This document shows, in pieces, positions 1 to 64,000 of a DNA stretch of 64,000 bases. A program made the position numbers and the translations under genes. The notes under the pieces are model-generated. The model ran no database searches, had not been told where the DNA came from, and saw nothing but the letters and a program-made list of their open reading frames with translations. The stretch is taken from assembly GCA_949285075.1 (NCBI GenBank), contig CASDXF010000003.1:33758-97757 (forward strand). The letters run 5' to 3'. Each line of letters begins with the position of its first letter. Positions within the stretch are counted from its first letter, which is position 1. The stretch is from an uncultured Bacteroides sp. Its GTDB lineage: Bacteria > Bacteroidota > Bacteroidia > Bacteroidales > Bacteroidaceae.

Positions 1-1
1 G

Positions 2-511
2 TTCTTGTCCGCTTTGCCCGAAGGCTCGAAGAACACCTACGCTATGGTGGGCTTCCGCGTGGGCAATACGTTGAGCGAGAGCGGTACGGTTTCGCGCGGC
101 ATCTGCGGCACGGACGACAATCATCTGCTTACTTCCGTCGTAGAGCGTACGAAAATACAGCGCATTGACGGAGAGGTGAAGTACATAGACGATAATGGGG
201 AATGGACGGCTACTCCGGACAATACGCCGGTCAGCATGAACTTCTGGGGATTCACTCCCGACTATTTCGCTTATAGCCGTGACTATTTCAAGGGATTCCT
301 CAGCGACCCGAAGAACATGGAGAACCTGAAGAGCGAGTTCTTCATTCCTTTGATGGTGGATAAGTTGATTAGCGAGGGAACCGCTACGGTAGAGGTGCTG
401 GACACTACCAGTAAGTGGTTCGGCGTTACCTATCCGGAAGACCGTCAAAGCGTGGTGGATAAGATTAAGGCTTTAGTGGATGCGGGCGAATATCCCGCGA
501 AGCTATTCTGA
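2..511 (+). CDS. Nucleotidyltransferase, C-terminal part (5' truncated by window edge)
   Basis: The reading frame is already open at the first bases, so the start lies upstream and only about 169 C-terminal residues are seen. The text (SESGTVSRGIC, SVVERT, PVSMNFWGFTPDYF, FFIPLMVDKLI, WFGVTYPEDR, ending YPAKLF) fits the C-terminal half of the roughly 300-residue sugar-phosphate-type nucleotidyltransferases common in Bacteroidales. These have an N-terminal Rossmann-like NTP-binding domain, which here would be outside the window. They are cytoplasmic and presumably make an NDP-sugar; the exact substrate cannot be read from this part. The gene converges with the two-component gene that follows, about 65 bases away. 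Confidence 0.8.
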   Translation, partial: FLSALPEGSKNTYAMVGFRVGNTLSESGTVSRGICGTDDNHLLTSVVERTKIQRIDGEVKYIDDNGEWTATPDNTPVSMNFWGFTPDYFAYSRDYFKGFLSDPKNMENLKSEFFIPLMVDKLISEGTATVEVLDTTSKWFGVTYPEDRQSVVDKIKALVDAGEYPAKLF

Positions 512-577
512 TAGTCGTTGTTTACAAGTGGCCGTATCAACGCTTCTTTTCTGAAGAGTTGATACGGCTTTTTATTT

Positions 578-3500
578 CTAGAATAGAGAGGACTCTTCCT
601 GTAGCCTGTTGCTTTCCCGATACTCTTTAGGCGTTTGTTGATAGCGTTTCGCGAATTCCTTGTAAAAGTGGGAGCGGTTTATGAATGCCGTTCTGTACAT
701 GACCTCTTGGATGGTTAATTGAGTTGTCAATAACAGTTTGGCTGCATGGCTGATACGCTGTTCCTTAATAAAATCTTTAGGCGATGGTTGGCTTAGCGAT
801 TTAAACTTGCGATACAGGTTCCGGCTACTGGTTTGTAGGGCGAGCGCCAATTCTTCAGGGCCGAAGTCCGGGTCGTCTATATGCTCGTCGATAATTTGTA
901 CCGCCGCTCGTAGGAACTCCTTATCTTCTTTCTTCATTAATTGTCCGTTATTGAATTCGAAAGTGCTTGCCGAGGAATGGTAGTATTCCTTTATCTTTCT
1001 TTGCTTGTCCAACAACTGGAGGATGACCGTTTTTAAGTGTTTTACCTTGAACGGTTTGGCTACATAGGCGTCGGCTCCGCACTTGATGCCTTCTATCTTT
1101 TCGTCCGTCGTGTTTTTTGCGGAAAGGATTACTAAAGGAATGTGAAGCGTATGCCTGTTTTCTTTCAAACGCTTGGTTAGCGTGAGTCCATCCGTTTCGG
1201 GCATCATGATGTCCGTGATAATCAAGTCCGGTGTCTGTTGCTTGACTAATTCCAATCCTTGTTCCGCGCTTTCCGCTGTCAATACCTTGTATTGGTCGGA
1301 AAGAACGTCCTTTAGCATCCAGAGCAGTTCTTTGTTGTCGTCGATGGCCAAAATGGTCGCTGTCGGTTGAAGCGGCTTTTCCGTCTCGTTTAGCGGAGCG
1401 TCGTCAGATATCTCATTTGTATCGTCTGAACCGGGCTCAAAGGTTATGGGCGGCATGTCGTGTTCCTCCCTTACGCTTACGGCGAGATGGAATGATGCCG
1501 CGTCGAGCATGGGTAATGTGACGATAAATTCTGCGTATTTGTTGACTTCGCTTTCTATTTGTATGTTTCCTCTTAGTAGTTTTACTATGCTTTGGCAAAT
1601 GGCGAGCCCCAATCCGTTTCGTGACGATACTCCCTTTATGCTGTTTTCCTTAATGTTGTCAAGGACGATGTAGCGGTTGAAAATAAATGGAATGCTCTCT
1701 TTGCTGATTCCTTTTCCGGTATTATATATCCTGATGGTCAGCGTCTCTTCGTTGGCCGTTAAGGTGATTCGGATGAGGCCTTTCCGGGGCGTGTACTTAA
1801 AGGCGTTGGATATCAGGTTGCTCAATATCTTGTGGAAACAGTTGCTGTCGCTGTTCCATAAGATTTCAGGGGCTATTTCCGTTTGAAGGTGGATGTCATT
1901 CTGTTCGGCCAGTTCGCTGAACGATCCGATGATTTCACGGGCAAGCTCGCTGATGTTCAATTGTTGTATCTGGCATATCTGGTTACCGGTCTCGATGCGC
2001 CGGAAGTCGATAATCTCTTGTATGAGACTGTTGAGGCGTTCGGAGTTGGACTTGATGATGGACACGTACTTCTTAATGAACGCGTCGCTGTGCTCATAGT
2101 TAAGTATACGTTCGCATGGTCCGTAGATAAGTGTCAGCGGCGTGCAGAACTCGTGCGTAATGTTGGTGAAGAAACGTAGCTTGCTTTCATACATCTCTTC
2201 CTTGTATTTCTCGTCCAGTTTTCTCGTGATTTTCTCTTTCCTTTGTTCGTATTTCCGCTTGATGTATTTGATGACGCACACAACGATTCCGATGAATAAG
2301 AGCGTGTAAAGAAAGTAAGCGTATCCGCTTTGATACCACGGCGCACGGACCTTGATGTAAATGCTGCTTATCTGTTGCTGACTGTTGTCCGCTCCTTCGT
2401 CATATTTCACCTTGAGCAGATATTCTCCGGGAGGAATGTTGGTGAATTGCGCCTCATGAGAGCGGGTATCCATCCATACGTCATTGAAATTCTCAAGGAT
2501 ATAAGAGTATTCACTGTTCTCTCCGTTGAAGAAGTCGACGGCGACGAACGAGACGGCGAAGAAGTTCTGGTCATGGTTCAAGACGATGGTCTTTTTGTCT
2601 TTCTTCTGTTGTATGAAGTCTGACAGGTTATGTCTTTGGTTGAATATTTGCAGTTGGGTGAAATGAATTTCCGGTACGAACTTGGCGGAGTTGAAGGGTG
2701 TGTTTTCAATCCATACCAGTCCGTCCACTCCTCCGAAGAAACACCTTTTCCGCATTGCGTCCCAATGGTAGGCGTTGTCGCTGAACTCTATGGTTTCCAG
2801 TCCGTTCTTATGGTTGAGGCTCCTGAACGTGTTTCGCTCGGGATTGAAAACGACGATTCCGGTGTTGCTGCTCAGCCACAAGTTGCCTAAGTCGTCCTCG
2901 ACGATGCCGTGTATCGTATTGTTGGGCAATCCTTCGTTCTCATTATAGTTCTTATACGCTATTTCTCCTTCTAAGGGAATCTTGATTTTGGTCAGTCCGT
3001 AACTTGTTCCGAGCCAAATATTTTGTTTCTTGTCTTGGTAGATACACAGTATATCGTTCATCGGAATGATACCGTGTTTTCTGAAATCTATTAGGCGGTA
3101 CTCTTCGGTCACTGTGTTCAGCCTGATGACTCCGTTGCCCCGCATGCCTATCCATAGGACGGAGTCGTTCTCGGCGCAGATAGCGTATATCTGATTGTAT
3201 TGTACTTTGTCCGGGATGTGAAACCGGAAGGGGCGAATCCGCTTGGCGCTTATTTCGTTGCCGATTGTTTGGATACTGATTTTCAATAGCGAGCTGCCCG
3301 CTCCGACCCACAGTAGAGAGTCTCCTCTTTCAAGAATGGAGTGGACTCCAGCGATGCGGACACCCGTCCGGTTCTGCAAGGCGTGTAGCTTATTGTCTGT
3401 ATATGAGTAATAGTTCAGTCCCGGGCCGTCGGAACCTATCCAGAGAATATCCGAAGAGCGGTTTGGGGTGAACGTGAAGACGGCGTTGTCCGCCAATCCG

Positions 3501-4651
3501 TCTTTGGTCGTGAGGTGATAGACGTTATTGGGGGTGTAGTCCGTGGCGTTGTCGTAATCCGCAATCCGGATGATGCCGTTCTCTTTGGTTCCTAACCACA
3601 GCGTGTTCCGCTTGTCCGTGTAAATTGCCCGTACCGGACGTTTTTTGAGGACGGGCAACTGATCGAGCGTGATGTTCTTATATGTATACTCGTTCTTTGT
3701 CCAGACATATACTCCTTGACCGTCAGTTCCTATCCAGATAATGTTCTGCTGTTTGTCTTTGTGTAGCGCGAACACTCCGCAATCGATGTTTACCGTTTCC
3801 GCTTGATATCCGTTCGAGGCGTTCAGGCGTATCAGTCCGTTGGTCTTGAACCCCACGAGCAGGTCCTTGTCGTCAAAGATAATAGCGCCTATTTTTCCGT
3901 TCTTTCGGATGAATGAGGCTATATTGGCGATAAGATGAACGCCTTTGTCGTCTAGGTATGAAATGTCTCCCTTGCTGTCGACGATGATAATCTTTTCATC
4001 ACTATAAAATGAATAATGAATGGGGTACTTGTAGGGCAGGTTCGCGTGGCGGATAAGCCGGGGCGTCTTTGTCTGGTCGAAAGACAGGGTATATCTTTCC
4101 AGCCTTTTTTGATTATGTATGTAAATGGTATCGTGTGAGTCTACGAACAAGTTTGAAATATCATCGTGTACCATGCCTTGATGAGTTGGTAAATCGATAA
4201 ATTGTTTTTGCGTTGAAGAGTAGAAGGATATCACGTAGGGCTTTCCCGTGACAAAGAAGTTATCGTGACTATCTTTAGCGATGTAGGAGTTCTCTCCGAA
4301 TTCGTGGTAGATTTTTTCTACTTTATGGGTGCGTAGCGAAAATTTGTTCAAACCTTGCCGGGTGTTTATCCAAAGATAAGTGCTGTCCGTTTCCAGTATG
4401 CTGTTGATGATGTTACAGGAAAGGCTGTTGGGGTCGTTTATATCAGGCTTGTAGATGCTGATTTCATGGCTGTTGTACATGTTTAGCCCGTCGAAGGTGC
4501 CTATCCATAAGAAACGTTTGTCGTCTTGAAACAAGCAGGTGACGGAACTGTTTGAGAGTCCATTCTTGCTGTTAATCTGCCTTAGATTATACGCGTAGGT
4601 TAATGTTATCGAACACAGTGTGCAAATGACTAATGCGAATGTCTTTTTCAT
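578..4651 (-). CDS. Hybrid two-component system sensor/AraC-type regulator (HTCS)
   Basis: This 1357-residue protein joins all parts of a two-component system. A signal peptide (about 1-20) is followed by a periplasmic beta-propeller sensor of repeated LWIGT/IWIGT motifs (about 25-670). Next come a Y_Y_Y domain (about 690-765), a membrane helix near 777-797, a histidine kinase core with H-box NITHEFCTPL near 831, and a HATPase domain (N box near 945). A receiver with phospho-acceptor Asp in DIMMPETDG near 1146 and a C-terminal AraC HTH (about 1240-1335) complete it. HTCS proteins of Bacteroidetes bind a breakdown product of their glycan in the periplasm and activate the adjacent PUL. It is divergent from susC at 5307, so it is the likely activator of that operon. 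All landmarks look intact. Confidence 0.95.
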   Translation of the reverse strand: MKKTFALVICTLCSITLTYAYNLRQINSKNGLSNSSVTCLFQDDKRFLWIGTFDGLNMYNSHEISIYKPDINDPNSLSCNIINSILETDSTYLWINTRQGLNKFSLRTHKVEKIYHEFGENSYIAKDSHDNFFVTGKPYVISFYSSTQKQFIDLPTHQGMVHDDISNLFVDSHDTIYIHNQKRLERYTLSFDQTKTPRLIRHANLPYKYPIHYSFYSDEKIIIVDSKGDISYLDDKGVHLIANIASFIRKNGKIGAIIFDDKDLLVGFKTNGLIRLNASNGYQAETVNIDCGVFALHKDKQQNIIWIGTDGQGVYVWTKNEYTYKNITLDQLPVLKKRPVRAIYTDKRNTLWLGTKENGIIRIADYDNATDYTPNNVYHLTTKDGLADNAVFTFTPNRSSDILWIGSDGPGLNYYSYTDNKLHALQNRTGVRIAGVHSILERGDSLLWVGAGSSLLKISIQTIGNEISAKRIRPFRFHIPDKVQYNQIYAICAENDSVLWIGMRGNGVIRLNTVTEEYRLIDFRKHGIIPMNDILCIYQDKKQNIWLGTSYGLTKIKIPLEGEIAYKNYNENEGLPNNTIHGIVEDDLGNLWLSSNTGIVVFNPERNTFRSLNHKNGLETIEFSDNAYHWDAMRKRCFFGGVDGLVWIENTPFNSAKFVPEIHFTQLQIFNQRHNLSDFIQQKKDKKTIVLNHDQNFFAVSFVAVDFFNGENSEYSYILENFNDVWMDTRSHEAQFTNIPPGEYLLKVKYDEGADNSQQQISSIYIKVRAPWYQSGYAYFLYTLLFIGIVVCVIKYIKRKYEQRKEKITRKLDEKYKEEMYESKLRFFTNITHEFCTPLTLIYGPCERILNYEHSDAFIKKYVSIIKSNSERLNSLIQEIIDFRRIETGNQICQIQQLNISELAREIIGSFSELAEQNDIHLQTEIAPEILWNSDSNCFHKILSNLISNAFKYTPRKGLIRITLTANEETLTIRIYNTGKGISKESIPFIFNRYIVLDNIKENSIKGVSSRNGLGLAICQSIVKLLRGNIQIESEVNKYAEFIVTLPMLDAASFHLAVSVREEHDMPPITFEPGSDDTNEISDDAPLNETEKPLQPTATILAIDDNKELLWMLKDVLSDQYKVLTAESAEQGLELVKQQTPDLIITDIMMPETDGLTLTKRLKENRHTLHIPLVILSAKNTTDEKIEGIKCGADAYVAKPFKVKHLKTVILQLLDKQRKIKEYYHSSASTFEFNNGQLMKKEDKEFLRAAVQIIDEHIDDPDFGPEELALALQTSSRNLYRKFKSLSQPSPKDFIKEQRISHAAKLLLTTQLTIQEVMYRTAFINRSHFYKEFAKRYQQTPKEYRESNRLQEESSLF

Positions 4652-4685
4652 TGTAGATGTTGCATGTGTATGAGATTAATGAACG

Positions 4686-4693
4686 CAAATATA
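4686..4693 (-). promoter_or_regulatory. -7 promoter element TATATTTG of the HTCS gene
   Basis: On the minus strand this reads TATATTTG, a perfect match to the Bacteroidetes -7 consensus TAnnTTTG, 35 bases upstream of the HTCS start codon. I found no clear -33 TTTG. Confidence 0.5.
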
Positions 4694-4960
4694 TATGAAT
4701 GGCGCTGTTTGGACAAGTTTGTTGTGTTCTATTTTGCCAAAAGTGTATGTTTTCACGCGGTATGGCCATTATTATATAGAAATGGCGAGAATGGGCATGC
4801 CGTCTCTTGTCCGAATCCCGTACTTTAGCGTAGTGCTAATATCTAATCTATTACTAATAAATGAAACTATGAGCAGGATTATTTTATTCGTTGAACGCCG
4901 GACGCCGGCTTGTCGTAAATGCGTCCATTCTGTTAAGGTGGATTGCTTCAGTCGTATTGT

Positions 4961-5048
4961 TGTACATGATTCCGTGAATTATTGTACATGATTTCCCGAA
5001 TCGGTGTACATGACTTTACGAGTCGCTGTACATGCTTCAAATCGTAAT
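4961..5048 (+). repeat. Four-unit 22-bp direct repeat array (TGTACATGA units), candidate operator
   Basis: TGTACATG occurs at 4961, 4983, 5005 and 5027, exactly 22 bases apart each time. The unit is roughly TGTACATGAYTY followed by a CGARTC-like half. The array lies between the HTCS promoter and susC, about 260-345 bases upstream of the susC start. AraC-type regulators, including HTCS proteins, bind direct repeats spaced by whole helical turns, so an operator is plausible; 22 bases is close to two turns. Its distance from susC and the repeat element in between argue for some caution. The 4694-4960 stretch before it shows nothing recognisable. Confidence 0.55.
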
Positions 5049-5052
5049 GTTA

Positions 5053-5255
5053 GACCTTCTCCGTTTGACAGCTCGCCCCGCGGCTCGCGACAGGCAGCCC
5101 TACGGCTCGCGACAGATAGGGCAGCGGCTCGCGACAGATAGGGCTGTTTCTCGAACGGATGGTAAATCGCTGATAATAAGCGCTTCGCATATGGGACGTG
5201 GTGGCGACGCGTTTGTTCCACTCAAGCGATTCTTCTAATGACGATTTGGGCTTAT
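5053..5255 (+). repeat. Dispersed 22-bp-unit intergenic repeat, copy A
   Basis: The core has three contiguous 22-bp units whose GGCTCGCGA blocks start at 5082, 5104 and 5126, followed by GGGCTGTTTCTC. Downstream are the family's conserved GCTGATAATAAG and TTTGTTCC..TCAAGCGATT blocks. The right end TTCTTCTAATGACGATTTGG (within 5229-5255) is the inverse of the left end of copy H. All three units of this copy read CGACAG where the other copies mostly read CGAGAA. It lies between the divergent HTCS and susC genes. The left arm seen in copies D, F and H is missing here. Confidence 0.85.
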
Positions 5256-5291
5256 TGAGTTATCTTTTTTCTAATGTAGAGTGTATGATAT

Positions 5292-5299
5292 TAAATTTG
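5292..5299 (+). promoter_or_regulatory. Possible -7 element TAAATTTG upstream of susC
   Basis: It matches TAnnTTTG but ends only 7 bases before the chosen susC ATG at 5307. It would therefore give an almost leaderless transcript, or it may not be the real promoter. Confidence 0.3.
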
Positions 5300-5306
5300 A
5301 TTACTT

Positions 5307-8300
5307 ATGGGAGTAGGACACATTATTATAAGAAAATCTTTAGGTATAGGTTGGCGAAAGGGCGTGAACGCCTTTTCTAAGAGATTGTTCTTAATCTCTA
5401 TGTTCTTGGTGTCGGCGCTGGGCGCGACGACTAATACTGGTGTATATGCGCAGCAAACGGATGAAGTAAAAACGGTAACGCTTCAGGGAAGTGTACTTGA
5501 TGCGGATGGAAATCCGATTCCCGGAGCGAGTGTCCGCTTGAAAGGAAAGACTACGGGTACGGTCAGTAATATCGACGGAGCGTATTCGTTGACTGGAGTT
5601 AAGATAGGAGATGTTGTGGAATTTTCTTTCATCGGTTTTGTCTCGTTGGAGAAGAAGGTGACGGGAACCACGCTCAACGCGGTGCTCTTGGAAGATACGA
5701 GAACGCTGGACGAGGTGGAGGTCGTGGCTTTCGGTACCCAGAAGAAGGAGAGCGTCATCGGTTCTATCTCTACGATAAAGCCGGCCGAGCTTAAGGTTCC
5801 TACAAGCAACCTGACCAACGCGCTTGCCGGAAGAGTGGCGGGTATTATCGCTTACCAGCGTACGGGTGAGCCGGGAGTGGACGATTCAAACTTCTTTATC
5901 CGGGGAGTTACTTCGTTCGGTTACGCCAAATCGCCGTTGATTCTGATTGATAACATAGAGGTAAGCACGGAGGACTTGTCGCGGTTGCAGCCTGACGATA
6001 TCGAAAGTTTCTCTATCATGAAAGACGCTACGGCTACCGCGCTATACGGTTCCCGGGGAGCCAACGGCGTTATTCTGGTAAAGACGAAAGAGGGACAGAC
6101 CGGCCCGATGAAATTAAATCTGCGTATTGAGAACTCCATTTCCACGCCGACAAAGATGCTGGAACTGGCCGACCCCATTACGTATATGAAGCTGCACAAC
6201 GAGGCGATATTGACCCGTGACCCGCTGCACGCGCTGATGTACTCCGAGGACAAGATAGACAATACCGTGCCGGGACATCCTACCGTGATTTATCCTGTAA
6301 CGGACTGGCGCGAGGAGTTGCTGAAAGACTTTACGATGAATCAACGGATTAACATGAACGTGAGCGGTGGAGGAAGTATGGTCAATTATTATGTAGCCGG
6401 TTCGTTTATGCAGGATAACGGTATCCTCAACGTGGATAAGGCGAATAACTTCAATAATAACATCAAGAACCGTAACTATTCACTCCGTTCTAACATCAAT
6501 ATCCGATTGACGAAAACGACCCAGTTGATGGTACGTATGAACGGAGCCTTTGAGGACTATAATGGACCTATCAACGGAGGTTCCGACCTTTATTACAAGA
6601 TTATGCAAAGTAATCCCGTACTGTTCCCGGCTACTTATCCGAAAGACAAGGACCATGCCTATGTAAAGCACATCATGTTTGGAAACGCCGGTGACGGGAA
6701 ATATATTAATCCTTACGCGGAGATGGTGAAAGGATATAAGGAAACCGGACGGGCGAAGTTGGAATCGCAGTTTGAACTGAGTCAGGAACTGGACTTCATA
6801 ACGAAAGGATTGAAGTTCCGCGCCCTGTTCAATACTTCCCGCTTGTCCTATTACTCCACTTCCCGCCAGTACAAGCCGTTCTACTACGCTTTGGGACAGT
6901 ATGATTACATGAACAATACGTACACGATAGATATTCTTAATCCCAATGGCGGAACGGAGTACCTAGACTATAATGAAGGTGACAAGACGATTACCTCGAA
7001 TACGTATCTGGAGGCGGCGTTGAATTACGACCGCGAGTTCGGGAAGCACGGCATCGGCGGATTGCTGGTCATGCAGCTGAGGAACAATCAGCAGCCTAAC
7101 GCGAGCTCCTTGCAGACCTCGCTTCCCAAGCGAAACGTGGGCTTGTCCGGCCGTTTCACTTACGCTTACGATAACCGCTATTTCATAGAGGGAAACTTTG
7201 GCTACAACGGTTCAGAGCGTTTCGACAAGAGCCACCGTTGGGGATTCTTCCCTTCCGCCGGATTCGCCTATATGATTTCAAACGAGAAATACTTTGAGCC
7301 TCTTTTACCTTATGTCCAGAAACTGAAGCTGCGCGCTTCTTATGGCTTGGTAGGTAACGATAATATCGGAGATGCTAACGCCCGGTTCCTGTATTTATCG
7401 GAGATTAATATGAATAATTCGGGAACGGGAGCGAGCTTCGGCTATAACGAAGGCGCTTACAAGAAGAACGGTATCGCCATTAACCGTTACGCCGACCCGT
7501 CTATCGGATGGGAGGTGGCGAAGAAGATGAATTTCGCCATTGAACTGACGGTACTGGACGCGATGAACATTACGGCGGAATACTATCGGGAGAAGAGGGA
7601 TAAGATTTTGCAGTCGAGAGCCGATATACCCAACACGATGGGACTGTGGCAGACGCCGAACGCCAACTTAGGCAAGGCGAAGTCGCACGGCGTGGACTTC
7701 TCTTTGGACTATAATAAGTATTTTACGAAAGACATGTGGTTGCAATTGAGGGCGAACTTCACCTATGCGGCCAATGAGTATGTAGAGTATGAGGAGGTGG
7801 AGTATCCGGGCGCTCCGTGGAAGAGCCGCATCGGAAATCCTATCGCCCAACAATACGGATACATCGCCGAGGGACTGTTCGTTGACGACGAGGAGGTGCG
7901 GAACTCGCCCGTACAGTTTGGCGAATACGGTGCGGGGGATATTAAGTACCGTGACGTGAACAGGGACGGCGTTATCTCCGAGTTGGATATGGTTCCTATC
8001 GGATATCCCACAGACCCAGAGATAGTGTACGGCTTCGGAGCCTCTTATGGATTTAAGAACTTTGACTTTTCCGTATTCTTTCAGGGACTGGCCCGCGAGT
8101 CTTTCTGGATTGATTATGACAGGGTTTCTCCCTTCTTCGATAACTCAAGCACGGACGCTCGCGAGAATAACCAGTTGGCGAAGTTCATAGCGGATAATCA
8201 TTGGTCTGAAACCAACCGCAATATCTATGCGGAGTGGCCTCGCCTGAGTGACACTTCGGTTGAGAACAACGCCAAGAAGAGTACATGGTTCATGCGCGAC

Positions 8301-8516
8301 GGTTCTTTCCTTCGGTTGAAACAGTTGGAAATAGGCTATACGCTACCTCATAGGCTCGTTTCAAAGGCGGGGCTGAAAAATTTGCGGGTTTATTTTACCG
8401 GAAACAATCTGTTTTGCTTCAGTAAGTTCAAGGAATGGGATGTCGAGCAGGCCGGGGATGGACTGAAATACCCGTTGCAGAGAATCTATAATATTGGTTT
8501 GAATTTAACTTTCTAA
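5307..8516 (+). CDS. SusC/RagA-type TonB-dependent outer membrane glycan transporter
   Basis: This 1069-residue protein has a long positively charged N-terminus and signal peptide (cleavage after VYAQ, about residue 49). It continues with a CarboxypepD_reg-like domain (VTLQGSVLDADGNPIPGASV, about 60-135), a TonB-dependent plug (about 150-260, with SIMKDATATALYGSRGANGV) and a 22-strand-type barrel ending in the usual aromatic residue (NIGLNLTF). It would import oligosaccharides across the outer membrane, powered by TonB-ExbBD, with the SusD encoded immediately downstream as lid. The start at 5307 gives a longer pre-signal segment than usual but no better in-frame ATG precedes the hydrophobic stretch. 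It is the first gene of the PUL operon. Confidence 0.96.
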   Translation: MGVGHIIIRKSLGIGWRKGVNAFSKRLFLISMFLVSALGATTNTGVYAQQTDEVKTVTLQGSVLDADGNPIPGASVRLKGKTTGTVSNIDGAYSLTGVKIGDVVEFSFIGFVSLEKKVTGTTLNAVLLEDTRTLDEVEVVAFGTQKKESVIGSISTIKPAELKVPTSNLTNALAGRVAGIIAYQRTGEPGVDDSNFFIRGVTSFGYAKSPLILIDNIEVSTEDLSRLQPDDIESFSIMKDATATALYGSRGANGVILVKTKEGQTGPMKLNLRIENSISTPTKMLELADPITYMKLHNEAILTRDPLHALMYSEDKIDNTVPGHPTVIYPVTDWREELLKDFTMNQRINMNVSGGGSMVNYYVAGSFMQDNGILNVDKANNFNNNIKNRNYSLRSNINIRLTKTTQLMVRMNGAFEDYNGPINGGSDLYYKIMQSNPVLFPATYPKDKDHAYVKHIMFGNAGDGKYINPYAEMVKGYKETGRAKLESQFELSQELDFITKGLKFRALFNTSRLSYYSTSRQYKPFYYALGQYDYMNNTYTIDILNPNGGTEYLDYNEGDKTITSNTYLEAALNYDREFGKHGIGGLLVMQLRNNQQPNASSLQTSLPKRNVGLSGRFTYAYDNRYFIEGNFGYNGSERFDKSHRWGFFPSAGFAYMISNEKYFEPLLPYVQKLKLRASYGLVGNDNIGDANARFLYLSEINMNNSGTGASFGYNEGAYKKNGIAINRYADPSIGWEVAKKMNFAIELTVLDAMNITAEYYREKRDKILQSRADIPNTMGLWQTPNANLGKAKSHGVDFSLDYNKYFTKDMWLQLRANFTYAANEYVEYEEVEYPGAPWKSRIGNPIAQQYGYIAEGLFVDDEEVRNSPVQFGEYGAGDIKYRDVNRDGVISELDMVPIGYPTDPEIVYGFGASYGFKNFDFSVFFQGLARESFWIDYDRVSPFFDNSSTDARENNQLAKFIADNHWSETNRNIYAEWPRLSDTSVENNAKKSTWFMRDGSFLRLKQLEIGYTLPHRLVSKAGLKNLRVYFTGNNLFCFSKFKEWDVEQAGDGLKYPLQRIYNIGLNLTF

Positions 8517-8528
8517 TTGGAGAATACG

Positions 8529-10451
8529 ATGAGAAAAATATATGCTTTTTGGATGGCGGCCGCTTTGTCTTTAAGTTCGTGCAATAATTATCTGGATATC
8601 ATTCCCGATAATATCGCGACAATCGACAATGCGTTTACGATGCGCACGGAAGCCGAGAAGTTCTTGTTTACATGTTATTCATACAGGCCTTCGGTCGGCA
8701 CGAAGGAAGACCCGGCGATGTTTGGTGGGGATGAGCTTATCGTGACGGAGTACTTCCGCGAGAGTAGCAGTATGCAATCCGGATACTACGTAAGTCATGG
8801 GATGCAGCGTTCCAGTGACCCTTACTATAATTATTGGAACGGTCAGCAGCAGGCCAATGATATGTATCAGGCGTTGCGTGACTGTAACATCTTCTTGGAG
8901 AATATAGACAAAGTGCCTGACATGACCGCGTTGGAGAAAGACCGGTGGATTGCGGAGGTTAAGTTTCTGAAGGCTTATTATCATTATTGGTTGGTGCGTA
9001 TGTACGGGCCTATCCCTTTGATAAAGACTAATCTGCCAATCGAGACCGGAGTGTCGGAAGCTAAGGTGTATAGAGATACGCTTGACGATTGCTTTAGCTA
9101 CATTATCGAGTTGTTGGACGAAGCGATTGCCAGTGAAGGGTTACCCGACCGAATAGAGAACGAGACGGAGGAGCTGGGCCGTGTGTCTAAGGCGGTCGTA
9201 TATGCGATGAAGGCGGAAGTGATGATGACCGCCGCAAGTCCGCTGTTCAACGGGAACATGGACTATGCGGGGCTTACCGATAACCGGGGCGTGGAGATAT
9301 TCAATCCCCGTAAGACGGAAGAAGAAAAGCGTAAGAAATGGGAGGATGCGGCCGAGGCTTGCCGCCAAGCGATTGACTTCTGCGAGGGGGTTAATTACGG
9401 TCTGTATGAGCCGGAATATTTTGATGACTATACCAATATGACAGAAGGCGGAAAGCAAGTGATGGCTTTGCGCCGGGTAATGACGGAGAGGTGGAACAAT
9501 GAGATTATTTGGGCCAATTCGAACGCATGGTTCGGTGACTTCCAGAAACATTGTATACCTCGCGGATGGACGGCGGAGACGGTGAATAATACAAGCGGCG
9601 CGACGGGAAACTATGCGGTTCCGTTGAGGATAGCCGAACTGTTCTATACGAAGAACGGCGTACCGATGGAGGAGGATAAAGAGTGGGGATATGACAATCG
9701 GTACAATGCGGCTAAAGTAGGTGAGGATAATGCGGACCACATGGCGAAAGACCAATGGACGGCAAGGTTCAACTTGAACAGGGAAGCCCGCTATTACGCT
9801 ACGTTGGGATTCGACAGAGGCCTTTGGATAGGACAAGGTACGAGAGATGTCAGTCAAGCCAATTACCTGAAAGCAAGAGCGGGCGAGACAGCGGCGAACG
9901 CGTTTGAGACTTGTTGGAATCTTACGGGATTCTGGCCGAAGAAATTAACTCACGATGGAACGGTGGTTACGTCAAACAGCATCACGATTGAGAAGTATCC
10001 GTTTCCGGTAATTCGTATGGCTAGCCTTTATCTGCTGTATGCGGAGGCCTTGAATGAGATTAACGCTCCTTACGAAGACGTGCTGCCGTGGATAGATAAG
10101 GTACGTAACCGTGCGGGCTTGAAGGGAGTCGAGGAGTCGTGGACAAATTATTCTACGGACCCTACAAAGTTTATGGATCAAAATGGCTTGCGTGAGATTA
10201 TCCATACGGAACGGATGATTGAACTGGCGCTAGAGGGACAGCGTTTGTGGGATCTTCGGCGTTGGAAGGAGGCTTTGTCTGTATTCAATGAACCGGTTAC
10301 CGGATGGAATCTGCTGTATAATTCGGCGGATGACTATTATAAGGAGACATTAGTCTTTAACCGGACATTCAATGTGCGCGACTATTTCTGGCCGATACAG
10401 GACTCGGAATTGTGGCGTAACAGAAACCTCAGACAGAATTACGGTTGGTAA
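8529..10451 (+). CDS. SusD/RagB-like glycan-binding outer membrane lipoprotein
   Basis: The 640-residue lipoprotein has a signal peptide with lipobox LSSC and mature start CNNYLDIIPD, the typical SusD N-terminus. The remainder shows the TPR-rich SusD fold with the conserved patterns FLKAYYHYWLVRMYGPIPL, LYLLYAEALNEI and, near the C-terminus, ERMIELALEGQRLWDLRRW. I chose ATG 8529, preceded by TTGGAG; a TTG at 8517 is in frame but lies directly after the SusC stop codon and adds nothing recognisable. It sits on the cell surface over the SusC channel and binds the glycan. It is 12 bases downstream of susC and so surely co-transcribed. Confidence 0.95.
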   Translation: MRKIYAFWMAAALSLSSCNNYLDIIPDNIATIDNAFTMRTEAEKFLFTCYSYRPSVGTKEDPAMFGGDELIVTEYFRESSSMQSGYYVSHGMQRSSDPYYNYWNGQQQANDMYQALRDCNIFLENIDKVPDMTALEKDRWIAEVKFLKAYYHYWLVRMYGPIPLIKTNLPIETGVSEAKVYRDTLDDCFSYIIELLDEAIASEGLPDRIENETEELGRVSKAVVYAMKAEVMMTAASPLFNGNMDYAGLTDNRGVEIFNPRKTEEEKRKKWEDAAEACRQAIDFCEGVNYGLYEPEYFDDYTNMTEGGKQVMALRRVMTERWNNEIIWANSNAWFGDFQKHCIPRGWTAETVNNTSGATGNYAVPLRIAELFYTKNGVPMEEDKEWGYDNRYNAAKVGEDNADHMAKDQWTARFNLNREARYYATLGFDRGLWIGQGTRDVSQANYLKARAGETAANAFETCWNLTGFWPKKLTHDGTVVTSNSITIEKYPFPVIRMASLYLLYAEALNEINAPYEDVLPWIDKVRNRAGLKGVEESWTNYSTDPTKFMDQNGLREIIHTERMIELALEGQRLWDLRRWKEALSVFNEPVTGWNLLYNSADDYYKETLVFNRTFNVRDYFWPIQDSELWRNRNLRQNYGW

Positions 10452-10484
10452 GTGAATTTATGTACGAAATAAAAAAGAATCCTT

Positions 10485-11729
10485 ATGAGAACAAGAATAT
10501 TTATAGGACTATCGTTCTGGTTGGTTATGGCCGGCTTATGGCTGACCGGTTGCGGAGAAGCGGACTTGAACGAGCCTTCGGGGAAAAAAGTCGCCCCTCA
10601 ACAAGTGACGGTCAGGGAGGTTAAGAATCTGAATGGCGGAGCGATTATCTATTATTCGCTTCCCGACGACCCGAATCTGAAATATGTGCGTGCCGTATAT
10701 GAGGTAAAACCCGGTACGAAAGCGGACTCCAGAGCTTCCTTTTATGTAGACTCGGTGGTTGTTGAAGGGATGCAGGAAGGCGGGAAGCACGAAGTGGAGC
10801 TATATTCCGTCAGTTATGGCGAGGTTTCTTCCGAGCCTGTCATCGTGGAGATAGACGCTAAGACTCCCGTTTATCAGGAGGTTTGCCGTACGTTGAAGTA
10901 CGATAAGACTTTCTCCGGTGTAAAGGTAGAGTTCGAGAATTCTACGCAGGCGAAGGTCTCTATCGGTGTATTGAAGAAAAACAGCGAAGGCAAGTGGGAG
11001 CAACTTTACATGCACTATACCTCAGCCGCAAGCGGAAACTTCTCTGTTCATGGGCAGGATGCGGTAGAGACGGAGTTCGGCTTCTATGTGCGTGACCGGT
11101 GGGGTAATTTGTCCGATACGCTTTCGTTCATTACGGTTCCTATTTTGGAGATAGAGTGTGACAAGACGCTGTTCAAAAACGCCAAACTGCCGGGTGACGA
11201 GTGGGAATGCCATCAATGGGCCTCTATGCAGGACAACGCCATTGAGTGCGCATGGGACGGAAGGACGGTAGGGCTTCCGATGTATCACTCGAAGAGCGTG
11301 ACGATGCCTCGCCATATCACTATAGACTTGGGAAAGAAATACAAGTTCAGCCGCTTTGTTTATTATGGACGTTGTGATACCCAGACGATTATTGAGGCGT
11401 ATGTGAGAGGGCATATCCATCTGTTTGAACTGTACGGAAGCAACAGTCCTAACCCTGACGGTTCTTTGGATGACAGTTGGACGCTGATAGGTTCGTACGA
11501 GACGACGAAGGCCTCGGGAGGCGGACCGAACGACCCCGTGACGGAGGATGACCGTCAGAAGGTAATGGCCGGCGAGGAGTTTGAGGTAGACGAAGAGGCG
11601 GGAGCTTATCGTTATGTACGCTTACGGGTACTTGAAACGTGGGGTGTGTACGGCTCATGGGGCGAGTATGAGGCTAGCAGCTTCATCTTTATCAACGAGC
11701 TGACGTTCTACGGGACGGAAGAAGAGTAA
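10485..11729 (+). CDS. Surface lipoprotein, DUF4959/DUF5000-like with discoidin-type C-terminus
   Basis: This 414-residue lipoprotein (lipobox LTGC, about residues 20-23) has an N-terminal part of fibronectin-like strands (KVAPQQVTVREVKNLNGGA, about 35-130) and a middle Ig-like part. Its C-terminal domain resembles an F5/8 type C carbohydrate-binding fold (MPRHITIDLGKKYKFSRFVYYGR, then FELYGSNSP and YVRLRVLETWG). Such DUF4959/DUF5126/DUF5000 proteins usually follow susD in PULs and are taken as surface glycan-binding proteins. That role here is inference from fold and position. It starts 33 bases after susD. Confidence 0.8.
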   Translation: MRTRIFIGLSFWLVMAGLWLTGCGEADLNEPSGKKVAPQQVTVREVKNLNGGAIIYYSLPDDPNLKYVRAVYEVKPGTKADSRASFYVDSVVVEGMQEGGKHEVELYSVSYGEVSSEPVIVEIDAKTPVYQEVCRTLKYDKTFSGVKVEFENSTQAKVSIGVLKKNSEGKWEQLYMHYTSAASGNFSVHGQDAVETEFGFYVRDRWGNLSDTLSFITVPILEIECDKTLFKNAKLPGDEWECHQWASMQDNAIECAWDGRTVGLPMYHSKSVTMPRHITIDLGKKYKFSRFVYYGRCDTQTIIEAYVRGHIHLFELYGSNSPNPDGSLDDSWTLIGSYETTKASGGGPNDPVTEDDRQKVMAGEEFEVDEEAGAYRYVRLRVLETWGVYGSWGEYEASSFIFINELTFYGTEEE

Positions 11730-11763
11730 ACCATTCATTACTAAGACTTAAAAACGATGAATT

Positions 11764-12474
11764 ATGAAAAATAATACGATTATAGTTGTGCTGATGGCGG
11801 CTGTATCCTTTTTTTGCAGTTGCGACGGAATGGATTCGTCATACGAGGAATTTATCAAGGATGGGCCTATAGTCTATATAGGCAAGGCGGATTCATTGAA
11901 AGCCTTTCCGGGACGGCATAGGGTCAAATTGACTTGGCGGATGGGTAATGATCCCCGGGGAGTAAAGGCGACCATTTATTGGAGAGACCGTACGGCATCG
12001 GAAGATATCGTTTTGGACCGTACGCAGAAGACTTTTGAATATATTATTGATGAGTTAGAGGAATCGACTTACGTGTTCGAGATGGTGATTTATGACGCAT
12101 ACGGCAATTCTTCGTTGGCCACCGAGGTGACGGCGGAGGTGTATGGAGAGACGTACGAAAGCTACCTTTATCCTCGTAGTTGCTATAAGTATAGCGGCAA
12201 GCAGGTGTATATTGATAAGACGCTCGGAGAATGGGTCGTTACCCTGAACGCTATCCGAGATGACACGATGATTGACACGGAAGTGGTCTATGTTGATAAG
12301 AATGGGGTAGAGCAGACTGTGTCGTGGAGCGGAATGTCGCAGCAGACGCTTGTGCTTAAGGACTATGTGGAGGGGAATACGGTGAAGTACAGAAGCTGTT
12401 TCTCTCCGGCTGAGGGAGCGATAGATGTCTTTTGGACGGACTATACCTATCTGGCCGGCGGAGAAGGAAACTAA
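11764..12474 (+). CDS. DUF4998-like surface lipoprotein
   Basis: This 236-residue lipoprotein (lipobox FCSC, mature start CDGMDSSYEEF) carries the signature YEEFIKDGPIVYIGKADSL followed by GRHRVKLTWRM, as in DUF4998 proteins. These accompany DUF5000-type proteins in Bacteroidetes PULs. Two beta-rich domains are apparent (about 25-125 and 130-236). The function is unknown; a role in surface glycan binding next to SusCD is inferred from its place in the operon. It is 34 bases downstream of the preceding lipoprotein gene. Confidence 0.75.
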   Translation: MKNNTIIVVLMAAVSFFCSCDGMDSSYEEFIKDGPIVYIGKADSLKAFPGRHRVKLTWRMGNDPRGVKATIYWRDRTASEDIVLDRTQKTFEYIIDELEESTYVFEMVIYDAYGNSSLATEVTAEVYGETYESYLYPRSCYKYSGKQVYIDKTLGEWVVTLNAIRDDTMIDTEVVYVDKNGVEQTVSWSGMSQQTLVLKDYVEGNTVKYRSCFSPAEGAIDVFWTDYTYLAGGEGN

Positions 12475-12502
12475 GCTGCATTGTAAGAGGGGAAAAGTGG
12501 AT

Positions 12503-13720
12503 ATGAGAATGAATACATGGATAGTGGCTCTTGCTTTTGTTGGCTGTACGGTTGTGGGTACGGCGGATGTGCGGGCCGGTGGCCGTGAGCCGGACAAAAG
12601 TAAGAGAGAAATAAATGTGGAGAATGTACTGGCCCGTGCTGCGGGCCAGTACCTCTACCTGAGAAATGAACTTGACGGTGCGGAGGCCTTTCCGAAAACC
12701 TATTATAAGGACGACGATCGTTTGGAAACCAGTGACTCGGAATGGTGGTGCAGCGGTTTTTATCCGGGCACGTTATTCTATCTTTATGAGGCTACGGGAG
12801 AAAAAGGCTTATACGAGGAAGGGCTGCGTATGCTGAGGCTATTGGAGCCGGAGCAGTATAATGTGGATACGCACGATGTAGGGTTCATGATTTATTGCAG
12901 CTTTGGCAATGCGAATAGGATTGCTCCTAAGAAGGAATATGAGGACGTACTGGTAAATGCGGCCCGTTCGCTGATGACACGGTTCAATCCTAAGGTTGGT
13001 TGCATCAAGTCGCATAACCGGAAACCGGAGGATTATATCGTGATTATCGACAATATCATGAATCTTGAGTTGCTTTTCCGGGCTACTGAGATTACAGGAG
13101 ATCCGTCATACTATAATGTAGCCGTGAAACACGCCGACACGACGTTGGAGAATCATGTCCGTGCCGATAACAGTCTTTACCATGCGCTGAACTATGACTC
13201 GCGGACGGGGACGATTAAGGGGTATCAGGCCGGGCAGGGGGCTTCAGAACGTTCCGCTTGGGCGCGTGGACAAGCGTGGGGACTTTACGGATTCACGATG
13301 GTCTACCGTTTTACGAAAGACGAGCGTTATTTACGACAGGCCATAGAGACAGTTGAGTTTATATTGAACCATCCCCGTATGCCGAAAGACTTGATTCCTT
13401 ATTGGGACTTCGACGCTTCCGGCATTCCGGATGCCTTGCGTGACGCTTCCGCTGCGGCGATTGCTTGTTCGGGATTGCTCGAACTGTGCCGTTACGTGGA
13501 AGGAGATGTGGGCAAACGCTATCTGAAAGCGGCGGAAAAGATACTGCTTGTACTCTCTTCGCCTGCTTATACGGCGGCGGAAAAGACGAATGGAGGCTTT
13601 ATTTTGGAACATTCTGTCGGCAATATGCCTGCGAAAAAAGAGATAGATGTACCTTTGACCTATACGGATTATTATTATGTGGAGGCCTTATGTCGGTATA
13701 AGGCTTTACAAAATGAATAG
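12503..13720 (+). CDS. GH88 unsaturated uronyl (glucuronyl) hydrolase
   Basis: A signal peptide is followed by an (alpha/alpha)6-barrel of the GH88 family. The two acidic residues expected for the hydration mechanism appear as D125 in DTHDVGF and D183 in IIDNIMNLELL. WARGQAWGLYGF and EWWCSGFYPG are further family motifs. The enzyme removes the 4,5-unsaturated uronic acid from the non-reducing end of oligosaccharides made by a polysaccharide lyase, matching the PL8 gene two places downstream. ATG 12503 has a purine-rich stretch (AGAGGGGAAAAG) upstream and begins the signal peptide; upstream in-frame starts would overlap the preceding gene. Location is probably periplasmic. About 405 residues, normal for the family. 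Confidence 0.92.
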   Translation: MRMNTWIVALAFVGCTVVGTADVRAGGREPDKSKREINVENVLARAAGQYLYLRNELDGAEAFPKTYYKDDDRLETSDSEWWCSGFYPGTLFYLYEATGEKGLYEEGLRMLRLLEPEQYNVDTHDVGFMIYCSFGNANRIAPKKEYEDVLVNAARSLMTRFNPKVGCIKSHNRKPEDYIVIIDNIMNLELLFRATEITGDPSYYNVAVKHADTTLENHVRADNSLYHALNYDSRTGTIKGYQAGQGASERSAWARGQAWGLYGFTMVYRFTKDERYLRQAIETVEFILNHPRMPKDLIPYWDFDASGIPDALRDASAAAIACSGLLELCRYVEGDVGKRYLKAAEKILLVLSSPAYTAAEKTNGGFILEHSVGNMPAKKEIDVPLTYTDYYYVEALCRYKALQNE

Positions 13721-13727
13721 AGGAACT

Positions 13728-15191
13728 ATGAAATATAGGAATAAGACACTAATACTGGCTTTGGGTCTGTTCGTCCCTGCGGTTCTCGCCGCCCGGACGA
13801 TAGACGTTACCCGCATGGGGGCTAAGGGGGACGGCGTGACGGACAATACCGTCTGTCTGCAAAAAGCCATTGACGAGTGTGCGAAAGAGGGTGGTACGGT
13901 ATTGATACCTGCGGGCAGATACTTGATTCGCCCTGTCGATCTGAAGTCGAATGTGAATCTGCACTTGGAGCATGGAGCGTTACTGTTAGGCAGCGAACGG
14001 TTGGCGGACTACGACGCCTCGTTTCCCGAAGAGGGTAGTGGCTTGCCGCACTCTTCCGGATTGATTTATGCGCATAGGGAGGAGAACATCTCGATAACGG
14101 GCGCGGGTGTCATTGACGGGAGGGGAGGAAGTCCCACCTTTCAGTTCGGCAACGATTCGGACGGTGGGCCTCGTCGACCGAAGCTGCTCTATTTCGCCGA
14201 GTGTAAGAACATACGGGTGACGGACGTTACGTTGCGTAATGCGGCTTATTGGGTGCAGCATTATGACCGGTGCGAGGACGTGATGATTCGGGGCGTAAAG
14301 GTGTTCAGCCATTGTAATTACAATAATGACGGACTGGATATAGATGCGAGGAACGTTGTCGTTTCAGACTGTTATATTGATGTGGAGGACGATGCGATTT
14401 GCTTCAAGAGCGATCATCCGACGCTTTGTGAGAACATAACGGTGACCAACTGCGTGGCTGCGAGTAACTGCAACGCCATCAAGTTCGGTACGTCCTCGCT
14501 TGGCGGGTTCCGGAACATTTCGGTGTCCAATTGCGTGGTTCATCGGGCGAAGGAGGACAATATACGGCATTGGAGCAAGCAACTGAAACACGTCAGTGCG
14601 GACGTGACCGTGATTTCCGGCATCGCCATTGAGATGGTAGACGGGGGAATTATTGACGGCATAACCGTTTCTAACGTCTCTATGTGCGACGTGCAGACAC
14701 CTATATTCATTCGTTTGGGCGATCGCAGGCGCACGTTCAGCAAGCGGATAGGAACGTTGAAGAATGTCCATATCAGCCATATTGTGGCTACGGCCGAGAG
14801 CTTGATTACCTCTTCTATTACGGGAGTGGAGGGAGCTAAGGTCGAGAACGTGTCTGTCAGTGACGTGCGGATTACCTATCCCGGTGGAGGGACGAGGGAG
14901 ATGCTGACCCGGTCTGTGCCCGAAGTGGAGAAGGCTTATCCCGAAAACCGGATGTTTGGTCATACGCTTCCGGCGGCAGGATTCTATGTGCGTCATGCGA
15001 AGAACATTTATTTCGATAACGTCCGCTTTACTCGTTTGAATGGCAAGGAGGAGCGCCCCTTGTTCTTTTTGGACGATGTGGAAGGTATGGAGCTGAACCG
15101 TTGTAAGGGGCCTTGTCCTACCGACGCGAGGTTTATCCGGACAGTACGGAGCTCTGGCGTATCGGCGGACGGAGAATGGTTGAACCGGTAA
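13728..15191 (+). CDS. GH28-like secreted glycoside hydrolase (polygalacturonase fold)
   Basis: A signal peptide (ending near AVLAA) leads a right-handed parallel beta-helix protein of 487 residues. The N-terminal GAKGDGVTDNT motif is typical of pectate-lyase-fold GH28 enzymes. Catalytic-type acids are present as D201 in NNDGLDID and D221-D222 in EDDAICFKSD. The usual GHG histidine motif is not seen; the corresponding region reads NAIKFGTSSLGGF (from N249). Members cleave galacturonide or other uronide and rhamnosyl links; the substrate here is not readable. The start at 13728 is chosen for AGAGGAACT upstream and the signal peptide; it begins 7 bases after the GH88 stop. Confidence 0.88.
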   Translation: MKYRNKTLILALGLFVPAVLAARTIDVTRMGAKGDGVTDNTVCLQKAIDECAKEGGTVLIPAGRYLIRPVDLKSNVNLHLEHGALLLGSERLADYDASFPEEGSGLPHSSGLIYAHREENISITGAGVIDGRGGSPTFQFGNDSDGGPRRPKLLYFAECKNIRVTDVTLRNAAYWVQHYDRCEDVMIRGVKVFSHCNYNNDGLDIDARNVVVSDCYIDVEDDAICFKSDHPTLCENITVTNCVAASNCNAIKFGTSSLGGFRNISVSNCVVHRAKEDNIRHWSKQLKHVSADVTVISGIAIEMVDGGIIDGITVSNVSMCDVQTPIFIRLGDRRRTFSKRIGTLKNVHISHIVATAESLITSSITGVEGAKVENVSVSDVRITYPGGGTREMLTRSVPEVEKAYPENRMFGHTLPAAGFYVRHAKNIYFDNVRFTRLNGKEERPLFFLDDVEGMELNRCKGPCPTDARFIRTVRSSGVSADGEWLNR

Positions 15192-15204
15192 AGGAAGTTC
15201 GATT

Positions 15205-17277
15205 ATGAGAGGATTGCTTTTGCTCGTTTCATTGCTGTCTTGCGTGCTGCTGAGGGCGAATACGCCTCAGGCGGAGATAGACACGCTGACCGCCCGTTTG
15301 GTGGAAATGCGGTTGGCGGCTGTTAAGGTCGACGAGGACGATATAGCTCGCTGTTTGGAAGCTATGCGCCCTGACGGAAGCTTTGAGGGCATCGACTATA
15401 CGAGCGTTACGAATAACTTTAGGGCCGGGCCTCATTTGGAGCGGTTGGCGCGTATGGCTGTCGCTTACCGGAAGGAGGGCAATCGGTACACGGGTTCGGC
15501 GGAGCTGCTTGACCGGATACGTGCCGGGTTTGACTATTGGCTGAAAGTCCGTCCCTCTTCCAAGAACTGGTGGTTCAACGACATCGGGGCTCCGCAAAAC
15601 TACATGGTGCCGTTGCTGCTGTTGAAACATACGCTAAACCGCGACGAACTGCTGCGCTATGCCGCATATTTAGAGGACAAGACCGGGAATAAGGCGCATC
15701 GGGGGAAAAACCGGACGTGGGTTTCCAACATCACCATCCACAAAGGGTGCATTGAGGATAGCTACGAGCTTATCCGTATCGGCTTCGAGTCCATCGCCTC
15801 TACGATTCGCGTCGTTCCCCGGCAGGGCGATGAGGGCATAAAGATAGACAACAGCTTTCATCAGCATAGGCCGCAACTCTACTCCGGAGGGTACGGAATG
15901 TCGTACGTAAACGATTTGGCGGACTTCTTCCTGTTGGCTGAAGGAACCTCCTTCAGCGCATTGTTCGACGCGGACAAGCGGAAAATCCTTTCGGACTTGC
16001 TGTTGGGAGGGCAATTGCTGTTCGGTTATCGGCATACCTTTGAGTTGGGAGCTACGGGGCGTTCGTTTACTCGTCCGAACGCGGTTTCCAACATCTCCTC
16101 CGCTACGCTTGACAAGATGATGAAGATTGACCCGGAGCATACGGAGGATTACGAGGCGTGGAAAAAGCATTTGGAAGGCGGTCCCTTTCCGAAGCCCGGG
16201 AACAAGTTCTTTTGGAAGTCGGACATCATGACGCAGCACGGGAAGAACTACTACCTTTCCGCTAAGGTGGTCTCCAAACGGACGAACGGTACGGAGATGA
16301 TAAACGGAGAGAATCTGAAGGGCTATAACCTGCCGTTGGGCGCTACGCAGATACTGGTCTCGGGAGAGGAATACAGGAACATTTATCCCTTGTGGGACTG
16401 GTGCATGATTCCGGGCACGACGGCCGTTCAGCAGCCTGACTCCTCGCGCTTGGGCGGATACCTGTTCGGGACGAACGAGTTTGCCGGAGGCGTAAGTAAC
16501 GGTAGGAATGGGCTTATCGCCTATGAGCATGACTATCGCGGCGTGAAGGGCAAGAAGGCTTATTTCTTTCTGAACGACGTGATGGTCTGTCTGGGTACGG
16601 ACATTCGCTCGTCCGCTCCGGAAACGGTATACACCACGCTGAATCAATGCTTCTTCGGGACGGAGGCGACGGCGGGTGAAGAGGCGGGAAAGGTCAGAAA
16701 GTTCCGAAGCGGCGGAGAAACGTCCGACCTCAAGTGGGCCTACCATAACCGTGTGGGATATTTGGCTTTGGATGGCTCTTCCCTTTGCCTGAACGTCCGG
16801 AAGCAGGAGGGCGCGTGGCGGGACATCAACCTTTCCGGAAGCCCTGAAAAACTGTCGGGCACGGTGTTCAACGTGTGGATAGACCACGGCGCATGCGTGC
16901 GTGACGGGCGTTACGCCTATATGGTGGTTCCGGACTGTTCGTCGGGACGGTTCCGCTCTATCGTCAAGCGTCACGACTATCGGGTGGTAGAGAATACCTC
17001 TTCGGCGCAGGCTGTGAGTTGCGGCGATAAGGCCTACGCCGTCGTGTTCTACGTTCCCGGAGAAGTCACTTTCGGCGAAGAGCTGACGGTAGGTTCCGAT
17101 AAGGCGGCCGTCGTTTATATAGAAAGGCGTGATGGAGGCTTTACCGTGTGGGCCGCCGACCCGCTATACCGTGAACGGGAAGTCACGCTCTCGCTGAACG
17201 GGCAAGAGAAAACATTAACATTTCCAATAGGTGTTCATACGGGCGATACGGTCACTCAAACCTATCTTCCGTACTAA
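15205..17277 (+). CDS. PL8-family polysaccharide lyase
   Basis: This 690-residue secreted protein (signal peptide to about residue 19) has the PL8 layout: an alpha/alpha toroid N-half and beta-sandwich C-half. It shows NWWFNDIGAPQNY at about 121-133, N169 in GKNRTW, H221 in SFHQH, Y230 in GGYG, and R286 and R290 in TGRSFTR. By spacing these match the Asn, His, Tyr and Arg residues of chondroitin AC/hyaluronate/xanthan lyases, so it should be active. It cuts at glucuronic acid by beta-elimination and leaves an unsaturated uronate that the GH88 enzyme can remove. It is the last gene of the PUL operon, 13 bases after the GH28-like gene. No sulfatase accompanies it, which weakens a sulfated-chondroitin assignment. 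Confidence 0.9.
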   Translation: MRGLLLLVSLLSCVLLRANTPQAEIDTLTARLVEMRLAAVKVDEDDIARCLEAMRPDGSFEGIDYTSVTNNFRAGPHLERLARMAVAYRKEGNRYTGSAELLDRIRAGFDYWLKVRPSSKNWWFNDIGAPQNYMVPLLLLKHTLNRDELLRYAAYLEDKTGNKAHRGKNRTWVSNITIHKGCIEDSYELIRIGFESIASTIRVVPRQGDEGIKIDNSFHQHRPQLYSGGYGMSYVNDLADFFLLAEGTSFSALFDADKRKILSDLLLGGQLLFGYRHTFELGATGRSFTRPNAVSNISSATLDKMMKIDPEHTEDYEAWKKHLEGGPFPKPGNKFFWKSDIMTQHGKNYYLSAKVVSKRTNGTEMINGENLKGYNLPLGATQILVSGEEYRNIYPLWDWCMIPGTTAVQQPDSSRLGGYLFGTNEFAGGVSNGRNGLIAYEHDYRGVKGKKAYFFLNDVMVCLGTDIRSSAPETVYTTLNQCFFGTEATAGEEAGKVRKFRSGGETSDLKWAYHNRVGYLALDGSSLCLNVRKQEGAWRDINLSGSPEKLSGTVFNVWIDHGACVRDGRYAYMVVPDCSSGRFRSIVKRHDYRVVENTSSAQAVSCGDKAYAVVFYVPGEVTFGEELTVGSDKAAVVYIERRDGGFTVWAADPLYREREVTLSLNGQEKTLTFPIGVHTGDTVTQTYLPY

Positions 17278-17282
17278 AGATG

Positions 17283-17323
17283 GCGTTGGAGAGTTTCTTG
17301 TAGAGAACTCCCCAACGCTTTTT
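17283..17323 (+). terminator. Rho-independent terminator of the PUL operon
   Basis: GCGTTGG and GAGTT pair with GAACTC and CCAACGC around a short loop, followed by TTTTT. It begins 6 bases after the PL8 stop codon. Confidence 0.9.
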
Positions 17324-17429
17324 ATCTATTCCTGTCTAAGAAACTGTTTTGAATTTCTCCAAAAAGTTTTTCTTAGCTTGATGTATCCGTTTTCGTGCGC
17401 GCTTTGAGCGATTTTTTTAGTTCTGTTCT

Positions 17430-17605
17430 TCTTCATTTGTCAGTTCGCCCTGCGGCTCGTGAGAGACAGCCCTGCGGCTCGCGAGAAATAGGGCAGCGGC
17501 TTTCGAGAAACGGGGCTGTTTCTTAAGCTAAGTATAACGTGTTGATAATAAATGATTTCGTTCGTAAGAGTTATGACTGTGTATTTGTCTTTCGACCAAG
17601 AGCTC
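17430..17605 (+). repeat. Dispersed 22-bp-unit intergenic repeat, copy B
   Basis: It begins at the family's CATTTGTCAG block, has three 22-bp units, and continues with GTGTTGATAATAAATG. The terminal hairpin reads GAGAAACG-GGGC-TGTTTCTT, where a T-A pair of copy D is replaced by C-G. Its left arm does not match copies D, F and H. It lies between convergent genes (PL8 and folE); the right boundary is vague. Confidence 0.8.
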
Positions 17606-17744
17606 GCTTTATTTTGAGAGACTGAAAAGGAACTCAAAAGAGACCAGACAAAATCACTTAAACGCGGAACATAAACGACAGGCTTTAAGCGTTCCGGAAT
17701 AGTTATGTGAAGGGGTAATTACAGAGTATAAGCCTTGATGAAAA

Positions 17745-18326
17745 TCACCCTCTAATAAGATTCATGAACTCTTCGCGCGTCTTAGCTTGATTAAATGCGC
17801 CGGTAAAGTCGGAAGTTGTTGTAACGGAGTTCTGTTTTTCCACGCCGCGCATTTGCATGCACATGTGTTTCGCTTCTATTACAACCATTACGCCTAAAGG
17901 ATTCAATGTCTGTTGGATGCAATCTTTAATTTGCAGCGTCATACGCTCTTGTACCTGCAAACGGTGTGAAAATATGTCGACAACACGCGCGATTTTACTT
18001 AGGCCCGTAATGTAGCCGTTCGGTATATAGGCCACATGCGCTTTACCGTAGAAGGGCAACATGTGATGTTCGCATAGAGAAAAGAAATCGATGTCCTTTA
18101 CTATCACCATCTGGCTATATTCTTCCTTGAATTTGGCCGAACGAAGCACTTCGTGCGGATCCATCGTATAGCCTTTGGTCAAGGTCAACATCGCTTTAGC
18201 CACACGTTCCGGTGTTTTCAGCAGCCCTTCCCTTTCTACGTCTTCACCTAATAAGGTGATAATACTGCGATAGTGATTCATCAGTTCTTTCAGATGGGGG
18301 GAGCTGATCTCTTCTTTTCCTAACAT
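17745..18326 (-). CDS. folE: GTP cyclohydrolase I
   Basis: The 193-residue enzyme converts GTP to 7,8-dihydroneopterin triphosphate, the first step of folate (and queuosine-type) pterin synthesis, in the cytoplasm. The zinc and active-site motif [15 protein letters not shown], the [20 protein letters not shown] stretch and a later [10 protein letters not shown] with the second zinc Cys are all present. Length is normal for bacterial homodecameric FolE. It follows the SPOR gene on the same strand, 114 bases away. Confidence 0.97.
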
Positions 18327-18440
18327 ATTATATTGTATATATATATTCTAAGTGATGAATTGTGAGTCGTGAATGATAAGTATTAGGTTTTGGAGCATAA
18401 ACGATTAGGCTACAATAATCGATTGCTCAAAACTTATAAC

Positions 18441-18893
18441 TTAAAACTCAATATTAATCTGGTCTCTGACAATAGAAACTTCCTTGAAAACTCCTGTAGC
18501 GCGCATTTTGCGCATCATGGCGTCTGCCTCCTCTATACTCTGGAAGTCTCCCACCCGACAAAGCCATCGGGGAGAATTGAACGTCGTATATACCGGCAAG
18601 TCTGGAAAGCGCTCTTTTATACGTTCGCCTACTTGATGCGCTTCGTTCATGGCTTGACGGGTATTGTTTCCGGCGTACGCTTGTACACGGTATCCCGAAG
18701 TCTTGATTACTTTCCGCTCTCCGGCGGGATTCACTACGCCAACCAAAGCCTCGATACTTGGGTCTTGATGAATGGTTACTTTGCCCTGTCCCGGCACGTT
18801 TCGTTCTAAACTCCTGAATATGTTTTGGGCCTGAACGCTCGTAGTGCAGATTAGCGTTAGCGAAAAAATAAAAAGAAGGGTCTTTTTTTTCAT
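18441..18893 (-). CDS. SPOR-domain secreted protein
   Basis: A 150-residue exported protein with signal peptide (cleavage near VQAQ) and a C-terminal SPOR domain (about 65-145, with SGYRVQAYAG, RQAMNEAHQVGERIK and WLCRVGDFQSIEEADAMMRKMR). SPOR domains bind denuded septal peptidoglycan, so a cell-envelope or division role is likely, though no partner is identifiable here. It lies between tpiA and folE, with a terminator hairpin between tpiA and its start. Confidence 0.85.
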   Translation of the reverse strand: MKKKTLLFIFSLTLICTTSVQAQNIFRSLERNVPGQGKVTIHQDPSIEALVGVVNPAGERKVIKTSGYRVQAYAGNNTRQAMNEAHQVGERIKERFPDLPVYTTFNSPRWLCRVGDFQSIEEADAMMRKMRATGVFKEVSIVRDQINIEF

Positions 18894-18899
18894 AAATCT

Positions 18900-18938
18900 A
18901 AAAAACTCTCTCCCACTTTGTTATAAGTGAGAGAGAGG
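18900..18938 (-). terminator. Terminator between tpiA and the SPOR gene
   Basis: On the minus strand CTCTCTCTCACTT and AAGTGGGAGAGAG pair (13 positions, one mismatch) around ATAACA and are followed by TTTTTT. It ends just 7 bases before the SPOR start codon, so it may attenuate read-through from tpiA rather than end the operon. Confidence 0.85.
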
Positions 18939-18959
18939 GTAAAATTCCAATAATCTTTT

Positions 18960-19715
18960 TTATTTGAATGCGTCTATGATGCCCTTGAAGTCCGCAACCT
19001 TCAGTGCGGCGCCGCCAATCAGTCCACCGTCTACGTCAGGATTAGCGAACAGCTCCTTCGCGTTGGAAGGCTTGCAGCTACCGCCATAAAGGATGGATGT
19101 ATTATCTGCAACTTCCTTACCGTACTTGTCGGCAACAAGCGAGCGGATGAAAGCGTGAATCTCCTGCGCCTGCTCCGGAGTAGCGGTCTTACCCGTACCG
19201 ATGGCCCAAACCGGCTCGTAAGCCAAGATAATCTTAGAGAAGTCCTCGGCCGACAAGGAGAATACAGACTCCAACTGAGCGGCTACCACTTCGTTCTGCT
19301 TATTCGCCTCACGCTCTTCCAACACCTCGCCGATGCAGAAGATGGGAGTCAAGCCGTTAGCTAAAGCCAACTTCACCTTCTCCTGAAGGATAGCTACCGT
19401 CTCACCGTAATAAGCGCGACGCTCAGAGTGTCCCAAGATGACATACTTAGCGCCGGTAGAAGCTACCATAGCGGCGGAAACCTCTCCAGTATAAGCGCCC
19501 GACTCCTTGTCCGCACAGTTCTCGGCACCTACGCCAATCTTCGCGGGGTCTACCAACGGAGTAACGGAAGCCAGATGAATAAACGGAGTGCAAATGATAA
19601 CATCGCAATTCGGCTTCTCGTTAGCCAACACTTCGTTCAACTCTTTCGCCAAAGCGATACCCTCCTGAAGGGTCTTGTTCATTTTCCAGTTTCCTGCAAC
19701 AATGTTCTTTCTCAT
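18960..19715 (-). CDS. tpiA: Triosephosphate isomerase
   Basis: The 251-residue glycolytic enzyme interconverts dihydroxyacetone phosphate and glyceraldehyde 3-phosphate in the cytoplasm. The substrate-binding lysine (NWKMNK), catalytic His in LGHSERR, catalytic Glu in [18 protein letters not shown] and phosphate-binding [10 protein letters not shown] are all intact, and length is normal. It lies 36 bases downstream of the DoxX-like gene and is probably co-transcribed with it. Confidence 0.98.
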
Positions 19716-19751
19716 TTTACTTTTATTTTAAAGGGTTAGTATATTACTGAA

Positions 19752-21068
19752 TCATTTTTTTTCCTCCATCATGTCCTGCCGGCGCTTCTTGGCTTTCCGC
19801 TCCATGCGGCGAACTACCAGAAGGTCGACACCTAGTACCAACAACAGGGGAACGATGAACCACAGACAGACATATCCCACGGTGTGCAGATCGTTGTTTA
19901 CCGCCGGTTGCCCGATAGGTAGGTTCTCCAGTCTGTCCGTCAGGGCGTACTCGTCCGGGATGTCCCCGTCGCTCCACTTGTTCAGGATAGTTCCTCCCTT
20001 TATCAGCATCAGTCCGGGGTTGGAGCGGATAACCGTCTTCAATGCGATGTCGTCTACCTGACAGAACGGGTATTCGGCCCCGGTACGGTCTCTCCACAGC
20101 TCAATCAGGTCCTCCGGCGAGGAGGTAAGGCAATAGAATTTATACCCGTGCTCCACGGAGTAATCATACACTTCGTTAATCAGGTCAATGTTGCTGTCGT
20201 CCGCCTCCTCTATGCGGTGGGCAATCAGCAGGAAGGTATATCCCTCGTCGCTCAACACCTCATCCGTAATGTCCTCTCCCGTCTGCGAGTCCGTCAGCAG
20301 GAAGTCCTGAATAGGCGGCTCGTATCCCTTTTCCTTCAGCACGGCTTTCCTTTCCACAAGCGTCCACGTGCTGTCCGGATAGTTGTCTAAGGTAAACTCC
20401 CTCTCTTCCCCGTCCTTCTCCATGACGTAGGTATAGTCATACACGTCGGGCTTGGCTCCCTCGGGAATGCTCATCGCCTCCTTGATATTGACGCCTACCT
20501 TGTAGGGGCGGAAGTCCAAGACGGGCAGGCCATTCAGACAGTAGAAAGAGAGCGCGAACACGAATATCAGGGTGTACAGCGATACCAGCCACTCCATTTT
20601 CCGGCTGATGAAGCGAATCAGCAACCGCCTTTTCCTGAAGGCCACGATAGCCGCGAGCAGCAGGACGAGGTTCTTCCCGAACGTTTCCCAGTTCGTTAGC
20701 ACCCACGCGTCTCCGAAGCATCCGCAATCGGCCACCGGGTCGAACAACGCCAGATAAAGCGTCAGGGGAGTCATGAAAAGCATCAGCAGCAAGGCCAATG
20801 TGGTGGCGAGGGAACGCCGCACGCCGAAAAGCAGGCACACGCCGACAAAGAACTCCACGCAAGAGAGCGTGATTCCGCCGAGCAAGGGAAGGAAAAAGGG
20901 AACCCACGAAGAGAGCCCGAAGGCGCTAAGGTAGTCCTGTATCTTATACTGCGACCCCAACGGGTCTATCGCCTTCACAAAGCCGGAAAAGATAAAGACA
21001 CCCGCCAACAAGAAGCGGCAGGCGTTGGCCACAATCTGATAAACGATATGTAAATCCTTATCCCTCAA
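19752..21068 (-). CDS. DoxX/MauE-like membrane protein with thioredoxin-like soluble domain
   Basis: This 438-residue inner-membrane protein has four N-terminal helices of the DoxX/MauE type (about 12-160) with DCGCFGD near residue 115. A further helix lies near 165-180, followed by a soluble region (about 190-390) reminiscent of a thioredoxin fold (DEGYTFLLIAHRIEE, FCQVDDIALKT), a final helix near 400-420 and a basic tail. Orthologues are widely annotated in Bacteroidales as a conserved DoxX-family protein. A link to redox or quinone chemistry is only suggested by the fold. It overlaps the DUF1599 gene by 11 bases and so is translationally coupled to it. Confidence 0.75.
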   Translation of the reverse strand: MRDKDLHIVYQIVANACRFLLAGVFIFSGFVKAIDPLGSQYKIQDYLSAFGLSSWVPFFLPLLGGITLSCVEFFVGVCLLFGVRRSLATTLALLLMLFMTPLTLYLALFDPVADCGCFGDAWVLTNWETFGKNLVLLLAAIVAFRKRRLLIRFISRKMEWLVSLYTLIFVFALSFYCLNGLPVLDFRPYKVGVNIKEAMSIPEGAKPDVYDYTYVMEKDGEEREFTLDNYPDSTWTLVERKAVLKEKGYEPPIQDFLLTDSQTGEDITDEVLSDEGYTFLLIAHRIEEADDSNIDLINEVYDYSVEHGYKFYCLTSSPEDLIELWRDRTGAEYPFCQVDDIALKTVIRSNPGLMLIKGGTILNKWSDGDIPDEYALTDRLENLPIGQPAVNNDLHTVGYVCLWFIVPLLLVLGVDLLVVRRMERKAKKRRQDMMEEKK

Positions 21069-21600
21069 ATTCTATCTTTATCAATCCAAATACAGCGTAA
21101 TTAATCATATCCATATAATTGGCGTCAACGCCTTCCGAAACTAGCGTGTCTCCGGCCAGACTCTCTATCTGCTTGGTGCGATAAATCTTCATCAATATCA
21201 AATCCGTATAGGAACTGACGCGCATACTCCGCCACGCCTCGTCGTAGTCGTGGTTCTTGGCGAGCATCAGCTCTAAGGCGGCCTTCGCGTACTTGTCGTA
21301 CAGGGCCAGAGCCTCCTCGCAACTGATGTCGGCGGACTCAGCGTAGCCCAACTCCAACTGGATTAATCCGATAATGCCGTAATTGACTATCCCCACGAAC
21401 TCCGAACGGATACCCTCGTCTATCAGGCTCACCCCTTTCGTCTCGATGCTGCGAATCCGGTTGGCCTTTATAAATAGCTGGTCGGTCACCGAGGTCGGCC
21501 GCAAGATGCGCCATGCAGGGCCGTAATCGTGCAGCTTCTTGGAAAACAAGTCGCGGCACTGGGCGATGACATGCTCAAACTGTTGCTTGGTATCTTCCAT
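21058..21600 (-). CDS. DUF1599 protein with internal duplication
   Basis: The 180-residue cytoplasmic protein contains two copies of the same module: KLHDYGPAWRILRPTSVTDQLFIKANRIRSIE (about 22-53) and KNHDYDEAWRSMRVSSYTDL (about 114-133). Each is followed by an EG..SEF/ANY..-IVNYGIIGLIQLE-type helix. This is DUF1599, a family found next to tpiA in Bacteroidales. The conserved acidic and basic residues look enzymatic, resembling nucleotide-handling all-alpha folds, but no function is established. It is the first gene of the minus-strand operon running to tpiA. Confidence 0.85.
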   Translation of the reverse strand: MEDTKQQFEHVIAQCRDLFSKKLHDYGPAWRILRPTSVTDQLFIKANRIRSIETKGVSLIDEGIRSEFVGIVNYGIIGLIQLELGYAESADISCEEALALYDKYAKAALELMLAKNHDYDEAWRSMRVSSYTDLILMKIYRTKQIESLAGDTLVSEGVDANYMDMINYAVFGLIKIEFEG

Positions 21601-21619
21601 TTCCTTTCTAAATAGCGCA

Positions 21620-21627
21620 CAAAGGTA
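21620..21627 (-). promoter_or_regulatory. -7 element TACCTTTG of the DUF1599-tpiA operon
   Basis: On the minus strand this is a perfect TAnnTTTG match, 19 bases upstream of the DUF1599 start codon. Confidence 0.6.
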
Positions 21628-21834
21628 ACAATAATTATATGAGAAAAAGAGGTGGACACTCTAAATTATATTAAAGCGCCCTCCCGTGTCCGTTTCCCAA
21701 TCCACCCCTTACCTATTGGTTTAAAGCCCTTTGACTCACCCCGCCTACAATGAGCTCAAGAATCCATCCGAAAGCCTTTCTCTGTTTTATCGGCCGCCTC
21801 ACCACGGTATCCGTAAGTATGACTTTAGCTCCAA

Positions 21835-22050
21835 AGCAAGTCACTTATTACCAGCGACTTATTGCCCGCTTGAGAAACAGCCCTATTTCTCGCGAGCCGC
21901 TGCCCTGTTTCTCGCGAGCCGCTGCCCTGTTTCTCGCGAGCCGTAGGGCTATTTCTCAAGAGCCGCAGGGCGACCTGACAAATGAGGATGGATTAAGTGA
22001 ATCTCATGTATCGCAAAAGCGGAAAAACATACCCGAAAGCCCCTCCAAGA
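21835..22050 (-). repeat. Dispersed 22-bp-unit intergenic repeat, copy C (inverted, four units)
   Basis: This is the only copy on the minus strand and the only one with four 22-bp units. Read on that strand it has GGGTATGTTTTTCCGCTTTT and CATTTGTCAG upstream of the core, then GAGAAATA-GGGC-TGTTTCTC (21891 to 21872) and CTGGTAATAAG. It fills most of the divergent gap between DUF1599 and the GH43 gene. The 21628-21834 stretch shows nothing else. Confidence 0.85.
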
Positions 22051-22108
22051 TAATTCCTGTCGAAATCGGAACGGACGCTTAAAATATTCTTTTGCGGAAA
22101 GAAATAAT

Positions 22109-22116
22109 TATCTTTG
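22109..22116 (+). promoter_or_regulatory. -7 element TATCTTTG of the GH43/GH-A genes
   Basis: A perfect TAnnTTTG match 50 bases upstream of the GH43 start at 22167. A TTTG at 22091 is too close (14-base gap) for the usual 19-21 spacing. Confidence 0.5.
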
Positions 22117-22166
22117 CGGAAAGAAGAAATACTCTTTTTCAATATTGGACTTTAATTCTCTACGAC

Positions 22167-23708
22167 ATGAAGAAGAAACCATTCAGAACGCCGATTCTTT
22201 TTATCTTGCTCTTTTTCTCGCTTGCCCTTTCGGGTAGAGCGGCGGAAACATTTTCCAATCCGTTAATCTATGCCGACGTTCCCGACGTCGACGTAATAAG
22301 GGTTGGCAGCGACTACTATATGGTCAGCACCACGGCGCATATGTTGCCGGGCGCGCCCATCATGCACTCTAAGAATCTGGTGGACTGGAAAATTATAAGC
22401 TACGTATTCGACACTATCGACGAAAGCCCCAAAAACAATCTTGAGGGAGGCAACATCTACAGCCGCGGACAATGGGCCGCATCGCTCCGCTATAATGACG
22501 GCCGTTTTTATGTGTTTTTCGGAACCGGCAACAAGTCCTACCTGTATTCCACCGACAATCCTGCCGGAAAATGGGAGATAGAGTGCATCATAGACGAATA
22601 CTTACACGACGCCTCGCTGCTTTTTGACGACAATGGTAAAGCGTATGTCGCATACGGAGGCGGTCACATAAGAATCCGCGAATTTAACGACGACCTGTCG
22701 GGGATTAACCCCAACGGACTTGACGTGGAAGTCATCTCGGGACAACCGGCGGGATTGCTCGAAGGTACACATTTCTACAAATTCGACGGCAAATACTACA
22801 TGACGTTAATCTGGTGGCCCGAGGGTGGAATACGTACTCAGCTGTGTTTCAGGGCGGATAAAATAGACGGAAAATATGAAATGAAAACTATCTTGTCCGA
22901 TGACATGGGGTATGCGGGACATGGCGTAGCGCAAGGATGCCTCATCGACACCGAAGACGGCAGATGGTACGCCATGCTGTTCCAAGACCATGAAGCCGTG
23001 GGGCGTGTTCCGGTGCTGATGCCGTGTCGATGGATTGACGGTTGGCCGATACTTGGAGATGCCGACGGGCGCGTGCCTAAGACAATGGAAAAACCGGTTC
23101 AAGGCTTTGACGGCAAGACTGAAATTATCGTCAGCGACAATTTCAATGGCGCACGCTTGGGGCTGACATGGCAGTGGAACCATAACCCCGACGATTCGCT
23201 GTGGTCGCTTACCGAGCGCCCGGGTTTCCTCAGACTGAAAACGGGCAAAACGGTAAACAGTATTTTTGAAGCCCGCAACACGCTCACGCAACGTACCTCG
23301 GGACCGAAGTGCGCAGGCTCCATAGCAATGGAACTTGACGCGATGAAAGAGGGCGACAATGCCGGACTGGCCGCCTTCTGTTCCGAACCCGGAATGGTAT
23401 ATGTAACCAAAGAGACAGGAGGAGAAAAATACATAGTGATGTCGGACCGTGGAACCGAAAAAGAACGCGTGCCCATAGACGCCGACCGTGTCTACCTGAA
23501 AATGACGTGCGACTTCACTACCGATGACGCTTTCTTTTATTATAGTCTCGATAACGAGAACTGGAAACGCGTCGGCGGCAAATTCCACATGATTTTCAGC
23601 ATGGCGCATTTCACTGGAAACAAATTCGCCATATTCAATTATTCAACCAAAGCGGCGGGCGGACACGTCGATATCGATTTCTTCAAGTTCGACGAGAACC
23701 CTCAATAA
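22167..23708 (+). CDS. GH43 family glycoside hydrolase with C-terminal beta-sandwich
   Basis: The 513-residue secreted protein has a signal peptide (cleavage near GRAAE), then the five-bladed GH43 propeller (about 28-320). Catalytic-type acids appear in NPLIYADVPDVD, HDASLLFDDNG and LLEGTHFYKFDGKYYM. The C-terminal domain (about 335-510, ISDNFNGARLGLTWQWNHNP) matches the concanavalin-like domain of beta-xylosidase/arabinofuranosidase GH43 enzymes. It probably removes xylosyl or arabinosyl residues; the subfamily cannot be fixed by eye. ATG 22167 is chosen because the signal peptide starts there and the promoter lies inside the longer frame. It is followed 33 bases later by a second glycosidase. 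Confidence 0.9.
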   Translation: MKKKPFRTPILFILLFFSLALSGRAAETFSNPLIYADVPDVDVIRVGSDYYMVSTTAHMLPGAPIMHSKNLVDWKIISYVFDTIDESPKNNLEGGNIYSRGQWAASLRYNDGRFYVFFGTGNKSYLYSTDNPAGKWEIECIIDEYLHDASLLFDDNGKAYVAYGGGHIRIREFNDDLSGINPNGLDVEVISGQPAGLLEGTHFYKFDGKYYMTLIWWPEGGIRTQLCFRADKIDGKYEMKTILSDDMGYAGHGVAQGCLIDTEDGRWYAMLFQDHEAVGRVPVLMPCRWIDGWPILGDADGRVPKTMEKPVQGFDGKTEIIVSDNFNGARLGLTWQWNHNPDDSLWSLTERPGFLRLKTGKTVNSIFEARNTLTQRTSGPKCAGSIAMELDAMKEGDNAGLAAFCSEPGMVYVTKETGGEKYIVMSDRGTEKERVPIDADRVYLKMTCDFTTDDAFFYYSLDNENWKRVGGKFHMIFSMAHFTGNKFAIFNYSTKAAGGHVDIDFFKFDENPQ

Positions 23709-23741
23709 CGCGAAACGACAAACAATAAAAGCTCAGCTATC

Positions 23742-24830
23742 ATGAATATCGTCAGCAAATTGCTCGCAACAGTGGCACTGCTATTGCCGCACTTCACATC
23801 GGCCCTTGCCCAAGCCAACGGGGTATGGAGCAAGGAGAAAGCAATCGAATGGGGAAATAACAACCCGTGGTATTGCGGAGTCAATTACATTCCTTCAAAC
23901 GCCATCAATTATACCGCTATGTGGGACAAGACCAGTTTCTCTCCCGACGTGATAGAACGTGAAATGCAACTCATGCGAGAGCTTGGCATGAATTGCGCCA
24001 GAGTGGTGCTGCAATATGCGGTATATGAAGATGACCCGACATATTTTATCAACACGCTTGACAGGTTCTTGTCTATTTGCGACAAATATGGCGTGAAAGT
24101 AATGCCCTGCTTCTTCGACGACTGCGCATTCGGCGTAAACACCGACCCGAAAATCGGGCCACAGCCCGAGCCTCTTGAAGGGTGGTACGCATGGGCGTGG
24201 TCTCCATCGCCGGGCTATACGATGGTGGTTGATGAGCGGACGCATGGCAAACTTGAAAGGTACGTCACCAACATCATGACGCACTTTAAAAACGACAGCC
24301 GTATATTTGTATGGGATTTGTATAACGAACCGACCAATACCACAATGCCCGAACGCAGTTGGCCATTACTCAGGAAAGTGTTTTCTTGGGCAAGAAAGGT
24401 AAACCCGTCACAGCCCATTACCACCGGGATGTGGAATGGGAATAAGGAATTGAACGATTTTCTCGCCGCCAACTCCGACATAATCACGTTCCATTGCTAC
24501 GCGTCAAAAGAAGAAACAGAAAAAGTGATGAACGAGCACTTGAAGCATGGCCGTCCAGTAATATGCACCGAATGGATGAACAGAGTGGCAAAATCTTATA
24601 TTCTCGACATTCTGCCAATGTTCAAGGAAGCTAATGTCGGATGCGAACTCTGGGGGCTCGTCAATGGCAAGACGCAAACGCATCTCTGTTGGGGACATCG
24701 TCCGGAAAACCTACCTTACACGGGCGAGTGGCAACACGACATATTCAAAAACGACCTCACTCCATACAATCAGAAAGAAATAGACTTGATAAAATCATTA
24801 ACAAAACAGTCTCGCAGACGCAATGAGTAA
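23742..24830 (+). CDS. Secreted clan GH-A glycoside hydrolase (GH5-like)
   Basis: The 362-residue protein has a signal peptide (cleavage near SALAQ) and a (beta/alpha)8-barrel with clan GH-A signatures. Early barrel text is NNPWYCGVNYIP; the likely acid/base Glu lies in WDLYNEPTN and the likely nucleophile in VICTEWMNR, about 90 residues further on. WSPSPGY and LVNGKTQTHLCW complete the cleft. Relatives are often labelled cellulase-family or 1,4-beta-xylanase; its real substrate is unknown. It is co-directional with the GH43 gene and presumably acts on the same plant glycan. Confidence 0.8.
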   Translation: MNIVSKLLATVALLLPHFTSALAQANGVWSKEKAIEWGNNNPWYCGVNYIPSNAINYTAMWDKTSFSPDVIEREMQLMRELGMNCARVVLQYAVYEDDPTYFINTLDRFLSICDKYGVKVMPCFFDDCAFGVNTDPKIGPQPEPLEGWYAWAWSPSPGYTMVVDERTHGKLERYVTNIMTHFKNDSRIFVWDLYNEPTNTTMPERSWPLLRKVFSWARKVNPSQPITTGMWNGNKELNDFLAANSDIITFHCYASKEETEKVMNEHLKHGRPVICTEWMNRVAKSYILDILPMFKEANVGCELWGLVNGKTQTHLCWGHRPENLPYTGEWQHDIFKNDLTPYNQKEIDLIKSLTKQSRRRNE

Positions 24831-24932
24831 AAAACAAACGAGCCGCTCTATTGACAAGAGCCGCCAATGCCGAAACACCGGCATCACGTCGGACAATACC
24901 ATCAACAGTCCACCTGTGCCGTGTAGCTAAAG

Positions 24933-26033
24933 CTATTTATTTTTCATAGCTTTTGTTCCAGACGGTTTATTCAACGGCTTATCCTTAGGCAATGGCTTAC
25001 CAAACACCGGAAAGTCGTTCTCGTCCCATGTAAACTTCTGCGCACGTGGCGAACGGGTATCGCCTTGCCCCTCGGGGTCGACTTGCGTGTCACGGGCATG
25101 GTACAGGATATAATACTCGGTGCTGTCAGGGGACATGAAGAAACTGTTATGTCCCGTGCCATACACTCCCGCCTCGGGGGCTTGGCGGAACACAGGTTCG
25201 CTCGATTTTTTCCAAGACGCGGGATTAAGCAAGTCATCACCGACCTTTGCCGTCAACAGTCCGAGGGCATAATACGGAGTCCACACGCCGCTTGCCGAAT
25301 ATGCGATATGTATATATTTCCCGTTGGGGCTTTTCAGCGGTTGCGGGCCTTCGTTCACGTATATTGTGTATGGCGGTGTCCATCCGTTCTCATTCTTATA
25401 ATGACGTTCCCATTCAAGTTCAGGTTTGGAAATAAGCACACGTTCCGAACCGAGTGTCCACGGATTTGCCATTTCGGCAATATATATGCACTGCGTCTCG
25501 GTATCGATGCGCCGAGTCTGCCATCCCGACCATACCATATACAATTTACCGTCGTGTTCAAACAACGAGCCGTCAATAGCCCAATTATTATCCTTGTCGG
25601 TGCTGATGCGTCCTTTCATTTCAAACATACCCTCAAACGGGTCGGCATTTGCATTTTCAAGCACATAAAGTTGGTGATTGTCGGTATTGCCGTCATCGGC
25701 AGCGTAATATATATACCACTTACCGTCCAAGTTGTGTATCTCGGGAGCCCACAAATTATACTTGTTCGATTCATCGGTAGGCACCCACACGGTTTTCTTC
25801 TCGGCGTTACGGAGGTCGGTAATGTCGTTGGTACGCCATAGCACCAAGCTATCCTGCATGGTGTGCATGTAATAATAAGTTCCGTTATGAAGGATAGCCC
25901 ACGGGTCAGGGCCTCGGTCTAACAGAGGATTGGTATATGTCGCCGAACTGTCAGCTGTCTTTGGACCAACGCATGCGCAGTTCAAGAAAATCATCATTGA
26001 AATGACCGAAAAGAATAAATAAATACGTTTCAT
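24933..26033 (-). CDS. GH43 family lipoprotein (arabinofuranosidase/xylosidase type)
   Basis: The 366-residue protein has a signal peptide with Cys residues at 19-21 (LNCACVG) suggesting lipid anchoring. It is a single-domain GH43 propeller with the base Asp in DRGPDPWAILHNGTYYYM, the pKa-modulating Asp in WAIDGSLFEHDGKLYM and the acid Glu in VNEGPQPLKSPNG. It ends in a lysine- and proline-rich tail. It converges on the GH-A gene from the other side. Substrate is likely arabinan or arabinoxylan side chains, by family only. Confidence 0.88.
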   Translation of the reverse strand: MKRIYLFFSVISMMIFLNCACVGPKTADSSATYTNPLLDRGPDPWAILHNGTYYYMHTMQDSLVLWRTNDITDLRNAEKKTVWVPTDESNKYNLWAPEIHNLDGKWYIYYAADDGNTDNHQLYVLENANADPFEGMFEMKGRISTDKDNNWAIDGSLFEHDGKLYMVWSGWQTRRIDTETQCIYIAEMANPWTLGSERVLISKPELEWERHYKNENGWTPPYTIYVNEGPQPLKSPNGKYIHIAYSASGVWTPYYALGLLTAKVGDDLLNPASWKKSSEPVFRQAPEAGVYGTGHNSFFMSPDSTEYYILYHARDTQVDPEGQGDTRSPRAQKFTWDENDFPVFGKPLPKDKPLNKPSGTKAMKNK

Positions 26034-26126
26034 TTTTTTTGCGTGTTTTTATGTTTATAAAACTGACTATATCATCTAAAAGCGAAATTTAAACAGATCG
26101 CAAATGTTCCGATAATTTTATCGTTT

Positions 26127-27002
26127 TTACGAGCAGCGCAGAATCTGATTAGGCCGCAGAATGGTAGTCGTAGTGATGCGGTTCAGCTTGCAGAGCCGCG
26201 ATACGGAGACGCCTGTCTTTTTCGCTATGCGCGACAATGAGTCTCCTTTTTTCACCTTGTAATACTTCATGCTTCCGCCGGTAATCTCCGTGTCGTGCGA
26301 TCCGGCCTGCTTTGCGCCTTTAGTCTTACGGAATGTGTATGTATCGGCTACGATGTCTTGCTTCGGGAAATCGAACATTAGCGCGGGGTTTATGGCTATG
26401 CCTAGAAAACGGGTCTCAAAGTGAAGGTGCGATCCCGTAGAGCGTCCCGTATTGCCGCCCAATCCTATCACCTCTCCGGCCTTTACCAATTGGTCGACTT
26501 TAACAAGCTGTTTGGACAGGTGTCCGTATACGGTCTCTAGACCGTTGTCGTGACGAATCACGATATACTTTCCGTATCCCCTGCGCTCATACTTTACGAT
26601 TCTCACCTTTCCGTCGAACGCCGCTACTATGGTGTCACCCGTATTTACTTTCAGGTCTAGTCCGTTGTGCATCCTTCTCCATCGGGGGCCGAAAGGAGAG
26701 GTTATCTTTGTGCTCGGCGTAGGCATGTGGAACCCCGTCAGGTCAATCGTATAAGAGTCGGGAATCACCGCGTCTTTGCCGTAAGCGTGTACATATTGCG
26801 TATTCCAATTGGGGTATAAGTCGAAGGCGGGATAGAGGGACTGCTCCGCACGAATCTGCTTTTGCAGCGCTAAGGAGTCAACCGTTTTCAGTTTCTTGTC
26901 TATCGGAGCCTGTCGTGCTATTAAGTCTTGAGAAAAAGAGTTCAAACTAATCGTCGCCGTGATGGCGAATAATCCTGCCTTGATAATGCGATTAAAATTC
27001 AT
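26127..27002 (-). CDS. M23 peptidase with C-terminal LysM
   Basis: The 291-residue exported protein (signal peptide, cleavage near NSFSQ) has an M23/LytM metallopeptidase domain (about 100-215). Zinc ligands appear in RMHNGLDL and GSHLHFE. A LysM peptidoglycan-binding motif follows at about 245-290 (YYKVKKGDSLSRIAKKTGVS). It should cut or regulate cutting of peptidoglycan cross-bridges in the periplasm. It starts 23 bases after ndk on the same strand, an arrangement that looks operonic. Confidence 0.93.
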   Translation of the reverse strand: MNFNRIIKAGLFAITATISLNSFSQDLIARQAPIDKKLKTVDSLALQKQIRAEQSLYPAFDLYPNWNTQYVHAYGKDAVIPDSYTIDLTGFHMPTPSTKITSPFGPRWRRMHNGLDLKVNTGDTIVAAFDGKVRIVKYERRGYGKYIVIRHDNGLETVYGHLSKQLVKVDQLVKAGEVIGLGGNTGRSTGSHLHFETRFLGIAINPALMFDFPKQDIVADTYTFRKTKGAKQAGSHDTEITGGSMKYYKVKKGDSLSRIAKKTGVSVSRLCKLNRITTTTILRPNQILRCS

Positions 27003-27024
27003 CTGTTACAATCCTATTTTGCTA

Positions 27025-27489
27025 TCAATATTCGTCGTTCGCATACAGGTAGTCGAATGTGGCTTGCCTGTAATCGAATATTTCTTCTGGTTTAAAAAAT
27101 CTCGCCAACTCCACCGCGGCCGTTTCCGGCGAGTCGGAGGCGTGAACGATGTTCTCTTGAAAGCTCATGCTGTAATCTCCCCGAATAGTGCCCGGAGCGG
27201 CCAATCGTCCGTTGGTCGGTCCTGCAAGCGCACGGACAGCTTGAATTGCGTCTACACCCTCAAAGCAGCAAGCGATGACCGGAGCCGCTCTCATTGAGTC
27301 TTTCACTCGCTGAAAGAAAGGCTTACCGCTCAAGTGCGCATAATGCTCGCTCAACAGTTCATCGGTCAGCCACATCATCTTCATTCCGGCCAACCGTAAT
27401 CCTTTGCGCTCGAAGCGGCGGGTTATTTCTCCAACCAGTCCGCGCTGAAGCGTACAGGGCTTTAATATGACTAATGTTTTTTCAAGCAT
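27025..27489 (-). CDS. ndk: Nucleoside diphosphate kinase
   Basis: The 154-residue enzyme transfers the gamma phosphate from ATP to nucleoside diphosphates via a phospho-histidine. The N-terminal LEKTLVILKP, R-rich GEITRRFERKGLRL, ATP-site NGRLAAPGTIRGDYS and catalytic His in ENIVHASDSPETA are intact, and size is normal. It is followed by the M23 peptidase gene. Confidence 0.97.
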   Translation of the reverse strand: MLEKTLVILKPCTLQRGLVGEITRRFERKGLRLAGMKMMWLTDELLSEHYAHLSGKPFFQRVKDSMRAAPVIACCFEGVDAIQAVRALAGPTNGRLAAPGTIRGDYSMSFQENIVHASDSPETAAVELARFFKPEEIFDYRQATFDYLYANDEY

Positions 27490-27536
27490 AGCGCAAGTGT
27501 TTTAAGGGTCAGACAACCGCTTTCTAAAAATTTCTC

Positions 27537-27544
27537 CAAAGATA
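27537..27544 (-). promoter_or_regulatory. -7 element TATCTTTG of ndk
   Basis: Perfect TAnnTTTG on the minus strand, 47 bases upstream of the ndk start codon. Confidence 0.55.
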
Positions 27545-27889
27545 GTTTTTTTCGTCGAAAACGTAGTCCTTCAATTAACTATTTTTCAGACGGATGAAAC
27601 GAGATGGCAAGGCGAACGCCTTCATAAACTTCGATAAATAGGGAGATAAAAGAAAAACATGTTTTGCAACATGTCGTCGAATCTCCTCTGATATTTAGGT
27701 GTTTTTAACATGAAAGATAAAAAGGTTCTAAATAACGGTATGAAACAGTCTTCCGTAGCGGATGCTCCTTTACAATAATATATAAGAGTAACCAACGGCT
27801 ATCCGTGACAAAAATCCATACGTCGGCGGTAGCCTTTGCGCAAGAAATCTACGGCCATTTTGGATGTATGAAAAGATGCTCTATTTTTA
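27545..27889. other. Gap between ndk and repeat D
   Basis: No gene of normal size is visible. A 22-codon frame starts at ATGAAAGATAAAAAGG (about 27710), with no sign of being real. An imperfect dyad lies near 27643-27687: GGAGAT ... ATCTCC around ACATGTTTTGCAACATGT. It has no T run. Confidence 0.4.
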
Positions 27890-28175
27890 GCCCATAAAGG
27901 TCATTAGAAAACTTTATGCCCAAAATGTAAGGGCGTTTAAATCTGTCCGAGTTCCCTTTCAGCGGGTCTTTCAGGGTATGTTTTTTCGCTTCCGCAATGA
28001 GAATAGACCGTATCCATTTGTCAGCTCGCCCTACGGCTTGCGAGAGATAGCCCTACGGCTCGTGAGAAATAGGGCAGCGGCTCGCGAGAAATAGGGCTAT
28101 TTCTCAAATGAGAAATAAGGAGTTGATAATAAGGTGATTAGTGGATAGGACGCTATGGCGTATATTCGTTCCAGT
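27890..28175 (+). repeat. Dispersed 22-bp-unit intergenic repeat, copy D (near full length)
   Basis: The left arm starts with GGTCATTAGAAAACTTTATG (27899), then CCCAAAATGTAAGGGCGTTT, TATGTTTTTTCGCTTCCGC and CATTTGTCAG. Three 22-bp units and GAGTTGATAATAAGG follow. The terminal hairpin is perfect: GAGAAATA-GGGC-TATTTCTC (28086-28105). The right end is degenerate and runs close to the aldo/keto reductase stop codon. Confidence 0.85.
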
Positions 28176-28198
28176 CAAGCAGAATAAGGTCGTTGTTC

Positions 28199-29209
28199 CT
28201 ACCCGTGGGTGCTTTTTACCGGCGAACCGCTGAACACGTCGCTCATACTCATCACATCAAGGGCGGAATCTATGTCTTTTATTTCTTCGGTAGACAGTTG
28301 GATATCCGCCGCTCCGATGTTCTCCTTCAGTCTGCACAATTTGCGGGTGCCGGGAATGGGGACTATCCACGGTTTCTTGCACATCATCCAAGCAAGGGAG
28401 ATTTGTGCGGGAGTAGCGTGTTTCTGTTCTGCCAGTTCGTCAAGAAGAGCGAACAGAGCCTTGTTCTGCCCGAAACTTTCTTTTTGGAACTGGGGCATGG
28501 AAGCCCGGTAGTCGTTGGCTGCGTCGAAACGGTCGTTTTCCGTATAATACCGGGAGAGCAGGCCGTTGGCAAGCGGAGAGAACGCCACGAAACCGACGCC
28601 CAGTTCTTCGAGCACGGGGAAAAGGGACTCGTTCCACCGTGCCATCATCGAATAGCGGTTCTGTATCGCCGTAACGGGACATACGCTGTGCGCCCGGCGC
28701 AAATATGCCACGCTTGCTTCCGAAAGCCCCCAATGGAGAACCTTGCCCTCTTTTATCAGGTCGGCCATTACGGACGCCACTGTTTCCGGCTCAACTTTCG
28801 GGTCGGTACGGTGTTGGTAATAGAGGTCGATGTGGTCGGTCCGCAACCTCCGCAGGGAGCCTTCGACCGAACGGCGTATCACCTCCGGACGCGAGTCGGT
28901 GATGACCGCGTGTGTGTCGGGAGCGTCTGGATTCTCAAATGAAATGCCGAATTTGGTTGCCAAGATTATTCTGTTGCGGAAAGGCTTGAGGGCTTCTCCC
29001 GACAGTTCCTCGTTATCATGGGGATGGGTGACGGTGCCGTATGATTCGGCCGTGTCGAAAAACGTGTAGCCCATATCTACCGCATCGGCTAGCAGTTCGG
29101 TCATTTCCCGCCTGTCTGCCGGTGCGCCATAGGCATGGCTCATACCCATGCAACCCAATCCTATGGCGGACACTCTCAGTCCGCTCAGTCCTAATGTCTT
29201 GTAGTTCAT
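28199..29209 (-). CDS. Aldo/keto reductase
   Basis: The 336-residue NADPH-dependent oxidoreductase has the AKR barrel with LGLSGLRVSAIGLGCMGMSH, catalytic Asp and Tyr in FFDTAESYGTV, Lys in ILATKFGI, and His in IDLYYQHRTDP. The C-terminal cofactor motif is WIVPIPGTRKLCRLKENIGA. Substrate is unknown; these proteins reduce small aldehydes and ketones. It is divergent from an AraC-type regulator at 29403. Its stop codon is only about 25 bases beyond repeat D, so the last few residues could have been altered by that insertion. Confidence 0.93.
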   Translation of the reverse strand: MNYKTLGLSGLRVSAIGLGCMGMSHAYGAPADRREMTELLADAVDMGYTFFDTAESYGTVTHPHDNEELSGEALKPFRNRIILATKFGISFENPDAPDTHAVITDSRPEVIRRSVEGSLRRLRTDHIDLYYQHRTDPKVEPETVASVMADLIKEGKVLHWGLSEASVAYLRRAHSVCPVTAIQNRYSMMARWNESLFPVLEELGVGFVAFSPLANGLLSRYYTENDRFDAANDYRASMPQFQKESFGQNKALFALLDELAEQKHATPAQISLAWMMCKKPWIVPIPGTRKLCRLKENIGAADIQLSTEEIKDIDSALDVMSMSDVFSGSPVKSTHG

Positions 29210-29233
29210 ATTTTGATTTTTATTTTACCGTTG

Positions 29234-29241
29234 CAAAATTA
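29234..29241 (-). promoter_or_regulatory. -7 element TAATTTTG of the aldo/keto reductase gene
   Basis: Perfect TAnnTTTG on the minus strand, 25 bases upstream of the start codon. Confidence 0.55.
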
Positions 29242-29370
29242 CGGCAGTCGGAAAAAAGCCGCTTTACAAGGATTGCGGTGGGACATGCACTTATTTCCGT
29301 TTTTGCCCAATAAATGCAAAAAAGGCAAGTCTTTCAGAATGGCTTAAAAAAGTTATCAGCCTGAAATATG

Positions 29371-29378
29371 TATATTTG
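29371..29378 (+). promoter_or_regulatory. -7 element TATATTTG of the AraC-type regulator gene
   Basis: Perfect TAnnTTTG 25 bases before the start codon at 29403. Together with the opposing element at 29234-29241 it defines a divergent promoter region. Confidence 0.6.
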
Positions 29379-29402
29379 CGGAAGAAATAAAAAAGTAAGG
29401 AT

Positions 29403-30209
29403 ATGGCGGAAACGGAAAATATTATCATAAAAGATACGCTTGACGGATTGGGTACGGACGCTTATAGCGATTATCTGGCCCATGCCCTTTGTCTGGCAGG
29501 CAGCTGCCGGCTGAAATACAACGGAGAGGAACGCGAGCTGCAGGCGGGTGACCTGATGATTGTGCGCAAGGGAAAACTGGTGGAGCGCATCCGCCCGGCG
29601 GACGGTTTCCGGGTAAAGGTGATATACGTTACCTCGGAATTTATCGTGTTATCCACTCCGCTCAGCAACTACGGCATGAAAGGCCAACTGGCTCTGTTCC
29701 TCAATCCCATCATGAAGCTAGATGCCGGACAATGGGAATTGTGCCGCAAAGACTTTGATATGGTGGAAGCGCGGTTGGCGCAGGCCGACCACCATTTCCG
29801 CCGCGACTTGCTGATAGCCTCCATACAGATGCTGATTATCGATTTTTTCGATTTCCATTCCCACCTTTATGGGGTGGACAATATCCCGCTGCAAAGCGCC
29901 ACCATCATGAGCCGCTTCCTTAATATGCTGGAGAACGGAACGTACTGCGAACACCGCGAAGTGAACTGGTACGCTGACAAGCTGTGCGTCACTCCCAAAT
30001 ACCTGTCCGAAGTCTCTCGGAAGATAAGCGGTTATGCCGCCAACTATTGGATAAACCGCTACACCGTCCTCGATATTTCCCGCCTGCTCCGTGATAAGTC
30101 GCTGACTTTCGTGCGCATTTCCGACATGTTCGGCTTCTCGTCGCCTGCCTATTTCAGCCGTTACGTGCAGCAGCATCTGGGGGTAAGCCCGACGGAGTAC
30201 AGGGGATGA
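29403..30209 (+). CDS. AraC-family transcriptional regulator
   Basis: The 268-residue cytoplasmic protein has an N-terminal cupin-like sensing region (about 20-110, LQAGDLMIVRKGKLVERI) and a C-terminal AraC HTH pair (about 165-265). The HTH pair includes WYADKLCVTPKYLSEVSRKI and FVRISDMFGFSSPAYFSRYV. Being divergent from the aldo/keto reductase gene, it is likely to control that gene and perhaps the esterase downstream; this is inference from position. Length and helices look complete. Confidence 0.92.
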   Translation: MAETENIIIKDTLDGLGTDAYSDYLAHALCLAGSCRLKYNGEERELQAGDLMIVRKGKLVERIRPADGFRVKVIYVTSEFIVLSTPLSNYGMKGQLALFLNPIMKLDAGQWELCRKDFDMVEARLAQADHHFRRDLLIASIQMLIIDFFDFHSHLYGVDNIPLQSATIMSRFLNMLENGTYCEHREVNWYADKLCVTPKYLSEVSRKISGYAANYWINRYTVLDISRLLRDKSLTFVRISDMFGFSSPAYFSRYVQQHLGVSPTEYRG

Positions 30210-30318
30210 GAAGCGACAGGATAAACAAACCGCAAAAATGTAGGCATTCGCGGTAATTCGTGTAATAGGAGGCGCAAGGATTATGCTGAACTTTGCGGCC
30301 GTATAATTACATGAAACG

Positions 30319-32190
30319 ATGAGAAAAATGACCTGCATAGCAATGATGATAGCAACTATAGCCACAGGGTTATGCGCTTGTACGGAAAAGACGGAAATCC
30401 CTACTGATATGAATGGAAACGGAACAACCAACAACGACAGTTTTCAGATTCAGATGACCCGGCCTGTCCCTAGCCAATACTTTTCGGAAGCGACCGAGCA
30501 GGGGCAGGTGGTAAGAATCGAATATGAATCGAAAGATTATACCCGCGACGACCGTCCCGCCACACAGAAACTAGCCTACGTGTATCTGCCTTACGGATAT
30601 GATGAGAGCCAACAATACGATGTCATCTATCTGATGCATGGTTGGGCGGGTACGGCGGAGGATACATTTGAAACATTGGGCGGAGCACAGAAGAACATAC
30701 TGGACTGGATGATTCAGCGGGGAGACTGCAAGCCTGTTATCGTGGTGTCGCCCACATGGGACAAGGACAATCGGGCAAAAGACTGGGGAGAGTCGTGCGA
30801 GGAAATCGCCGTGTTCTACAATGAATACGAGAACGACCTGATTCCGGCTGTGGAAAACCGTTTCTCGACATATGCGGAGACGACAGACCGGGCGGGTATC
30901 GTGGCATCGCGCGACCACCGTGCTTTCGGCGGATTTTCGTTGGGCAGTGTTACGACGTGGTATATCTTTGAACACTGCTTTGACTTGCAACGCTTTTTCC
31001 TGCCGATGAGCGGTGACAGTTGGCGCGTTTCGACTTTCGGCGGACAGACGGCGCCGGAGCAGACGGCACAGTTTCTTGCTTCGGTAGTTCAGGCGTCGCC
31101 TTACGGAACGGACAACGGTTTTCACGTATGGCACGCTGTAGGGACACAGGATGCCCGCTTCTACCAGACCCATAACCAAGCAATGGCCTGCATGCGGCTG
31201 ACCGATGTGTTCACTCCTCGCAATTTTTCTTACCACCAGAGAGAGGGAGGGCGGCACGACTACAATTCCGTCGTGGAGTTTGTCTATAACGCTCTGCCGT
31301 TTTTCTTCCCCGCTGAAGCCGGGCAGTCCTTTACCCGTATAAGCCGTATTAGTGATGTGATGAACGACCCGGCTTTCGGCGACTGGGGACGGCTGATCTT
31401 CCCCGTGGACGAGGGCTATTGGAGCGGCGAGACTTTGGAACAGCTACGCTTAGTGTGGTACAACTACATCGACCCGGACAAGACCGTCGAAATCTGCAAT
31501 TACCTGAAGGCGCATGCCGGCAGCGTATACCTTGACATCTATACGGAAGCAGAGAAACAGGCTGACCCGCGGAAGCGCAACACGGGACTGTTCTTTTTCC
31601 GGGGAAATCCGGGCGCGCCTTTTGCCGTCTGCAATGCCGGTGGCGCATTCGCCTATGTCGGAGCCATGCACGACAGCTTTCCTCATGCCCTCGAACTGTC
31701 CAAACTGGGCTACAACGCCTTTGCGCTTATCTACCGTCCAGACAATGCCTACGAAGATCTAGCCTGCGCCATCACTTACATCCATGACCATGCCGACGAG
31801 CTAGGCGTAAGAGCTTCCGGCTATTCTCTTTGGGGCGGTTCGGCGGGAGCGCGCATGGCAGCCGTGCTCGGCAATGCGGACTACCTCCGCCAACTGACGG
31901 GACGCACGGATATACCGCAAGCCTCGGCTGTCGTCATGCAATATACGGGTTATGGAACGGTTAGTCCGCAAGATGCGGCGACCTACGCTTGCGTAGGAAC
32001 AAGTGACGGCATCGCCTCGTGGCGCACCATGCAACGGCGGTTGCAAAGCCTTTCCGCCCTCGGTATCCCGACCGAATTTCATGCTTACGACAGGCTTCCC
32101 CACGGCTTCGGACTGGGCGCGGGGACTGTGGCCGAAGGATGGATAGGGGATGCTGTCCGTTTCTGGAAAGCGCAAATAGATAACCGATAG
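30319..32190 (+). CDS. Two-domain esterase lipoprotein (tandem alpha/beta hydrolases)
   Basis: The 623-residue protein has a lipoprotein-like signal (TGLCAC) and two complete alpha/beta-hydrolase domains. The first (about 60-335) is feruloyl-esterase/esterase-D-like with oxyanion-type YLMHGWAG and nucleophile S207 in GGFSLGS. The second (about 410-620) has nucleophile S508 in WGGSAGARMA and a likely catalytic His in RLPHGFGLG, like acetyl-xylan-esterase/BD-FAE enzymes. Such fusions could remove different acyl groups (ferulate and acetate) from plant xylan. That activity is inferred from family. It lies on the same strand as the AraC gene and 14 bases before a broken flavin-reductase-like gene. 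Confidence 0.85.
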   Translation: MRKMTCIAMMIATIATGLCACTEKTEIPTDMNGNGTTNNDSFQIQMTRPVPSQYFSEATEQGQVVRIEYESKDYTRDDRPATQKLAYVYLPYGYDESQQYDVIYLMHGWAGTAEDTFETLGGAQKNILDWMIQRGDCKPVIVVSPTWDKDNRAKDWGESCEEIAVFYNEYENDLIPAVENRFSTYAETTDRAGIVASRDHRAFGGFSLGSVTTWYIFEHCFDLQRFFLPMSGDSWRVSTFGGQTAPEQTAQFLASVVQASPYGTDNGFHVWHAVGTQDARFYQTHNQAMACMRLTDVFTPRNFSYHQREGGRHDYNSVVEFVYNALPFFFPAEAGQSFTRISRISDVMNDPAFGDWGRLIFPVDEGYWSGETLEQLRLVWYNYIDPDKTVEICNYLKAHAGSVYLDIYTEAEKQADPRKRNTGLFFFRGNPGAPFAVCNAGGAFAYVGAMHDSFPHALELSKLGYNAFALIYRPDNAYEDLACAITYIHDHADELGVRASGYSLWGGSAGARMAAVLGNADYLRQLTGRTDIPQASAVVMQYTGYGTVSPQDAATYACVGTSDGIASWRTMQRRLQSLSALGIPTEFHAYDRLPHGFGLGAGTVAEGWIGDAVRFWKAQIDNR

Positions 32191-32203
32191 AAATAAATAA
32201 TAT

Positions 32204-32606
32204 ATGAAAAAAGCAATATTAATGGCGGCAGCTTTACTGTCGGTATTGACGGCTTGCAATGAGAGCTATAAATCCAACAAAGTAAACATGAATATGAACC
32301 AGAAAGAAAAAGTGAAGGAAGTACCCGGACGTCGGAATTTCGGTGTACAGCACCCGGTCATGACGCCACAGCCCTGCATCATGATTGCGACTTACGATGA
32401 GAATCAAGTCCCGAACGTGATGATGGCCGCATGGGGTGGGCAGTGTGACTATGACAAAATCTTTTTTTGATTTAGGGGCGCACAAAACTACCGAGAATAT
32501 AATTTACCGTGAAGGAAAGAGCGTAAAGTACGTTGCGGAGAAAAAGGGAAGAAGCCAAACCTCTATTGTAATGAGGATAGAAAAGTTGAAAGGTAAGCGC
32601 CAATGA
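32204..32606 (+). pseudogene. Flavin-reductase-like gene, frameshifted and truncated
   Basis: Residues 1-89 begin with a lipoprotein-type leader (LTACNES), then GRRNFGVQHPVM and MIATYDENQVPNVMMAAWGG, the start of a flavin-reductase/FMN split-barrel domain. A run of seven T residues at 32462-32468 leads straight into a stop (32468-32470). Removing one base restores DLGAHKTTENI, the next family motif. After that (from about 32502) the sequence becomes unrelated, ending REGKSVKYVAEKKGRSQTSI..RIEKLKGKRQ, which looks like the tail of a helix-turn-helix. Most of the roughly 190-residue family length is missing, so the gene is dead or very altered. Confidence 0.75.
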
Positions 32607-32689
32607 AATATTGAGCTTATCATTCGATAAATAGCGCAATTCTTGGGCTATGGAATTTGCGACTGTTGCCAAGTCGTTACCTCACTTTA

Positions 32690-32930
32690 CGTCGCTTCCG
32701 CAATGAGGAGGATTTGCGTTAGCCTCACTCCATTTGTCAGCTCGCCCTACGGCTTGCGAGAGACAGCCCTACGGCTCGTGAGAAATAGGGCAGCGGCTCG
32801 CGACAGATGGGGCTGTCGCTCGAATGAAATATAAGGCGTTGAAAATGAGATGTTTTGTGTATGGAGCGTTGTGACGATGTGTTTGTTCCTATCAAGTGGC
32901 TTTTCTAATGATGTGATTTAGGATAAATGG
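32690..32930 (+). repeat. Dispersed 22-bp-unit intergenic repeat, copy E
   Basis: It starts at the CGCTTCCGCAATGAG block, has CATTTGTCAG, three 22-bp units and GGCGTTGAAAATGAG. It ends with GTTTGTTCCTATCAAGTGGC then TTTTCTAATGA, the inverse of the left-end motif of copy D. Its terminal hairpin uses a different register: GCGACAG-ATGGGG-CTGTCGC (32800-32819, 7 perfect pairs). It follows the broken flavin-reductase gene. Confidence 0.85.
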
Positions 32931-32964
32931 TTGTTCCTATTCTTATAATCGATTTTAGCCAACG

Positions 32965-33002
32965 GTCGCCAGAATATGCGTCCTTTCGCATACTCTGGCG
33001 AC
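32965..33002. terminator. Strong hairpin between repeat E and mgsA, possible terminator
   Basis: GTCGCCAGA pairs with TCTGGCGAC and TATGCG with CGCATA, with one mismatch between, around TCCTTT. TTTTAG before and CTAAAA after could extend the stem. It sits 100 bases beyond the mgsA stop on the minus strand but lacks a T run on either strand, so its role is uncertain. Confidence 0.45.
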
Positions 33003-33104
33003 TAAAAGGATACCCCATGATGAGTTGACATCAAAACAGCTTCTTAAAAAAGACCATTTTGGAAACCGATTTAAGCTCTCCTTCCCGGTAATCCAAAACG
33101 GCGG

Positions 33105-33626
33105 TTACTTCCTCTTCTTCCTCTTATTGACAGATTCTACGGCTTCTGTAACGACCGGCTTATTCTCGAAACGTTTCGTGTAGCCGGAGTAGTCGGGATG
33201 AATCCGTTCATAGTTCGGGTCCATAAACAGCGGACTGGAGATAATGTGGTCAGCCGTAGAGCGGTTGCAGCAGAAAACGATATTCTCTACACTGGCCAAG
33301 CGGGTCAACGCCTTCACGTCCGTGTCGTGAGGCTGTAGCGTCATCGGGTCCGTAAAAAAGAAAAGATAGTCAATCTGTCCGTCCACGATACGCGAACCCA
33401 TCTGTTGGTCACCGCCCAACGGACCGGACTTCAGAATGGTAAAGTCCCACTCCACATCAGGGTGCTTCTTCTTCAACGCTTCCAGAATCAGCGTTCCCGT
33501 CGTGCCTGTACAATAGAATTTATGTCCCATTAGCAGCTCCGAATTCCACAGGACCCATTCGATAAGGTCTTTCTTCATGGCGTCGTGAGCCACCAGTCCG
33601 ATACCTCTTCTTACTTTCATTTCCAT
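33105..33626 (-). CDS. mgsA: Methylglyoxal synthase
   Basis: The 173-residue enzyme turns dihydroxyacetone phosphate into methylglyoxal and phosphate, relieving sugar-phosphate stress in the cytoplasm. Motifs GLVAHDAMKKDLIEW, CTGTTGTLI and the catalytic-Asp region LKSGPLGGDQQMGSRI are present, as is FFTDPMTLQPHDTDVKALTR. A lysine-rich tail extends it slightly beyond the roughly 150 residues common elsewhere. An alternative start two codons later is possible. It lies 12 bases downstream of the glycosyltransferase gene. Confidence 0.95.
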   Translation of the reverse strand: MEMKVRRGIGLVAHDAMKKDLIEWVLWNSELLMGHKFYCTGTTGTLILEALKKKHPDVEWDFTILKSGPLGGDQQMGSRIVDGQIDYLFFFTDPMTLQPHDTDVKALTRLASVENIVFCCNRSTADHIISSPLFMDPNYERIHPDYSGYTKRFENKPVVTEAVESVNKRKKRK

Positions 33627-33638
33627 ACTTAATCATAT

Positions 33639-34661
33639 TTAAAAGTCAAACAATTGCGAAAAGCGCCTTCGGCCTCTCGCGTAAAACTGCCACAATATAC
33701 TTTTTTTTATCCGTTCGGGTATATGATTCTCTACCGTTTTTTGAAGATTCTCCTTGCGGGAAGGGGCGAACGAAGAGCGCAAGCGCCGATATTCCCTATA
33801 CGCCCGAATCACCGCCCAAGCGCTTTCCCACTGTCCTTTCAGCGAAAAAACGGCAATCGCCACAGCGTCCAGACAGAGACGAACGCTCATTACTCTCCCC
33901 AATTCTTCCTCCGGCAGATTTTTGTAGAGCATTACAAGGTTGTTACGAAAGTTAAGGAAGGTCTTACGCGGATTCTCTTTTGAGAGCGTGGCCCCTCCCA
34001 CATGATACACCACGCTTTGAGGTTGGCAAACGATAAGGCGGCCTCTGGAACGCAACCGCCAACAGAGGTCTATCTCCTCCATGTGGGCGAAAAAGCGGGC
34101 GTCCAGTCCACCCGCCGCATGATAGTCCTCCAGACGAATGAGCAGCGCCGCCCCCGTAGCCCAGAATACCGGAATGACCGACTCGTATTGTCCTTCATCG
34201 TTCTCCACCGTTCCCAATATCCTTCCGCGGCAAAAAGGATAACCATATTTATCAATAAAGCCTCCGGCGGCTCCGGCATACTCGAAAGCGTCTCTACGCT
34301 TCCAGTCCCGTATTTTCGGCTGACACGCGGCGATTTCCGGATGAGCGTCCATATAATCCGTCATTGGCCGTAACCAACCCTCCGTGACCTCCACGTCGGA
34401 GTTCAAGAGTACGACATATTCTGCTTCCACCTGCTGCAAGGCGCGATTATATCCCTCGGCAAAGCCAAAATTCCTTTCTAAAGAGATTATCCGGACAGAA
34501 GGAAACTCACGGCGAAGCATCCCGACCGAATCGTCCGTTGAGCCATTGTCAGCCACGCAGACCTCTACGCCTTCTTCTGCGGAATAGCGGACAACGGAAG
34601 GCAAAAAGGAACGTAGCATCTTGCGTCCGTTCCAATTTAATATGACGACCGAGACTTTCAT
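33639..34661 (-). CDS. Family 2 glycosyltransferase
   Basis: The 340-residue protein begins VSVVILNWNGRKML and carries VCVADNGSTDDSV and VVLLNSDVEV (DxD-like metal site), AACQPKI and FFAHMEEIDLCWRLRSRG, all typical of GT-A fold GT2 enzymes near dTDP-rhamnosyl/galactosyl transferases. It probably adds a sugar to an envelope glycan on the inner face of the membrane; the donor is unknown. ATG at 34661 is chosen because it overlaps the stop of the upstream acyltransferase gene as ATGA, which implies translational coupling. Confidence 0.92.
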   Translation of the reverse strand: MKVSVVILNWNGRKMLRSFLPSVVRYSAEEGVEVCVADNGSTDDSVGMLRREFPSVRIISLERNFGFAEGYNRALQQVEAEYVVLLNSDVEVTEGWLRPMTDYMDAHPEIAACQPKIRDWKRRDAFEYAGAAGGFIDKYGYPFCRGRILGTVENDEGQYESVIPVFWATGAALLIRLEDYHAAGGLDARFFAHMEEIDLCWRLRSRGRLIVCQPQSVVYHVGGATLSKENPRKTFLNFRNNLVMLYKNLPEEELGRVMSVRLCLDAVAIAVFSLKGQWESAWAVIRAYREYRRLRSSFAPSRKENLQKTVENHIPERIKKSILWQFYARGRRRFSQLFDF

Positions 34662-35551
34662 TTCTTCTCGACTTGTACTTTGGAGGCTTTCCAACGTTTA
34701 TGAGACCATAGCCAGTAGGCAGGCTCACGGCGCACCGTACGCTCCAGACAATTGGCGAACAAGCGGGTGATTTCTCCTTCCTCCGTTTCTCTTGGTGTCT
34801 CCGTCATCAGCTTGAACTCGGTTTCACAATATCCTCTGCGTGTTTTCGTAAGTTCACAATAGAACACCGGGAAGTCCATCAGTTTGGCGATTCGTTCAGC
34901 TCCGTTCAAAAAAGCCGTTTCCTGCCCCAAGAAGGTAGTCCAATACTTTTCTTTTCCGCTTGGCCATTGGTCGGTAATCAGCCCTACGGCCATTTTCTTT
35001 CCTTCGCGCCTCAACCGTACCAATTCACGCGCCGTAGAATGCTTCGGGATATTGTATCCTCCGAAACGGGAACGGATGCGCTTGAACAAAGCGTCCAGAT
35101 AGACGTTTTTCAGCGGCTTGTAGACTTGAACGGGTATATCCTCCGGTCGCATAATCGCTCCCATTCCGGTAATCCACTCAAAATTGGCGTAATGAGGAAT
35201 CATAAGAATAATGCCACCATGTTTCTCTATCATGCTGAGATATTGCCCCGTATTCTGATAAGCCATCCGACTATATAAATCGTTCGGAGACATGTGCATC
35301 ATCTTTAAGTCTTCAAGCAGATAATCCGAAAAGTAACGGTAGAACTTACGTTCAATACATAGACGCTCGGCGTCGCTCTTCTCAGGGAAAGACCGCCGCA
35401 GATTCTCTCTAACCACTCTCCGGCGGTATCTCCCGACATAGTACATCAACCAATAATTAATATCGGAAAACAGATACAACACCCGAAAAGGAAGTGCGGA
35501 GAACAACCACATTCCCGCATATATCAGGTAATAAACAAGTTTAGATTTCAT
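34658..35551 (-). CDS. LpxL/HtrB-like lipid A acyltransferase
   Basis: The 297-residue membrane-associated protein has an N-terminal hydrophobic helix (YYLIYAGMWLFSALPFRVLY), the H-x4-E catalytic motif in IPHYANFEW near residue 120, and the later TDQWPSGKEKYWTTFLGQE segment. The family adds secondary acyl chains to lipid A precursors. Bacteroidales usually have one such enzyme for their penta-acylated lipid A. It overlaps mtaB by 11 bases upstream and the glycosyltransferase by 4 downstream, forming a tight operon with them. Confidence 0.9.
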   Translation of the reverse strand: MKSKLVYYLIYAGMWLFSALPFRVLYLFSDINYWLMYYVGRYRRRVVRENLRRSFPEKSDAERLCIERKFYRYFSDYLLEDLKMMHMSPNDLYSRMAYQNTGQYLSMIEKHGGIILMIPHYANFEWITGMGAIMRPEDIPVQVYKPLKNVYLDALFKRIRSRFGGYNIPKHSTARELVRLRREGKKMAVGLITDQWPSGKEKYWTTFLGQETAFLNGAERIAKLMDFPVFYCELTKTRRGYCETEFKLMTETPRETEEGEITRLFANCLERTVRREPAYWLWSHKRWKASKVQVEKK

Positions 35552-36872
35552 TATCTTTCAGAATTACGCCTCTAAGAGCGGTTTTGTCGTCATTAAAGTC
35601 TTCCAGACGGACAAGCACAATCCGATTGTCCAACGAACTGTCGCTTTCTACCTCCACACGGATATAATTTTCCGTAAAGCCGTGCATTGGAGCTCCCGCT
35701 TTCGCTTTCTCCATCAGTACAGGCATCATCCGCCCCGCATGCCGTGTGTAAAATGCCTCTGTTTTTTTATCGGAAAGAGCCAAAAGCTGTTGACTGCGTC
35801 GATGTTTCACATCGGGAGGAACCGCCTGCTCTATCTTTAGCGCCTGTGTTCCCGGCCGTTCGGAATAGCTGAACACATGCAGTTGAGTCACATCCAGTCC
35901 TGCAATAAACCCATATCCTCGCTCGAAATACTCCTCCGTTTCCCCACGCATACCTACAATAACGTCAACGCCGATAAAGGCGTCGGGCATGGCCGCCTTT
36001 ATCTTGGTAATCTTGGACGCAAAGAGAGCGGTATCATAACGGCGACGCATTAGCTTAAGCACTTCATCGCAACCTGATTGTAAAGGGATGTGAAAATGAG
36101 GCATGAAACGATTGGAACGGGCCACAAAATTGATAATGTCGTCAGTCAACAGATTGGGTTCAATAGAAGATATCCGATAGCGTTCGATGCCATCTACCCC
36201 ATCAAGCGCCTTTATCAAGTCGAAAAAGGTTTCCCCGGTCGTCTTGCCGAAATCGCCGATATTCACTCCCGTAAGCACGATTTCCTTTCCGCCCTCAGAG
36301 GCTACCCTCTCCGCCTGCTTCACCAGAGACGCTACCGTACCATTTCGACTTCTACCTCTTGCGAACGGAATCGTACAATAAGAACAGAAATAATCACACC
36401 CATCCTGCACTTTCAAGAAAAAACGGGTACGGTCACCTCTCGAACAAGAAGGGACAAACGAACAGATATCTTTCGTCTCAGTAGTGAAGGCTTCCCCCTC
36501 CTCATGTTTTCGAAGATCACCCAAGTAACGCAACAGGTCCCCTTTCTGCTCGGCTCCAAGCACTAAATCCACTCCATCTATATTCAGGACTTCTCCGGGG
36601 TTCAGCTGAGCATAACAGCCTGTCACTACTACAAACGCTTCGGGATGCTGCCTTACTAAGCGATGAATCGCCTGCCTGCATTTTTTATCTGCCACCTCCG
36701 TCACGGAACAGGTGTTCACCACACATATATCCGCCTTCTCTCCTTTACGGGCGGTTCGGACTCCCGCCTCACGCAAAATGTTACCGATCGTAGACGTTTC
36801 GGAAAAGTTCAACTTGCAGCCCAACGTATAATATACGGCCGTTTTATCTTGAAAAACAGTGTTATCTATCAT
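35541..36872 (-). CDS. mtaB: tRNA threonylcarbamoyladenosine methylthiotransferase MtaB
   Basis: The 443-residue radical SAM enzyme has the N-terminal UPF0004 domain (VYYTLGCKLNFSETSTI, NTCSVTEVADKKCRQ, GCYAQ with three cluster Cys), the radical SAM motif CDYFCSYC near residue 154, and a C-terminal TRAM-like part. It converts t6A37 to ms2t6A37 in tRNAs reading ANN codons. The short MtaB-type TLGCKLN text distinguishes it from MiaB and RimO. It heads a minus-strand operon with the acyltransferase, glycosyltransferase and mgsA. Confidence 0.95.
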   Translation of the reverse strand: MIDNTVFQDKTAVYYTLGCKLNFSETSTIGNILREAGVRTARKGEKADICVVNTCSVTEVADKKCRQAIHRLVRQHPEAFVVVTGCYAQLNPGEVLNIDGVDLVLGAEQKGDLLRYLGDLRKHEEGEAFTTETKDICSFVPSCSRGDRTRFFLKVQDGCDYFCSYCTIPFARGRSRNGTVASLVKQAERVASEGGKEIVLTGVNIGDFGKTTGETFFDLIKALDGVDGIERYRISSIEPNLLTDDIINFVARSNRFMPHFHIPLQSGCDEVLKLMRRRYDTALFASKITKIKAAMPDAFIGVDVIVGMRGETEEYFERGYGFIAGLDVTQLHVFSYSERPGTQALKIEQAVPPDVKHRRSQQLLALSDKKTEAFYTRHAGRMMPVLMEKAKAGAPMHGFTENYIRVEVESDSSLDNRIVLVRLEDFNDDKTALRGVILKDNEI

Positions 36873-36892
36873 AGGAATAACGCATCATGGCG

Positions 36893-36900
36893 CAAAGGTA
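36893..36900 (-). promoter_or_regulatory. -7 element TACCTTTG of the mtaB operon
   Basis: Perfect TAnnTTTG on the minus strand, 20 bases upstream of the mtaB start codon. Confidence 0.6.
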
Positions 36901-36967
36901 CGTATTATATCATTAGCAACCAACAAACTCGTACAGCGTTGAAGGCAAGAAAGAACGGGAAGACAAA

Positions 36968-37001
36968 CAAAAAAGGCGGAGCTGTTATCGCTCTGCCTTT
37001 C
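36968..37001 (-). terminator. Terminator of rpmH
   Basis: On the minus strand AAAGGC-A-GAGC pairs with GCTC-C-GCCTTT around GATAACA and is followed by a T run, 22 bases after the rpmH stop. Confidence 0.88.
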
Positions 37002-37022
37002 CTGTTTTTCTACACGATTAGC

Positions 37023-37187
37023 TTACCATCTCTTTAATCCGTTGTATTCGTCAGAAACGGTCAGCTTCTTTCTTCCTTTCGCACGACGAGCCGCTAAAAC
37101 CCTGCGTCCGTTAGCCGTTGACATTCTCTCACGGAAACCGTGCTTGTTCTTTCTCTTTCTGTTGGAAGGTTGATATGTCCTTTTCAT
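37023..37187 (-). CDS. rpmH: Ribosomal protein bL34
   Basis: A 54-residue frame on the minus strand reads [19 protein letters not shown], continues [20 protein letters not shown] and ends DEYNGLKRW. This is the complete, highly basic large-subunit protein L34, 8-10 residues longer than in E. coli in the way usual for Bacteroidetes. It has its own promoter-like element upstream and its own terminator downstream, and is divergent from efp. The canonical neighbour dnaA is absent, so it sits in a Bacteroidales context rather than the gammaproteobacterial oriC block. Confidence 0.97.
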
Positions 37188-37229
37188 TTCTTATTGATGT
37201 TTTAGTTATTAATCCACGTAATCGGGCTG

Positions 37230-37237
37230 CAAAATTA
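37230..37237 (-). promoter_or_regulatory. -7 element TAATTTTG of rpmH
   Basis: Perfect TAnnTTTG on the minus strand, 42 bases upstream of the rpmH start codon. Confidence 0.55.
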
Positions 37238-37288
37238 GGTACTTTTTTCAAAACAACCAAGAGTCGGCTTATTTTTTGCCTTGAAGTT

Positions 37289-37320
37289 TTTGTGTTTTTT
37301 GCTGATTTAGATTAATTTTG
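37289..37320 (+). promoter_or_regulatory. Promoter of efp (TTTG and TAATTTTG)
   Basis: TTTG at 37289-37292 and TAATTTTG at 37313-37320 are separated by 20 bases, the classical Bacteroides -33/-7 arrangement. The efp start is 58 bases downstream. Confidence 0.75.
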
Positions 37321-37378
37321 CGCCCGATTTAGACACAGAATAAACTCTATCAATAACATAAATAAGGAAACAAGCAGT

Positions 37379-37945
37379 ATGATTAATGCTCAGGACATCA
37401 AAAACGGAACTTGTATCCGTATGGACGGAAAGCTCTATTTCTGTATAGAATTCTTGCACGTAAAGCCGGGTAAGGGCAACACGTTTATGCGTACAAAGCT
37501 GAAAGACGTAGTAAGTGGATATGTTATCGAACGTCGTTTCAACATCGGTGAAAAGTTAGAAGACGTACGCGTTGAGCGTCGCCCATACCAATACTTGTAC
37601 AAAGAGGGTGACGATTATATCTTTATGAATCAAGAGACGTTCGATCAACACCCTATCGCTCATGACCTGATAAACGGTGTAGACTTCTTGTTAGAAGGAA
37701 TGGTATTGGATGTAGTGTCTGACGCCTCTACGGAAACTATACTTTATGCGGACATGCCAATAAAGGTACAGATGAAAGTCACTTATACTGAACCGGGACT
37801 GAAAGGGGATACAGCAACCAATACCCTGAAACCCGCTACCGTTGAGTCTGGAGCTACCGTACGTGTGCCCCTATTTATAAATGAAGGCGAAACGATTGAA
37901 ATCGATACGCGCGACGGTTCTTATGTAGGTCGCATCAAAGCGTAA
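37379..37945 (+). CDS. efp: Translation elongation factor P
   Basis: The 188-residue factor relieves ribosome stalling at polyproline. It shows the three-domain EF-P layout, with the N-terminal KOW-like domain ending in the loop HVKPGKGNTFMRTKLKD. The tip residue that is modified in many bacteria is K32 of PGKGN. Domains II and III contain DDYIFMNQETF and TEPGLKGDTATN. The final stretch GETIEIDTRDGSYVGRIK is typical. It is monocistronic, divergent from rpmH, followed by a hairpin. Confidence 0.98.
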   Translation: MINAQDIKNGTCIRMDGKLYFCIEFLHVKPGKGNTFMRTKLKDVVSGYVIERRFNIGEKLEDVRVERRPYQYLYKEGDDYIFMNQETFDQHPIAHDLINGVDFLLEGMVLDVVSDASTETILYADMPIKVQMKVTYTEPGLKGDTATNTLKPATVESGATVRVPLFINEGETIEIDTRDGSYVGRIKA

Positions 37946-37972
37946 TCATATTATTATTCTCTTTTTTATCTG

Positions 37973-38009
37973 GAAGGATGTTGCATTTATCACATTTGTA
38001 ACATCCTTC
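37973..38009 (+). terminator. Hairpin after efp, possible terminator
   Basis: GAAGGATGTT pairs perfectly with AACATCCTTC around a 17-base loop, 28 bases after the efp stop. The following T run is weak. Confidence 0.45.
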
Positions 38010-38035
38010 TGTCGTTTTCATAATCCCTTTTTTAT

Positions 38036-38043
38036 TACTTTTG
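38036..38043 (+). promoter_or_regulatory. -7 element TACTTTTG of the alkaline phosphatase gene
   Basis: Perfect TAnnTTTG, 28 bases upstream of the start codon at 38072. Confidence 0.6.
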
Positions 38044-38071
38044 CCTGTCATTAAAACAAAACGAACAAAAA

Positions 38072-39463
38072 ATGAAAAAACTAATTTATCTTTTGTGTTT
38101 CGTCCTCATATCCGTTGCGGCTAACGGGCAACAAGCGAAATACGTATTCTTTTTCATCGGTGATGGAATGGGAGTCAATCAAGTGAATGGAACAGAAATG
38201 TACAATGCGGAATTACAAAACGGAAGAATCGGTGTAGAGCCGTTACTGTTTGCGCAGTTCCCCGTAGCTTCTTTAGTCACAACTTTCTCTGCGACCAATT
38301 CCGTAACTGATTCTGCGGCAGGAGGCACAGCCTTAGCTACAGGGCAGAAAACTTATAACGGGGCTATTTCGGTAGGAGAAGACAAACAACCAATGGAAAC
38401 TATCGCTGAAAAGGCGAAAAAAGCGGGCAAAAAAGTTGGAGTAGCGACTTCCGTCAGCGTAGACCACGCCACTCCCGCCAGTTTCTATGCGCACCAACCC
38501 GACAGGAACATGTATTATGAGATTGCCATGGATCTGCCTAAGGCAGGGTTCGATTTTTATGCCGGAGGAGGTTTTCTCAAACCTGAAAAAAAGGACGCTC
38601 CCAACATATTCACTACCTTTAGCGAAGCCGGATATACCGTAGCGCGCGGCTACGAAGACTACAAGGCTAAAGCTAAAGAAGCGGATAAAATGATTCTTAT
38701 TCAAAAAGAAGGAGCAGATCCCTCATGCCTGCCATATGCTACTGACCGTAAAGAAGGCGATTTGACACTAGCCCAGATTACAGAAAGCGCAATAGATTTT
38801 CTTACGAAAGGAAAAGACAAAGGGTTCTTCCTGATGGTGGAAGGTGGAAAAATTGATTGGGCCTGTCACAGCAACGATGCGGCTACGGTGTTCCGTGAAG
38901 TGAAAGATATGGACGAAGCTATTAAAGTAGCTTATGACTTCTATCAGAAACATCCTAAAGAAACATTGATTGTAATTAGCGCTGACCACGAAACGGGAGG
39001 TATCGTTTTGGGAACGGGGAAATATGCGCTGAACCTGAAAGCGTTGCAATATCAAAAGCATTCCATAGACGGACTTTCAAAACGAATCAGCGAATTCCGT
39101 AAGGCGAAAGACAACAAAGTAACATGGGAAGAAATGAAAGAGTTCCTCGGCGAAGAAATGGGATTTTGGAAAGAGCTTCCGATTTCTTGGAAACAAGAGC
39201 GTAAACTTCGTGACGAATTTGAGGAATCATTCGTTAAAAATAAGGTCGTTTTCGCTGAGAGTATGTACTCCAAAAGCGAGCCTATGGCTTCTCTCGCTAA
39301 AGACATAATAGATGAAATCGCAATGGTAGGTTGGACAAGCGGCGGACATTCCGCCGGATTTGTACCTATTTTCGCCATCGGAGCGGGCTCAAAGCTATTC
39401 GGTGAGAAAATAGACAATACGGAAATTCCTAAGCGCATAGCGAAGGCGGCGGGATATAAATAA
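38072..39463 (+). CDS. phoA: Alkaline phosphatase
   Basis: The 463-residue secreted enzyme has a signal peptide (cleavage near AANGQ) and the metal-binding FFIGDGMGVNQ. The active-site motif is TDSAAGGTALATGQKTYNGAI, with the phosphorylated Ser in DSAAGG. VDHATPAS, EGGKIDWACHSND and ISADHETGG supply the remaining Zn/Mg ligands, with GGHSAGFVP near the C-terminus. It hydrolyses phosphomonoesters in the periplasm. The gene has its own promoter and is followed 13 bases later by an antisense transposase remnant. Confidence 0.94.
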   Translation: MKKLIYLLCFVLISVAANGQQAKYVFFFIGDGMGVNQVNGTEMYNAELQNGRIGVEPLLFAQFPVASLVTTFSATNSVTDSAAGGTALATGQKTYNGAISVGEDKQPMETIAEKAKKAGKKVGVATSVSVDHATPASFYAHQPDRNMYYEIAMDLPKAGFDFYAGGGFLKPEKKDAPNIFTTFSEAGYTVARGYEDYKAKAKEADKMILIQKEGADPSCLPYATDRKEGDLTLAQITESAIDFLTKGKDKGFFLMVEGGKIDWACHSNDAATVFREVKDMDEAIKVAYDFYQKHPKETLIVISADHETGGIVLGTGKYALNLKALQYQKHSIDGLSKRISEFRKAKDNKVTWEEMKEFLGEEMGFWKELPISWKQERKLRDEFEESFVKNKVVFAESMYSKSEPMASLAKDIIDEIAMVGWTSGGHSAGFVPIFAIGAGSKLFGEKIDNTEIPKRIAKAAGYK

Positions 39464-39476
39464 CGTGAGATATAAT

Positions 39477-39686
39477 TTAAGACACGGTGAGTTGCCCGTC
39501 TTTGACAAAACACATGTCAAAGACGGGCTTCTTGTCAAGAAAACAGTAGTCGACAATGACGGAAAGAAAATTGGCAATGAGGTTTTTGAAAGACCGGAGT
39601 CTGGAATGCTCAATCCGTGTAACATTCTTCAACTCGTCGTTGACTGTCTCTGTCTGAGTCTCTTTTTTGAGAGGATTTTGCTGCTT
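39477..39686 (-). pseudogene. IS982-like transposase, C-terminal remnant
   Basis: On the minus strand an open frame encodes about 69 residues containing LKKETQTETVNDELKN, then RIEHSRLRSFKNLIANFLS, DYCFLDKKPVFD and a C-terminal KDGQLTVS. The order LKK..ETVNDELKN..IEHSR.RSF..F..N....YCF..KKP..QL is that of the C-terminal end of IS982-family transposases of Bacteroidetes. An in-frame stop at 39687-39689 and the lack of the DDE catalytic part upstream show it is a remnant. Upstream (39698-39705, minus strand) is a TATATTTG element. I see no clear IS ends or target duplication. Confidence 0.75.
39494..39528. terminator. Perfect 14-bp hairpin after phoA
   Basis: GCCCGTCTTTGACA pairs perfectly with TGTCAAAGACGGGC around AAACACA, 30 bases after the phosphatase stop, with a mixed T-rich tail TTCTTGTC. 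It overlaps the transposase remnant, so it could be a terminator for phoA, a barrier to the remnant, or both. Confidence 0.6.
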
Positions 39687-39848
39687 TTAATAGAACAAAT
39701 ATACTAATTTGAAAGCGAATCACAACTAAGTATAGAGTAACTGACACACCTCCCTGCTGTTTTTAATAGTGCCAAAATGCTGATTAAAAAATAAATAGTA
39801 ACGGGTAATTCCCGAAATGAAAAAGCCCGATTGCCTTTTAACTTAAAT

Positions 39849-40174
39849 AGGCTATTCGGGAATTTTATGTCCAAAATGTAAAAGCGTTTAAATTAGCCCG
39901 AGCGTTTTTAGTAGAGTTTTTTCGGGCTTGTTTTTAGTTTTTACGATGAAAAGGATTCACATTAATTTTCTCCGTTTGTCAGCTCGCCCAACGGCTCATG
40001 AGAGACAGCCCAACGGCTCGCGAGAAGTAGGGCAACGGCTCGCGAAAAGTGGGGCTGTTTCTTAAATGGGTTGTAAGGTGTTGATGATAAGGTGGTTTCA
40101 TGCGTAAGGCGCTGTGACTATATGTGCTTGTTCCTATCAAACGATTTTTCTAATGACCGGTTGAGGTTTAATGG
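39849..40174 (+). repeat. Dispersed 22-bp-unit intergenic repeat, copy F (near full length)
   Basis: The left arm has GGGAATTTTATGTCC, AAAATGTAAAAGCGTTTAAA, CACATTAATTTTCTCCG and TTTGTCAG. The core has three units, all reading CAACGG where other copies have TACGG or AGCGG. Then come GTGTTGATGATAAGG, TTGTTCCTATCAAACGATTT and the end motif TTTTCTAATGA. Next to its left end AATTCCCGAA (39807) and TTCGGGAATT (39855) form a 10-bp inverted pair. The 39690-39848 stretch holds no gene. Confidence 0.85.
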
Positions 40175-40258
40175 CAAAAAATATCTTCCAATAACACGCT
40201 ACTTTTCGTCTGCTGTATCCGCTAACATATGTAAGAAAGAACCGATATGTTATTTAAA

Positions 40259-40300
40259 AGCCGTGATAGCAGGGATAAACTTTTCCTCGCTATCACGGCT
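40259..40300 (-). terminator. Terminator of the sigma/anti-sigma/Spy-like operon
   Basis: AGCCGTGATAGC pairs perfectly with GCTATCACGGCT (12 bp). On the minus strand it is followed by TTTTAAAT, 69 bases past the stop at 40369. A further inverted pair TAACATAT/ATATGTTA lies just beyond (40222-40251). Confidence 0.8.
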
Positions 40301-40368
40301 CACTTCACTTTTAATGCGCGAACAGGTCTGTTACGTGTCCGTTGCTATAATACACTCATTTAACTGTT

Positions 40369-40950
40369 TTAGTCTGATACGGCTCCTTCCATAGGAGGCA
40401 TATCTCCCGGCCTTCTCTGAAAGGCTCCTTCGGGACGCTGTCCCGGTCTTTGTTTCCCTCTGCGCTCAAACTCGCTCCGAAACTTATTCGCGTTCTGTCT
40501 CTCTTGGTGGTACAAACGCAATATTTGTTTCTGTGAAAGCACCTTACTGAATTCTTCGTAATATTTTTCCTTTATATCCAACATCCTACGGCTTTGTTCA
40601 AACTGCTTTTTCAACATGTCGGCGATTTCCGTATCCGTCATTTCCGACCTTTTCCCTGCTTCTTTCTTGGCTTGCTCATTATTCTCTTCCTTTTTTACAT
40701 CCGTCGATTTCCTGTTCATCATGCGGCACTCACGCAACTCTTTCAAGTAATTCTGATAAACGGTAGTAAACTTAGCGGTTGTTTCGTCATCTAGCATCAA
40801 CTCTTTCACCATTTGGTCAGTTTGCATTTGCATGATTTGTTCAGGAGTAGGACGCTGCCTCTTCTCCTTTTTCGTTTCTCCCTGAGCAAACAGATCCGTT
40901 TGGCTTCCCATCGATACGGCAATCAATGCCACAAATAAAAACTTTTTCAT
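40369..40950 (-). CDS. Periplasmic DUF4890/Spy-like helical protein
   Basis: The 193-residue exported protein (signal peptide, cleavage near LFAQG) is charged and almost all helical. LMLDDETTAKFTTVYQNYLKEL and KEKYYEEFSKVLSQKQILRLY are like the LTxxQ-type helices of Spy/CpxP chaperones. The C-terminus is Pro-, Gly- and Arg-rich (GKQRPGQRPEGAFQRRPGD). The family is annotated DUF4890 in Bacteroidales. Placed after a sigma/anti-sigma pair, it may act as a periplasmic chaperone or stress sensor, which is inference. Confidence 0.7.
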   Translation of the reverse strand: MKKFLFVALIAVSMGSQTDLFAQGETKKEKRQRPTPEQIMQMQTDQMVKELMLDDETTAKFTTVYQNYLKELRECRMMNRKSTDVKKEENNEQAKKEAGKRSEMTDTEIADMLKKQFEQSRRMLDIKEKYYEEFSKVLSQKQILRLYHQERQNANKFRSEFERRGKQRPGQRPEGAFQRRPGDMPPMEGAVSD

Positions 40951-40988
40951 AATTGAACCTTTTAATTTAATGAATCATTTCTATTGGT

Positions 40989-41351
40989 TTAAAAATATAT
41001 TATTTTTAAAAATATGTCATTCTCTGAAAAGCAGACAAGTTCTTCCAGTTCCTCGTCGGAAAGGCTTTTAATCCATTTGTCCATCGCTTCAGTCGGGTCC
41101 GATGCCAAGACCTTTGCGTACGTCGGTAAGGGAGCTTCTCCTCGAAACATGGAAGGGACGAACAGCAGTCCACACAGCATAGCCGCCATAGCAGTCACTG
41201 AAATCATAACTTTCAAACGTCTTTTCCGTCTTCGGGCGTTATCTATACGCCTCATTACTTTCCGCTGAATATCCTCAAAGAATCCGTCTGGTACACGGTA
41301 AGGAGTATACTTGCCAATATCCTCAAAATCAAAATCCTTATCCATAATCAT
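40989..41351 (-). CDS. Small membrane protein, likely anti-sigma factor
   Basis: The 120-residue protein has a soluble N-terminal part (FEDIGKYTPYRVPDGFFEDIQRKV), a very basic segment (RRRKRRLK) and one membrane helix (about 49-67, VMISVTAMAAMLCGLLFVP). A short periplasmic C-terminal part ends with SLSDEELEELV. Its ATG overlaps the stop of the ECF sigma gene as ATGA, the usual arrangement of a sigma/anti-sigma pair. I see no canonical ZAS zinc motif. The alternative start two codons in would lose the overlap. Confidence 0.75.
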   Translation of the reverse strand: MIMDKDFDFEDIGKYTPYRVPDGFFEDIQRKVMRRIDNARRRKRRLKVMISVTAMAAMLCGLLFVPSMFRGEAPLPTYAKVLASDPTEAMDKWIKSLSDEELEELVCFSENDIFLKIIYF

Positions 41352-41884
41352 CTGTTTAAAATATAATCTTTAATCTTATTTTTAGCGTAATGATAGTTCA
41401 CCTTAAGCGTCTCGACCTTGCTATCTAAAATCCTTGCGATTTCCTCATATTCCAGTTCGTCGTAATAACGCAAATTGAACACGATTCTCTGCTTTTCCGG
41501 CAAACTAAGAATAGCTTCCTGAAACTTTACCGCTACTTCACTCTCATAGTCAATATAGTCTGACGCTTTGAGCTTACCGATAAGTTCTTCTTGCATCTCC
41601 TCCGTTGAAAGAGCTTCTTCACCTCGTTTAGATAAAAAACGAAGGCACTCATTCGTCGCGATGCGATAAATCCACGTCCCCAAAGCGCTTTCATTACGGA
41701 ACCGTTCAAGATGCTTGAATACCCGGATAAAGACCTCCTGCAATATGTCTTCCGCATCTTCGTGAGACACCACCATTCGTCGGATATAATAATATATAGG
41801 CCTCTGGAACGCGTCCATCAACAGTTTAAAGCCTTTTTCTCGGCTGATTTCACAAGCCTCCCGAATTTTATCTTCCTTTATCAT
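41348..41884 (-). CDS. ECF-type RNA polymerase sigma factor
   Basis: The 178-residue sigma-70-family protein has region 2 (ISREKGFKLLMDAFQRPIYYYIRRM, EDAEDILQEVFIRVFKHLERFR, TWIYRIATNECLRFL) and region 4 (LPEKQRIVFNLRYYDELEYEEIARIL and a final DNA-reading helix). It should direct RNA polymerase to a set of stress or envelope promoters. The two genes after it look like its regulator and a periplasmic target, so the three probably form an envelope-stress operon. Confidence 0.95.
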   Translation of the reverse strand: MIKEDKIREACEISREKGFKLLMDAFQRPIYYYIRRMVVSHEDAEDILQEVFIRVFKHLERFRNESALGTWIYRIATNECLRFLSKRGEEALSTEEMQEELIGKLKASDYIDYESEVAVKFQEAILSLPEKQRIVFNLRYYDELEYEEIARILDSKVETLKVNYHYAKNKIKDYILNR

Positions 41885-42183
41885 TACTCTTCCATGAACT
41901 TTGTTTTATTAGAACTCGAAAAGCGGATGAAGTTAATTCTCAACTTGCGTTTTTCATACTAATTAAAGTAAAGAAACTTCTATTCATTATTGAGAATAAA
42001 CTCAAACAAAGCGCCTTAGCTCATTTGAACTTAAGAAAATTCAAACGAAGTTTTATAGCCTATCCATATCAACCTGTAAACTTCCGGACCATGACTATAT
42101 CCGCTTCAGAAAATGACATCGAGGAATCTTCTTTATAGGTAAAAAAAAACATGCTTTTAAGAACAACTTATAAAAAAAGTGCA
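41885..42183. other. Divergent gap between ECF sigma and small lipoprotein genes
   Basis: No gene or repeat is visible. The stretch is AT-rich, consistent with promoters for both flanking genes; only the rightward one at 42184 is recognisable. Confidence 0.4.
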
Positions 42184-42191
42184 TACCTTTG
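42184..42191 (+). promoter_or_regulatory. -7 element TACCTTTG of the small lipoprotein gene
   Basis: Perfect TAnnTTTG, 51 bases upstream of the start codon at 42243. Confidence 0.6.
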
Positions 42192-42242
42192 CAGCGTTTT
42201 AGTAAAGCAATTAATTGTATTACGTTTTAAAAGGCAAAGAAA

Positions 42243-42455
42243 ATGAAAAAATTAGTTTTAATGGCAGTAGCTATCGTAGCTGTATCATTCGCATCTTGCG
42301 GAAACAAGGCAGCAGATGCCGCAAAGGCACAACAGGATTCTATTCGCATCGCTGATTCAATCGCAGCAGTAGAAGCTGCCGCAGCTGAAGCAGCCGCTGC
42401 GGATACAGTAGTAAGCGCTGATAGCATCGCAACTACTGAGACTGTAGCTGAATAA
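42243..42455 (+). CDS. Small alanine-rich lipoprotein
   Basis: The 70-residue protein has a lipoprotein signal (SFASCGN, mature start near residue 19). The mature part is built almost only of Ala, Asp, Ser, Ile and Glu (DSIRIADSIAAVEAAAAEAA), predicting one long amphipathic helix. That size and build resembles small helical envelope lipoproteins of Lpp type, but homology cannot be claimed. It has a clear promoter and terminator, so it is an independently expressed, probably abundant protein. Confidence 0.8.
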   Translation: MKKLVLMAVAIVAVSFASCGNKAADAAKAQQDSIRIADSIAAVEAAAAEAAAADTVVSADSIATTETVAE

Positions 42456-42479
42456 TTTATTTATCAGCAGAGAGAATTG

Positions 42480-42517
42480 AAAGTCTGGCATGCCAAAGCA
42501 TGTGCAGACTTTTTTTA
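42480..42517 (+). terminator. Terminator of the small lipoprotein gene
   Basis: AAAGTCTG-GC-ATGC pairs with GCAT-GTG-CAGACTTT around CAAA, followed by seven T. Confidence 0.9.
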
Positions 42518-42640
42518 TACGTCAACAATCCCCCGTTAGGAGATATTATAATATCTACCTCTAGTTCTAGTAAAAGTGGCTTATGGAATTACCCCGCCTT
42601 ATCCATAATCCACTTTATTCTTTGAAAAAAGTGGGAAATA

Positions 42641-42672
42641 AAAAAAGCAAGCCATTTAATGACTTGCTTTTA
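42641..42672 (-). terminator. Terminator of the rpsF-rpsR-rplI operon
   Basis: On the minus strand AAGCAAG pairs with CTTGCTT around TCATTAAATGG, followed by TTTTT, 20 bases past the rplI stop. Confidence 0.85.
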
Positions 42673-42691
42673 CTTTACAATACTAATTTTC

Positions 42692-43138
42692 TTATTCTTC
42701 CGCAATTACTTCAAAAGGAATTTCAACGGAAACATCCTTATGCAATCGTACAATAGCCTTATAAGAACCCACTTCTTTTACTGCGTCGCTTACAAAAATT
42801 ATCTTCCGATCTATCTCATGCCCTAACTTGGCTAAAGCGTCAGCAATCTGAATACTACCTACAGAACCGAAAATAGTGCCCGTAGAGCTCACTTTAGTTG
42901 CTATAGTCAAAGACACTCCCTCCAACTTAGCTGCTAAAGCCTCAGCGTCCTTCTTAATTTTCTCAAGCTTGTGAGCGCGTTGCTTTAATTCTTCCGCCAA
43001 CATTTTCTTTGCTGAAGGAGAAGCGATTACAGCCTTACCTGTAGGAATCAAATAATTACGTCCATAACCGGGCTTAACGTTCACAATGTCGTTCTTATAA
43101 CCCAAGTTCACGATATCTTCTTTCAATATAATTTCCAT
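42692..43138 (-). CDS. rplI: Ribosomal protein bL9
   Basis: The 148-residue large-subunit protein has the N-terminal rRNA-binding domain ([34 protein letters not shown], split here by domain text), a connecting helix ([25 protein letters not shown]) and a C-terminal domain ending FEVIAEE. It is the last gene of the standard rpsF-rpsR-rplI operon, 14 bases after rpsR. Length is normal. Confidence 0.98.
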
Positions 43139-43152
43139 ACTTTTCCTCCTTC

Positions 43153-43425
43153 TTATTTCATCATATCAGTTACATAAGGTAATAACGCCAAATGGCGCGC
43201 TCTCTTTACCGCCTGTGCGATACGACGCTGGAATTTCAGCGAAGTACCGGTTATACGACGGGGAAGGATCTTACCTTGCTCATTTAAAAACTTTTTCAAG
43301 AATTCAGGATCCTTATAATCAATGTATTTAATACCATTCTTCTTAAAACGACAGTATTTTTTCTTCTTAACGTCTACTGAAGGTGGAGTCAAATATCTAA
43401 TCTCTGATTGAACTTGTTGTGTCAT
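43153..43425 (-). CDS. rpsR: Ribosomal protein bS18
   Basis: The 90-residue small-subunit protein contains [39 protein letters not shown] and [12 protein letters not shown], the standard S18 signature; it pairs with S6 on the 30S platform. It starts 2 bases after the rpsF stop. Confidence 0.98.
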
Positions 43426-43427
43426 AA

Positions 43428-43772
43428 TTAGTCCTCCTTTTTAGTTGATTTAACACTTCTTCTCTTTACAGCATACTCCGCAGCGTACTTATCCAACTTA
43501 AATATCAAAAAGCGAATTACACGCTCATCACGGCGAAAACTAACCTCTAACTTCTTAATAAGAGTAGGGTCAGCATTAAACTCGATCAACTGATAGAAGC
43601 CCGTAGACTTCTTTTGAATTGGATACGCCAATTTCTTCAATCCCCAGTTTTCTTCATTTACAATTTCAGCACCTTCAGTTTGAAGAATACCTTTAAATTT
43701 CTCTACCGCTTCCTTCATCTGAACATCAGACAAAACGGGAGTTAAAATGAAAACGGTTTCGTATTGATTCAT
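43428..43772 (-). CDS. rpsF: Ribosomal protein bS6
   Basis: The 114-residue protein reads [16 protein letters not shown], with [19 protein letters not shown] and [18 protein letters not shown] as in bacterial S6. It binds S18 on the 30S subunit. First gene of the operon; an upstream TACCTTTG element lies at 43817-43824. Confidence 0.98.
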
Positions 43773-43816
43773 ACTTGTTTAATTATATATTAAGAATTTG
43801 ATTTAAAATGCGGGTG

Positions 43817-43824
43817 CAAAGGTA
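43817..43824 (-). promoter_or_regulatory. -7 element TACCTTTG of the rpsF operon
   Basis: Perfect TAnnTTTG on the minus strand, 44 bases upstream of the rpsF start codon. Confidence 0.6.
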
Positions 43825-43892
43825 AGACTTTTATTTAAATTAGCCAATATTGCGTCTGCTTTTATAGGCGATTTTGATTTATAAAGCAATAA

Positions 43893-43930
43893 AAAACAAA
43901 GAATCCTGTGAGTAAATGCCCGCAGGATTC
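43893..43930 (-). terminator. Terminator of rprXY
   Basis: On the minus strand GAATCCTG pairs with CAGGATTC around a 14-base loop, followed by TTTGTTTTTT, 34 bases after the rprY stop. Confidence 0.82.
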
Positions 43931-43964
43931 CTTGCTTCAAGTTTTACAAGCCAAACAAAAAGCG

Positions 43965-44666
43965 TTAGGATTCAGGCTCGGGCGTAATCAGCTTATAGCC
44001 CTTTCCATGAATGTTGATAATTTCGATGGAGTCATCTTCTTTCAGATGCTTGCGCAGCTTCGTGATATATACGTCCATACTGCGGGCATTAAAATAATTA
44101 TCGTCAATCCAAATGGTCTTCAAGGCGAAATCGCGTTGTAGAATTTCATTCGCATGAGCGCAAAGCAATCCAAGCAATTCCGATTCTTTCGTCGTTAATT
44201 TTGTCTGCTTACCATCGATAGCCAAAATTTGTTTTTGAGTATCAAAAGTGAATCGGCCTATCTTATAGGTATTGCTTTCCTTATTTTTCTTTCCGCGTAC
44301 GCGCCTCAAAATCGCTTCGATTCTGAACGTCAACTCTTCCATACTGAACGGCTTCGTGATATAATCGTCCGCTCCTATTTTAAATCCTTCCAGAATATCT
44401 TCCTTTAGCGTTTTCGCCGTCAAGAAGATTATAGGAATCTCAGAGTTGGCTGCACGAACATCCTGCGCTAAAGTAAAGCCGTCCTTTTTCGGCATCATCA
44501 CATCAAATACGCATAAATCGTACTTGTTCTTTAGAAAGGCTTTATAACCTGCCTCACCGTCAGGATACAGTTCGGCCGCATAACCTTTCGCCTGCAAATA
44601 TTCTCTCAAAAGCATGCCAAGATTCTCGTCATCCTCGCACAATAAAATACGTAACTTTTCGTCCAT
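43965..44666 (-). CDS. rprY: OmpR-family response regulator RprY
   Basis: The 233-residue regulator has a receiver domain (LLCEDDENLG acidic pocket, phospho-acceptor D54 in FDVMMPKKDG, IIFLTAKTLKEDI, DYITKPF) and a winged-helix DNA-binding domain (about 135-230, TKESELLGLLCAHANEIL and SMDVYITKLRKHL). It corresponds to RprY of Bacteroides/Porphyromonas, whose regulon in those hosts touches sodium-pump and oxidative-stress genes. The sensor kinase is encoded 5 bases upstream. Confidence 0.92.
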   Translation of the reverse strand: MDEKLRILLCEDDENLGMLLREYLQAKGYAAELYPDGEAGYKAFLKNKYDLCVFDVMMPKKDGFTLAQDVRAANSEIPIIFLTAKTLKEDILEGFKIGADDYITKPFSMEELTFRIEAILRRVRGKKNKESNTYKIGRFTFDTQKQILAIDGKQTKLTTKESELLGLLCAHANEILQRDFALKTIWIDDNYFNARSMDVYITKLRKHLKEDDSIEIINIHGKGYKLITPEPES

Positions 44667-44671
44667 ATCAA

Positions 44672-46228
44672 CTATTTTTTTAATAAAGGTAATGCAATAA
44701 TAAACCTAGTTCCTATATTCAAGTCGCTTTCAGCCCGAATGGTTCCCTTATGGTCCGTAATTATTTTCTTCACATAGGCCAATCCCAAGCCAAAGCCCTT
44801 TACGTCGTGCAGATTACCCGTATGCACGCGGTAGAACTTGTCGAATATCTTTTTTAAATTCTCCTTTTTTATGCCAATGCCGTTATCCTCTACGGATATC
44901 ATCAACTTGCCCGGTTCATTCCATGTCCTCACCTTCAGCTCCAACTCTTCTTCGGGTTTCTTATATTTCACTGCGTTATCCATAAGATTGAATATCACGT
45001 TAGTGATGTGCATTTCATCCGCGAGCACACCGGAATCCGTCGCCTCAAGACTAGTGGTAATCTTGCCGTTATACCTTTCCACTTTTAAAGTAAAGGTATT
45101 GACTACTCCCGTTATCAACTCATTCATGTCTATCTCCTTCATTTTCAATGTGGCCTTCTGCCTGTCGAACATTGACATCTGCAGTACCTTTTCCACCTGA
45201 AAGCGCAAGCGTTTCGTTTCGTCGTTAATTACCCCAGAGATATGCTGAAACATTTGAGGGGATTTCCCGACCGCCGGATCTTTCAGCATTTGCGCCGCCA
45301 ATGATATCGTCGATATGGGAGTCTTAAACTCATGCGTCATATTATTGATGAAATCATTTTTCATTTCTGTCAGTTTTTTCTGCCGAAATACAATGCAAAT
45401 CGTGAAAATGAATGTTATCAACAAGATTATCGTGAATATCAACGACGGAATCATAAAGTTGATGGAATCAAAGATATAATCTTTTCTTCCCGGAAAATGA
45501 ACCTTTAATATGCTCATTTTCGCAGGCGGGTCATTCGTGAACAGCGCCTGTTGATAAGATTCATCGCTTCCCTTCAATTCATAGTCCGCGCATCGATAAA
45601 CCTCTCTTCCGTCCCTGTCTATTACAGAAAAATGAAAAGGCAGGTCTATGTTATTGTTCAGTAGACTCGCTCTCAGATAATCATCCAAATCCTTAAATCG
45701 CACCCTATCTCCTATTGACTTGTCACTTGCGTGATAAATCATTTGCCACGCGACGTCGTCTAGCAAAGCCCGCTGATACATATATCGGTTCTTTATCATT
45801 TCCACTAGCGAGCGGGAAGTCTCCGGTATCGTCTTTACTCCACGATAAGGAGAAATCATCGCTTTCGGAAGTTCAGACGGATTAGACTTCATTATTTTCA
45901 GGTCAAACTCCGAATAAACCGGCCCATTTTGCGATTTCATATTGAAATGTTGTCGCGTATGCGGAATTAATTCCCTCTGCTGCAAGGTAGAATTATTTTC
46001 CGTCAGTTTTTTCCTTTCCGCCTCTGAAATATCCTCTATCAGCCAACGCCTTGTTTCGGCGTACTCCACATCTTTGGAAACTTGAGTCAAGCTGTTCCGT
46101 ACAGCGGAATCAAATTGTTCCTTACGGGTCTTTATCATTTCTTCAATATAGCTTACTTGCAAATAAAGCAAACTGAGGAAAGAAAGCCCCATCACAATAC
46201 CTAATATCCAAATTGTCGACTTTTTCAT
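44672..46228 (-). CDS. rprX: Sensor histidine kinase RprX
   Basis: The 518-residue membrane kinase has two helices (about 5-25 and 275-295) flanking a periplasmic sensor region. The H-box INNMTHEFKTPISTIS is near H299, followed by an N-box (NVIFNLMDNAVKY), G1 (SVEDNGIGI) and G2 (VKGFGLGLAYVKKI). The ATG at 46228 (MKKSTIWIL) begins the first helix; an upstream in-frame start adds seven residues but lies within the likely promoter. It phosphorylates RprY, encoded directly downstream. Confidence 0.92.
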   Translation of the reverse strand: MKKSTIWILGIVMGLSFLSLLYLQVSYIEEMIKTRKEQFDSAVRNSLTQVSKDVEYAETRRWLIEDISEAERKKLTENNSTLQQRELIPHTRQHFNMKSQNGPVYSEFDLKIMKSNPSELPKAMISPYRGVKTIPETSRSLVEMIKNRYMYQRALLDDVAWQMIYHASDKSIGDRVRFKDLDDYLRASLLNNNIDLPFHFSVIDRDGREVYRCADYELKGSDESYQQALFTNDPPAKMSILKVHFPGRKDYIFDSINFMIPSLIFTIILLITFIFTICIVFRQKKLTEMKNDFINNMTHEFKTPISTISLAAQMLKDPAVGKSPQMFQHISGVINDETKRLRFQVEKVLQMSMFDRQKATLKMKEIDMNELITGVVNTFTLKVERYNGKITTSLEATDSGVLADEMHITNVIFNLMDNAVKYKKPEEELELKVRTWNEPGKLMISVEDNGIGIKKENLKKIFDKFYRVHTGNLHDVKGFGLGLAYVKKIITDHKGTIRAESDLNIGTRFIIALPLLKK

Positions 46229-46233
46229 AGCGA

Positions 46234-46241
46234 CAAAATTA
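46234..46241 (-). promoter_or_regulatory. -7 element TAATTTTG upstream of rprX
   Basis: Perfect TAnnTTTG on the minus strand, ending 5 bases before the chosen start codon. If used, the message would be nearly leaderless. Confidence 0.4.
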
Positions 46242-46432
46242 ACAATCACTAATTAACACTCCCAATGGATTAACTTGATTTAACCGGCAATTCCCGCAAA
46301 TTAACCGAAGAGGGCTATTTAATTTGTTTTCTGACGAATATAACAAAATGCGCCTTAATTTGGTTGGCAAATTTAATAAAAAATTAAATCTTTCCGACTA
46401 TTTATCCCCATTATATTAATCGTAATTAAACA

Positions 46433-46471
46433 AAACCCGCCGGCTTCTCTTAAAAAGGTGCCGGCGGGTTT
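46433..46471 (-). terminator. Terminator of the EF-G-like gene
   Basis: AAACCCGCCGGC pairs perfectly with GCCGGCGGGTTT (12 bp) around a 15-base loop. On the minus strand it is followed by TGTTTAATT, 39 bases past the stop. Confidence 0.85.
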
Positions 46472-46509
46472 AACAATTACGGGCATAAAGCGTGCCCGCT
46501 AAAAGCGGT

Positions 46510-48666
46510 CTACTCTTCCGTCTGTTTCATTTCAAAGTCTTTTATCAGCTTATCCTGCACGTCGCTCGGCACAAGCTCGTAGCTTGCGAACTTCATGATG
46601 AACGAGGCGCGTCCGCCAGTCAGCGAGCTGAGTGCGGTGGAATAGGACGACATCTCCTTCAAGGGCACCTTAGCCACGAGTTTCTCAAAACCTTTCTCGC
46701 TGCTCATGCCCATAATCATGGCGCGGCGGCCTTGCAGGTCACTCATGACATCGCCCATCTTATCGGAAGGAACAAACACTTCCACATCGTAAATGGGCTC
46801 AAGAATCTTAGGTCCCGCGTTCTTAAAGGCTTCGCTGAACGCGTTACGTCCCGCCAACATGAAGGAGATTTCATTGGAATCTACCGGGTGCATTTTACCG
46901 TCGTAGACGATAACCCGCACGTCACGGGCGTACGAACCGGTCAGCGGTCCCTGTTCCATGCGTGACATGATACCTTTCAATATGGCCGGCATGAAGCGCG
47001 CGTCGATGGCTCCGCCCACCACGCTATTGATGAACTCTAGCTTACCGCCCCACTCCAACGGGATTTCCTCTTTTCCCTTTACGTTTATCTTAAATTCCTG
47101 ACCATTGAATCGGTACGTGTCGGGCATAGGCTCTCCTTCTCGATAAGGCTCTACTATCAGATGTACCTCGCCGAATTGTCCGGCTCCGCCCGACTGCTTC
47201 TTGTGACGATAATCCGCGCGCGCCGCTTTCGTAATCGTCTCCCGATAGGGAATCTTCGGCTCCTCATATTTTACTTGAAGCTTCTCGTTGTTCTCCAAAC
47301 GCCACTTTAACGTACGCAGATGGAACTCTCCCTGACCGTGCACTAGCGTTTGCTTTAGTTCTTTCGACTGCTCGATTACCCATGTCGGGTCTTCCTCGCG
47401 CATACGGTTCAGGATGCTCATCATCTTTTCCACCTCGGCTTCGTTCACGGGCTTAATGGCCCGGGTATACTTGGAGTTCGGGAACTTTATGAAATCAAAC
47501 TTATAGTCGCAGTCTTTTCCGTTCAGGGTGTTTCCGGTCTTTACGTCTTTCAGCTTCACCGTCGCTCCAATGTCTCCTGCCTGTAGTTCTTCCACCTTAA
47601 TGCGGTTGGCCCCGGCTACGACATAAAGCTGCGCCATGCGCTCTTTCGAACCTCGGTCGGCATTCGTCAGGTCATCTCCCTCGCGCACCTTCCCGCTCAT
47701 TACTTTAAAGTAAGACACCTCGCCGATGTGCGGCTCTACGCTTGTCTTGAAGAAGTAGAGCGATTCGGGGCCGTTCACGTCGGGAGCGATTTCCTTCCCG
47801 TCGGTATTCTTCACCTTCGGCATATCGGACACGAAAGGCACCACGTTGCCCAAGAACTCCATCAGGCGGCGCACACCCATATCCTTGCCTCCGCAGACAC
47901 AGAATACGGGGAACATACCCCTAGCTATCAGCCCCTTGCGGATACCTTCGCGCATCTCGTCTTCCGAGAGGGAGTCTTGCTCGAAGAATTTCTCCATCAG
48001 CCCCTCGTCGTTCTCGGCGGCGGCCTCTACCAGCGCCTTGTGCATTTCCATCGCCTTGTCCATCTCTTCCGCCGGAATATCTTCTATGATAGGCGCTCCG
48101 CCTTCGGGCTTCCACGAATATTTCTTCATCAGCAACACGTCAATCAACGCGTTAAAGTTTGGCCCCGTAGAGATGGGGTATTGGATAGGAACAATCTTCG
48201 AGCCGTACGCCTCGCGCAGCTGTTCCAAGATATTATCATAGTCGCATTTCTCGTTGTCAAGCTGATTGACCAAGAAAATGACGGGTTTATTCAGTTTTTC
48301 AGTATATCGGAAATGATTTTGGGTTCCTACCTCTACGCCATACTGACCATTGAGGAGGATTATCGCCGTATCTGTCACGTTTAGCGCCGTAACCGTACTG
48401 CCTATAAAATCGTCCGCCCCCGGACAATCGATAATGTTAAGTTTCTTATTGTTCCATTCCACATGGAGAACGGTAGAAAATACGGAATAGCCGTATTCTT
48501 GCTCGACTGGGAAATAGTCGCTTACTGTGTTTTTGGCGGCAATGCTTCCGCGACGTTTTATAACCCCACTCTCGAAAAGCATAGCTTCCACGAGAGTGGT
48601 TTTTCCTGAGCCTGAACTGCCTAATAAAGCAATGTTCTTGATTTCGTTAGTTTGATACACTTTCAT
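46510..48666 (-). CDS. Elongation factor G-like GTPase (second EF-G paralogue)
   Basis: The 718-residue translational GTPase has P-loop LLGSSGSGKTTLVE, switch II DCPGADDF and a G4 motif NQLD instead of NKxD. EF-G domains II-V follow, with YRETITKAARADYRHKKQSGGAGQFGEV, GWGG-type WGGKLEFINSVVGG and RRAMIMGM. This matches the EF-G2-like clade found alongside true FusA in many Bacteroidetes, so it is likely a specialised factor and not the housekeeping EF-G. ATG 48666 is chosen over an upstream TTG. It is monocistronic with a strong terminator. Confidence 0.9.
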   Translation of the reverse strand: MKVYQTNEIKNIALLGSSGSGKTTLVEAMLFESGVIKRRGSIAAKNTVSDYFPVEQEYGYSVFSTVLHVEWNNKKLNIIDCPGADDFIGSTVTALNVTDTAIILLNGQYGVEVGTQNHFRYTEKLNKPVIFLVNQLDNEKCDYDNILEQLREAYGSKIVPIQYPISTGPNFNALIDVLLMKKYSWKPEGGAPIIEDIPAEEMDKAMEMHKALVEAAAENDEGLMEKFFEQDSLSEDEMREGIRKGLIARGMFPVFCVCGGKDMGVRRLMEFLGNVVPFVSDMPKVKNTDGKEIAPDVNGPESLYFFKTSVEPHIGEVSYFKVMSGKVREGDDLTNADRGSKERMAQLYVVAGANRIKVEELQAGDIGATVKLKDVKTGNTLNGKDCDYKFDFIKFPNSKYTRAIKPVNEAEVEKMMSILNRMREEDPTWVIEQSKELKQTLVHGQGEFHLRTLKWRLENNEKLQVKYEEPKIPYRETITKAARADYRHKKQSGGAGQFGEVHLIVEPYREGEPMPDTYRFNGQEFKINVKGKEEIPLEWGGKLEFINSVVGGAIDARFMPAILKGIMSRMEQGPLTGSYARDVRVIVYDGKMHPVDSNEISFMLAGRNAFSEAFKNAGPKILEPIYDVEVFVPSDKMGDVMSDLQGRRAMIMGMSSEKGFEKLVAKVPLKEMSSYSTALSSLTGGRASFIMKFASYELVPSDVQDKLIKDFEMKQTEE

Positions 48667-48789
48667 GATACACAAACATTATAGTGAATACTTGGCGCGC
48701 CTGTCGGCGTGCCGTTAACTTTAACGGGGCGCAAATTATGGATTTATCGCGGGAAAAGCAAAATAAGCCACGATGTTACTAAACAATGT

Positions 48790-48914
48790 TATGCAGCATG
48801 TTTTCGCTTGTAAGCGCCGGACAACGCCGCTTAGCCTCTCGTTTGACGGAGGTTCTTCCTCTTTTTCCGGTACAACGGCCGCCCGCTTTCGCGCGTCATC
48901 CGGCCGTTTTTTTT
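48790..48914 (+). ncRNA. Candidate structured small RNA ending in an orphan terminator
   Basis: Three successive hairpins lie on the plus strand: TAAGCG/CGCTTA near 48812-48834, CCTC/GAGG near 48835-48852, and ACGGCCG (48875-48881) with CGGCCGT (48901-48907) followed by eight T. No plus-strand gene lies upstream, as the EF-G-like gene runs the other way, so a terminator here would end an unannotated transcript. I see no good promoter, which leaves the call tentative. Confidence 0.35.
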
Positions 48915-49278
48915 GTTGACGTTCGGAAAACTTTTGTGAATGAATCCCATTTTTATGCGCAATCTTAAAAATAGACCATTCTGAAAAACGGAACATTCTG
49001 ATGCCCCTACAACGCGATAATTCCGACCGAGGTACAGTGTGGACGAAAAGAACGCGTTTTTACGGCATTAGCGAAAATCAGATAGTTTGCGAAATGCTAG
49101 TATAATAGTCATTTATTTGTTGTATAATCTAAATATATGTCTTTTTAATACAATAGGTTGTCAAAGTCCGGATAAATGATATTTTTATCCCATCCAGAAG
49201 ACGAGGGCAATTAGAAGCGAAAAGGCGTAAAATGCCTGCCCGATTCACTGAAATGGAGACGCTTTGTCATTACTTCTT
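48915..49278. other. Gap between the EF-G-like gene and hemW
   Basis: No gene is supported. The phrase ATCTTAAAAATAGA-C-ATT occurs at about 48960 and again at about 49494, on both sides of repeat copy G. The rest is AT-rich and featureless. The shorter stretch 49365-49590 before hemW also holds nothing coding. Confidence 0.4.
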
Positions 49279-49364
49279 CATTTCCCGTTCGAGAAATAGG
49301 GCTATTTCACGGGAGAAACAAGGCTGCGGCTTGCGAGGCGTAGAGCTGCGCTTCGCATCCGACA
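49279..49364 (+). repeat. Dispersed 22-bp-unit intergenic repeat, copy G (degenerate)
   Basis: It keeps pieces of the core in altered order: CGAGAAATAGGGC, GGGAGAAACAAGGC and TGCGGCTTGCGAGGCGTA. The hairpin GAAATA-GGGC-TATTTC remains perfect, flanked by CCCGT/ACGGG. The left and right arms of the family are not recognisable. It is the most decayed copy in the window. Confidence 0.6.
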
Positions 49365-49590
49365 GCCCTTTCTCACCGCCCGCAAAGCGGGTGTTTGCAC
49401 GTTTTCACCCCCGAAACGCACGTTTTTCACACGCTTTTTGCCCGGTTCATCCGCCTAAAATGAAAATTTTGATGAGTCTGTTTTGGGGGAAAATCTTAAA
49501 AATAGAACATTTTTCGTGAAGGAGACACCGCCGCTTGCCCGGTATGGATAATAGCCTTACCTTCGCGCACGTAACCAATATGAACAGCGC

Positions 49591-50721
49591 ATGGCCGGCA
49601 TTTATCTACACGTCCCTTTTTGCAAGACACGGTGCGTCTACTGCGACTTCTACTCCACCACGCAAGGCGAGAGGAAGGAACGATACGTCAGTGCGCTGTG
49701 CCGTGAACTGGAGACACGGAAAGAGTATCTGAGGGGTGAAAGGGTAGAGACCGTCTATTTCGGCGGGGGTACGCCCACCCAATTGGAGAAAGGGGATTTC
49801 GAGCGGATATTCGACACGTTGCGGACGCATTACGGCATGGAGGAATGCGCGGAGATAACCATCGAGGCCAATCCCGACGACCTGACCGACGGCTATCTGC
49901 GAACGCTCGCATCGCTCCCCTTCAATCGCGTCAGCATAGGCATACAGACGTTTGACGAGCCTACGCTGCGGCTGCTCAGGCGAAGGCATACGGCCGCCCA
50001 AGCGATAGAGGCCGTGCGGCGAAGCCGGGAAGCGGGGTTCGGCAACATCAGCGTGGACCTCATCTACGGACTGCCCGGCGAGACGGCGGAGCGGTGGGAG
50101 CGGGACTTGAGGCGGGCCATAGAGCTACGACCGGAGCACATATCGGCCTATCACCTGACCTACGAGGAGGGAACGCCTATTTATAATATGCTACGGCAGC
50201 ATCGGGTGAGCGAGGTGGACGAGGAGACCAGCTGGGGGTTCTTCGTGCTCCTGACCGACCTGCTGCGCTCGGCGGGGTACGAGCATTACGAGATTTCGAA
50301 CTTCTGTCTGCCGGGCAGACACTCGCGCCACAACTCGGCCTACTGGAAGGGTGTCCCCTACTTGGGCTGCGGCCCGTCGGCCCACTCGTTCGACGGGGAG
50401 AGCCGGGAGTGGAACGTGGCGTCGCTCGACGCATACATCGAGGGCATGGAGAGCGGACAGAGACCTTTCGAGCGGGAGCGGCTCGACCTCGACACGCGCT
50501 ACAACGAGTTCGTGATTACGACGCTGCGCACGGTGTGGGGTCTGCCGACCGAGGAGCTGAAGGAGCGGTTCGGGGAGGAGAGGCGGGCTTACTGCCTGCG
50601 GATGGCCGCTCCGTATCTGCGGGGCGGGAAGATGGAGGAGCGAGACGGCACGCTGCGGCTGACCCGCGAGGGCATCTTCATATCCGACCGCATTATGAGC
50701 GACCTGCTTTGGGTGGAGTAA
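49591..50721 (+). CDS. hemW: HemW-like radical SAM protein
   Basis: The 376-residue protein begins MAGIYLHVPFCKTRCVYCDF, giving the CxxxCxxC radical SAM cluster motif with HemW-type HVPFC. TVYFGGGTPTQLE, RVSIGIQTF and SVDLIYGLPGET follow, and HSRHNSAYW and YLGCGPSAHSFDG are family hallmarks. HemW lacks the extra N-terminal Cys of HemN and acts in haem trafficking, not as coproporphyrinogen oxidase. The region is clearly richer in G and C than the first 49 kb. The gene is followed 48 bases later by lysO. Confidence 0.93.
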   Translation: MAGIYLHVPFCKTRCVYCDFYSTTQGERKERYVSALCRELETRKEYLRGERVETVYFGGGTPTQLEKGDFERIFDTLRTHYGMEECAEITIEANPDDLTDGYLRTLASLPFNRVSIGIQTFDEPTLRLLRRRHTAAQAIEAVRRSREAGFGNISVDLIYGLPGETAERWERDLRRAIELRPEHISAYHLTYEEGTPIYNMLRQHRVSEVDEETSWGFFVLLTDLLRSAGYEHYEISNFCLPGRHSRHNSAYWKGVPYLGCGPSAHSFDGESREWNVASLDAYIEGMESGQRPFERERLDLDTRYNEFVITTLRTVWGLPTEELKERFGEERRAYCLRMAAPYLRGGKMEERDGTLRLTREGIFISDRIMSDLLWVE

Positions 50722-50737
50722 AAAAGCCTTATCTTTG
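50708..50737 (+). promoter_or_regulatory. Promoter of the lysO genes (TTTG and TATCTTTG)
   Basis: TTTG at 50708-50711 and TATCTTTG at 50730-50737 are 18 bases apart, close to the Bacteroides consensus. The lysO start is 32 bases further on. Confidence 0.6.
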
Positions 50738-50769
50738 CAGCCGCAAAACAGAGAGGAGGAGACTACATT

Positions 50770-51066
50770 ATGTTTATCGTCATTGGAATCATGCTGTCGG
50801 GCATACTCGTCGGGTACTTGCTCCGGGCGAAACGCCTGAACGAAATACACAAGGTTATCACATTATTAATATGGCTGCTCCTGTTCCTGCTCGGCAACGA
50901 GGCGGGAGGCAACGAGGCCATCGTTAAGGGACTGCACACGTTGGGCGTGGAGGCGCTCGTCATCACGATAGCCGCCGTAGCGGGAAGCTCGCTTTGTGCG
51001 TGGGCGTTGTGGCGGTCGCTATACGCCAAGAACGGCAGGGGAAGGGGAGGAGAGGGTGAGGGGTAG
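50770..51066 (+). CDS. LysO-type lysine exporter, N-terminal subunit
   Basis: The 98-residue membrane protein has three helices (FIVIGIMLSGILVGYLL, VITLLIWLLLFLLGNEAGG, LVITIAAVAGSSLCAWALW). The LLGNEAGGNEAI text is typical of the N-terminal half of LysO (DUF340), a lysine exporter. The C-terminal half is encoded by the next gene, whose start overlaps this one by 11 bases. Preceded by GAGAGGAGGAG as a good ribosome binding site. Confidence 0.85.
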   Translation: MFIVIGIMLSGILVGYLLRAKRLNEIHKVITLLIWLLLFLLGNEAGGNEAIVKGLHTLGVEALVITIAAVAGSSLCAWALWRSLYAKNGRGRGGEGEG

Positions 51067-51664
51067 CCTGATTATCGTCTCGTTCTTCGTCGTGGGCACG
51101 CTGTGCGGGGTCTTCCACTTGTTGCCTCCGGAGCTGCTCGGGGGAGAGCTGAGCCGCTACGCCCTGTACGCCCTGATGTTCTGCGTCGGCGTGAGCATAG
51201 GCAACGACCCTCAGACGCTGCGGAACTTCCGTTCGCTGAACCCTCGGCTCATGCTCCTGCCCATTATGACCGTACTGGGCACGATGGCGGGATGCGCGGC
51301 GGCGGGACTGCTCATGACCCACCGCACGCCACTGGAGTGCATGGCTGTGGGAGCGGGGTTCGGCTACTACTCGCTCTCCAGTATCTTCATCACTGAATAT
51401 AAGGGGGCGGAGTTGGGAACCGTGGCCCTGCTCTCCAACATCATGCGGGAGATTGTCGCGCTGCTGTGCGCCCCGCTGCTTGCGAGATACTTCGGCAAAC
51501 TGGCTCCCATCTCCGTAGGAGGGGCCACGACGATGGACACGACGCTGCCCGTCATTACCCGGTGCTGCGGAAGGGAACTGGCTATCGTCTCCATCTTCCA
51601 CGGCTTCGTGGTGGACTTCAGCGTTCCCTTCCTCGTGACGCTGCTCTGCTCACTGTCTCTCTGA
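51056..51664 (+). CDS. LysO-type lysine exporter, C-terminal subunit
   Basis: About 202 residues from the GTG at 51056, preceded by GGGAGGAGAGG. It has about five membrane helices with YALMFCVGVSIGNDP, GAGFGYYSLSSIFITEYKGAELGTVALLSN and GGATTMDTTLPVITR, the conserved C-terminal LysO (DUF340) core. In E. coli LysO is one protein of about 300 residues; here it is made from two overlapping genes, an arrangement that looks intended because both parts are complete and coupled. Confidence 0.85.
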   Translation: MRGSLIIVSFFVVGTLCGVFHLLPPELLGGELSRYALYALMFCVGVSIGNDPQTLRNFRSLNPRLMLLPIMTVLGTMAGCAAAGLLMTHRTPLECMAVGAGFGYYSLSSIFITEYKGAELGTVALLSNIMREIVALLCAPLLARYFGKLAPISVGGATTMDTTLPVITRCCGRELAIVSIFHGFVVDFSVPFLVTLLCSLSL

Positions 51665-51685
51665 CAGGGAGGACGGACGGGCGAA

Positions 51686-53977
51686 TCAGTCGCTTATCTC
51701 CCAAACGTAAGTGCCGGAGCCGACCGTTCCGGCGTAGAGGAACGGCTCGCCCTTCACCCGGGAGAGCTTTACGGGGCTTCCGTCAGCGAAGGCCTTATAC
51801 CTCCCCTCCGGAAGCGGCAGGAACACCTCCGCCTTCATGTTGGCGGGGATGGTCAGCTTCAGCGTGTACCTCCCGTCCTTGTTCGCTACGGAGACGGAGA
51901 CGGCTCCCCGTATGGTGGGGACGACGGCCTCGGCCCGCTCCAACGCTCCCGTCATGGGCTTGACGCGGATGGTCCCGAATCCCGGCGACAGCGGCTCTAC
52001 GCCCATCAGCCGGCGGGGAATGATGTTGGCGGGTACGGCTCCCCACGCGTGATTCCAGTCTTGGTTCGTCTTATACTTGTTGTCCCACGCCTCCGTCGAG
52101 ATGGTGGAGCCGGCGCGAATCATGTTGTACCAGCTACGGTCGTCCGTCTTGGTCAGCATACGCAGGGCGTAGTCGGCATCGCCCGCCTCGTACAGCGCGT
52201 CCATAAGGAACTGCGCGCCGTAGACGCTGCACGCCATTCCCCGGCCGCGGATGAAGTCGAGCACCTGCCGCTCGCTCTTCTCCGGAACCAAGCCGAAGGC
52301 CATGACGAACATATTGGCGTGGAGCGAGGCGTGGTCCGTATCGGCGGAGAGGCCGTCCCTAAAGCGTCCCTTCTCCTTGTCGAAGAAGGAACGGACGAAG
52401 AGCCGCTTGAACGCTTCCGCCTCGGCCGTGTAGAAGGCCTCGTCGTCGCCCTTGCCGAGCGCGCCCGCAATGCGCCCCATCAGCTTGAGGGCCTCGTAAT
52501 GGTAGGCGTTGGTCACCGCGTTGTAGTCCGTGAAGACGAAGCCGTCCGACTCGCCCATCACGTCCCAGAGCTTGCTCCCCTCCTTCGTGTGCGGCCAGTC
52601 CACGATGTCCCTGATGGGGCTGCCCATGCGGATAGAGGAGAGGAACTCCTTCGTCTGAAGGCCGGTGGTGGTGCTTATCAGGCCGTTCCGCTCGCGGAGC
52701 GATAGGAGGGTGCGTGGGCGAAGGCGTTCGTAGGTGGCCCTGAGCGAGCGGTCGTCGCCCGTGTACATATAGTCGTTCCACGCGATGAGAGCGGCTTGGA
52801 GTATCCATTCCGTAGGCCACGTGGGACGCTCCAGAAGGTATTCGTAGGAGCGGCGGGCCATCGTGTACTCGCGGTCCACCCCATAGTGGCACAACTGGTT
52901 AATCAGGGCGTCCGCCTCGTAGGGGATGCGCTCGCGGTCGCCGTCCACGTAGAGGCCTGCGAAGGAGGTGGCCCGTATGGAGTGCTTGCACAGCTCCCAC
53001 ACTTGGTTGAGCACCGAGTCGGACGAGTGGAAGTACGAGGCGGTCTCGTTGAAGGGGTAGTGCACCGTCTCCCTGACCACGGAGGCGGGCGGAAGCGTTC
53101 CGGCGTACCCCTCAATCTCGCAGTAGCGGAACGGGAGCACCTCCCCCACGTAGCCCGGCATCAGCACGGCGGCCCCGCCCGTGTTGCGGCCGTCCTTCTC
53201 TATCTTTATCCGGTAGGTGTGCGTGCCTTTCATCAGGGGGAGGCGGCAGCGGCGGTAGCGGATGGTGGACTGGCCCGGGTTGCGGGATACGGCCCCGTCC
53301 GCCAGACGCTCGCCCAAGTGGAGGGTCACCGTGTCGGCCCCGCTCGCTGAGGTCAGCGTCAGTACGGGTTGGGCGAAAGCGTCCTTGCCGAAGTCCACGA
53401 GCGTCGCGCCGGAAGCCGTGCGCCTCACCTCGGAGGGCAGCTCCAGTGTCTTTATCTGCGGATAGTAGGAGACGCAGTACTCCGACAGCCGGTCGGCCGT
53501 GCGGAAGGCCTTCACCTCCGACCATTGGCTCTGGCCCTCCGTATCGGTGGTCGTCCGCACTCGCCAGAAGTAGTTCTTGGCGGGCAGGAGCGGTTTTCCG
53601 CTATAGGGAACGGCTACGGAGCGGTCGCTCCGCACCTCGCCGCTGTCCCACACGTTTCCCTTCCCCTCCGCCGCGTCCTTCGGGTTGTCGGCCACGATGA
53701 GGCGGTAGGCCGTCTGCATGGTGTTGCGCTTCTCGCCGGGCACTATCCACGTGAAGGTGGGGCGCGACGAGCGTATCGCCGCGTACTGTAACTCTTCGAT
53801 GGCCTCGTCCGCCTTCCACACGGGGAGGCTTGAGGCGTATCCGTTCTGCCATGTCCGGTCGGTATGCTCCACCAAATCGGTCATCAGCCCGGAGGGGCGG
53901 TTGTCAGCCACGGCCGAGGTTGCGGCCATGAGCGTAATCAGCAGGGAGAGCCCCCGCAGCGAGCGCGTCACTTTCAT
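51686..53977 (-). CDS. GH78 family alpha-L-rhamnosidase
   Basis: The 763-residue secreted enzyme (signal peptide, cleavage near SAVAD) has N-terminal beta domains (about 30-320, with SGEVRSDRSVAVPYSG and FRYCEIEGYAG) and an (alpha/alpha)6 barrel (about 330-660). It ends in a C-terminal beta domain (PLSPGFGTIRVKP and after). GLYVDGDRERIPYEADA carries the acid-rich catalytic segment of GH78, and STISTEAWDNKYKTNQDWNHAWGAVP closes the active site. It releases terminal rhamnose from pectin or other rhamnosides. ATG 53977 starts the signal peptide. It is 8 bases downstream of the DUF2027-Smr gene. Confidence 0.9.
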   Translation of the reverse strand: MKVTRSLRGLSLLITLMAATSAVADNRPSGLMTDLVEHTDRTWQNGYASSLPVWKADEAIEELQYAAIRSSRPTFTWIVPGEKRNTMQTAYRLIVADNPKDAAEGKGNVWDSGEVRSDRSVAVPYSGKPLLPAKNYFWRVRTTTDTEGQSQWSEVKAFRTADRLSEYCVSYYPQIKTLELPSEVRRTASGATLVDFGKDAFAQPVLTLTSASGADTVTLHLGERLADGAVSRNPGQSTIRYRRCRLPLMKGTHTYRIKIEKDGRNTGGAAVLMPGYVGEVLPFRYCEIEGYAGTLPPASVVRETVHYPFNETASYFHSSDSVLNQVWELCKHSIRATSFAGLYVDGDRERIPYEADALINQLCHYGVDREYTMARRSYEYLLERPTWPTEWILQAALIAWNDYMYTGDDRSLRATYERLRPRTLLSLRERNGLISTTTGLQTKEFLSSIRMGSPIRDIVDWPHTKEGSKLWDVMGESDGFVFTDYNAVTNAYHYEALKLMGRIAGALGKGDDEAFYTAEAEAFKRLFVRSFFDKEKGRFRDGLSADTDHASLHANMFVMAFGLVPEKSERQVLDFIRGRGMACSVYGAQFLMDALYEAGDADYALRMLTKTDDRSWYNMIRAGSTISTEAWDNKYKTNQDWNHAWGAVPANIIPRRLMGVEPLSPGFGTIRVKPMTGALERAEAVVPTIRGAVSVSVANKDGRYTLKLTIPANMKAEVFLPLPEGRYKAFADGSPVKLSRVKGEPFLYAGTVGSGTYVWEISD

Positions 53978-53985
53978 AGGCGGGG

Positions 53986-55038
53986 TTACTTGATGGTGAC
54001 TAGCGTGGCCCCGAAGCCATACTCTTGAAAGGACGCGTCCTGATAGCGGCACTTGTTATACCGTTTCTTCAGCTCGTCGATGACGGCCTTGCGCAGCACG
54101 CCGTCGCCCTTGCCGTGTATGAAGACTATCTTCTGCTCGCGCTTCTCCTTGTAGGCCTCCATCACTTCGCGGAACTTGTCGAGCTGATAGTTCAGCATCT
54201 CGGCGTTGCCCATGCCGGTGGTGTCATCAAGCAATGCGTCAATATGGAGGTCTACCTCGATGATGCCGTTCTTTCCCTCGCGGCGCTTCTCTTGCCGTGC
54301 GGAGGGCTTGGGTGCGTCCGCCGCTTTCTTGCGCAGCAGAGCCTCTTGCAGCTCCTCGGCCGAGACGTAGACCTGCTTGGCGGGAACATCGTCGCGCACG
54401 ATGTCGTAGATGAGGGCGGGCTGCTCGAAGAAGTCCGAAGGGGTGAAGGTGTGTAGCTTGTAGAACTTCACCGTATCGATGCGCAGCTCCACGCTGATGG
54501 CCGGCTTGATGGCCGCCGGCTTTCTATCCTTGAAGGCGATGAGCTGCACGGCGACCCGCTCCATGCCGTTCAGCTCCTCTTTGGTGAATTCCTCCATGAG
54601 GAGCTTGGTGTTGGGGTCTATCAACCCGTGCGAGCGCACCCGCCACGCCTTGCCCTCGGCGCACTGGTAGGTGTAGTAGAGGTAATAGTTGCTGTCGTTC
54701 ACCAAGTACGCCTCGAAGGGGGTCGTGCTCACCTCTTTGATGTTCTCGGGCGCGTAGGCGAGGTAGACGTTGAGCACGTCGCCTCCCCTCGTCTCGGGCT
54801 GCCGCTGCACGGCGGGCATCTCCGGTTTCTGTGGCTTGGCTTCCTCCGGCTTCGGCTGCGGGGCCTTCGGCTTCCGGCTCATGTCCTGCCCCTCGTCCAC
54901 CACGACGCACTCCCGCACGGGCATGGGGATGTCGAACCCGTCAGCGTCGCGCACCAACACCGTATCCTTGTCTTTAAATCCGGTAACTATTCCGCCTCCC
55001 ACTTCGCTGAGGAAGCGCACTGTATCTCCTATCTTCAT
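53986..55038 (-). CDS. DUF2027 protein with C-terminal Smr domain
   Basis: The 350-residue cytoplasmic protein has an N-terminal beta domain ([20 protein letters not shown]), a Pro/Glu/Lys-rich linker (about 55-85) and a DUF2027 domain (about 90-230). The C-terminal Smr domain (about 262-350) carries [29 protein letters not shown] and a final FGATLVTIK. Smr domains of the MutS2 type nick or bind DNA and RNA, but this Bacteroidetes combination has no settled function. Its own promoter-like element lies 33 bases upstream. Confidence 0.88.
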
Positions 55039-55070
55039 ATCTTATTCTCCTATAATGATTAAACCGGAAA

Positions 55071-55078
55071 CAAAGATA
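55071..55078 (-). promoter_or_regulatory. -7 element TATCTTTG of the DUF2027-Smr gene
   Basis: Perfect TAnnTTTG on the minus strand, 32 bases upstream of the start codon at 55038. Confidence 0.6.
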
Positions 55079-55131
55079 GGGCATTTCTCCGACTCCCCGC
55101 ACCGCTCGACCGCTTTTTGCCTAACTTTGCC

Positions 55132-55476
55132 CGCGATTTTGTCTCTGCTGGGGCGAAACGGGCGGTAAGGCAAAGTGAAGAATCCTCTTCGAAAGCACTC
55201 CGGCAAGCCACAATGACGGTTGCTTTTAGCCTACTAGATACCTCAAATCCCTTACCTTGATAAGTGGCTAACTGCCGTTAGCCACCAAACAAAAACGTGA
55301 GAAGGACATAGAAAAAGGGCTAGCTCCTCCTTGAAAGGCGCAGATTAACGTTTGAGGATTCCCTAGTCAGGGTTATCAAGACGGCGGAGGAAGCGTGATT
55401 TTTTCTTCCCCTCCCCGTAAGAAACGGGCCATCCCGTGCGACTAACCCCATCGGAAAAACGAAAGGAACAAGTGAC
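55132..55476. other. Gap before the second ECF sigma gene
   Basis: No gene is visible. A TAACTTTG element at 55132-55139 faces rightward but is about 340 bases from the sigma start, so its use would imply a long leader. The rest shows no repeat or clear hairpin. Confidence 0.35.
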
Positions 55477-55971
55477 ATGGAAGAAGAGTTTATCGAACGG
55501 ATAAGAGCGCACGAGGGCATCCTGCGGAATATATGCGACATCTACTTCTACCGCCATCCCTACCGGGAGGACTGCTATCAGGAGATGCTCATCAGGCTAT
55601 GGAGGGCCTACCCGGCCTTTAAGGGGCAGTGCGCCTTCGCCACATGGATGTATCGGGTGGCCTTGAACACGGCCATCGACCTCGTGAGGCGGGAGTCCGT
55701 GCGGCCCCTCCATAGGGAGCTGACCGCCGCGGAGTACGCCCTGCGCGACGCTTCCGGCGGGAACGCCGAGGCCGAGTTACGGAAAGAGCGGCTCTACCGG
55801 GCTATCGACACCCTGACGGAGGTAGATAAGGCCATCATCCTGCTCTACCTCGAAGAGAACGACTACAAGCAGATTGCCGAGGTGGTGGGCCTATCGGTCA
55901 ACCACGTGGGAGTCAAGATTAACCGAATCAAGAAACAACTAATCAAACTACTGAAAGATGGAGACGAATGA
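55477..55971 (+). CDS. ECF-type RNA polymerase sigma factor
   Basis: The 164-residue protein has region 2 (ICDIYFYRHPYREDCYQEMLIRLW, FATWMYRVALNTAIDLV) and region 4 (LTEVDKAIILLYLEENDYKQIAEVV, SVNHVGVKINRIKKQL). It is complete, and the next gene overlaps its end by 14 bases, so the two are translationally coupled. The coupled partner is a membrane protein and may control it. Target promoters are not evident in the window. Confidence 0.94.
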   Translation: MEEEFIERIRAHEGILRNICDIYFYRHPYREDCYQEMLIRLWRAYPAFKGQCAFATWMYRVALNTAIDLVRRESVRPLHRELTAAEYALRDASGGNAEAELRKERLYRAIDTLTEVDKAIILLYLEENDYKQIAEVVGLSVNHVGVKINRIKKQLIKLLKDGDE

Positions 55972-56569
55972 ACTGACCAGATTATGGAAGGCGGTGGGCG
56001 AGGATACGGCCCGGGAGGTGAAGACCCGACCCGCCGACATCGCAAGCATGATAGGCAAGCGGCGGAGCGCCCTCATGGAGCGGGCCGACCGGAGGCTAAG
56101 GCTATGGACGTGGATATTCGGGGGGCTCGCTCTGTGGAACGCGTTCGGCGTCGCGGTGGAGCTGCTGATGGGGGAGGCGCACTCCTTCACGCAATGGTGC
56201 GGGCTGCTCGCCGCGCTCGTCCTGCTTCGCTCCGTAGTCATCCGGAGGCGGTCGCTCGTCGCTCCTCGCCCGGATGTCACCCTCAAGGAGGCCACCCTCC
56301 TGCTGCGCAGGCGGCTGAGGCGCGAGCTGCTCGTCGAGTTCCTGACGCTACTCTTCCTCTGCGGCTCGGCGGCGGCTTACATGGCCTTCACCACCTTCGG
56401 CTCCCCCGCCTTCCGTGCCGAGGGGACGGGGTTCAAGGCGTTCGCCGTCGCCGCGGTCGTCTGCTTGGCCGCCGTGCCGTGGATAGTGCGCCTCGTGCAG
56501 CGGTGGCGGTACGAATCGCTGCTCAAGGCGCTCGACAAAGAGGCGCGGCTGTTGGAGGAAAGCGAATAA
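55958..56569 (+). CDS. Membrane protein coupled to the ECF sigma factor
   Basis: The 203-residue protein has a charged N-terminal segment (about 1-45) and four predicted membrane helices in two pairs (about 48-65, 76-92, then near 130-148 and 160-180), each followed by Arg-rich loops (RRRSLVAPRP, RRRLRRELL). I do not recognise the family by eye. The 14-base overlap with the sigma gene and topology suggest an anti-sigma role, but it lacks the single-helix plan of most anti-sigma factors. Confidence 0.7.
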   Translation: METNELTRLWKAVGEDTAREVKTRPADIASMIGKRRSALMERADRRLRLWTWIFGGLALWNAFGVAVELLMGEAHSFTQWCGLLAALVLLRSVVIRRRSLVAPRPDVTLKEATLLLRRRLRRELLVEFLTLLFLCGSAAAYMAFTTFGSPAFRAEGTGFKAFAVAAVVCLAAVPWIVRLVQRWRYESLLKALDKEARLLEESE

Positions 56570-56574
56570 ATCCA

Positions 56575-56582
56575 TACTTTTG
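56575..56582 (+). promoter_or_regulatory. -7 element TACTTTTG of aroA
   Basis: Perfect TAnnTTTG, 36 bases before the aroA start at 56619; it would fall inside the gene if an earlier in-frame start were used. Confidence 0.6.
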
Positions 56583-56618
56583 CCACCCGATACATTTATA
56601 TATATAGACAGACCCTAC

Positions 56619-57851
56619 ATGACACGTTACAGAATCACTCCCCCCACGAGCGTCGCCGCCACCGTTCAGCTACCGGCGTCGAAGAGCATCAGCAATCGGG
56701 CCCTCATCATCAACGCCCTCGGCAGGGGCGCCTTCCCGCCCGCCAACCTGTCCGACTGCGACGATACCCGCGTCATGGTCCGCGCCCTGAACAGCGGGGA
56801 CGAGACCATAGACATCATGGCGGCGGGAACGGCGATGCGCTTCCTGACCGCCTACCTGAGCGTCACCCCCGGCGAGCGGGTCATCACCGGAACCGAGCGC
56901 ATGAGGCAACGGCCCATCAGCGTACTGGTGGACGCGCTCCGCTCGCTCGGGGCCGACATCGGCTACGTGGAGCGCGAGGGCTTCCCCCCGCTGCGCGTCA
57001 GGGGAGGGCGGCTGCGGGGCGGGCAGGTTTCCCTAAGCGGAAGCGTCAGCTCGCAGTACATCTCCGCCCTGCTGATGATAGGCCCCGCCTTGCCCGAGGG
57101 CCTGACGCTCCACCTGACGGGCGATATCATCTCCCGTCCCTACATCGACCTCACCCTGCGGCTGATGAACGATTTCGGGGCCTCGGCCCGATGGCTCGCC
57201 GCCGACCGCGTGGCGGTGGAACCGAGGCCCTACCGCTGCGTCCCCTTCATCGTGGAGAGTGACTGGAGCGCGGCCTCCTACTGGTATCAGATAGCGGCCC
57301 TCTCCGCCGACCCCGACATCGAGCTGAAGGGGCTGTTCCGCCACAGTTATCAGGGCGACAGCCGCGGGGCGCGGCTGTTCGCCCGGTTGGGAGTCGCTAC
57401 GGAGTACACCGACGGCGGCGTGCGACTGCGGCGCAGCGGCCCGCTTCCCGAGAGGATAGAGGAGTGCTTGGTCGACATACCCGACTTGGCGCAGACCTTC
57501 GTCGTTACCTGCGCCCTGCTCGGCGTTCACTTCCGCTTCACCGGACTGCAAACCCTAAAGATTAAGGAGACCGACCGCATAGCCGCGCTGAAGGCGGAGC
57601 TACGGAAACTGGGCTACCTCGTCGAGGAGGAGGGCGGCGACACGCTGCGGTGGGACGGAGCGACGACCGAGCCGGAGGCCGACCCCGTGATACGTACCTA
57701 CGAGGACCACCGCATGGCGATGTCGTTCGCCCCCGCTGCATTCCGCCATCCCGGACTGACGATAGCCGAGCCTCAGGTGGTCTCCAAGTCATACCCCCAC
57801 TATTGGCGTGACCTCCGCGCCGCCGGGTTCGTAATCGCCGAGGCGGAGTGA
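56619..57851 (+). CDS. aroA: 3-phosphoshikimate 1-carboxyvinyltransferase (EPSP synthase)
   Basis: The 410-residue shikimate-pathway enzyme joins shikimate 3-phosphate and phosphoenolpyruvate. It shows QLPASKSISNRALIINALG, DIMAAGTAMRFLTAYL, SSQYISALLMIGPAL, KETDRIAALKAEL and YEDHRMAMSFAPA, the standard binding and catalytic motifs. Length is slightly below the E. coli enzyme. ATG 56619 is preferred because the sequence begins TRYRITPPTSV like other Bacteroidales AroA and because the promoter lies just before. It converges with the S41-like gene over a shared terminator. Confidence 0.96.
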   Translation: MTRYRITPPTSVAATVQLPASKSISNRALIINALGRGAFPPANLSDCDDTRVMVRALNSGDETIDIMAAGTAMRFLTAYLSVTPGERVITGTERMRQRPISVLVDALRSLGADIGYVEREGFPPLRVRGGRLRGGQVSLSGSVSSQYISALLMIGPALPEGLTLHLTGDIISRPYIDLTLRLMNDFGASARWLAADRVAVEPRPYRCVPFIVESDWSAASYWYQIAALSADPDIELKGLFRHSYQGDSRGARLFARLGVATEYTDGGVRLRRSGPLPERIEECLVDIPDLAQTFVVTCALLGVHFRFTGLQTLKIKETDRIAALKAELRKLGYLVEEEGGDTLRWDGATTEPEADPVIRTYEDHRMAMSFAPAAFRHPGLTIAEPQVVSKSYPHYWRDLRAAGFVIAEAE

Positions 57852-57881
57852 CACGCTCCTCCCCGCCCCATAGGATATGAG

Positions 57882-57922
57882 AAGCTCCCTCCCCCGACGC
57901 TCGTCGCCGGAGGAGGGAGCTT
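57882..57922. terminator. Bidirectional terminator between aroA and the S41-like gene
   Basis: AAGCTCCCTCC pairs perfectly with GGAGGGAGCTT (11 bp) and an inner CGACG/CGTCG pair adds to the stem. It lies centrally between the two convergent stop codons. T runs are short on both sides. Confidence 0.65.
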
Positions 57923-57945
57923 ATGGTCTCCGCACTGCGGTTCCG

Positions 57946-60165
57946 CTATTCTCCCCTGAAGTATTCAAAGGCCTTGTCGAGCCACACGTCACGGCCCTTC
58001 TCCACGTCTTCCACGGTCTGCGTCACGGGGATGTCGATATGGACACCCCTCCGCTGTCCCAGTCCCCACTGCGGATAGAAGGCTCCCGCCATCGTGTAAC
58101 TCAGGCGGACTCCCCTCGGGAGATACAAGTATCCGAGGTGGCCTATCGCGCCCGCCGTCTGCGTGCCGATTATCACGGCGTTGGGAGCTTTCCGGTAGGC
58201 TATGGCCTGTATCTCGCCAATGTTCTGGGTGCGCTCGTCTACCAATATCGCCACCTTTCCCTTGAAGGCTTCGGGGTCTTCCCTGCCGACCTTGCCCACG
58301 ATGTCGAGGAAGAAGTTGCCGGGGAAAGTCTTGGAGTTCATGGAGTACCACATGAATTCCTCCGGCTCAGGGCAGATATACCCGCCTATGATGTTCTGCG
58401 CATAAGACTTGGGGTAGTCACGCAGGTCGATGATGATGGCGTTATATCTGTTCGGGTGCTCCTTCATGAATTCGACGCTCTCCCTCAAATTGGCGGCCGT
58501 GGCCTCGCTCAGGTCGAAGTAGCGGCTCTTCACGCCGCTTCGGTAGCGGTCAGACTCCCGTCCCTCTGCCCATCTTCTCGTATAGGTCTGGGTAGGCACG
58601 AGCATGGTCTTCTCCCTGCCTTTATAAGTCACGGTGACCTCCTCCTTCTTTTCCGGGGTCAGGAACATCCGTTGGGCTACCCCGCGCTTCATACCGGCTT
58701 CGTTCGAGGCGGATATGAGGGGCCGAAGCTCTGCGGACAGCTTGTCTACGGTCTTCCCGTTAACGGCCTTTATCACCGAGCCGCGGTCTATCTCGGCCAA
58801 GCGGGTAGAGGCTACGGCGTAGTCTCCCTTGTCCGTCACGGTCAGCGTGAGCGGCAGTCCCCGGGGCTTCTCCTCCTTCGCCTCGTCCTTGCCGAAGCTG
58901 ACGCGCACGTTGGAGTCGTTCATCTCCGCCGCCAGTCTCTCTATGGAGCGGTTGAGCGCCTCCTCCGAGGCGGCGTCCAGAAACTCCGGCAGGTACCGGC
59001 GCAGCAAGCCGCTCCAGTCGTTGTCGGTCTGCGTAGTGTAGGGGTAGCAGTAGGCTATGGCGTTCCACATACGGTAGAGCGTGAGGATGCGGTAGCCTTG
59101 ATCGTCCCACCCTATCTCCTTGTAGGGCTTCTCGCGGGTGAACTCGACCTCTTCCTTTCCGCCGAGGGGTACTAAGTAGTAGTTGAATACGGGATTACGC
59201 TTGGCGTCCCTTATCCTAAGGAGCTTGCGGGAGAGTTCCTTGCCGAGCAGCTCCTCGTCGCCGAGCCACTGTAGCGGGGCGAAGCGGTGGAACTGGGCCG
59301 AGTCCGCTACGGTGTAGTCCACCTGTCCCTCTATTTCGCCGTACTTGTCGACCCATCGCTTCAGCAGCTTGTTCCGCTCTTCCTTGTCCGAGGCTTCCGC
59401 TATCTGCGGCAGCACGCGGAACAGCTCGAAGTCCCAGTTGTAGTTACCTTCGGTCACGCGGGGATGATAGTATTTGAGGAATCCCCACACCTTGCCGAGC
59501 AGCTCCAGATTGTCTAAGGTCTGCTCGTCGGCCTCCTTAAGGCGTACGCGGGAGTTCTTCGTGAACTCCACGTCCTTGTCCGCCTTCCGGGTGGGGTTGA
59601 CCAATATGTCGAGTGAATGCCCGTCGATAGAGACGTCGCAGTCGCTGACCCATAGCTTCATGTCGCCCGAGGCTACGATGCGGAAGTAGAAGTGCTCCGT
59701 GCGGGGCAGGGGCATCTCTACGGAGAACTCCGTCCAGTCCGCCGAGCCTTCGCACTCGCGGCGCACTCTCTCCTGCTCATTGGTCGACTGGTAGGTGTCG
59801 AGCGCGATGAGGAAGTCTACCGTGCCCTTCTTCGGGGCCTCGTACTTGTACTTCCCGCTGAAGGTGACCTTGTCGCCTACGATGTCTCGGTTGTAAAGAT
59901 GGAAGAAGGTGAGCACCATCCCGGTGTCTCCGGGCTGAATCAATACGCTGGCCTGATTGTCACAGCGGGTAAGGGTGTCGACCCGGGTGAGCCGTCCGTC
60001 GCTGAACCATCCCATAGGGGACATGGCCAGATAATTACCGGGATAGGGGTAGACGCGCGCGCTGTCGAACGAAAGGAATCCCCTTTCCACTCGCTCCGCC
60101 TTCTTAGTACACGCCGTGAACGCGAGTACGCAGAGCAATGCCAGATAAAAGATTTTGCTTTTCAT
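57946..60165 (-). CDS. S41 peptidase-like lipoprotein lacking the expected catalytic serine
   Basis: The 739-residue lipoprotein (lipobox FTAC near residue 17) has a beta-rich N-terminal part (about 30-205), a helical linker domain (about 215-400) and a PDZ-like part around 430-500 (VIKAVNGKTVDKLSAEL). The C-terminal S41 tail-protease fold (about 540-735) carries IDLRDYP, AILVDERTQNIGEIQA and GTQTAGAIGHLGYLYLPRG. In active relatives the Ser of the TQS motif is the nucleophile; here the position (residue 648) is Asn, encoded AAC. It could be a non-proteolytic binding or scaffold protein. ATG 60165 starts the lipoprotein signal. Confidence 0.85.
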   Translation of the reverse strand: MKSKIFYLALLCVLAFTACTKKAERVERGFLSFDSARVYPYPGNYLAMSPMGWFSDGRLTRVDTLTRCDNQASVLIQPGDTGMVLTFFHLYNRDIVGDKVTFSGKYKYEAPKKGTVDFLIALDTYQSTNEQERVRRECEGSADWTEFSVEMPLPRTEHFYFRIVASGDMKLWVSDCDVSIDGHSLDILVNPTRKADKDVEFTKNSRVRLKEADEQTLDNLELLGKVWGFLKYYHPRVTEGNYNWDFELFRVLPQIAEASDKEERNKLLKRWVDKYGEIEGQVDYTVADSAQFHRFAPLQWLGDEELLGKELSRKLLRIRDAKRNPVFNYYLVPLGGKEEVEFTREKPYKEIGWDDQGYRILTLYRMWNAIAYCYPYTTQTDNDWSGLLRRYLPEFLDAASEEALNRSIERLAAEMNDSNVRVSFGKDEAKEEKPRGLPLTLTVTDKGDYAVASTRLAEIDRGSVIKAVNGKTVDKLSAELRPLISASNEAGMKRGVAQRMFLTPEKKEEVTVTYKGREKTMLVPTQTYTRRWAEGRESDRYRSGVKSRYFDLSEATAANLRESVEFMKEHPNRYNAIIIDLRDYPKSYAQNIIGGYICPEPEEFMWYSMNSKTFPGNFFLDIVGKVGREDPEAFKGKVAILVDERTQNIGEIQAIAYRKAPNAVIIGTQTAGAIGHLGYLYLPRGVRLSYTMAGAFYPQWGLGQRRGVHIDIPVTQTVEDVEKGRDVWLDKAFEYFRGE

Positions 60166-60256
60166 GCTGTAAGTATAGTTATTGTTAATAAACGGTGCGC
60201 AATTTAAGTAATCTTTACCATGTATCAAAGGAATAAGGAAATAATATTAAAATATT

Positions 60257-60482
60257 TAAGCCCCAATCGTCATTAGAGAATTTCGTGTTCCAAATGTAAG
60301 GACGTTTAAGCTTGCTCAGGGCTCTTTTGACGGGATGTTTTTCGCTTCCGCGATGAGGGGCATTCACATTAAGCTTTCTCCACTTGTCAGCTCGCCCTGC
60401 GGCTCGCGAGAGATAGCCCTACGGCTCGCGAGAAATAGGGCAGCGGCTCATGAGAAATAGGGCGATGGCTCACGAGTCGTAA
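60257..60482 (+). repeat. Dispersed 22-bp-unit intergenic repeat, copy H
   Basis: It has the best left end of the family: TAAGCCCC then AATCGTCATTAGAGAATT (60257-60282), then CCAAATGTAAGGACGTTTAA, GATGTTTTTCGCTTCCGCG, CATTCACATTAAG and TTGTCAG. Three 22-bp units follow plus a diverged fourth (GGGCGATGGCTCACGAGTCG). The right arm is missing, so the copy is truncated there. It lies between the S41-like gene start and recG. Confidence 0.85.
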
Positions 60483-60612
60483 AGTTACGCTACGGACGGC
60501 CTCCGCCTTTTTCGTGTTTTGGGAGGATTCTCACCCGTTTTCGCTTCTAACTCATTGGGTTTTCTGAACAGGATAAAAGAGTTTTTAGTGCGGACCACTC
60601 TGATAGGACGCG

Positions 60613-62709
60613 TCAACTGATAGCCGCCCAGTTGACGTTCGTCTTGCGTAATGCCTTCAGCTGTTTCCACAGAATCTCGTTCTCCGGGTTTCGCTCTTCC
60701 GGGTCGCCGTTCACGATTTCCTCCGCCACCCCCCGGACGTATTGCAGTAGTTGGCCGTCGCGGGCTATGTCCGCTATCTTTAGGTCAAAGGCTACGCCGC
60801 TCTGCTGCGTTCCTTCCAAGTCGCCCGGCCCTCGCAGCTTCAGGTCCGCCTCGGCGATTTCAAAGCCGTCGTTCGTGCGCACCATAATCTCAATGCGCTT
60901 GCGGGTATCCTCCGTCAGCTTATAGTTGGTCACCAAGATGCAGTAGGACTGGTCGGCTCCACGGCCTACGCGTCCTCGCAATTGGTGGAGCTGTGACAGC
61001 CCGAAGCGTTCGGCGTTCTCGATAATCATTACCGACGCGTTGGGTACGTTCACCCCAACTTCAATTACTGTGGTAGCTACCATAATCTGCGCCTCGCCGG
61101 ATACGAAAAGCTGCATTTGTTCATCCTTCTCGGCGGGCTTCATCTTGCCGTGCACCTTGCAGACCTTGCAGTCGGGAAATTCCTCCACGATGTGCTGATA
61201 GCCTTCTTCGAGGTTCTTCAGGTCAATCTTCTCGCTTTCCTTTATCAGCGGATAGACGATGTAGACCTGTCTGCCCTCCGCTATTTGTTTCCGTACGGAG
61301 CGGTAAAGGCTCTCCCTGTGGCTGTCGAACTGATGAATGGTCTGCACCGGCTTCCGGCCCGGCGGCAGCTCGTCGATGACGGAGACGTCCAAGTCACCGT
61401 ACAGAGTCATCGCTAACGTTCTCGGGATGGGCGTGGCGGTCATCACGAGTACGTGGGGCGGCCGCTCGTTCTTGCTCCACAACCTCGCGCGTTGGGCTAC
61501 TCCGAAGCGGTGCTGCTCATCTATCACCACAAAGCCCAGAGAGGAGAAGTGCACCGTGTCCTCAATGACGGCGTGGGTTCCTATCAGTATCCTCACGTCA
61601 CCCGTCAGCAGGCCTGAGAGAATCGCCTCCCTCTTCTTCCCCTTCACCGAGCCGGTCAGCAGTTCAACCCGTATGTCCATGCCGAAAAGCAGCTCCTTGA
61701 TGGTCTCGTAATGTTGGTTGGCCAGTATTTCCGTAGGCGCCATCATGCAGGCCTGATAGCCGTTGTCCAACGCCAACAGCATACTCATCAGCGCTACTAA
61801 TGTCTTGCCGCTGCCCACGTCGCCTTGCAAGAGGCGGTTCATCTGCCGCCCGCTGCCCACGTCGCTCCTTATCTCCTTCAGCACTCGCTTCTGCGCTCCT
61901 GTCAGTTGGAAAGGCAGATTCCGGGTGTAGAAGGTATTGAATAGCGTTCCCACCTTTCCGAACACGTATCCCCGATATCGCCTCTGCCTGTCTTTAGCGT
62001 AACGGAGTATATTCAATTGGATGTAAAACAGCTCCTCGAACTTTAGTCGGTAGCGCGCCCTGCGTAGCGAGTCCGAAGTGGCGGGGAAATGAACGTTCCG
62101 TAGCGCTTCCGTCAGCGGCATCAGATGATGTTCTGCCAACAGCTTTGGCGAGAGGGTCTCGGGCAAAGGTTCCCGTATCAGTTGGATGACCGCCGTCATC
62201 ATCTTCTCTATAGCGTGTGAGTTGAGGAAACTCCGCTTCATCTTTTCCGTCGTGCTGTAATAGGGTTGCAGGCCGACGGTGGAGAGCTTCAGTTCGTCCG
62301 CCTTGTCTATGTCGGGATGAGCCACATTAATCCGACCGTTGAATACGGTTGGCTTCCCGAAAACGATGTATTCCTCGCGAAGTTTATATTTCTCTAATAT
62401 ATACTTAATCCCCTGAAACCAGACCAAGTCCACTACGCCCGTGCCGTCTGAGAAGTGAGCGGTCAGTCTGCGTCGCCGTCCCTCTCCCGTTGTCTCGAAG
62501 CCGAGGATGGTTCCTTTCAGTTGAATATAGGGCATATTGCCGTCTATCTCCCGAATGAGATAAACCCGGCTCCGGTCTACATATTTATAAGGAAAATAAT
62601 AAATCAAGTCACGCAAGGAGTAGATGCCCAGTTCCTTGTTCAGCACGGCGGCCCTTTGTGGACCTACTCCGGAGATATACTTTATGTCGCGGGTGGCTAG
62701 ATCGAGCAT
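60613..62709 (-). CDS. recG: ATP-dependent DNA helicase RecG
   Basis: The 698-residue helicase has the N-terminal wedge/OB domain ([28 protein letters not shown]-like [11 protein letters not shown]). Helicase motifs include I ([16 protein letters not shown]), II (VIDEQHRFG), III ([20 protein letters not shown]) and VI ([18 protein letters not shown]). It ends with the RecG-specific [12 protein letters not shown]. It unwinds and reverses stalled forks. Start ATG at 62709 overlaps the ispD end by 13 bases. Confidence 0.97.
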
Positions 62710-63368
62710 GACAGGAGGGCGTTCCCTACTTGTAAGTCAAAGGGGGTGGTAATCTTAATGTTCTCGCGGTTGCCTGTAGTTAAACGAACAGGAACTCCTA
62801 GCGCCTCCACAACCGAGGCGTCGTCAGTAAAGGAAGAGGTGTATTCTTGCGTATAAGCCCGCTTCAGCAGGTCAATGTCGAACACTTGAGGAGTTTGCAC
62901 TAGCTTGTAGTCTCCCCGGGCCACCGTCTCGCTGCCCGTATCAGTCAAGTGTCTGAGCGTCTCGACAACATCGGTTATGGGAACGACCGCTCCATATAGT
63001 CCGGCCTCTTCGTAACAGTTTCGGATAACCTTCACGGAAACGAACGGTCTCACTCCGTCATGCACTCCGACCAAGCCGGGACCTTCCACCCGCTCCAATC
63101 CGTTCTTCACTGAATGAAAACGGGTTTCTCCGCCATTCACCACCAGATGGTCCACCGCGAACCGGTGCTTCTCGCAGAGCTGTCGCCAGAAGTCTTGTTG
63201 CCCTTGCGGAAGCGTCAAGACAATGCGTAAATCCGCATCGTAGTTTCTGAAGACTTCTAGCGTACGCATTAATATAGGTTTGCCGCCGAGAGGAAGAAAC
63301 TGTTTCGGCGTTTCTACGCCCATTCGCGTTCCCTTCCCTCCGGCGACAATAATCACGTATCGCTTCAT
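62697..63368 (-). CDS. ispD: 2-C-methyl-D-erythritol 4-phosphate cytidylyltransferase
   Basis: The 223-residue enzyme makes CDP-methylerythritol in the MEP isoprenoid pathway. It shows the CTP-binding start [44 protein letters not shown] and [14 protein letters not shown], then a C-terminal [17 protein letters not shown]; all are IspD hallmarks. It overlaps recG by 13 bases downstream and follows the DJ-1-like gene by 7 bases, forming a tight operon. Confidence 0.95.
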
Positions 63369-63375
63369 AAGCGCT

Positions 63376-63927
63376 TTAACGTTTCACGCACATCGCTTCC
63401 GTCAGTTCGCTCGCCTTTTCCTTACCGGCTAACAGCTCAACGACGGTCAGCGCAAATTCCATTGAAGCGCCCGGCCCTTTGCCCGTCACTACATTCCCGT
63501 CACGTACGGCAGGCTCTCCCGTACACTCGGCTCCTTCCAGATATTGCTCGAACCCGGGGTAGCACGTCGCCTTCTTCCCCTTCAGCAAGCCCAATTTGCC
63601 CAGTACCATCGGGGCGGCGCATATTGCGGCCACTGGTTTCCCTTTTGACGAGAAGTCAACGAGCAGCTTGCAAAGTCCTTCGTGTTCACCTAATGTAGCG
63701 GCTCCCGGCATTCCTCCGGGCAACAGCAATAGCTCGGCGTCGTAGAAATCACAGTTGTCGAAGTTTACGTCGCAAAGTAAAGATACGCCATGCGCACCTC
63801 GCACAATCTCGTCCGGAGTAACCGATACGATTTTCACGTTCCGTCCTGCACGACGTAACACATCTACTGCGGTCAAGGCTTCAATCTCTTCAAAGCCGTC
63901 CGCAAAAAAGACATACACTGTTCCCAT
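63376..63927 (-). CDS. DJ-1/PfpI family protein
   Basis: The 183-residue protein starts [28 protein letters not shown] and has the conserved Glu in [16 protein letters not shown] and the reactive Cys in [12 protein letters not shown] (about residue 104). These fit the DJ-1/ThiJ/YajL branch. Members act as glyoxalase, deglycase or chaperone-type proteins; the precise role is unsettled. First visible gene of the operon with ispD and recG; its promoter would be near the window end and is not clear. Confidence 0.92.
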
Positions 63928-64000
63928 AATTCAATTCCTTATTTTTAGGATTTGTGGAGAAAGAGTAAAAAGACAGACAGGGTTGGTGCTTCTTCTCTTC

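Follow-up and report, generated by a model that had tools for sequence, protein, structure and literature searches.

Intrinsic terminators and terminator-like MITEs place hairpins in the convergent and tandem gaps between genes. A closer described system is BrickBuilt, a MITE of Porphyromonas gingivalis (Klein et al. 2015, PMC4596501), for which this paper describes spacerless tandem minisatellite units between a leader and a tail, terminal inverted repeats (TIRs) resembling a resident insertion sequence (IS), an always intergenic position, some copies without leader or tail, and predicted long stem-loops. Its units measure 23 nt, its TIRs are IS5-like (GAGACC...), 19 copies were reported in one strain, and matches were limited to P. 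gingivalis and P. gulae (PMC4596501). The same paper recalls 41-, 23- and 22-nt tandem direct repeats described earlier in P. gingivalis W83, whose exact locations were not identified (PMC4596501). REP and BIME elements, as portrayed in PMC3733652, are GTAG- and CGTC-tagged short palindromes that are extragenic, often high in copy number and clustered in some families; they differ between species, and an RNA role has been proposed for them.

Here, we analyzed a 64-kb stretch of DNA from an uncultured Bacteroides sp., hereafter the window, together with its source genome and relatives. The intergenic arrays found share with BrickBuilt the traits of layout, position and predicted folding named above. 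They differ from it in their 22-nt palindromic units and IS1380/IS1634-like TIRs with the consensus AACCCAAATCGGTCATTAGA, instead of the 23-nt unit and GAGACC-type TIRs of Table 2 in PMC4596501, in an abundance of at least 161 profile matches, and in a 22-bp period that also occurs in many species with other sequences. The 22-nt repeats of W83 have the same length, and the passage on them in PMC4596501 gives nothing on symmetry. The arrays likewise resemble REP/BIME elements in the traits listed, but keep an exact 22-bp tandem period, and even a single genome contains sequence types that bear no relation to one another; inspection by eye of arrays from different species showed no GTAG or CGTC tag shared among them. 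Compared with intrinsic terminators, they consist of 3-10 head-to-tail units, and a constant T run was not seen. Furthermore, the units are contiguous at 22 bp, with no unique spacers as in CRISPR arrays, and did not match the CRISPR-repeat pattern.

In the window, 15 unit matches were found at up to 3 mismatches, compared with 0.04 expected and a maximum of 1 in 100 shuffles. The earlier note had read eight copies, A to H, as one dispersed, high-copy intergenic family with common flanks in seven of them. Repeat finding and alignment recovered every copy and flank where that note had placed it, and gene calls put 8 of 8 between genes. The common flanks are those of A-F and H, of which H keeps the leader and has no tail, while G is another repeat. 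Thus, dispersal, intergenic position and high copy number stand, and the single family does not: seven window copies are MITE-like elements (class I), copy G belongs to a second repeat (class II), and bare arrays occur elsewhere (Table 1). Class II is a repeat of about 550 bp that holds the 22-bp units between end repeats of the same direction, and its core in copy G is degenerate (about 49284-49370). Copy A ends on the right in TTCTAATGACGATTTGGG, and the left TIR of copy F is degenerate, from about 39841. The TGTACATG-type array upstream of copy A had been absent from the earlier list.

Table 1. Repeat features of the window (window coordinates; C3 coordinates under evidence).
Feature	Positions	Strand	Evidence
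Extra 22-bp array, different unit (TGTACATG type), immediately upstream of copy A	4950..5045	.	period-22 scan, C3:38707-38802
Copy A: class I, part of leader, core from ~5082, tail, right TIR	5040..5256	+	profile match C3:38797-39013, 203 bits
Copy B: class I	17382..17617	+	profile match C3:51139-51374, 175 bits
Copy C: class I, core of 4 units	21815..22044	-	profile matches C3:55572-55801; alignment
Copy D: class I, left TIR at 27888	27888..28181	+	profile match 211 bits; left TIR C3:61645, 6 mismatches/28
Copy E: class I	32689..32927	+	profile match 231 bits
Copy F: class I, right TIR 40142-40169	39841..40171	+	profile match 224 bits; right TIR C3:73899, 6 mismatches/28
Copy G: class II repeat in the fusA2-hemW gap	48961..49513	+	class II profile 425.6 bits (copy G among seeds)
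Class II left end repeat	48961..48982	+	end repeat at C3:82718
Class II right end repeat, direction same as left	49492..49513	+	end repeat at C3:83249
Copy H: class I, left TIR, leader, core; no tail	60249..60483	+	profile match C3:94074-94240, 166 bits; TIR in alignment

Class I consists of a leader, three or four contiguous 22-bp units, a tail and TIRs, about 300-350 bp in all. It is short, dispersed and multi-copy, carries no transposase gene, and at its ends the TIR consensus recurs in inverted copies that have diverged. Both TIRs are kept (up to 5 mismatches in 17) in 9 of 53 distinct copies, spanning 299-346 bp in eight of these and 221 bp in one; the other copies have ends that diverge further, are truncated or are cut off where the locus stops. 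Judged from these sequence features, class I is most likely a MITE, because its TIRs resemble those of an IS1380/IS1634-type insertion sequence. At L095, in another species, class I-type TIRs flank an IS1380-family remnant on either side (NF033539, 6e-22; PF13701, 1.7e-14), and at L077 such a TIR closely precedes an IS1634-family open frame (5e-102), the other end not being seen. The source genome also holds a near-identical 168-bp MITE bounded by the class I TIR. A search of the draft for IS1380 alone found no intact transposase; a 59-position match at C38 lay below the cut-off, was unconvincing on inspection and was given no confident assignment. In a test for target-site duplication, the summed 5-mer identity of class I flanks was 24 versus 21.7 after re-pairing, a value reached in 422 of 2000 trials. 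Small elements besides class I that carry this TIR showed, by eye, 5-bp duplications at L070, L093, L095, L099, L101 and L105, and none at L059, L075, L082, L083, L094, L097 and L106.

Movement of REP/BIME-type arrays by the RAYT transposase of the source genome would be another way to spread them. A 192-aa open frame gave one Y1 transposase match (C4:12029-12376), upstream of which, at a distance of about 330 bp, lies a single family array (C4:11637-11698), and the arrays are palindromic, intergenic and high in copy number. However, other, GGACGGCTTCGCCGTCC-like palindromes surround this gene, nearer than the array, the units of other species share no tag, and the long TIRs that bound class I are instead those of a DDE-type IS. 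RAYT as the mover is thus unsupported, and we regard this origin as quite improbable.

Across the 3.19-Mb draft genome, 276 unit matches were found at up to 2 mismatches, against 0 for a reversed-pattern control. Profile matches number at least 161, with a few sites counted twice, a lower bound with 150 of 1816 candidates scored. The extrapolation to hundreds of copies therefore holds in order of magnitude, the family is spread across the genome and not confined to the window, and it is not explained by any known element. With a cut-off of 15 bits, below which copy G falls, 47 sites were counted in 458 kb; the 18 full class I copies in 458 kb lie between called genes, with overlaps of up to 47 bp. 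The shared orientation of seven of the eight copies holds inside the window and is no genome-wide rule: 89 class I-like matches, picked by hand from the profile-match list, divide into 48 plus and 41 minus. A strand bias within contigs is likewise unsupported (same-strand pairs in 52 of 89, a count that 405 of 5000 randomized assignments reached), and the orientation bias of the window copies is local. The CTCGCGAG array type occurs inside class I, inside class II and also bare, and seven more 22-bp arrays with unlike units were found in 458 kb of this genome. GTAG lies inside many units of the source genome.

The exact unit (up to 1 mismatch) was absent from 300 other genomes of the family. 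The period, in contrast to the sequence, is widespread. In a blind scan of tandem periods in 12 other genomes of the genus, 22 ranked first in 10 of the 12 once the double period of 44 was set aside. This 1.2-Mb sample contained 39 arrays at period 22, whereas other periods averaged 1.19 (sd 1.45, maximum 5), with 5 each at the neighbouring periods 21 and 23. Of five genomes not chosen for earlier matches, 22 came out on top in four, and the five together held 13 period-22 arrays, with 3 arrays for the next most frequent period; 346 kb from six further genera of the family yielded 7 period-22 arrays, and 100 kb of E. coli yielded none. Unit sequences are unrelated both between genomes and within one genome. 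Period-22 palindromic arrays, unrelated in sequence, thus recur in the intergenic DNA of many sampled relatives, and the class I core is one sequence type of this wider phenomenon, which lies beyond the view from one window. The class I core found no match among plasmids and phages, nor did the unit and a class II stretch among viral contigs; a contig search returned five isolated hits from unrelated phyla, roughly the chance level by our estimate. Among the matches listed for titles and abstract openings on Bacteroides/Bacteroidetes repeats, with subscription journals and preprints outside the scope, a 22-bp period was not described.

Tentatively, this constancy may reflect a process in the family that ignores sequence but works to a 22-bp ruler and in dyad symmetry, assembling and remodelling intergenic arrays, some of which MITEs carry. 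The arrays could then be described as an 11-mer alternating with its own reverse complement, a bacterial repeat whose identity lies in geometry and not in sequence, a description we consider possible and no firmer than the process itself. If the period is general, a sequence-blind machine or structure measuring about two turns of duplex would sit in a main family of gut bacteria; the MITE layer by itself is of modest interest. The exact period, the dyad centres spaced 11, 22, 33 and 44 bp apart, and the presence of sites on many contigs would also suit phased sites on one helix face for a DNA-binding protein, such as a nucleoid organiser or recombinase. Such a protein would have to read geometry alone because the array sequences are unrelated, phasing on B-DNA would suit 21 bp no less well than 22, and a single dyad in a 22-bp period already yields the 11-bp dyad spacing, which makes this explanation unlikely.

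In 60 of 68 arrays the dyad score was higher than for permuted units, and in 52 of 68 the best single dyad was. RNA folding gave z < -2 in 47 of 68 arrays, a hairpin stability that arises in part because the units are palindromic. The idea that arrays generally form one long hairpin each is unsupported, as shuffling the unit order lowered the best long hairpin only slightly. Complementarity inside the local hairpin was no higher than one unit further out; where both partners varied, it was found across versus within units in 82 versus 48 (of 170) cases in the source genome, 135 versus 110 (of 368) in the genus and 33 versus 28 (of 88) in other genera. Predicted hairpins in most arrays would also be expected of a structured non-coding RNA family with its function in sequence and fold. 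However, covariation in 26 aligned class I cores was not above shuffles, so a conserved fold of this core is unsupported, and the 231-nt copy E folded with z of only -1.1 (DNA) and -1.2 (RNA). Rfam gave no match at gathering score on any copy, the sole window match being a CRISPR repeat at 39680-39726, and the unit sequence varies between species. A structured RNA family is thus highly unlikely.

The gap between fusA2 and hemW allows the same locus to be followed among relatives, and 22-bp arrays were found in 6 of 13 orthologous gaps. Two otherwise similar gaps contain one palindromic unit versus four (of 23 bp), and in another comparison all three dyad centres had changed, with the outer two still complementary. 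At one orthologous locus, arrays thus emerge, are lost and are altered while pairing is preserved. Because relatives offer this locus empty, with a single unit and with four units, the function of short intergenic repeats becomes testable; the arrays also offer fast-changing markers and explain part of the intergenic DNA in these genomes.

Outside the source genome, none of 43 testable arrays lay mainly in coding DNA (intergenic share of bases 15.3%), a placement to be expected of any such array because 22 is not a multiple of 3. Convergent gaps held 13 of these 43 arrays versus 14.4% of intergenic bases (one-sided p = 0.006), and in tandem gaps the array was closer to the 3' end of the upstream gene in 17 of 23 cases (p = 0.035). 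The arrays might be mere by-products of ordinary slippage at palindromes, persisting without function where unselected against. This would fit array sequences that are free to differ, arrays that come and go at an orthologous locus and are intergenic only, and class I cores without covariation. However, neutral slippage alone leaves one exact period unexplained, and the compensatory change in L119 (one case) and the 3'-side and convergent bias, with its modest p-values, also argue against it; we consider this explanation rather unlikely.

On balance, a two-layer account appears somewhat probable, in which palindromic 22-bp arrays arise recurrently and turn over in place, a MITE spreads some of them, and the arrays probably act as RNA hairpins at 3' ends. 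Whole hairpin units would be gained or lost during replication, template switching or slippage at the palindrome being a candidate process, so that the sequence would drift while period and dyad symmetry stay. Class I, moved in trans by an IS1380/IS1634-type transposase, would have scattered the CTCGCGAG array type. In the weakest step of this account, arrays may be tolerated or kept as 3'-end RNA hairpins when transcribed from either side, with a role in termination or mRNA 3' protection, as thought for REP/BIME elements. Sites in the source genome show no 3'-end bias; full class I sites lie in 12 tandem, 3 divergent and 3 convergent gaps, and the remaining sites in 13 divergent, 11 tandem and 3 convergent gaps.

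Copies A-H, eight intergenic repeats with cores of three or four 22-bp units, lie where the earlier note had placed them, and its unit matched the window 15 times at up to three mismatches, compared with 0.04 matches expected. The genes present include those for EF-G2 (Bacteroides model), a SusC-type TonB-dependent receptor, a hybrid two-component regulator and a PL8 lyase, a content suggestive of Bacteroidaceae. The window corresponds to C3:33758-97757 of the host draft genome (3.19 Mb, 75 contigs, 86.5% complete). A profile was built from seven of the window copies and eleven further loci, 18 seeds in all. In four contigs of the host genome (458 kb, window included), 47 sites scored at least 15 bits. 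By our own rule, 18 of these were full copies of class I, an element with leader, units, tail and TIRs. Copies C and H were classed as bare or partial, since a fourth unit splits the profile match of the former and the tail of the latter is gone, while copy G scored under the threshold. Extending full copies outward revealed a left end close to AACCCAAATCGGTCATTAGA, with its reverse complement at the right end. Both TIRs were kept at up to five mismatches in 9 of 53 distinct copies, spanning 299-346 bp in eight cases and 221 bp in one. The mean identity of 26 class I cores was 81.3% (range 71.6-91.7%), and the family is therefore old. A profile of the 109-base core, based on sequence alone, had at least 161 matches in the whole genome (best 150 of 1816 candidates scored), a few of which share one site. 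From those listed, 89 class I-like matches were hand-picked, namely those of at least 79 bits minus two covering the inner core only, and with two full-span matches one unit shorter. Loci L008 and L013 share another repeat, TGAATTTCTCCAAAAAGTTTTTCTTAG, which adjoins arrays of this core family.

The class I TIR is also found at the ends of a 168-bp MITE of the host genome whose copies are nearly identical. It was matched in 18 of 158 genus genomes, the host counted in. In G330, it stands at both ends of a remnant of about 750 bp holding part of an IS1380-family transposase and, elsewhere, starts 127 bp ahead of an IS1634-family open frame, where one end was observed. Since the same TIR is common to all these elements, class I would best be read as a MITE. 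Duplications at class I ends showed no excess over re-paired flanks, and no intact IS1380 transposase partner was found in the host draft genome. G396 had 169 TIR matches, several of them, among the matches listed, paired about 180-200 bp apart, perhaps reflecting a MITE burst in another species.

A second repeat, class II, overlapped 11 of the 29 profile sites not called full; the remaining ones are bare arrays or class I fragments. Class II had 13 matches above 150 bits in the 458 kb, two of which, copy G being one, contained no core match at the threshold used. It is about 550 bp long, with end repeats close to AATCTTAAAAATAGAACATTTT that both run in one direction, and no such ends were found at up to three mismatches apart from class II in the 458 kb. 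The gap between fusA2 and hemW, the site of copy G, measures 915 bp in the host genome vs 251-558 bp in 13 of the 19 relatives fetched, which would fit an insertion. Against this, the partial hemW match of a 14th relative (L126) would imply a gap of about 1.2 kb; in the other five, no hemW was found in the fetched locus.

Features located in the host genome
Feature	Location	Locus	Remarks
MITE of about 168 bp with class I TIR	C12:46012-46163	L070	young, near-identical; 5-bp duplication ATGAA
Same MITE	C42	L059	young, near-identical
Same MITE	C24:20012-20125	L075	young, near-identical; shorter
Same MITE	C36	L058	young, near-identical; interrupted by contig end
Same MITE	C26	L062	young, near-identical; interrupted by contig end
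Class II	window 48961-49513		12 other places in 458 kb; left end tandemly doubled
RAYT-type Y1 transposase gene, single	C4:12029-12376	L031	surrounded by palindromes resembling GGACGGCTTCGCCGTCC, which may be a REP family of its own
22-bp array, about ten units (CCGTACGGATACAAGTTCATAG)	C8:68876-69111		no relation to CTCGCGAG family
CRISPR-DR49 repeat, solitary (Rfam RF01362)	window 39680-39726, minus strand		45.8 bits; near copy F; sole match within window

At up to one mismatch, the exact unit was found in the host genome alone among 301 family genomes; at up to two, 3 of 157 other genus genomes had one match each. With the best 24 candidates scored per genome, the core profile recovered a related array family in G149 (at least 20 matches, unit CTCGCGAGCCGTGCAAGTGTCT-like) and a single weak match apiece in G055 and G381. 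The pattern of two palindromes separated by 14 bases occurred in 35 of 158 genus genomes, many with only one or two matches (host 586, G149 280, G339 60, G351 51, G324 30), the spacer varying with species. A reversed-pattern control was mostly zero (maximum 10, in G360), and 5 of 98 other genomes of the phylum had one match each.

Tandem periods of 12 to 44 were then scanned blindly in 12 other genus genomes, 100 kb apiece, requiring no fewer than 28 identities per 40-base window and discarding low complexity. Setting aside its double 44, period 22 was on top in ten genomes (G304 3 arrays, G313 5 with 44 also 5, G219 3, G290 4, G309 6, G324 2, G341 4, G055 3, G280 2, G307 6), the others being G149 (1; periods 23 and 39, 2 each) and G436 (0). 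Together they held 39 arrays at period 22, compared with 1.19 on average and at most 5 at other periods, adjoining arrays of G313 and G341 being counted separately. The sample was non-random: seven genomes had been chosen for core-profile or palindrome-pattern matches, the scanned stretch was placed over such a match in five (G290, G309, G341, G055, G307), and 5 of the 39 arrays are those matches, at four places (G290, G341 with two adjoining, G055, G307). In the five genomes chosen without a match (G304, G313, G219, G280, G436), 13 arrays had period 22 and 8 had period 44, no other period had more than 3, and 22 was on top in four. Six other genera of the family yielded seven arrays in 346 kb (G003 1, G005 1, G008 2, G010 3, G013 and G022 0), nine genomes from other families of the class one in 309 kb (a tenth, of 1001 bases only, was excluded), and E. 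coli K-12 none in the 100 kb scanned. In the 458 kb of the host genome, 7 of 46 period-22 arrays lie away from profile sites and have other units.

For symmetry, 68 arrays were compared: 22 from 198 kb of the host genome, 39 from the genus and 7 from other genera. Dyad centres were spaced 11, 22, 33, 44, 55 and 66 bp apart in 60, 50, 32, 23, 11 and 7 cases, other spacings being rare. Because period 22 and one dyad force dyads every 11 bp, only the period and the dyad count as independent. In 60 arrays the dyad score was higher than the average for column-permuted units; the best single dyad exceeded permuted units in 52, and RNA folding gave z < -2 in 47. Complementarity within the local hairpin equalled that one unit further away. 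Where both partners vary, pairing was better across than within units (host 82 vs 48 of 170, genus 135 vs 110 of 368, other genera 33 vs 28 of 88), and shuffling unit order had little effect on predicted folding. These three observations count against a simple hairpin.

Using our own simple gene caller, 43 of the 46 arrays outside the host genome had called genes on either side. None was more than half coding (largest overlap 19%), and they occupied 13 convergent, 23 tandem and 7 divergent gaps, compared with intergenic base shares of 14.4, 60.9 and 24.7%. The 3' end of the upstream gene was closer in 17 of the 23 tandem gaps, once by a single base. This 3' bias was not seen in the host genome, where 12 full class I sites lie in tandem, 3 in divergent and 3 in convergent gaps, and the other sites comprise 13 divergent, 11 tandem and 3 convergent ones.

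We read the array as a structural module that arises and alters in place in these bacteria, and class I and class II as vehicles spreading one array type in the host genome. BrickBuilt, a MITE of Porphyromonas gingivalis, is the closest known system, and its paper (PMC4596501) also refers to 22-nt repeats of strain W83 of that species; the literature searched on Bacteroides/Bacteroidetes short repeats yielded no description of the exact 22-bp period. With the cut-off relaxed a little, to 26 of 40, six of 13 relatives had 22-bp arrays in the fusA2-hemW gap, of three unrelated types; one more had a palindromic array of 23 bp, and the other six had none. The gap of L119 is almost identical to those of its close relatives L111, L116 and L117, yet in this single case the four-base centres of all three dyads differ, with TTAA three times on one side of the comparison vs AGTT, AATT and AACT on the other. 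AGTT and AACT, the first and last, are mutual reverse complements, and the long hairpin is preserved (predicted energy -45.7 kcal/mol in L119, -41.2 in L117). Unit number also differs, in one case: L118 has one palindromic unit and L122 four, 23 bp apart, in similar gaps, that of L118 also being without another upstream stretch present in L122. These two gaps represent a natural length series of palindromic units.
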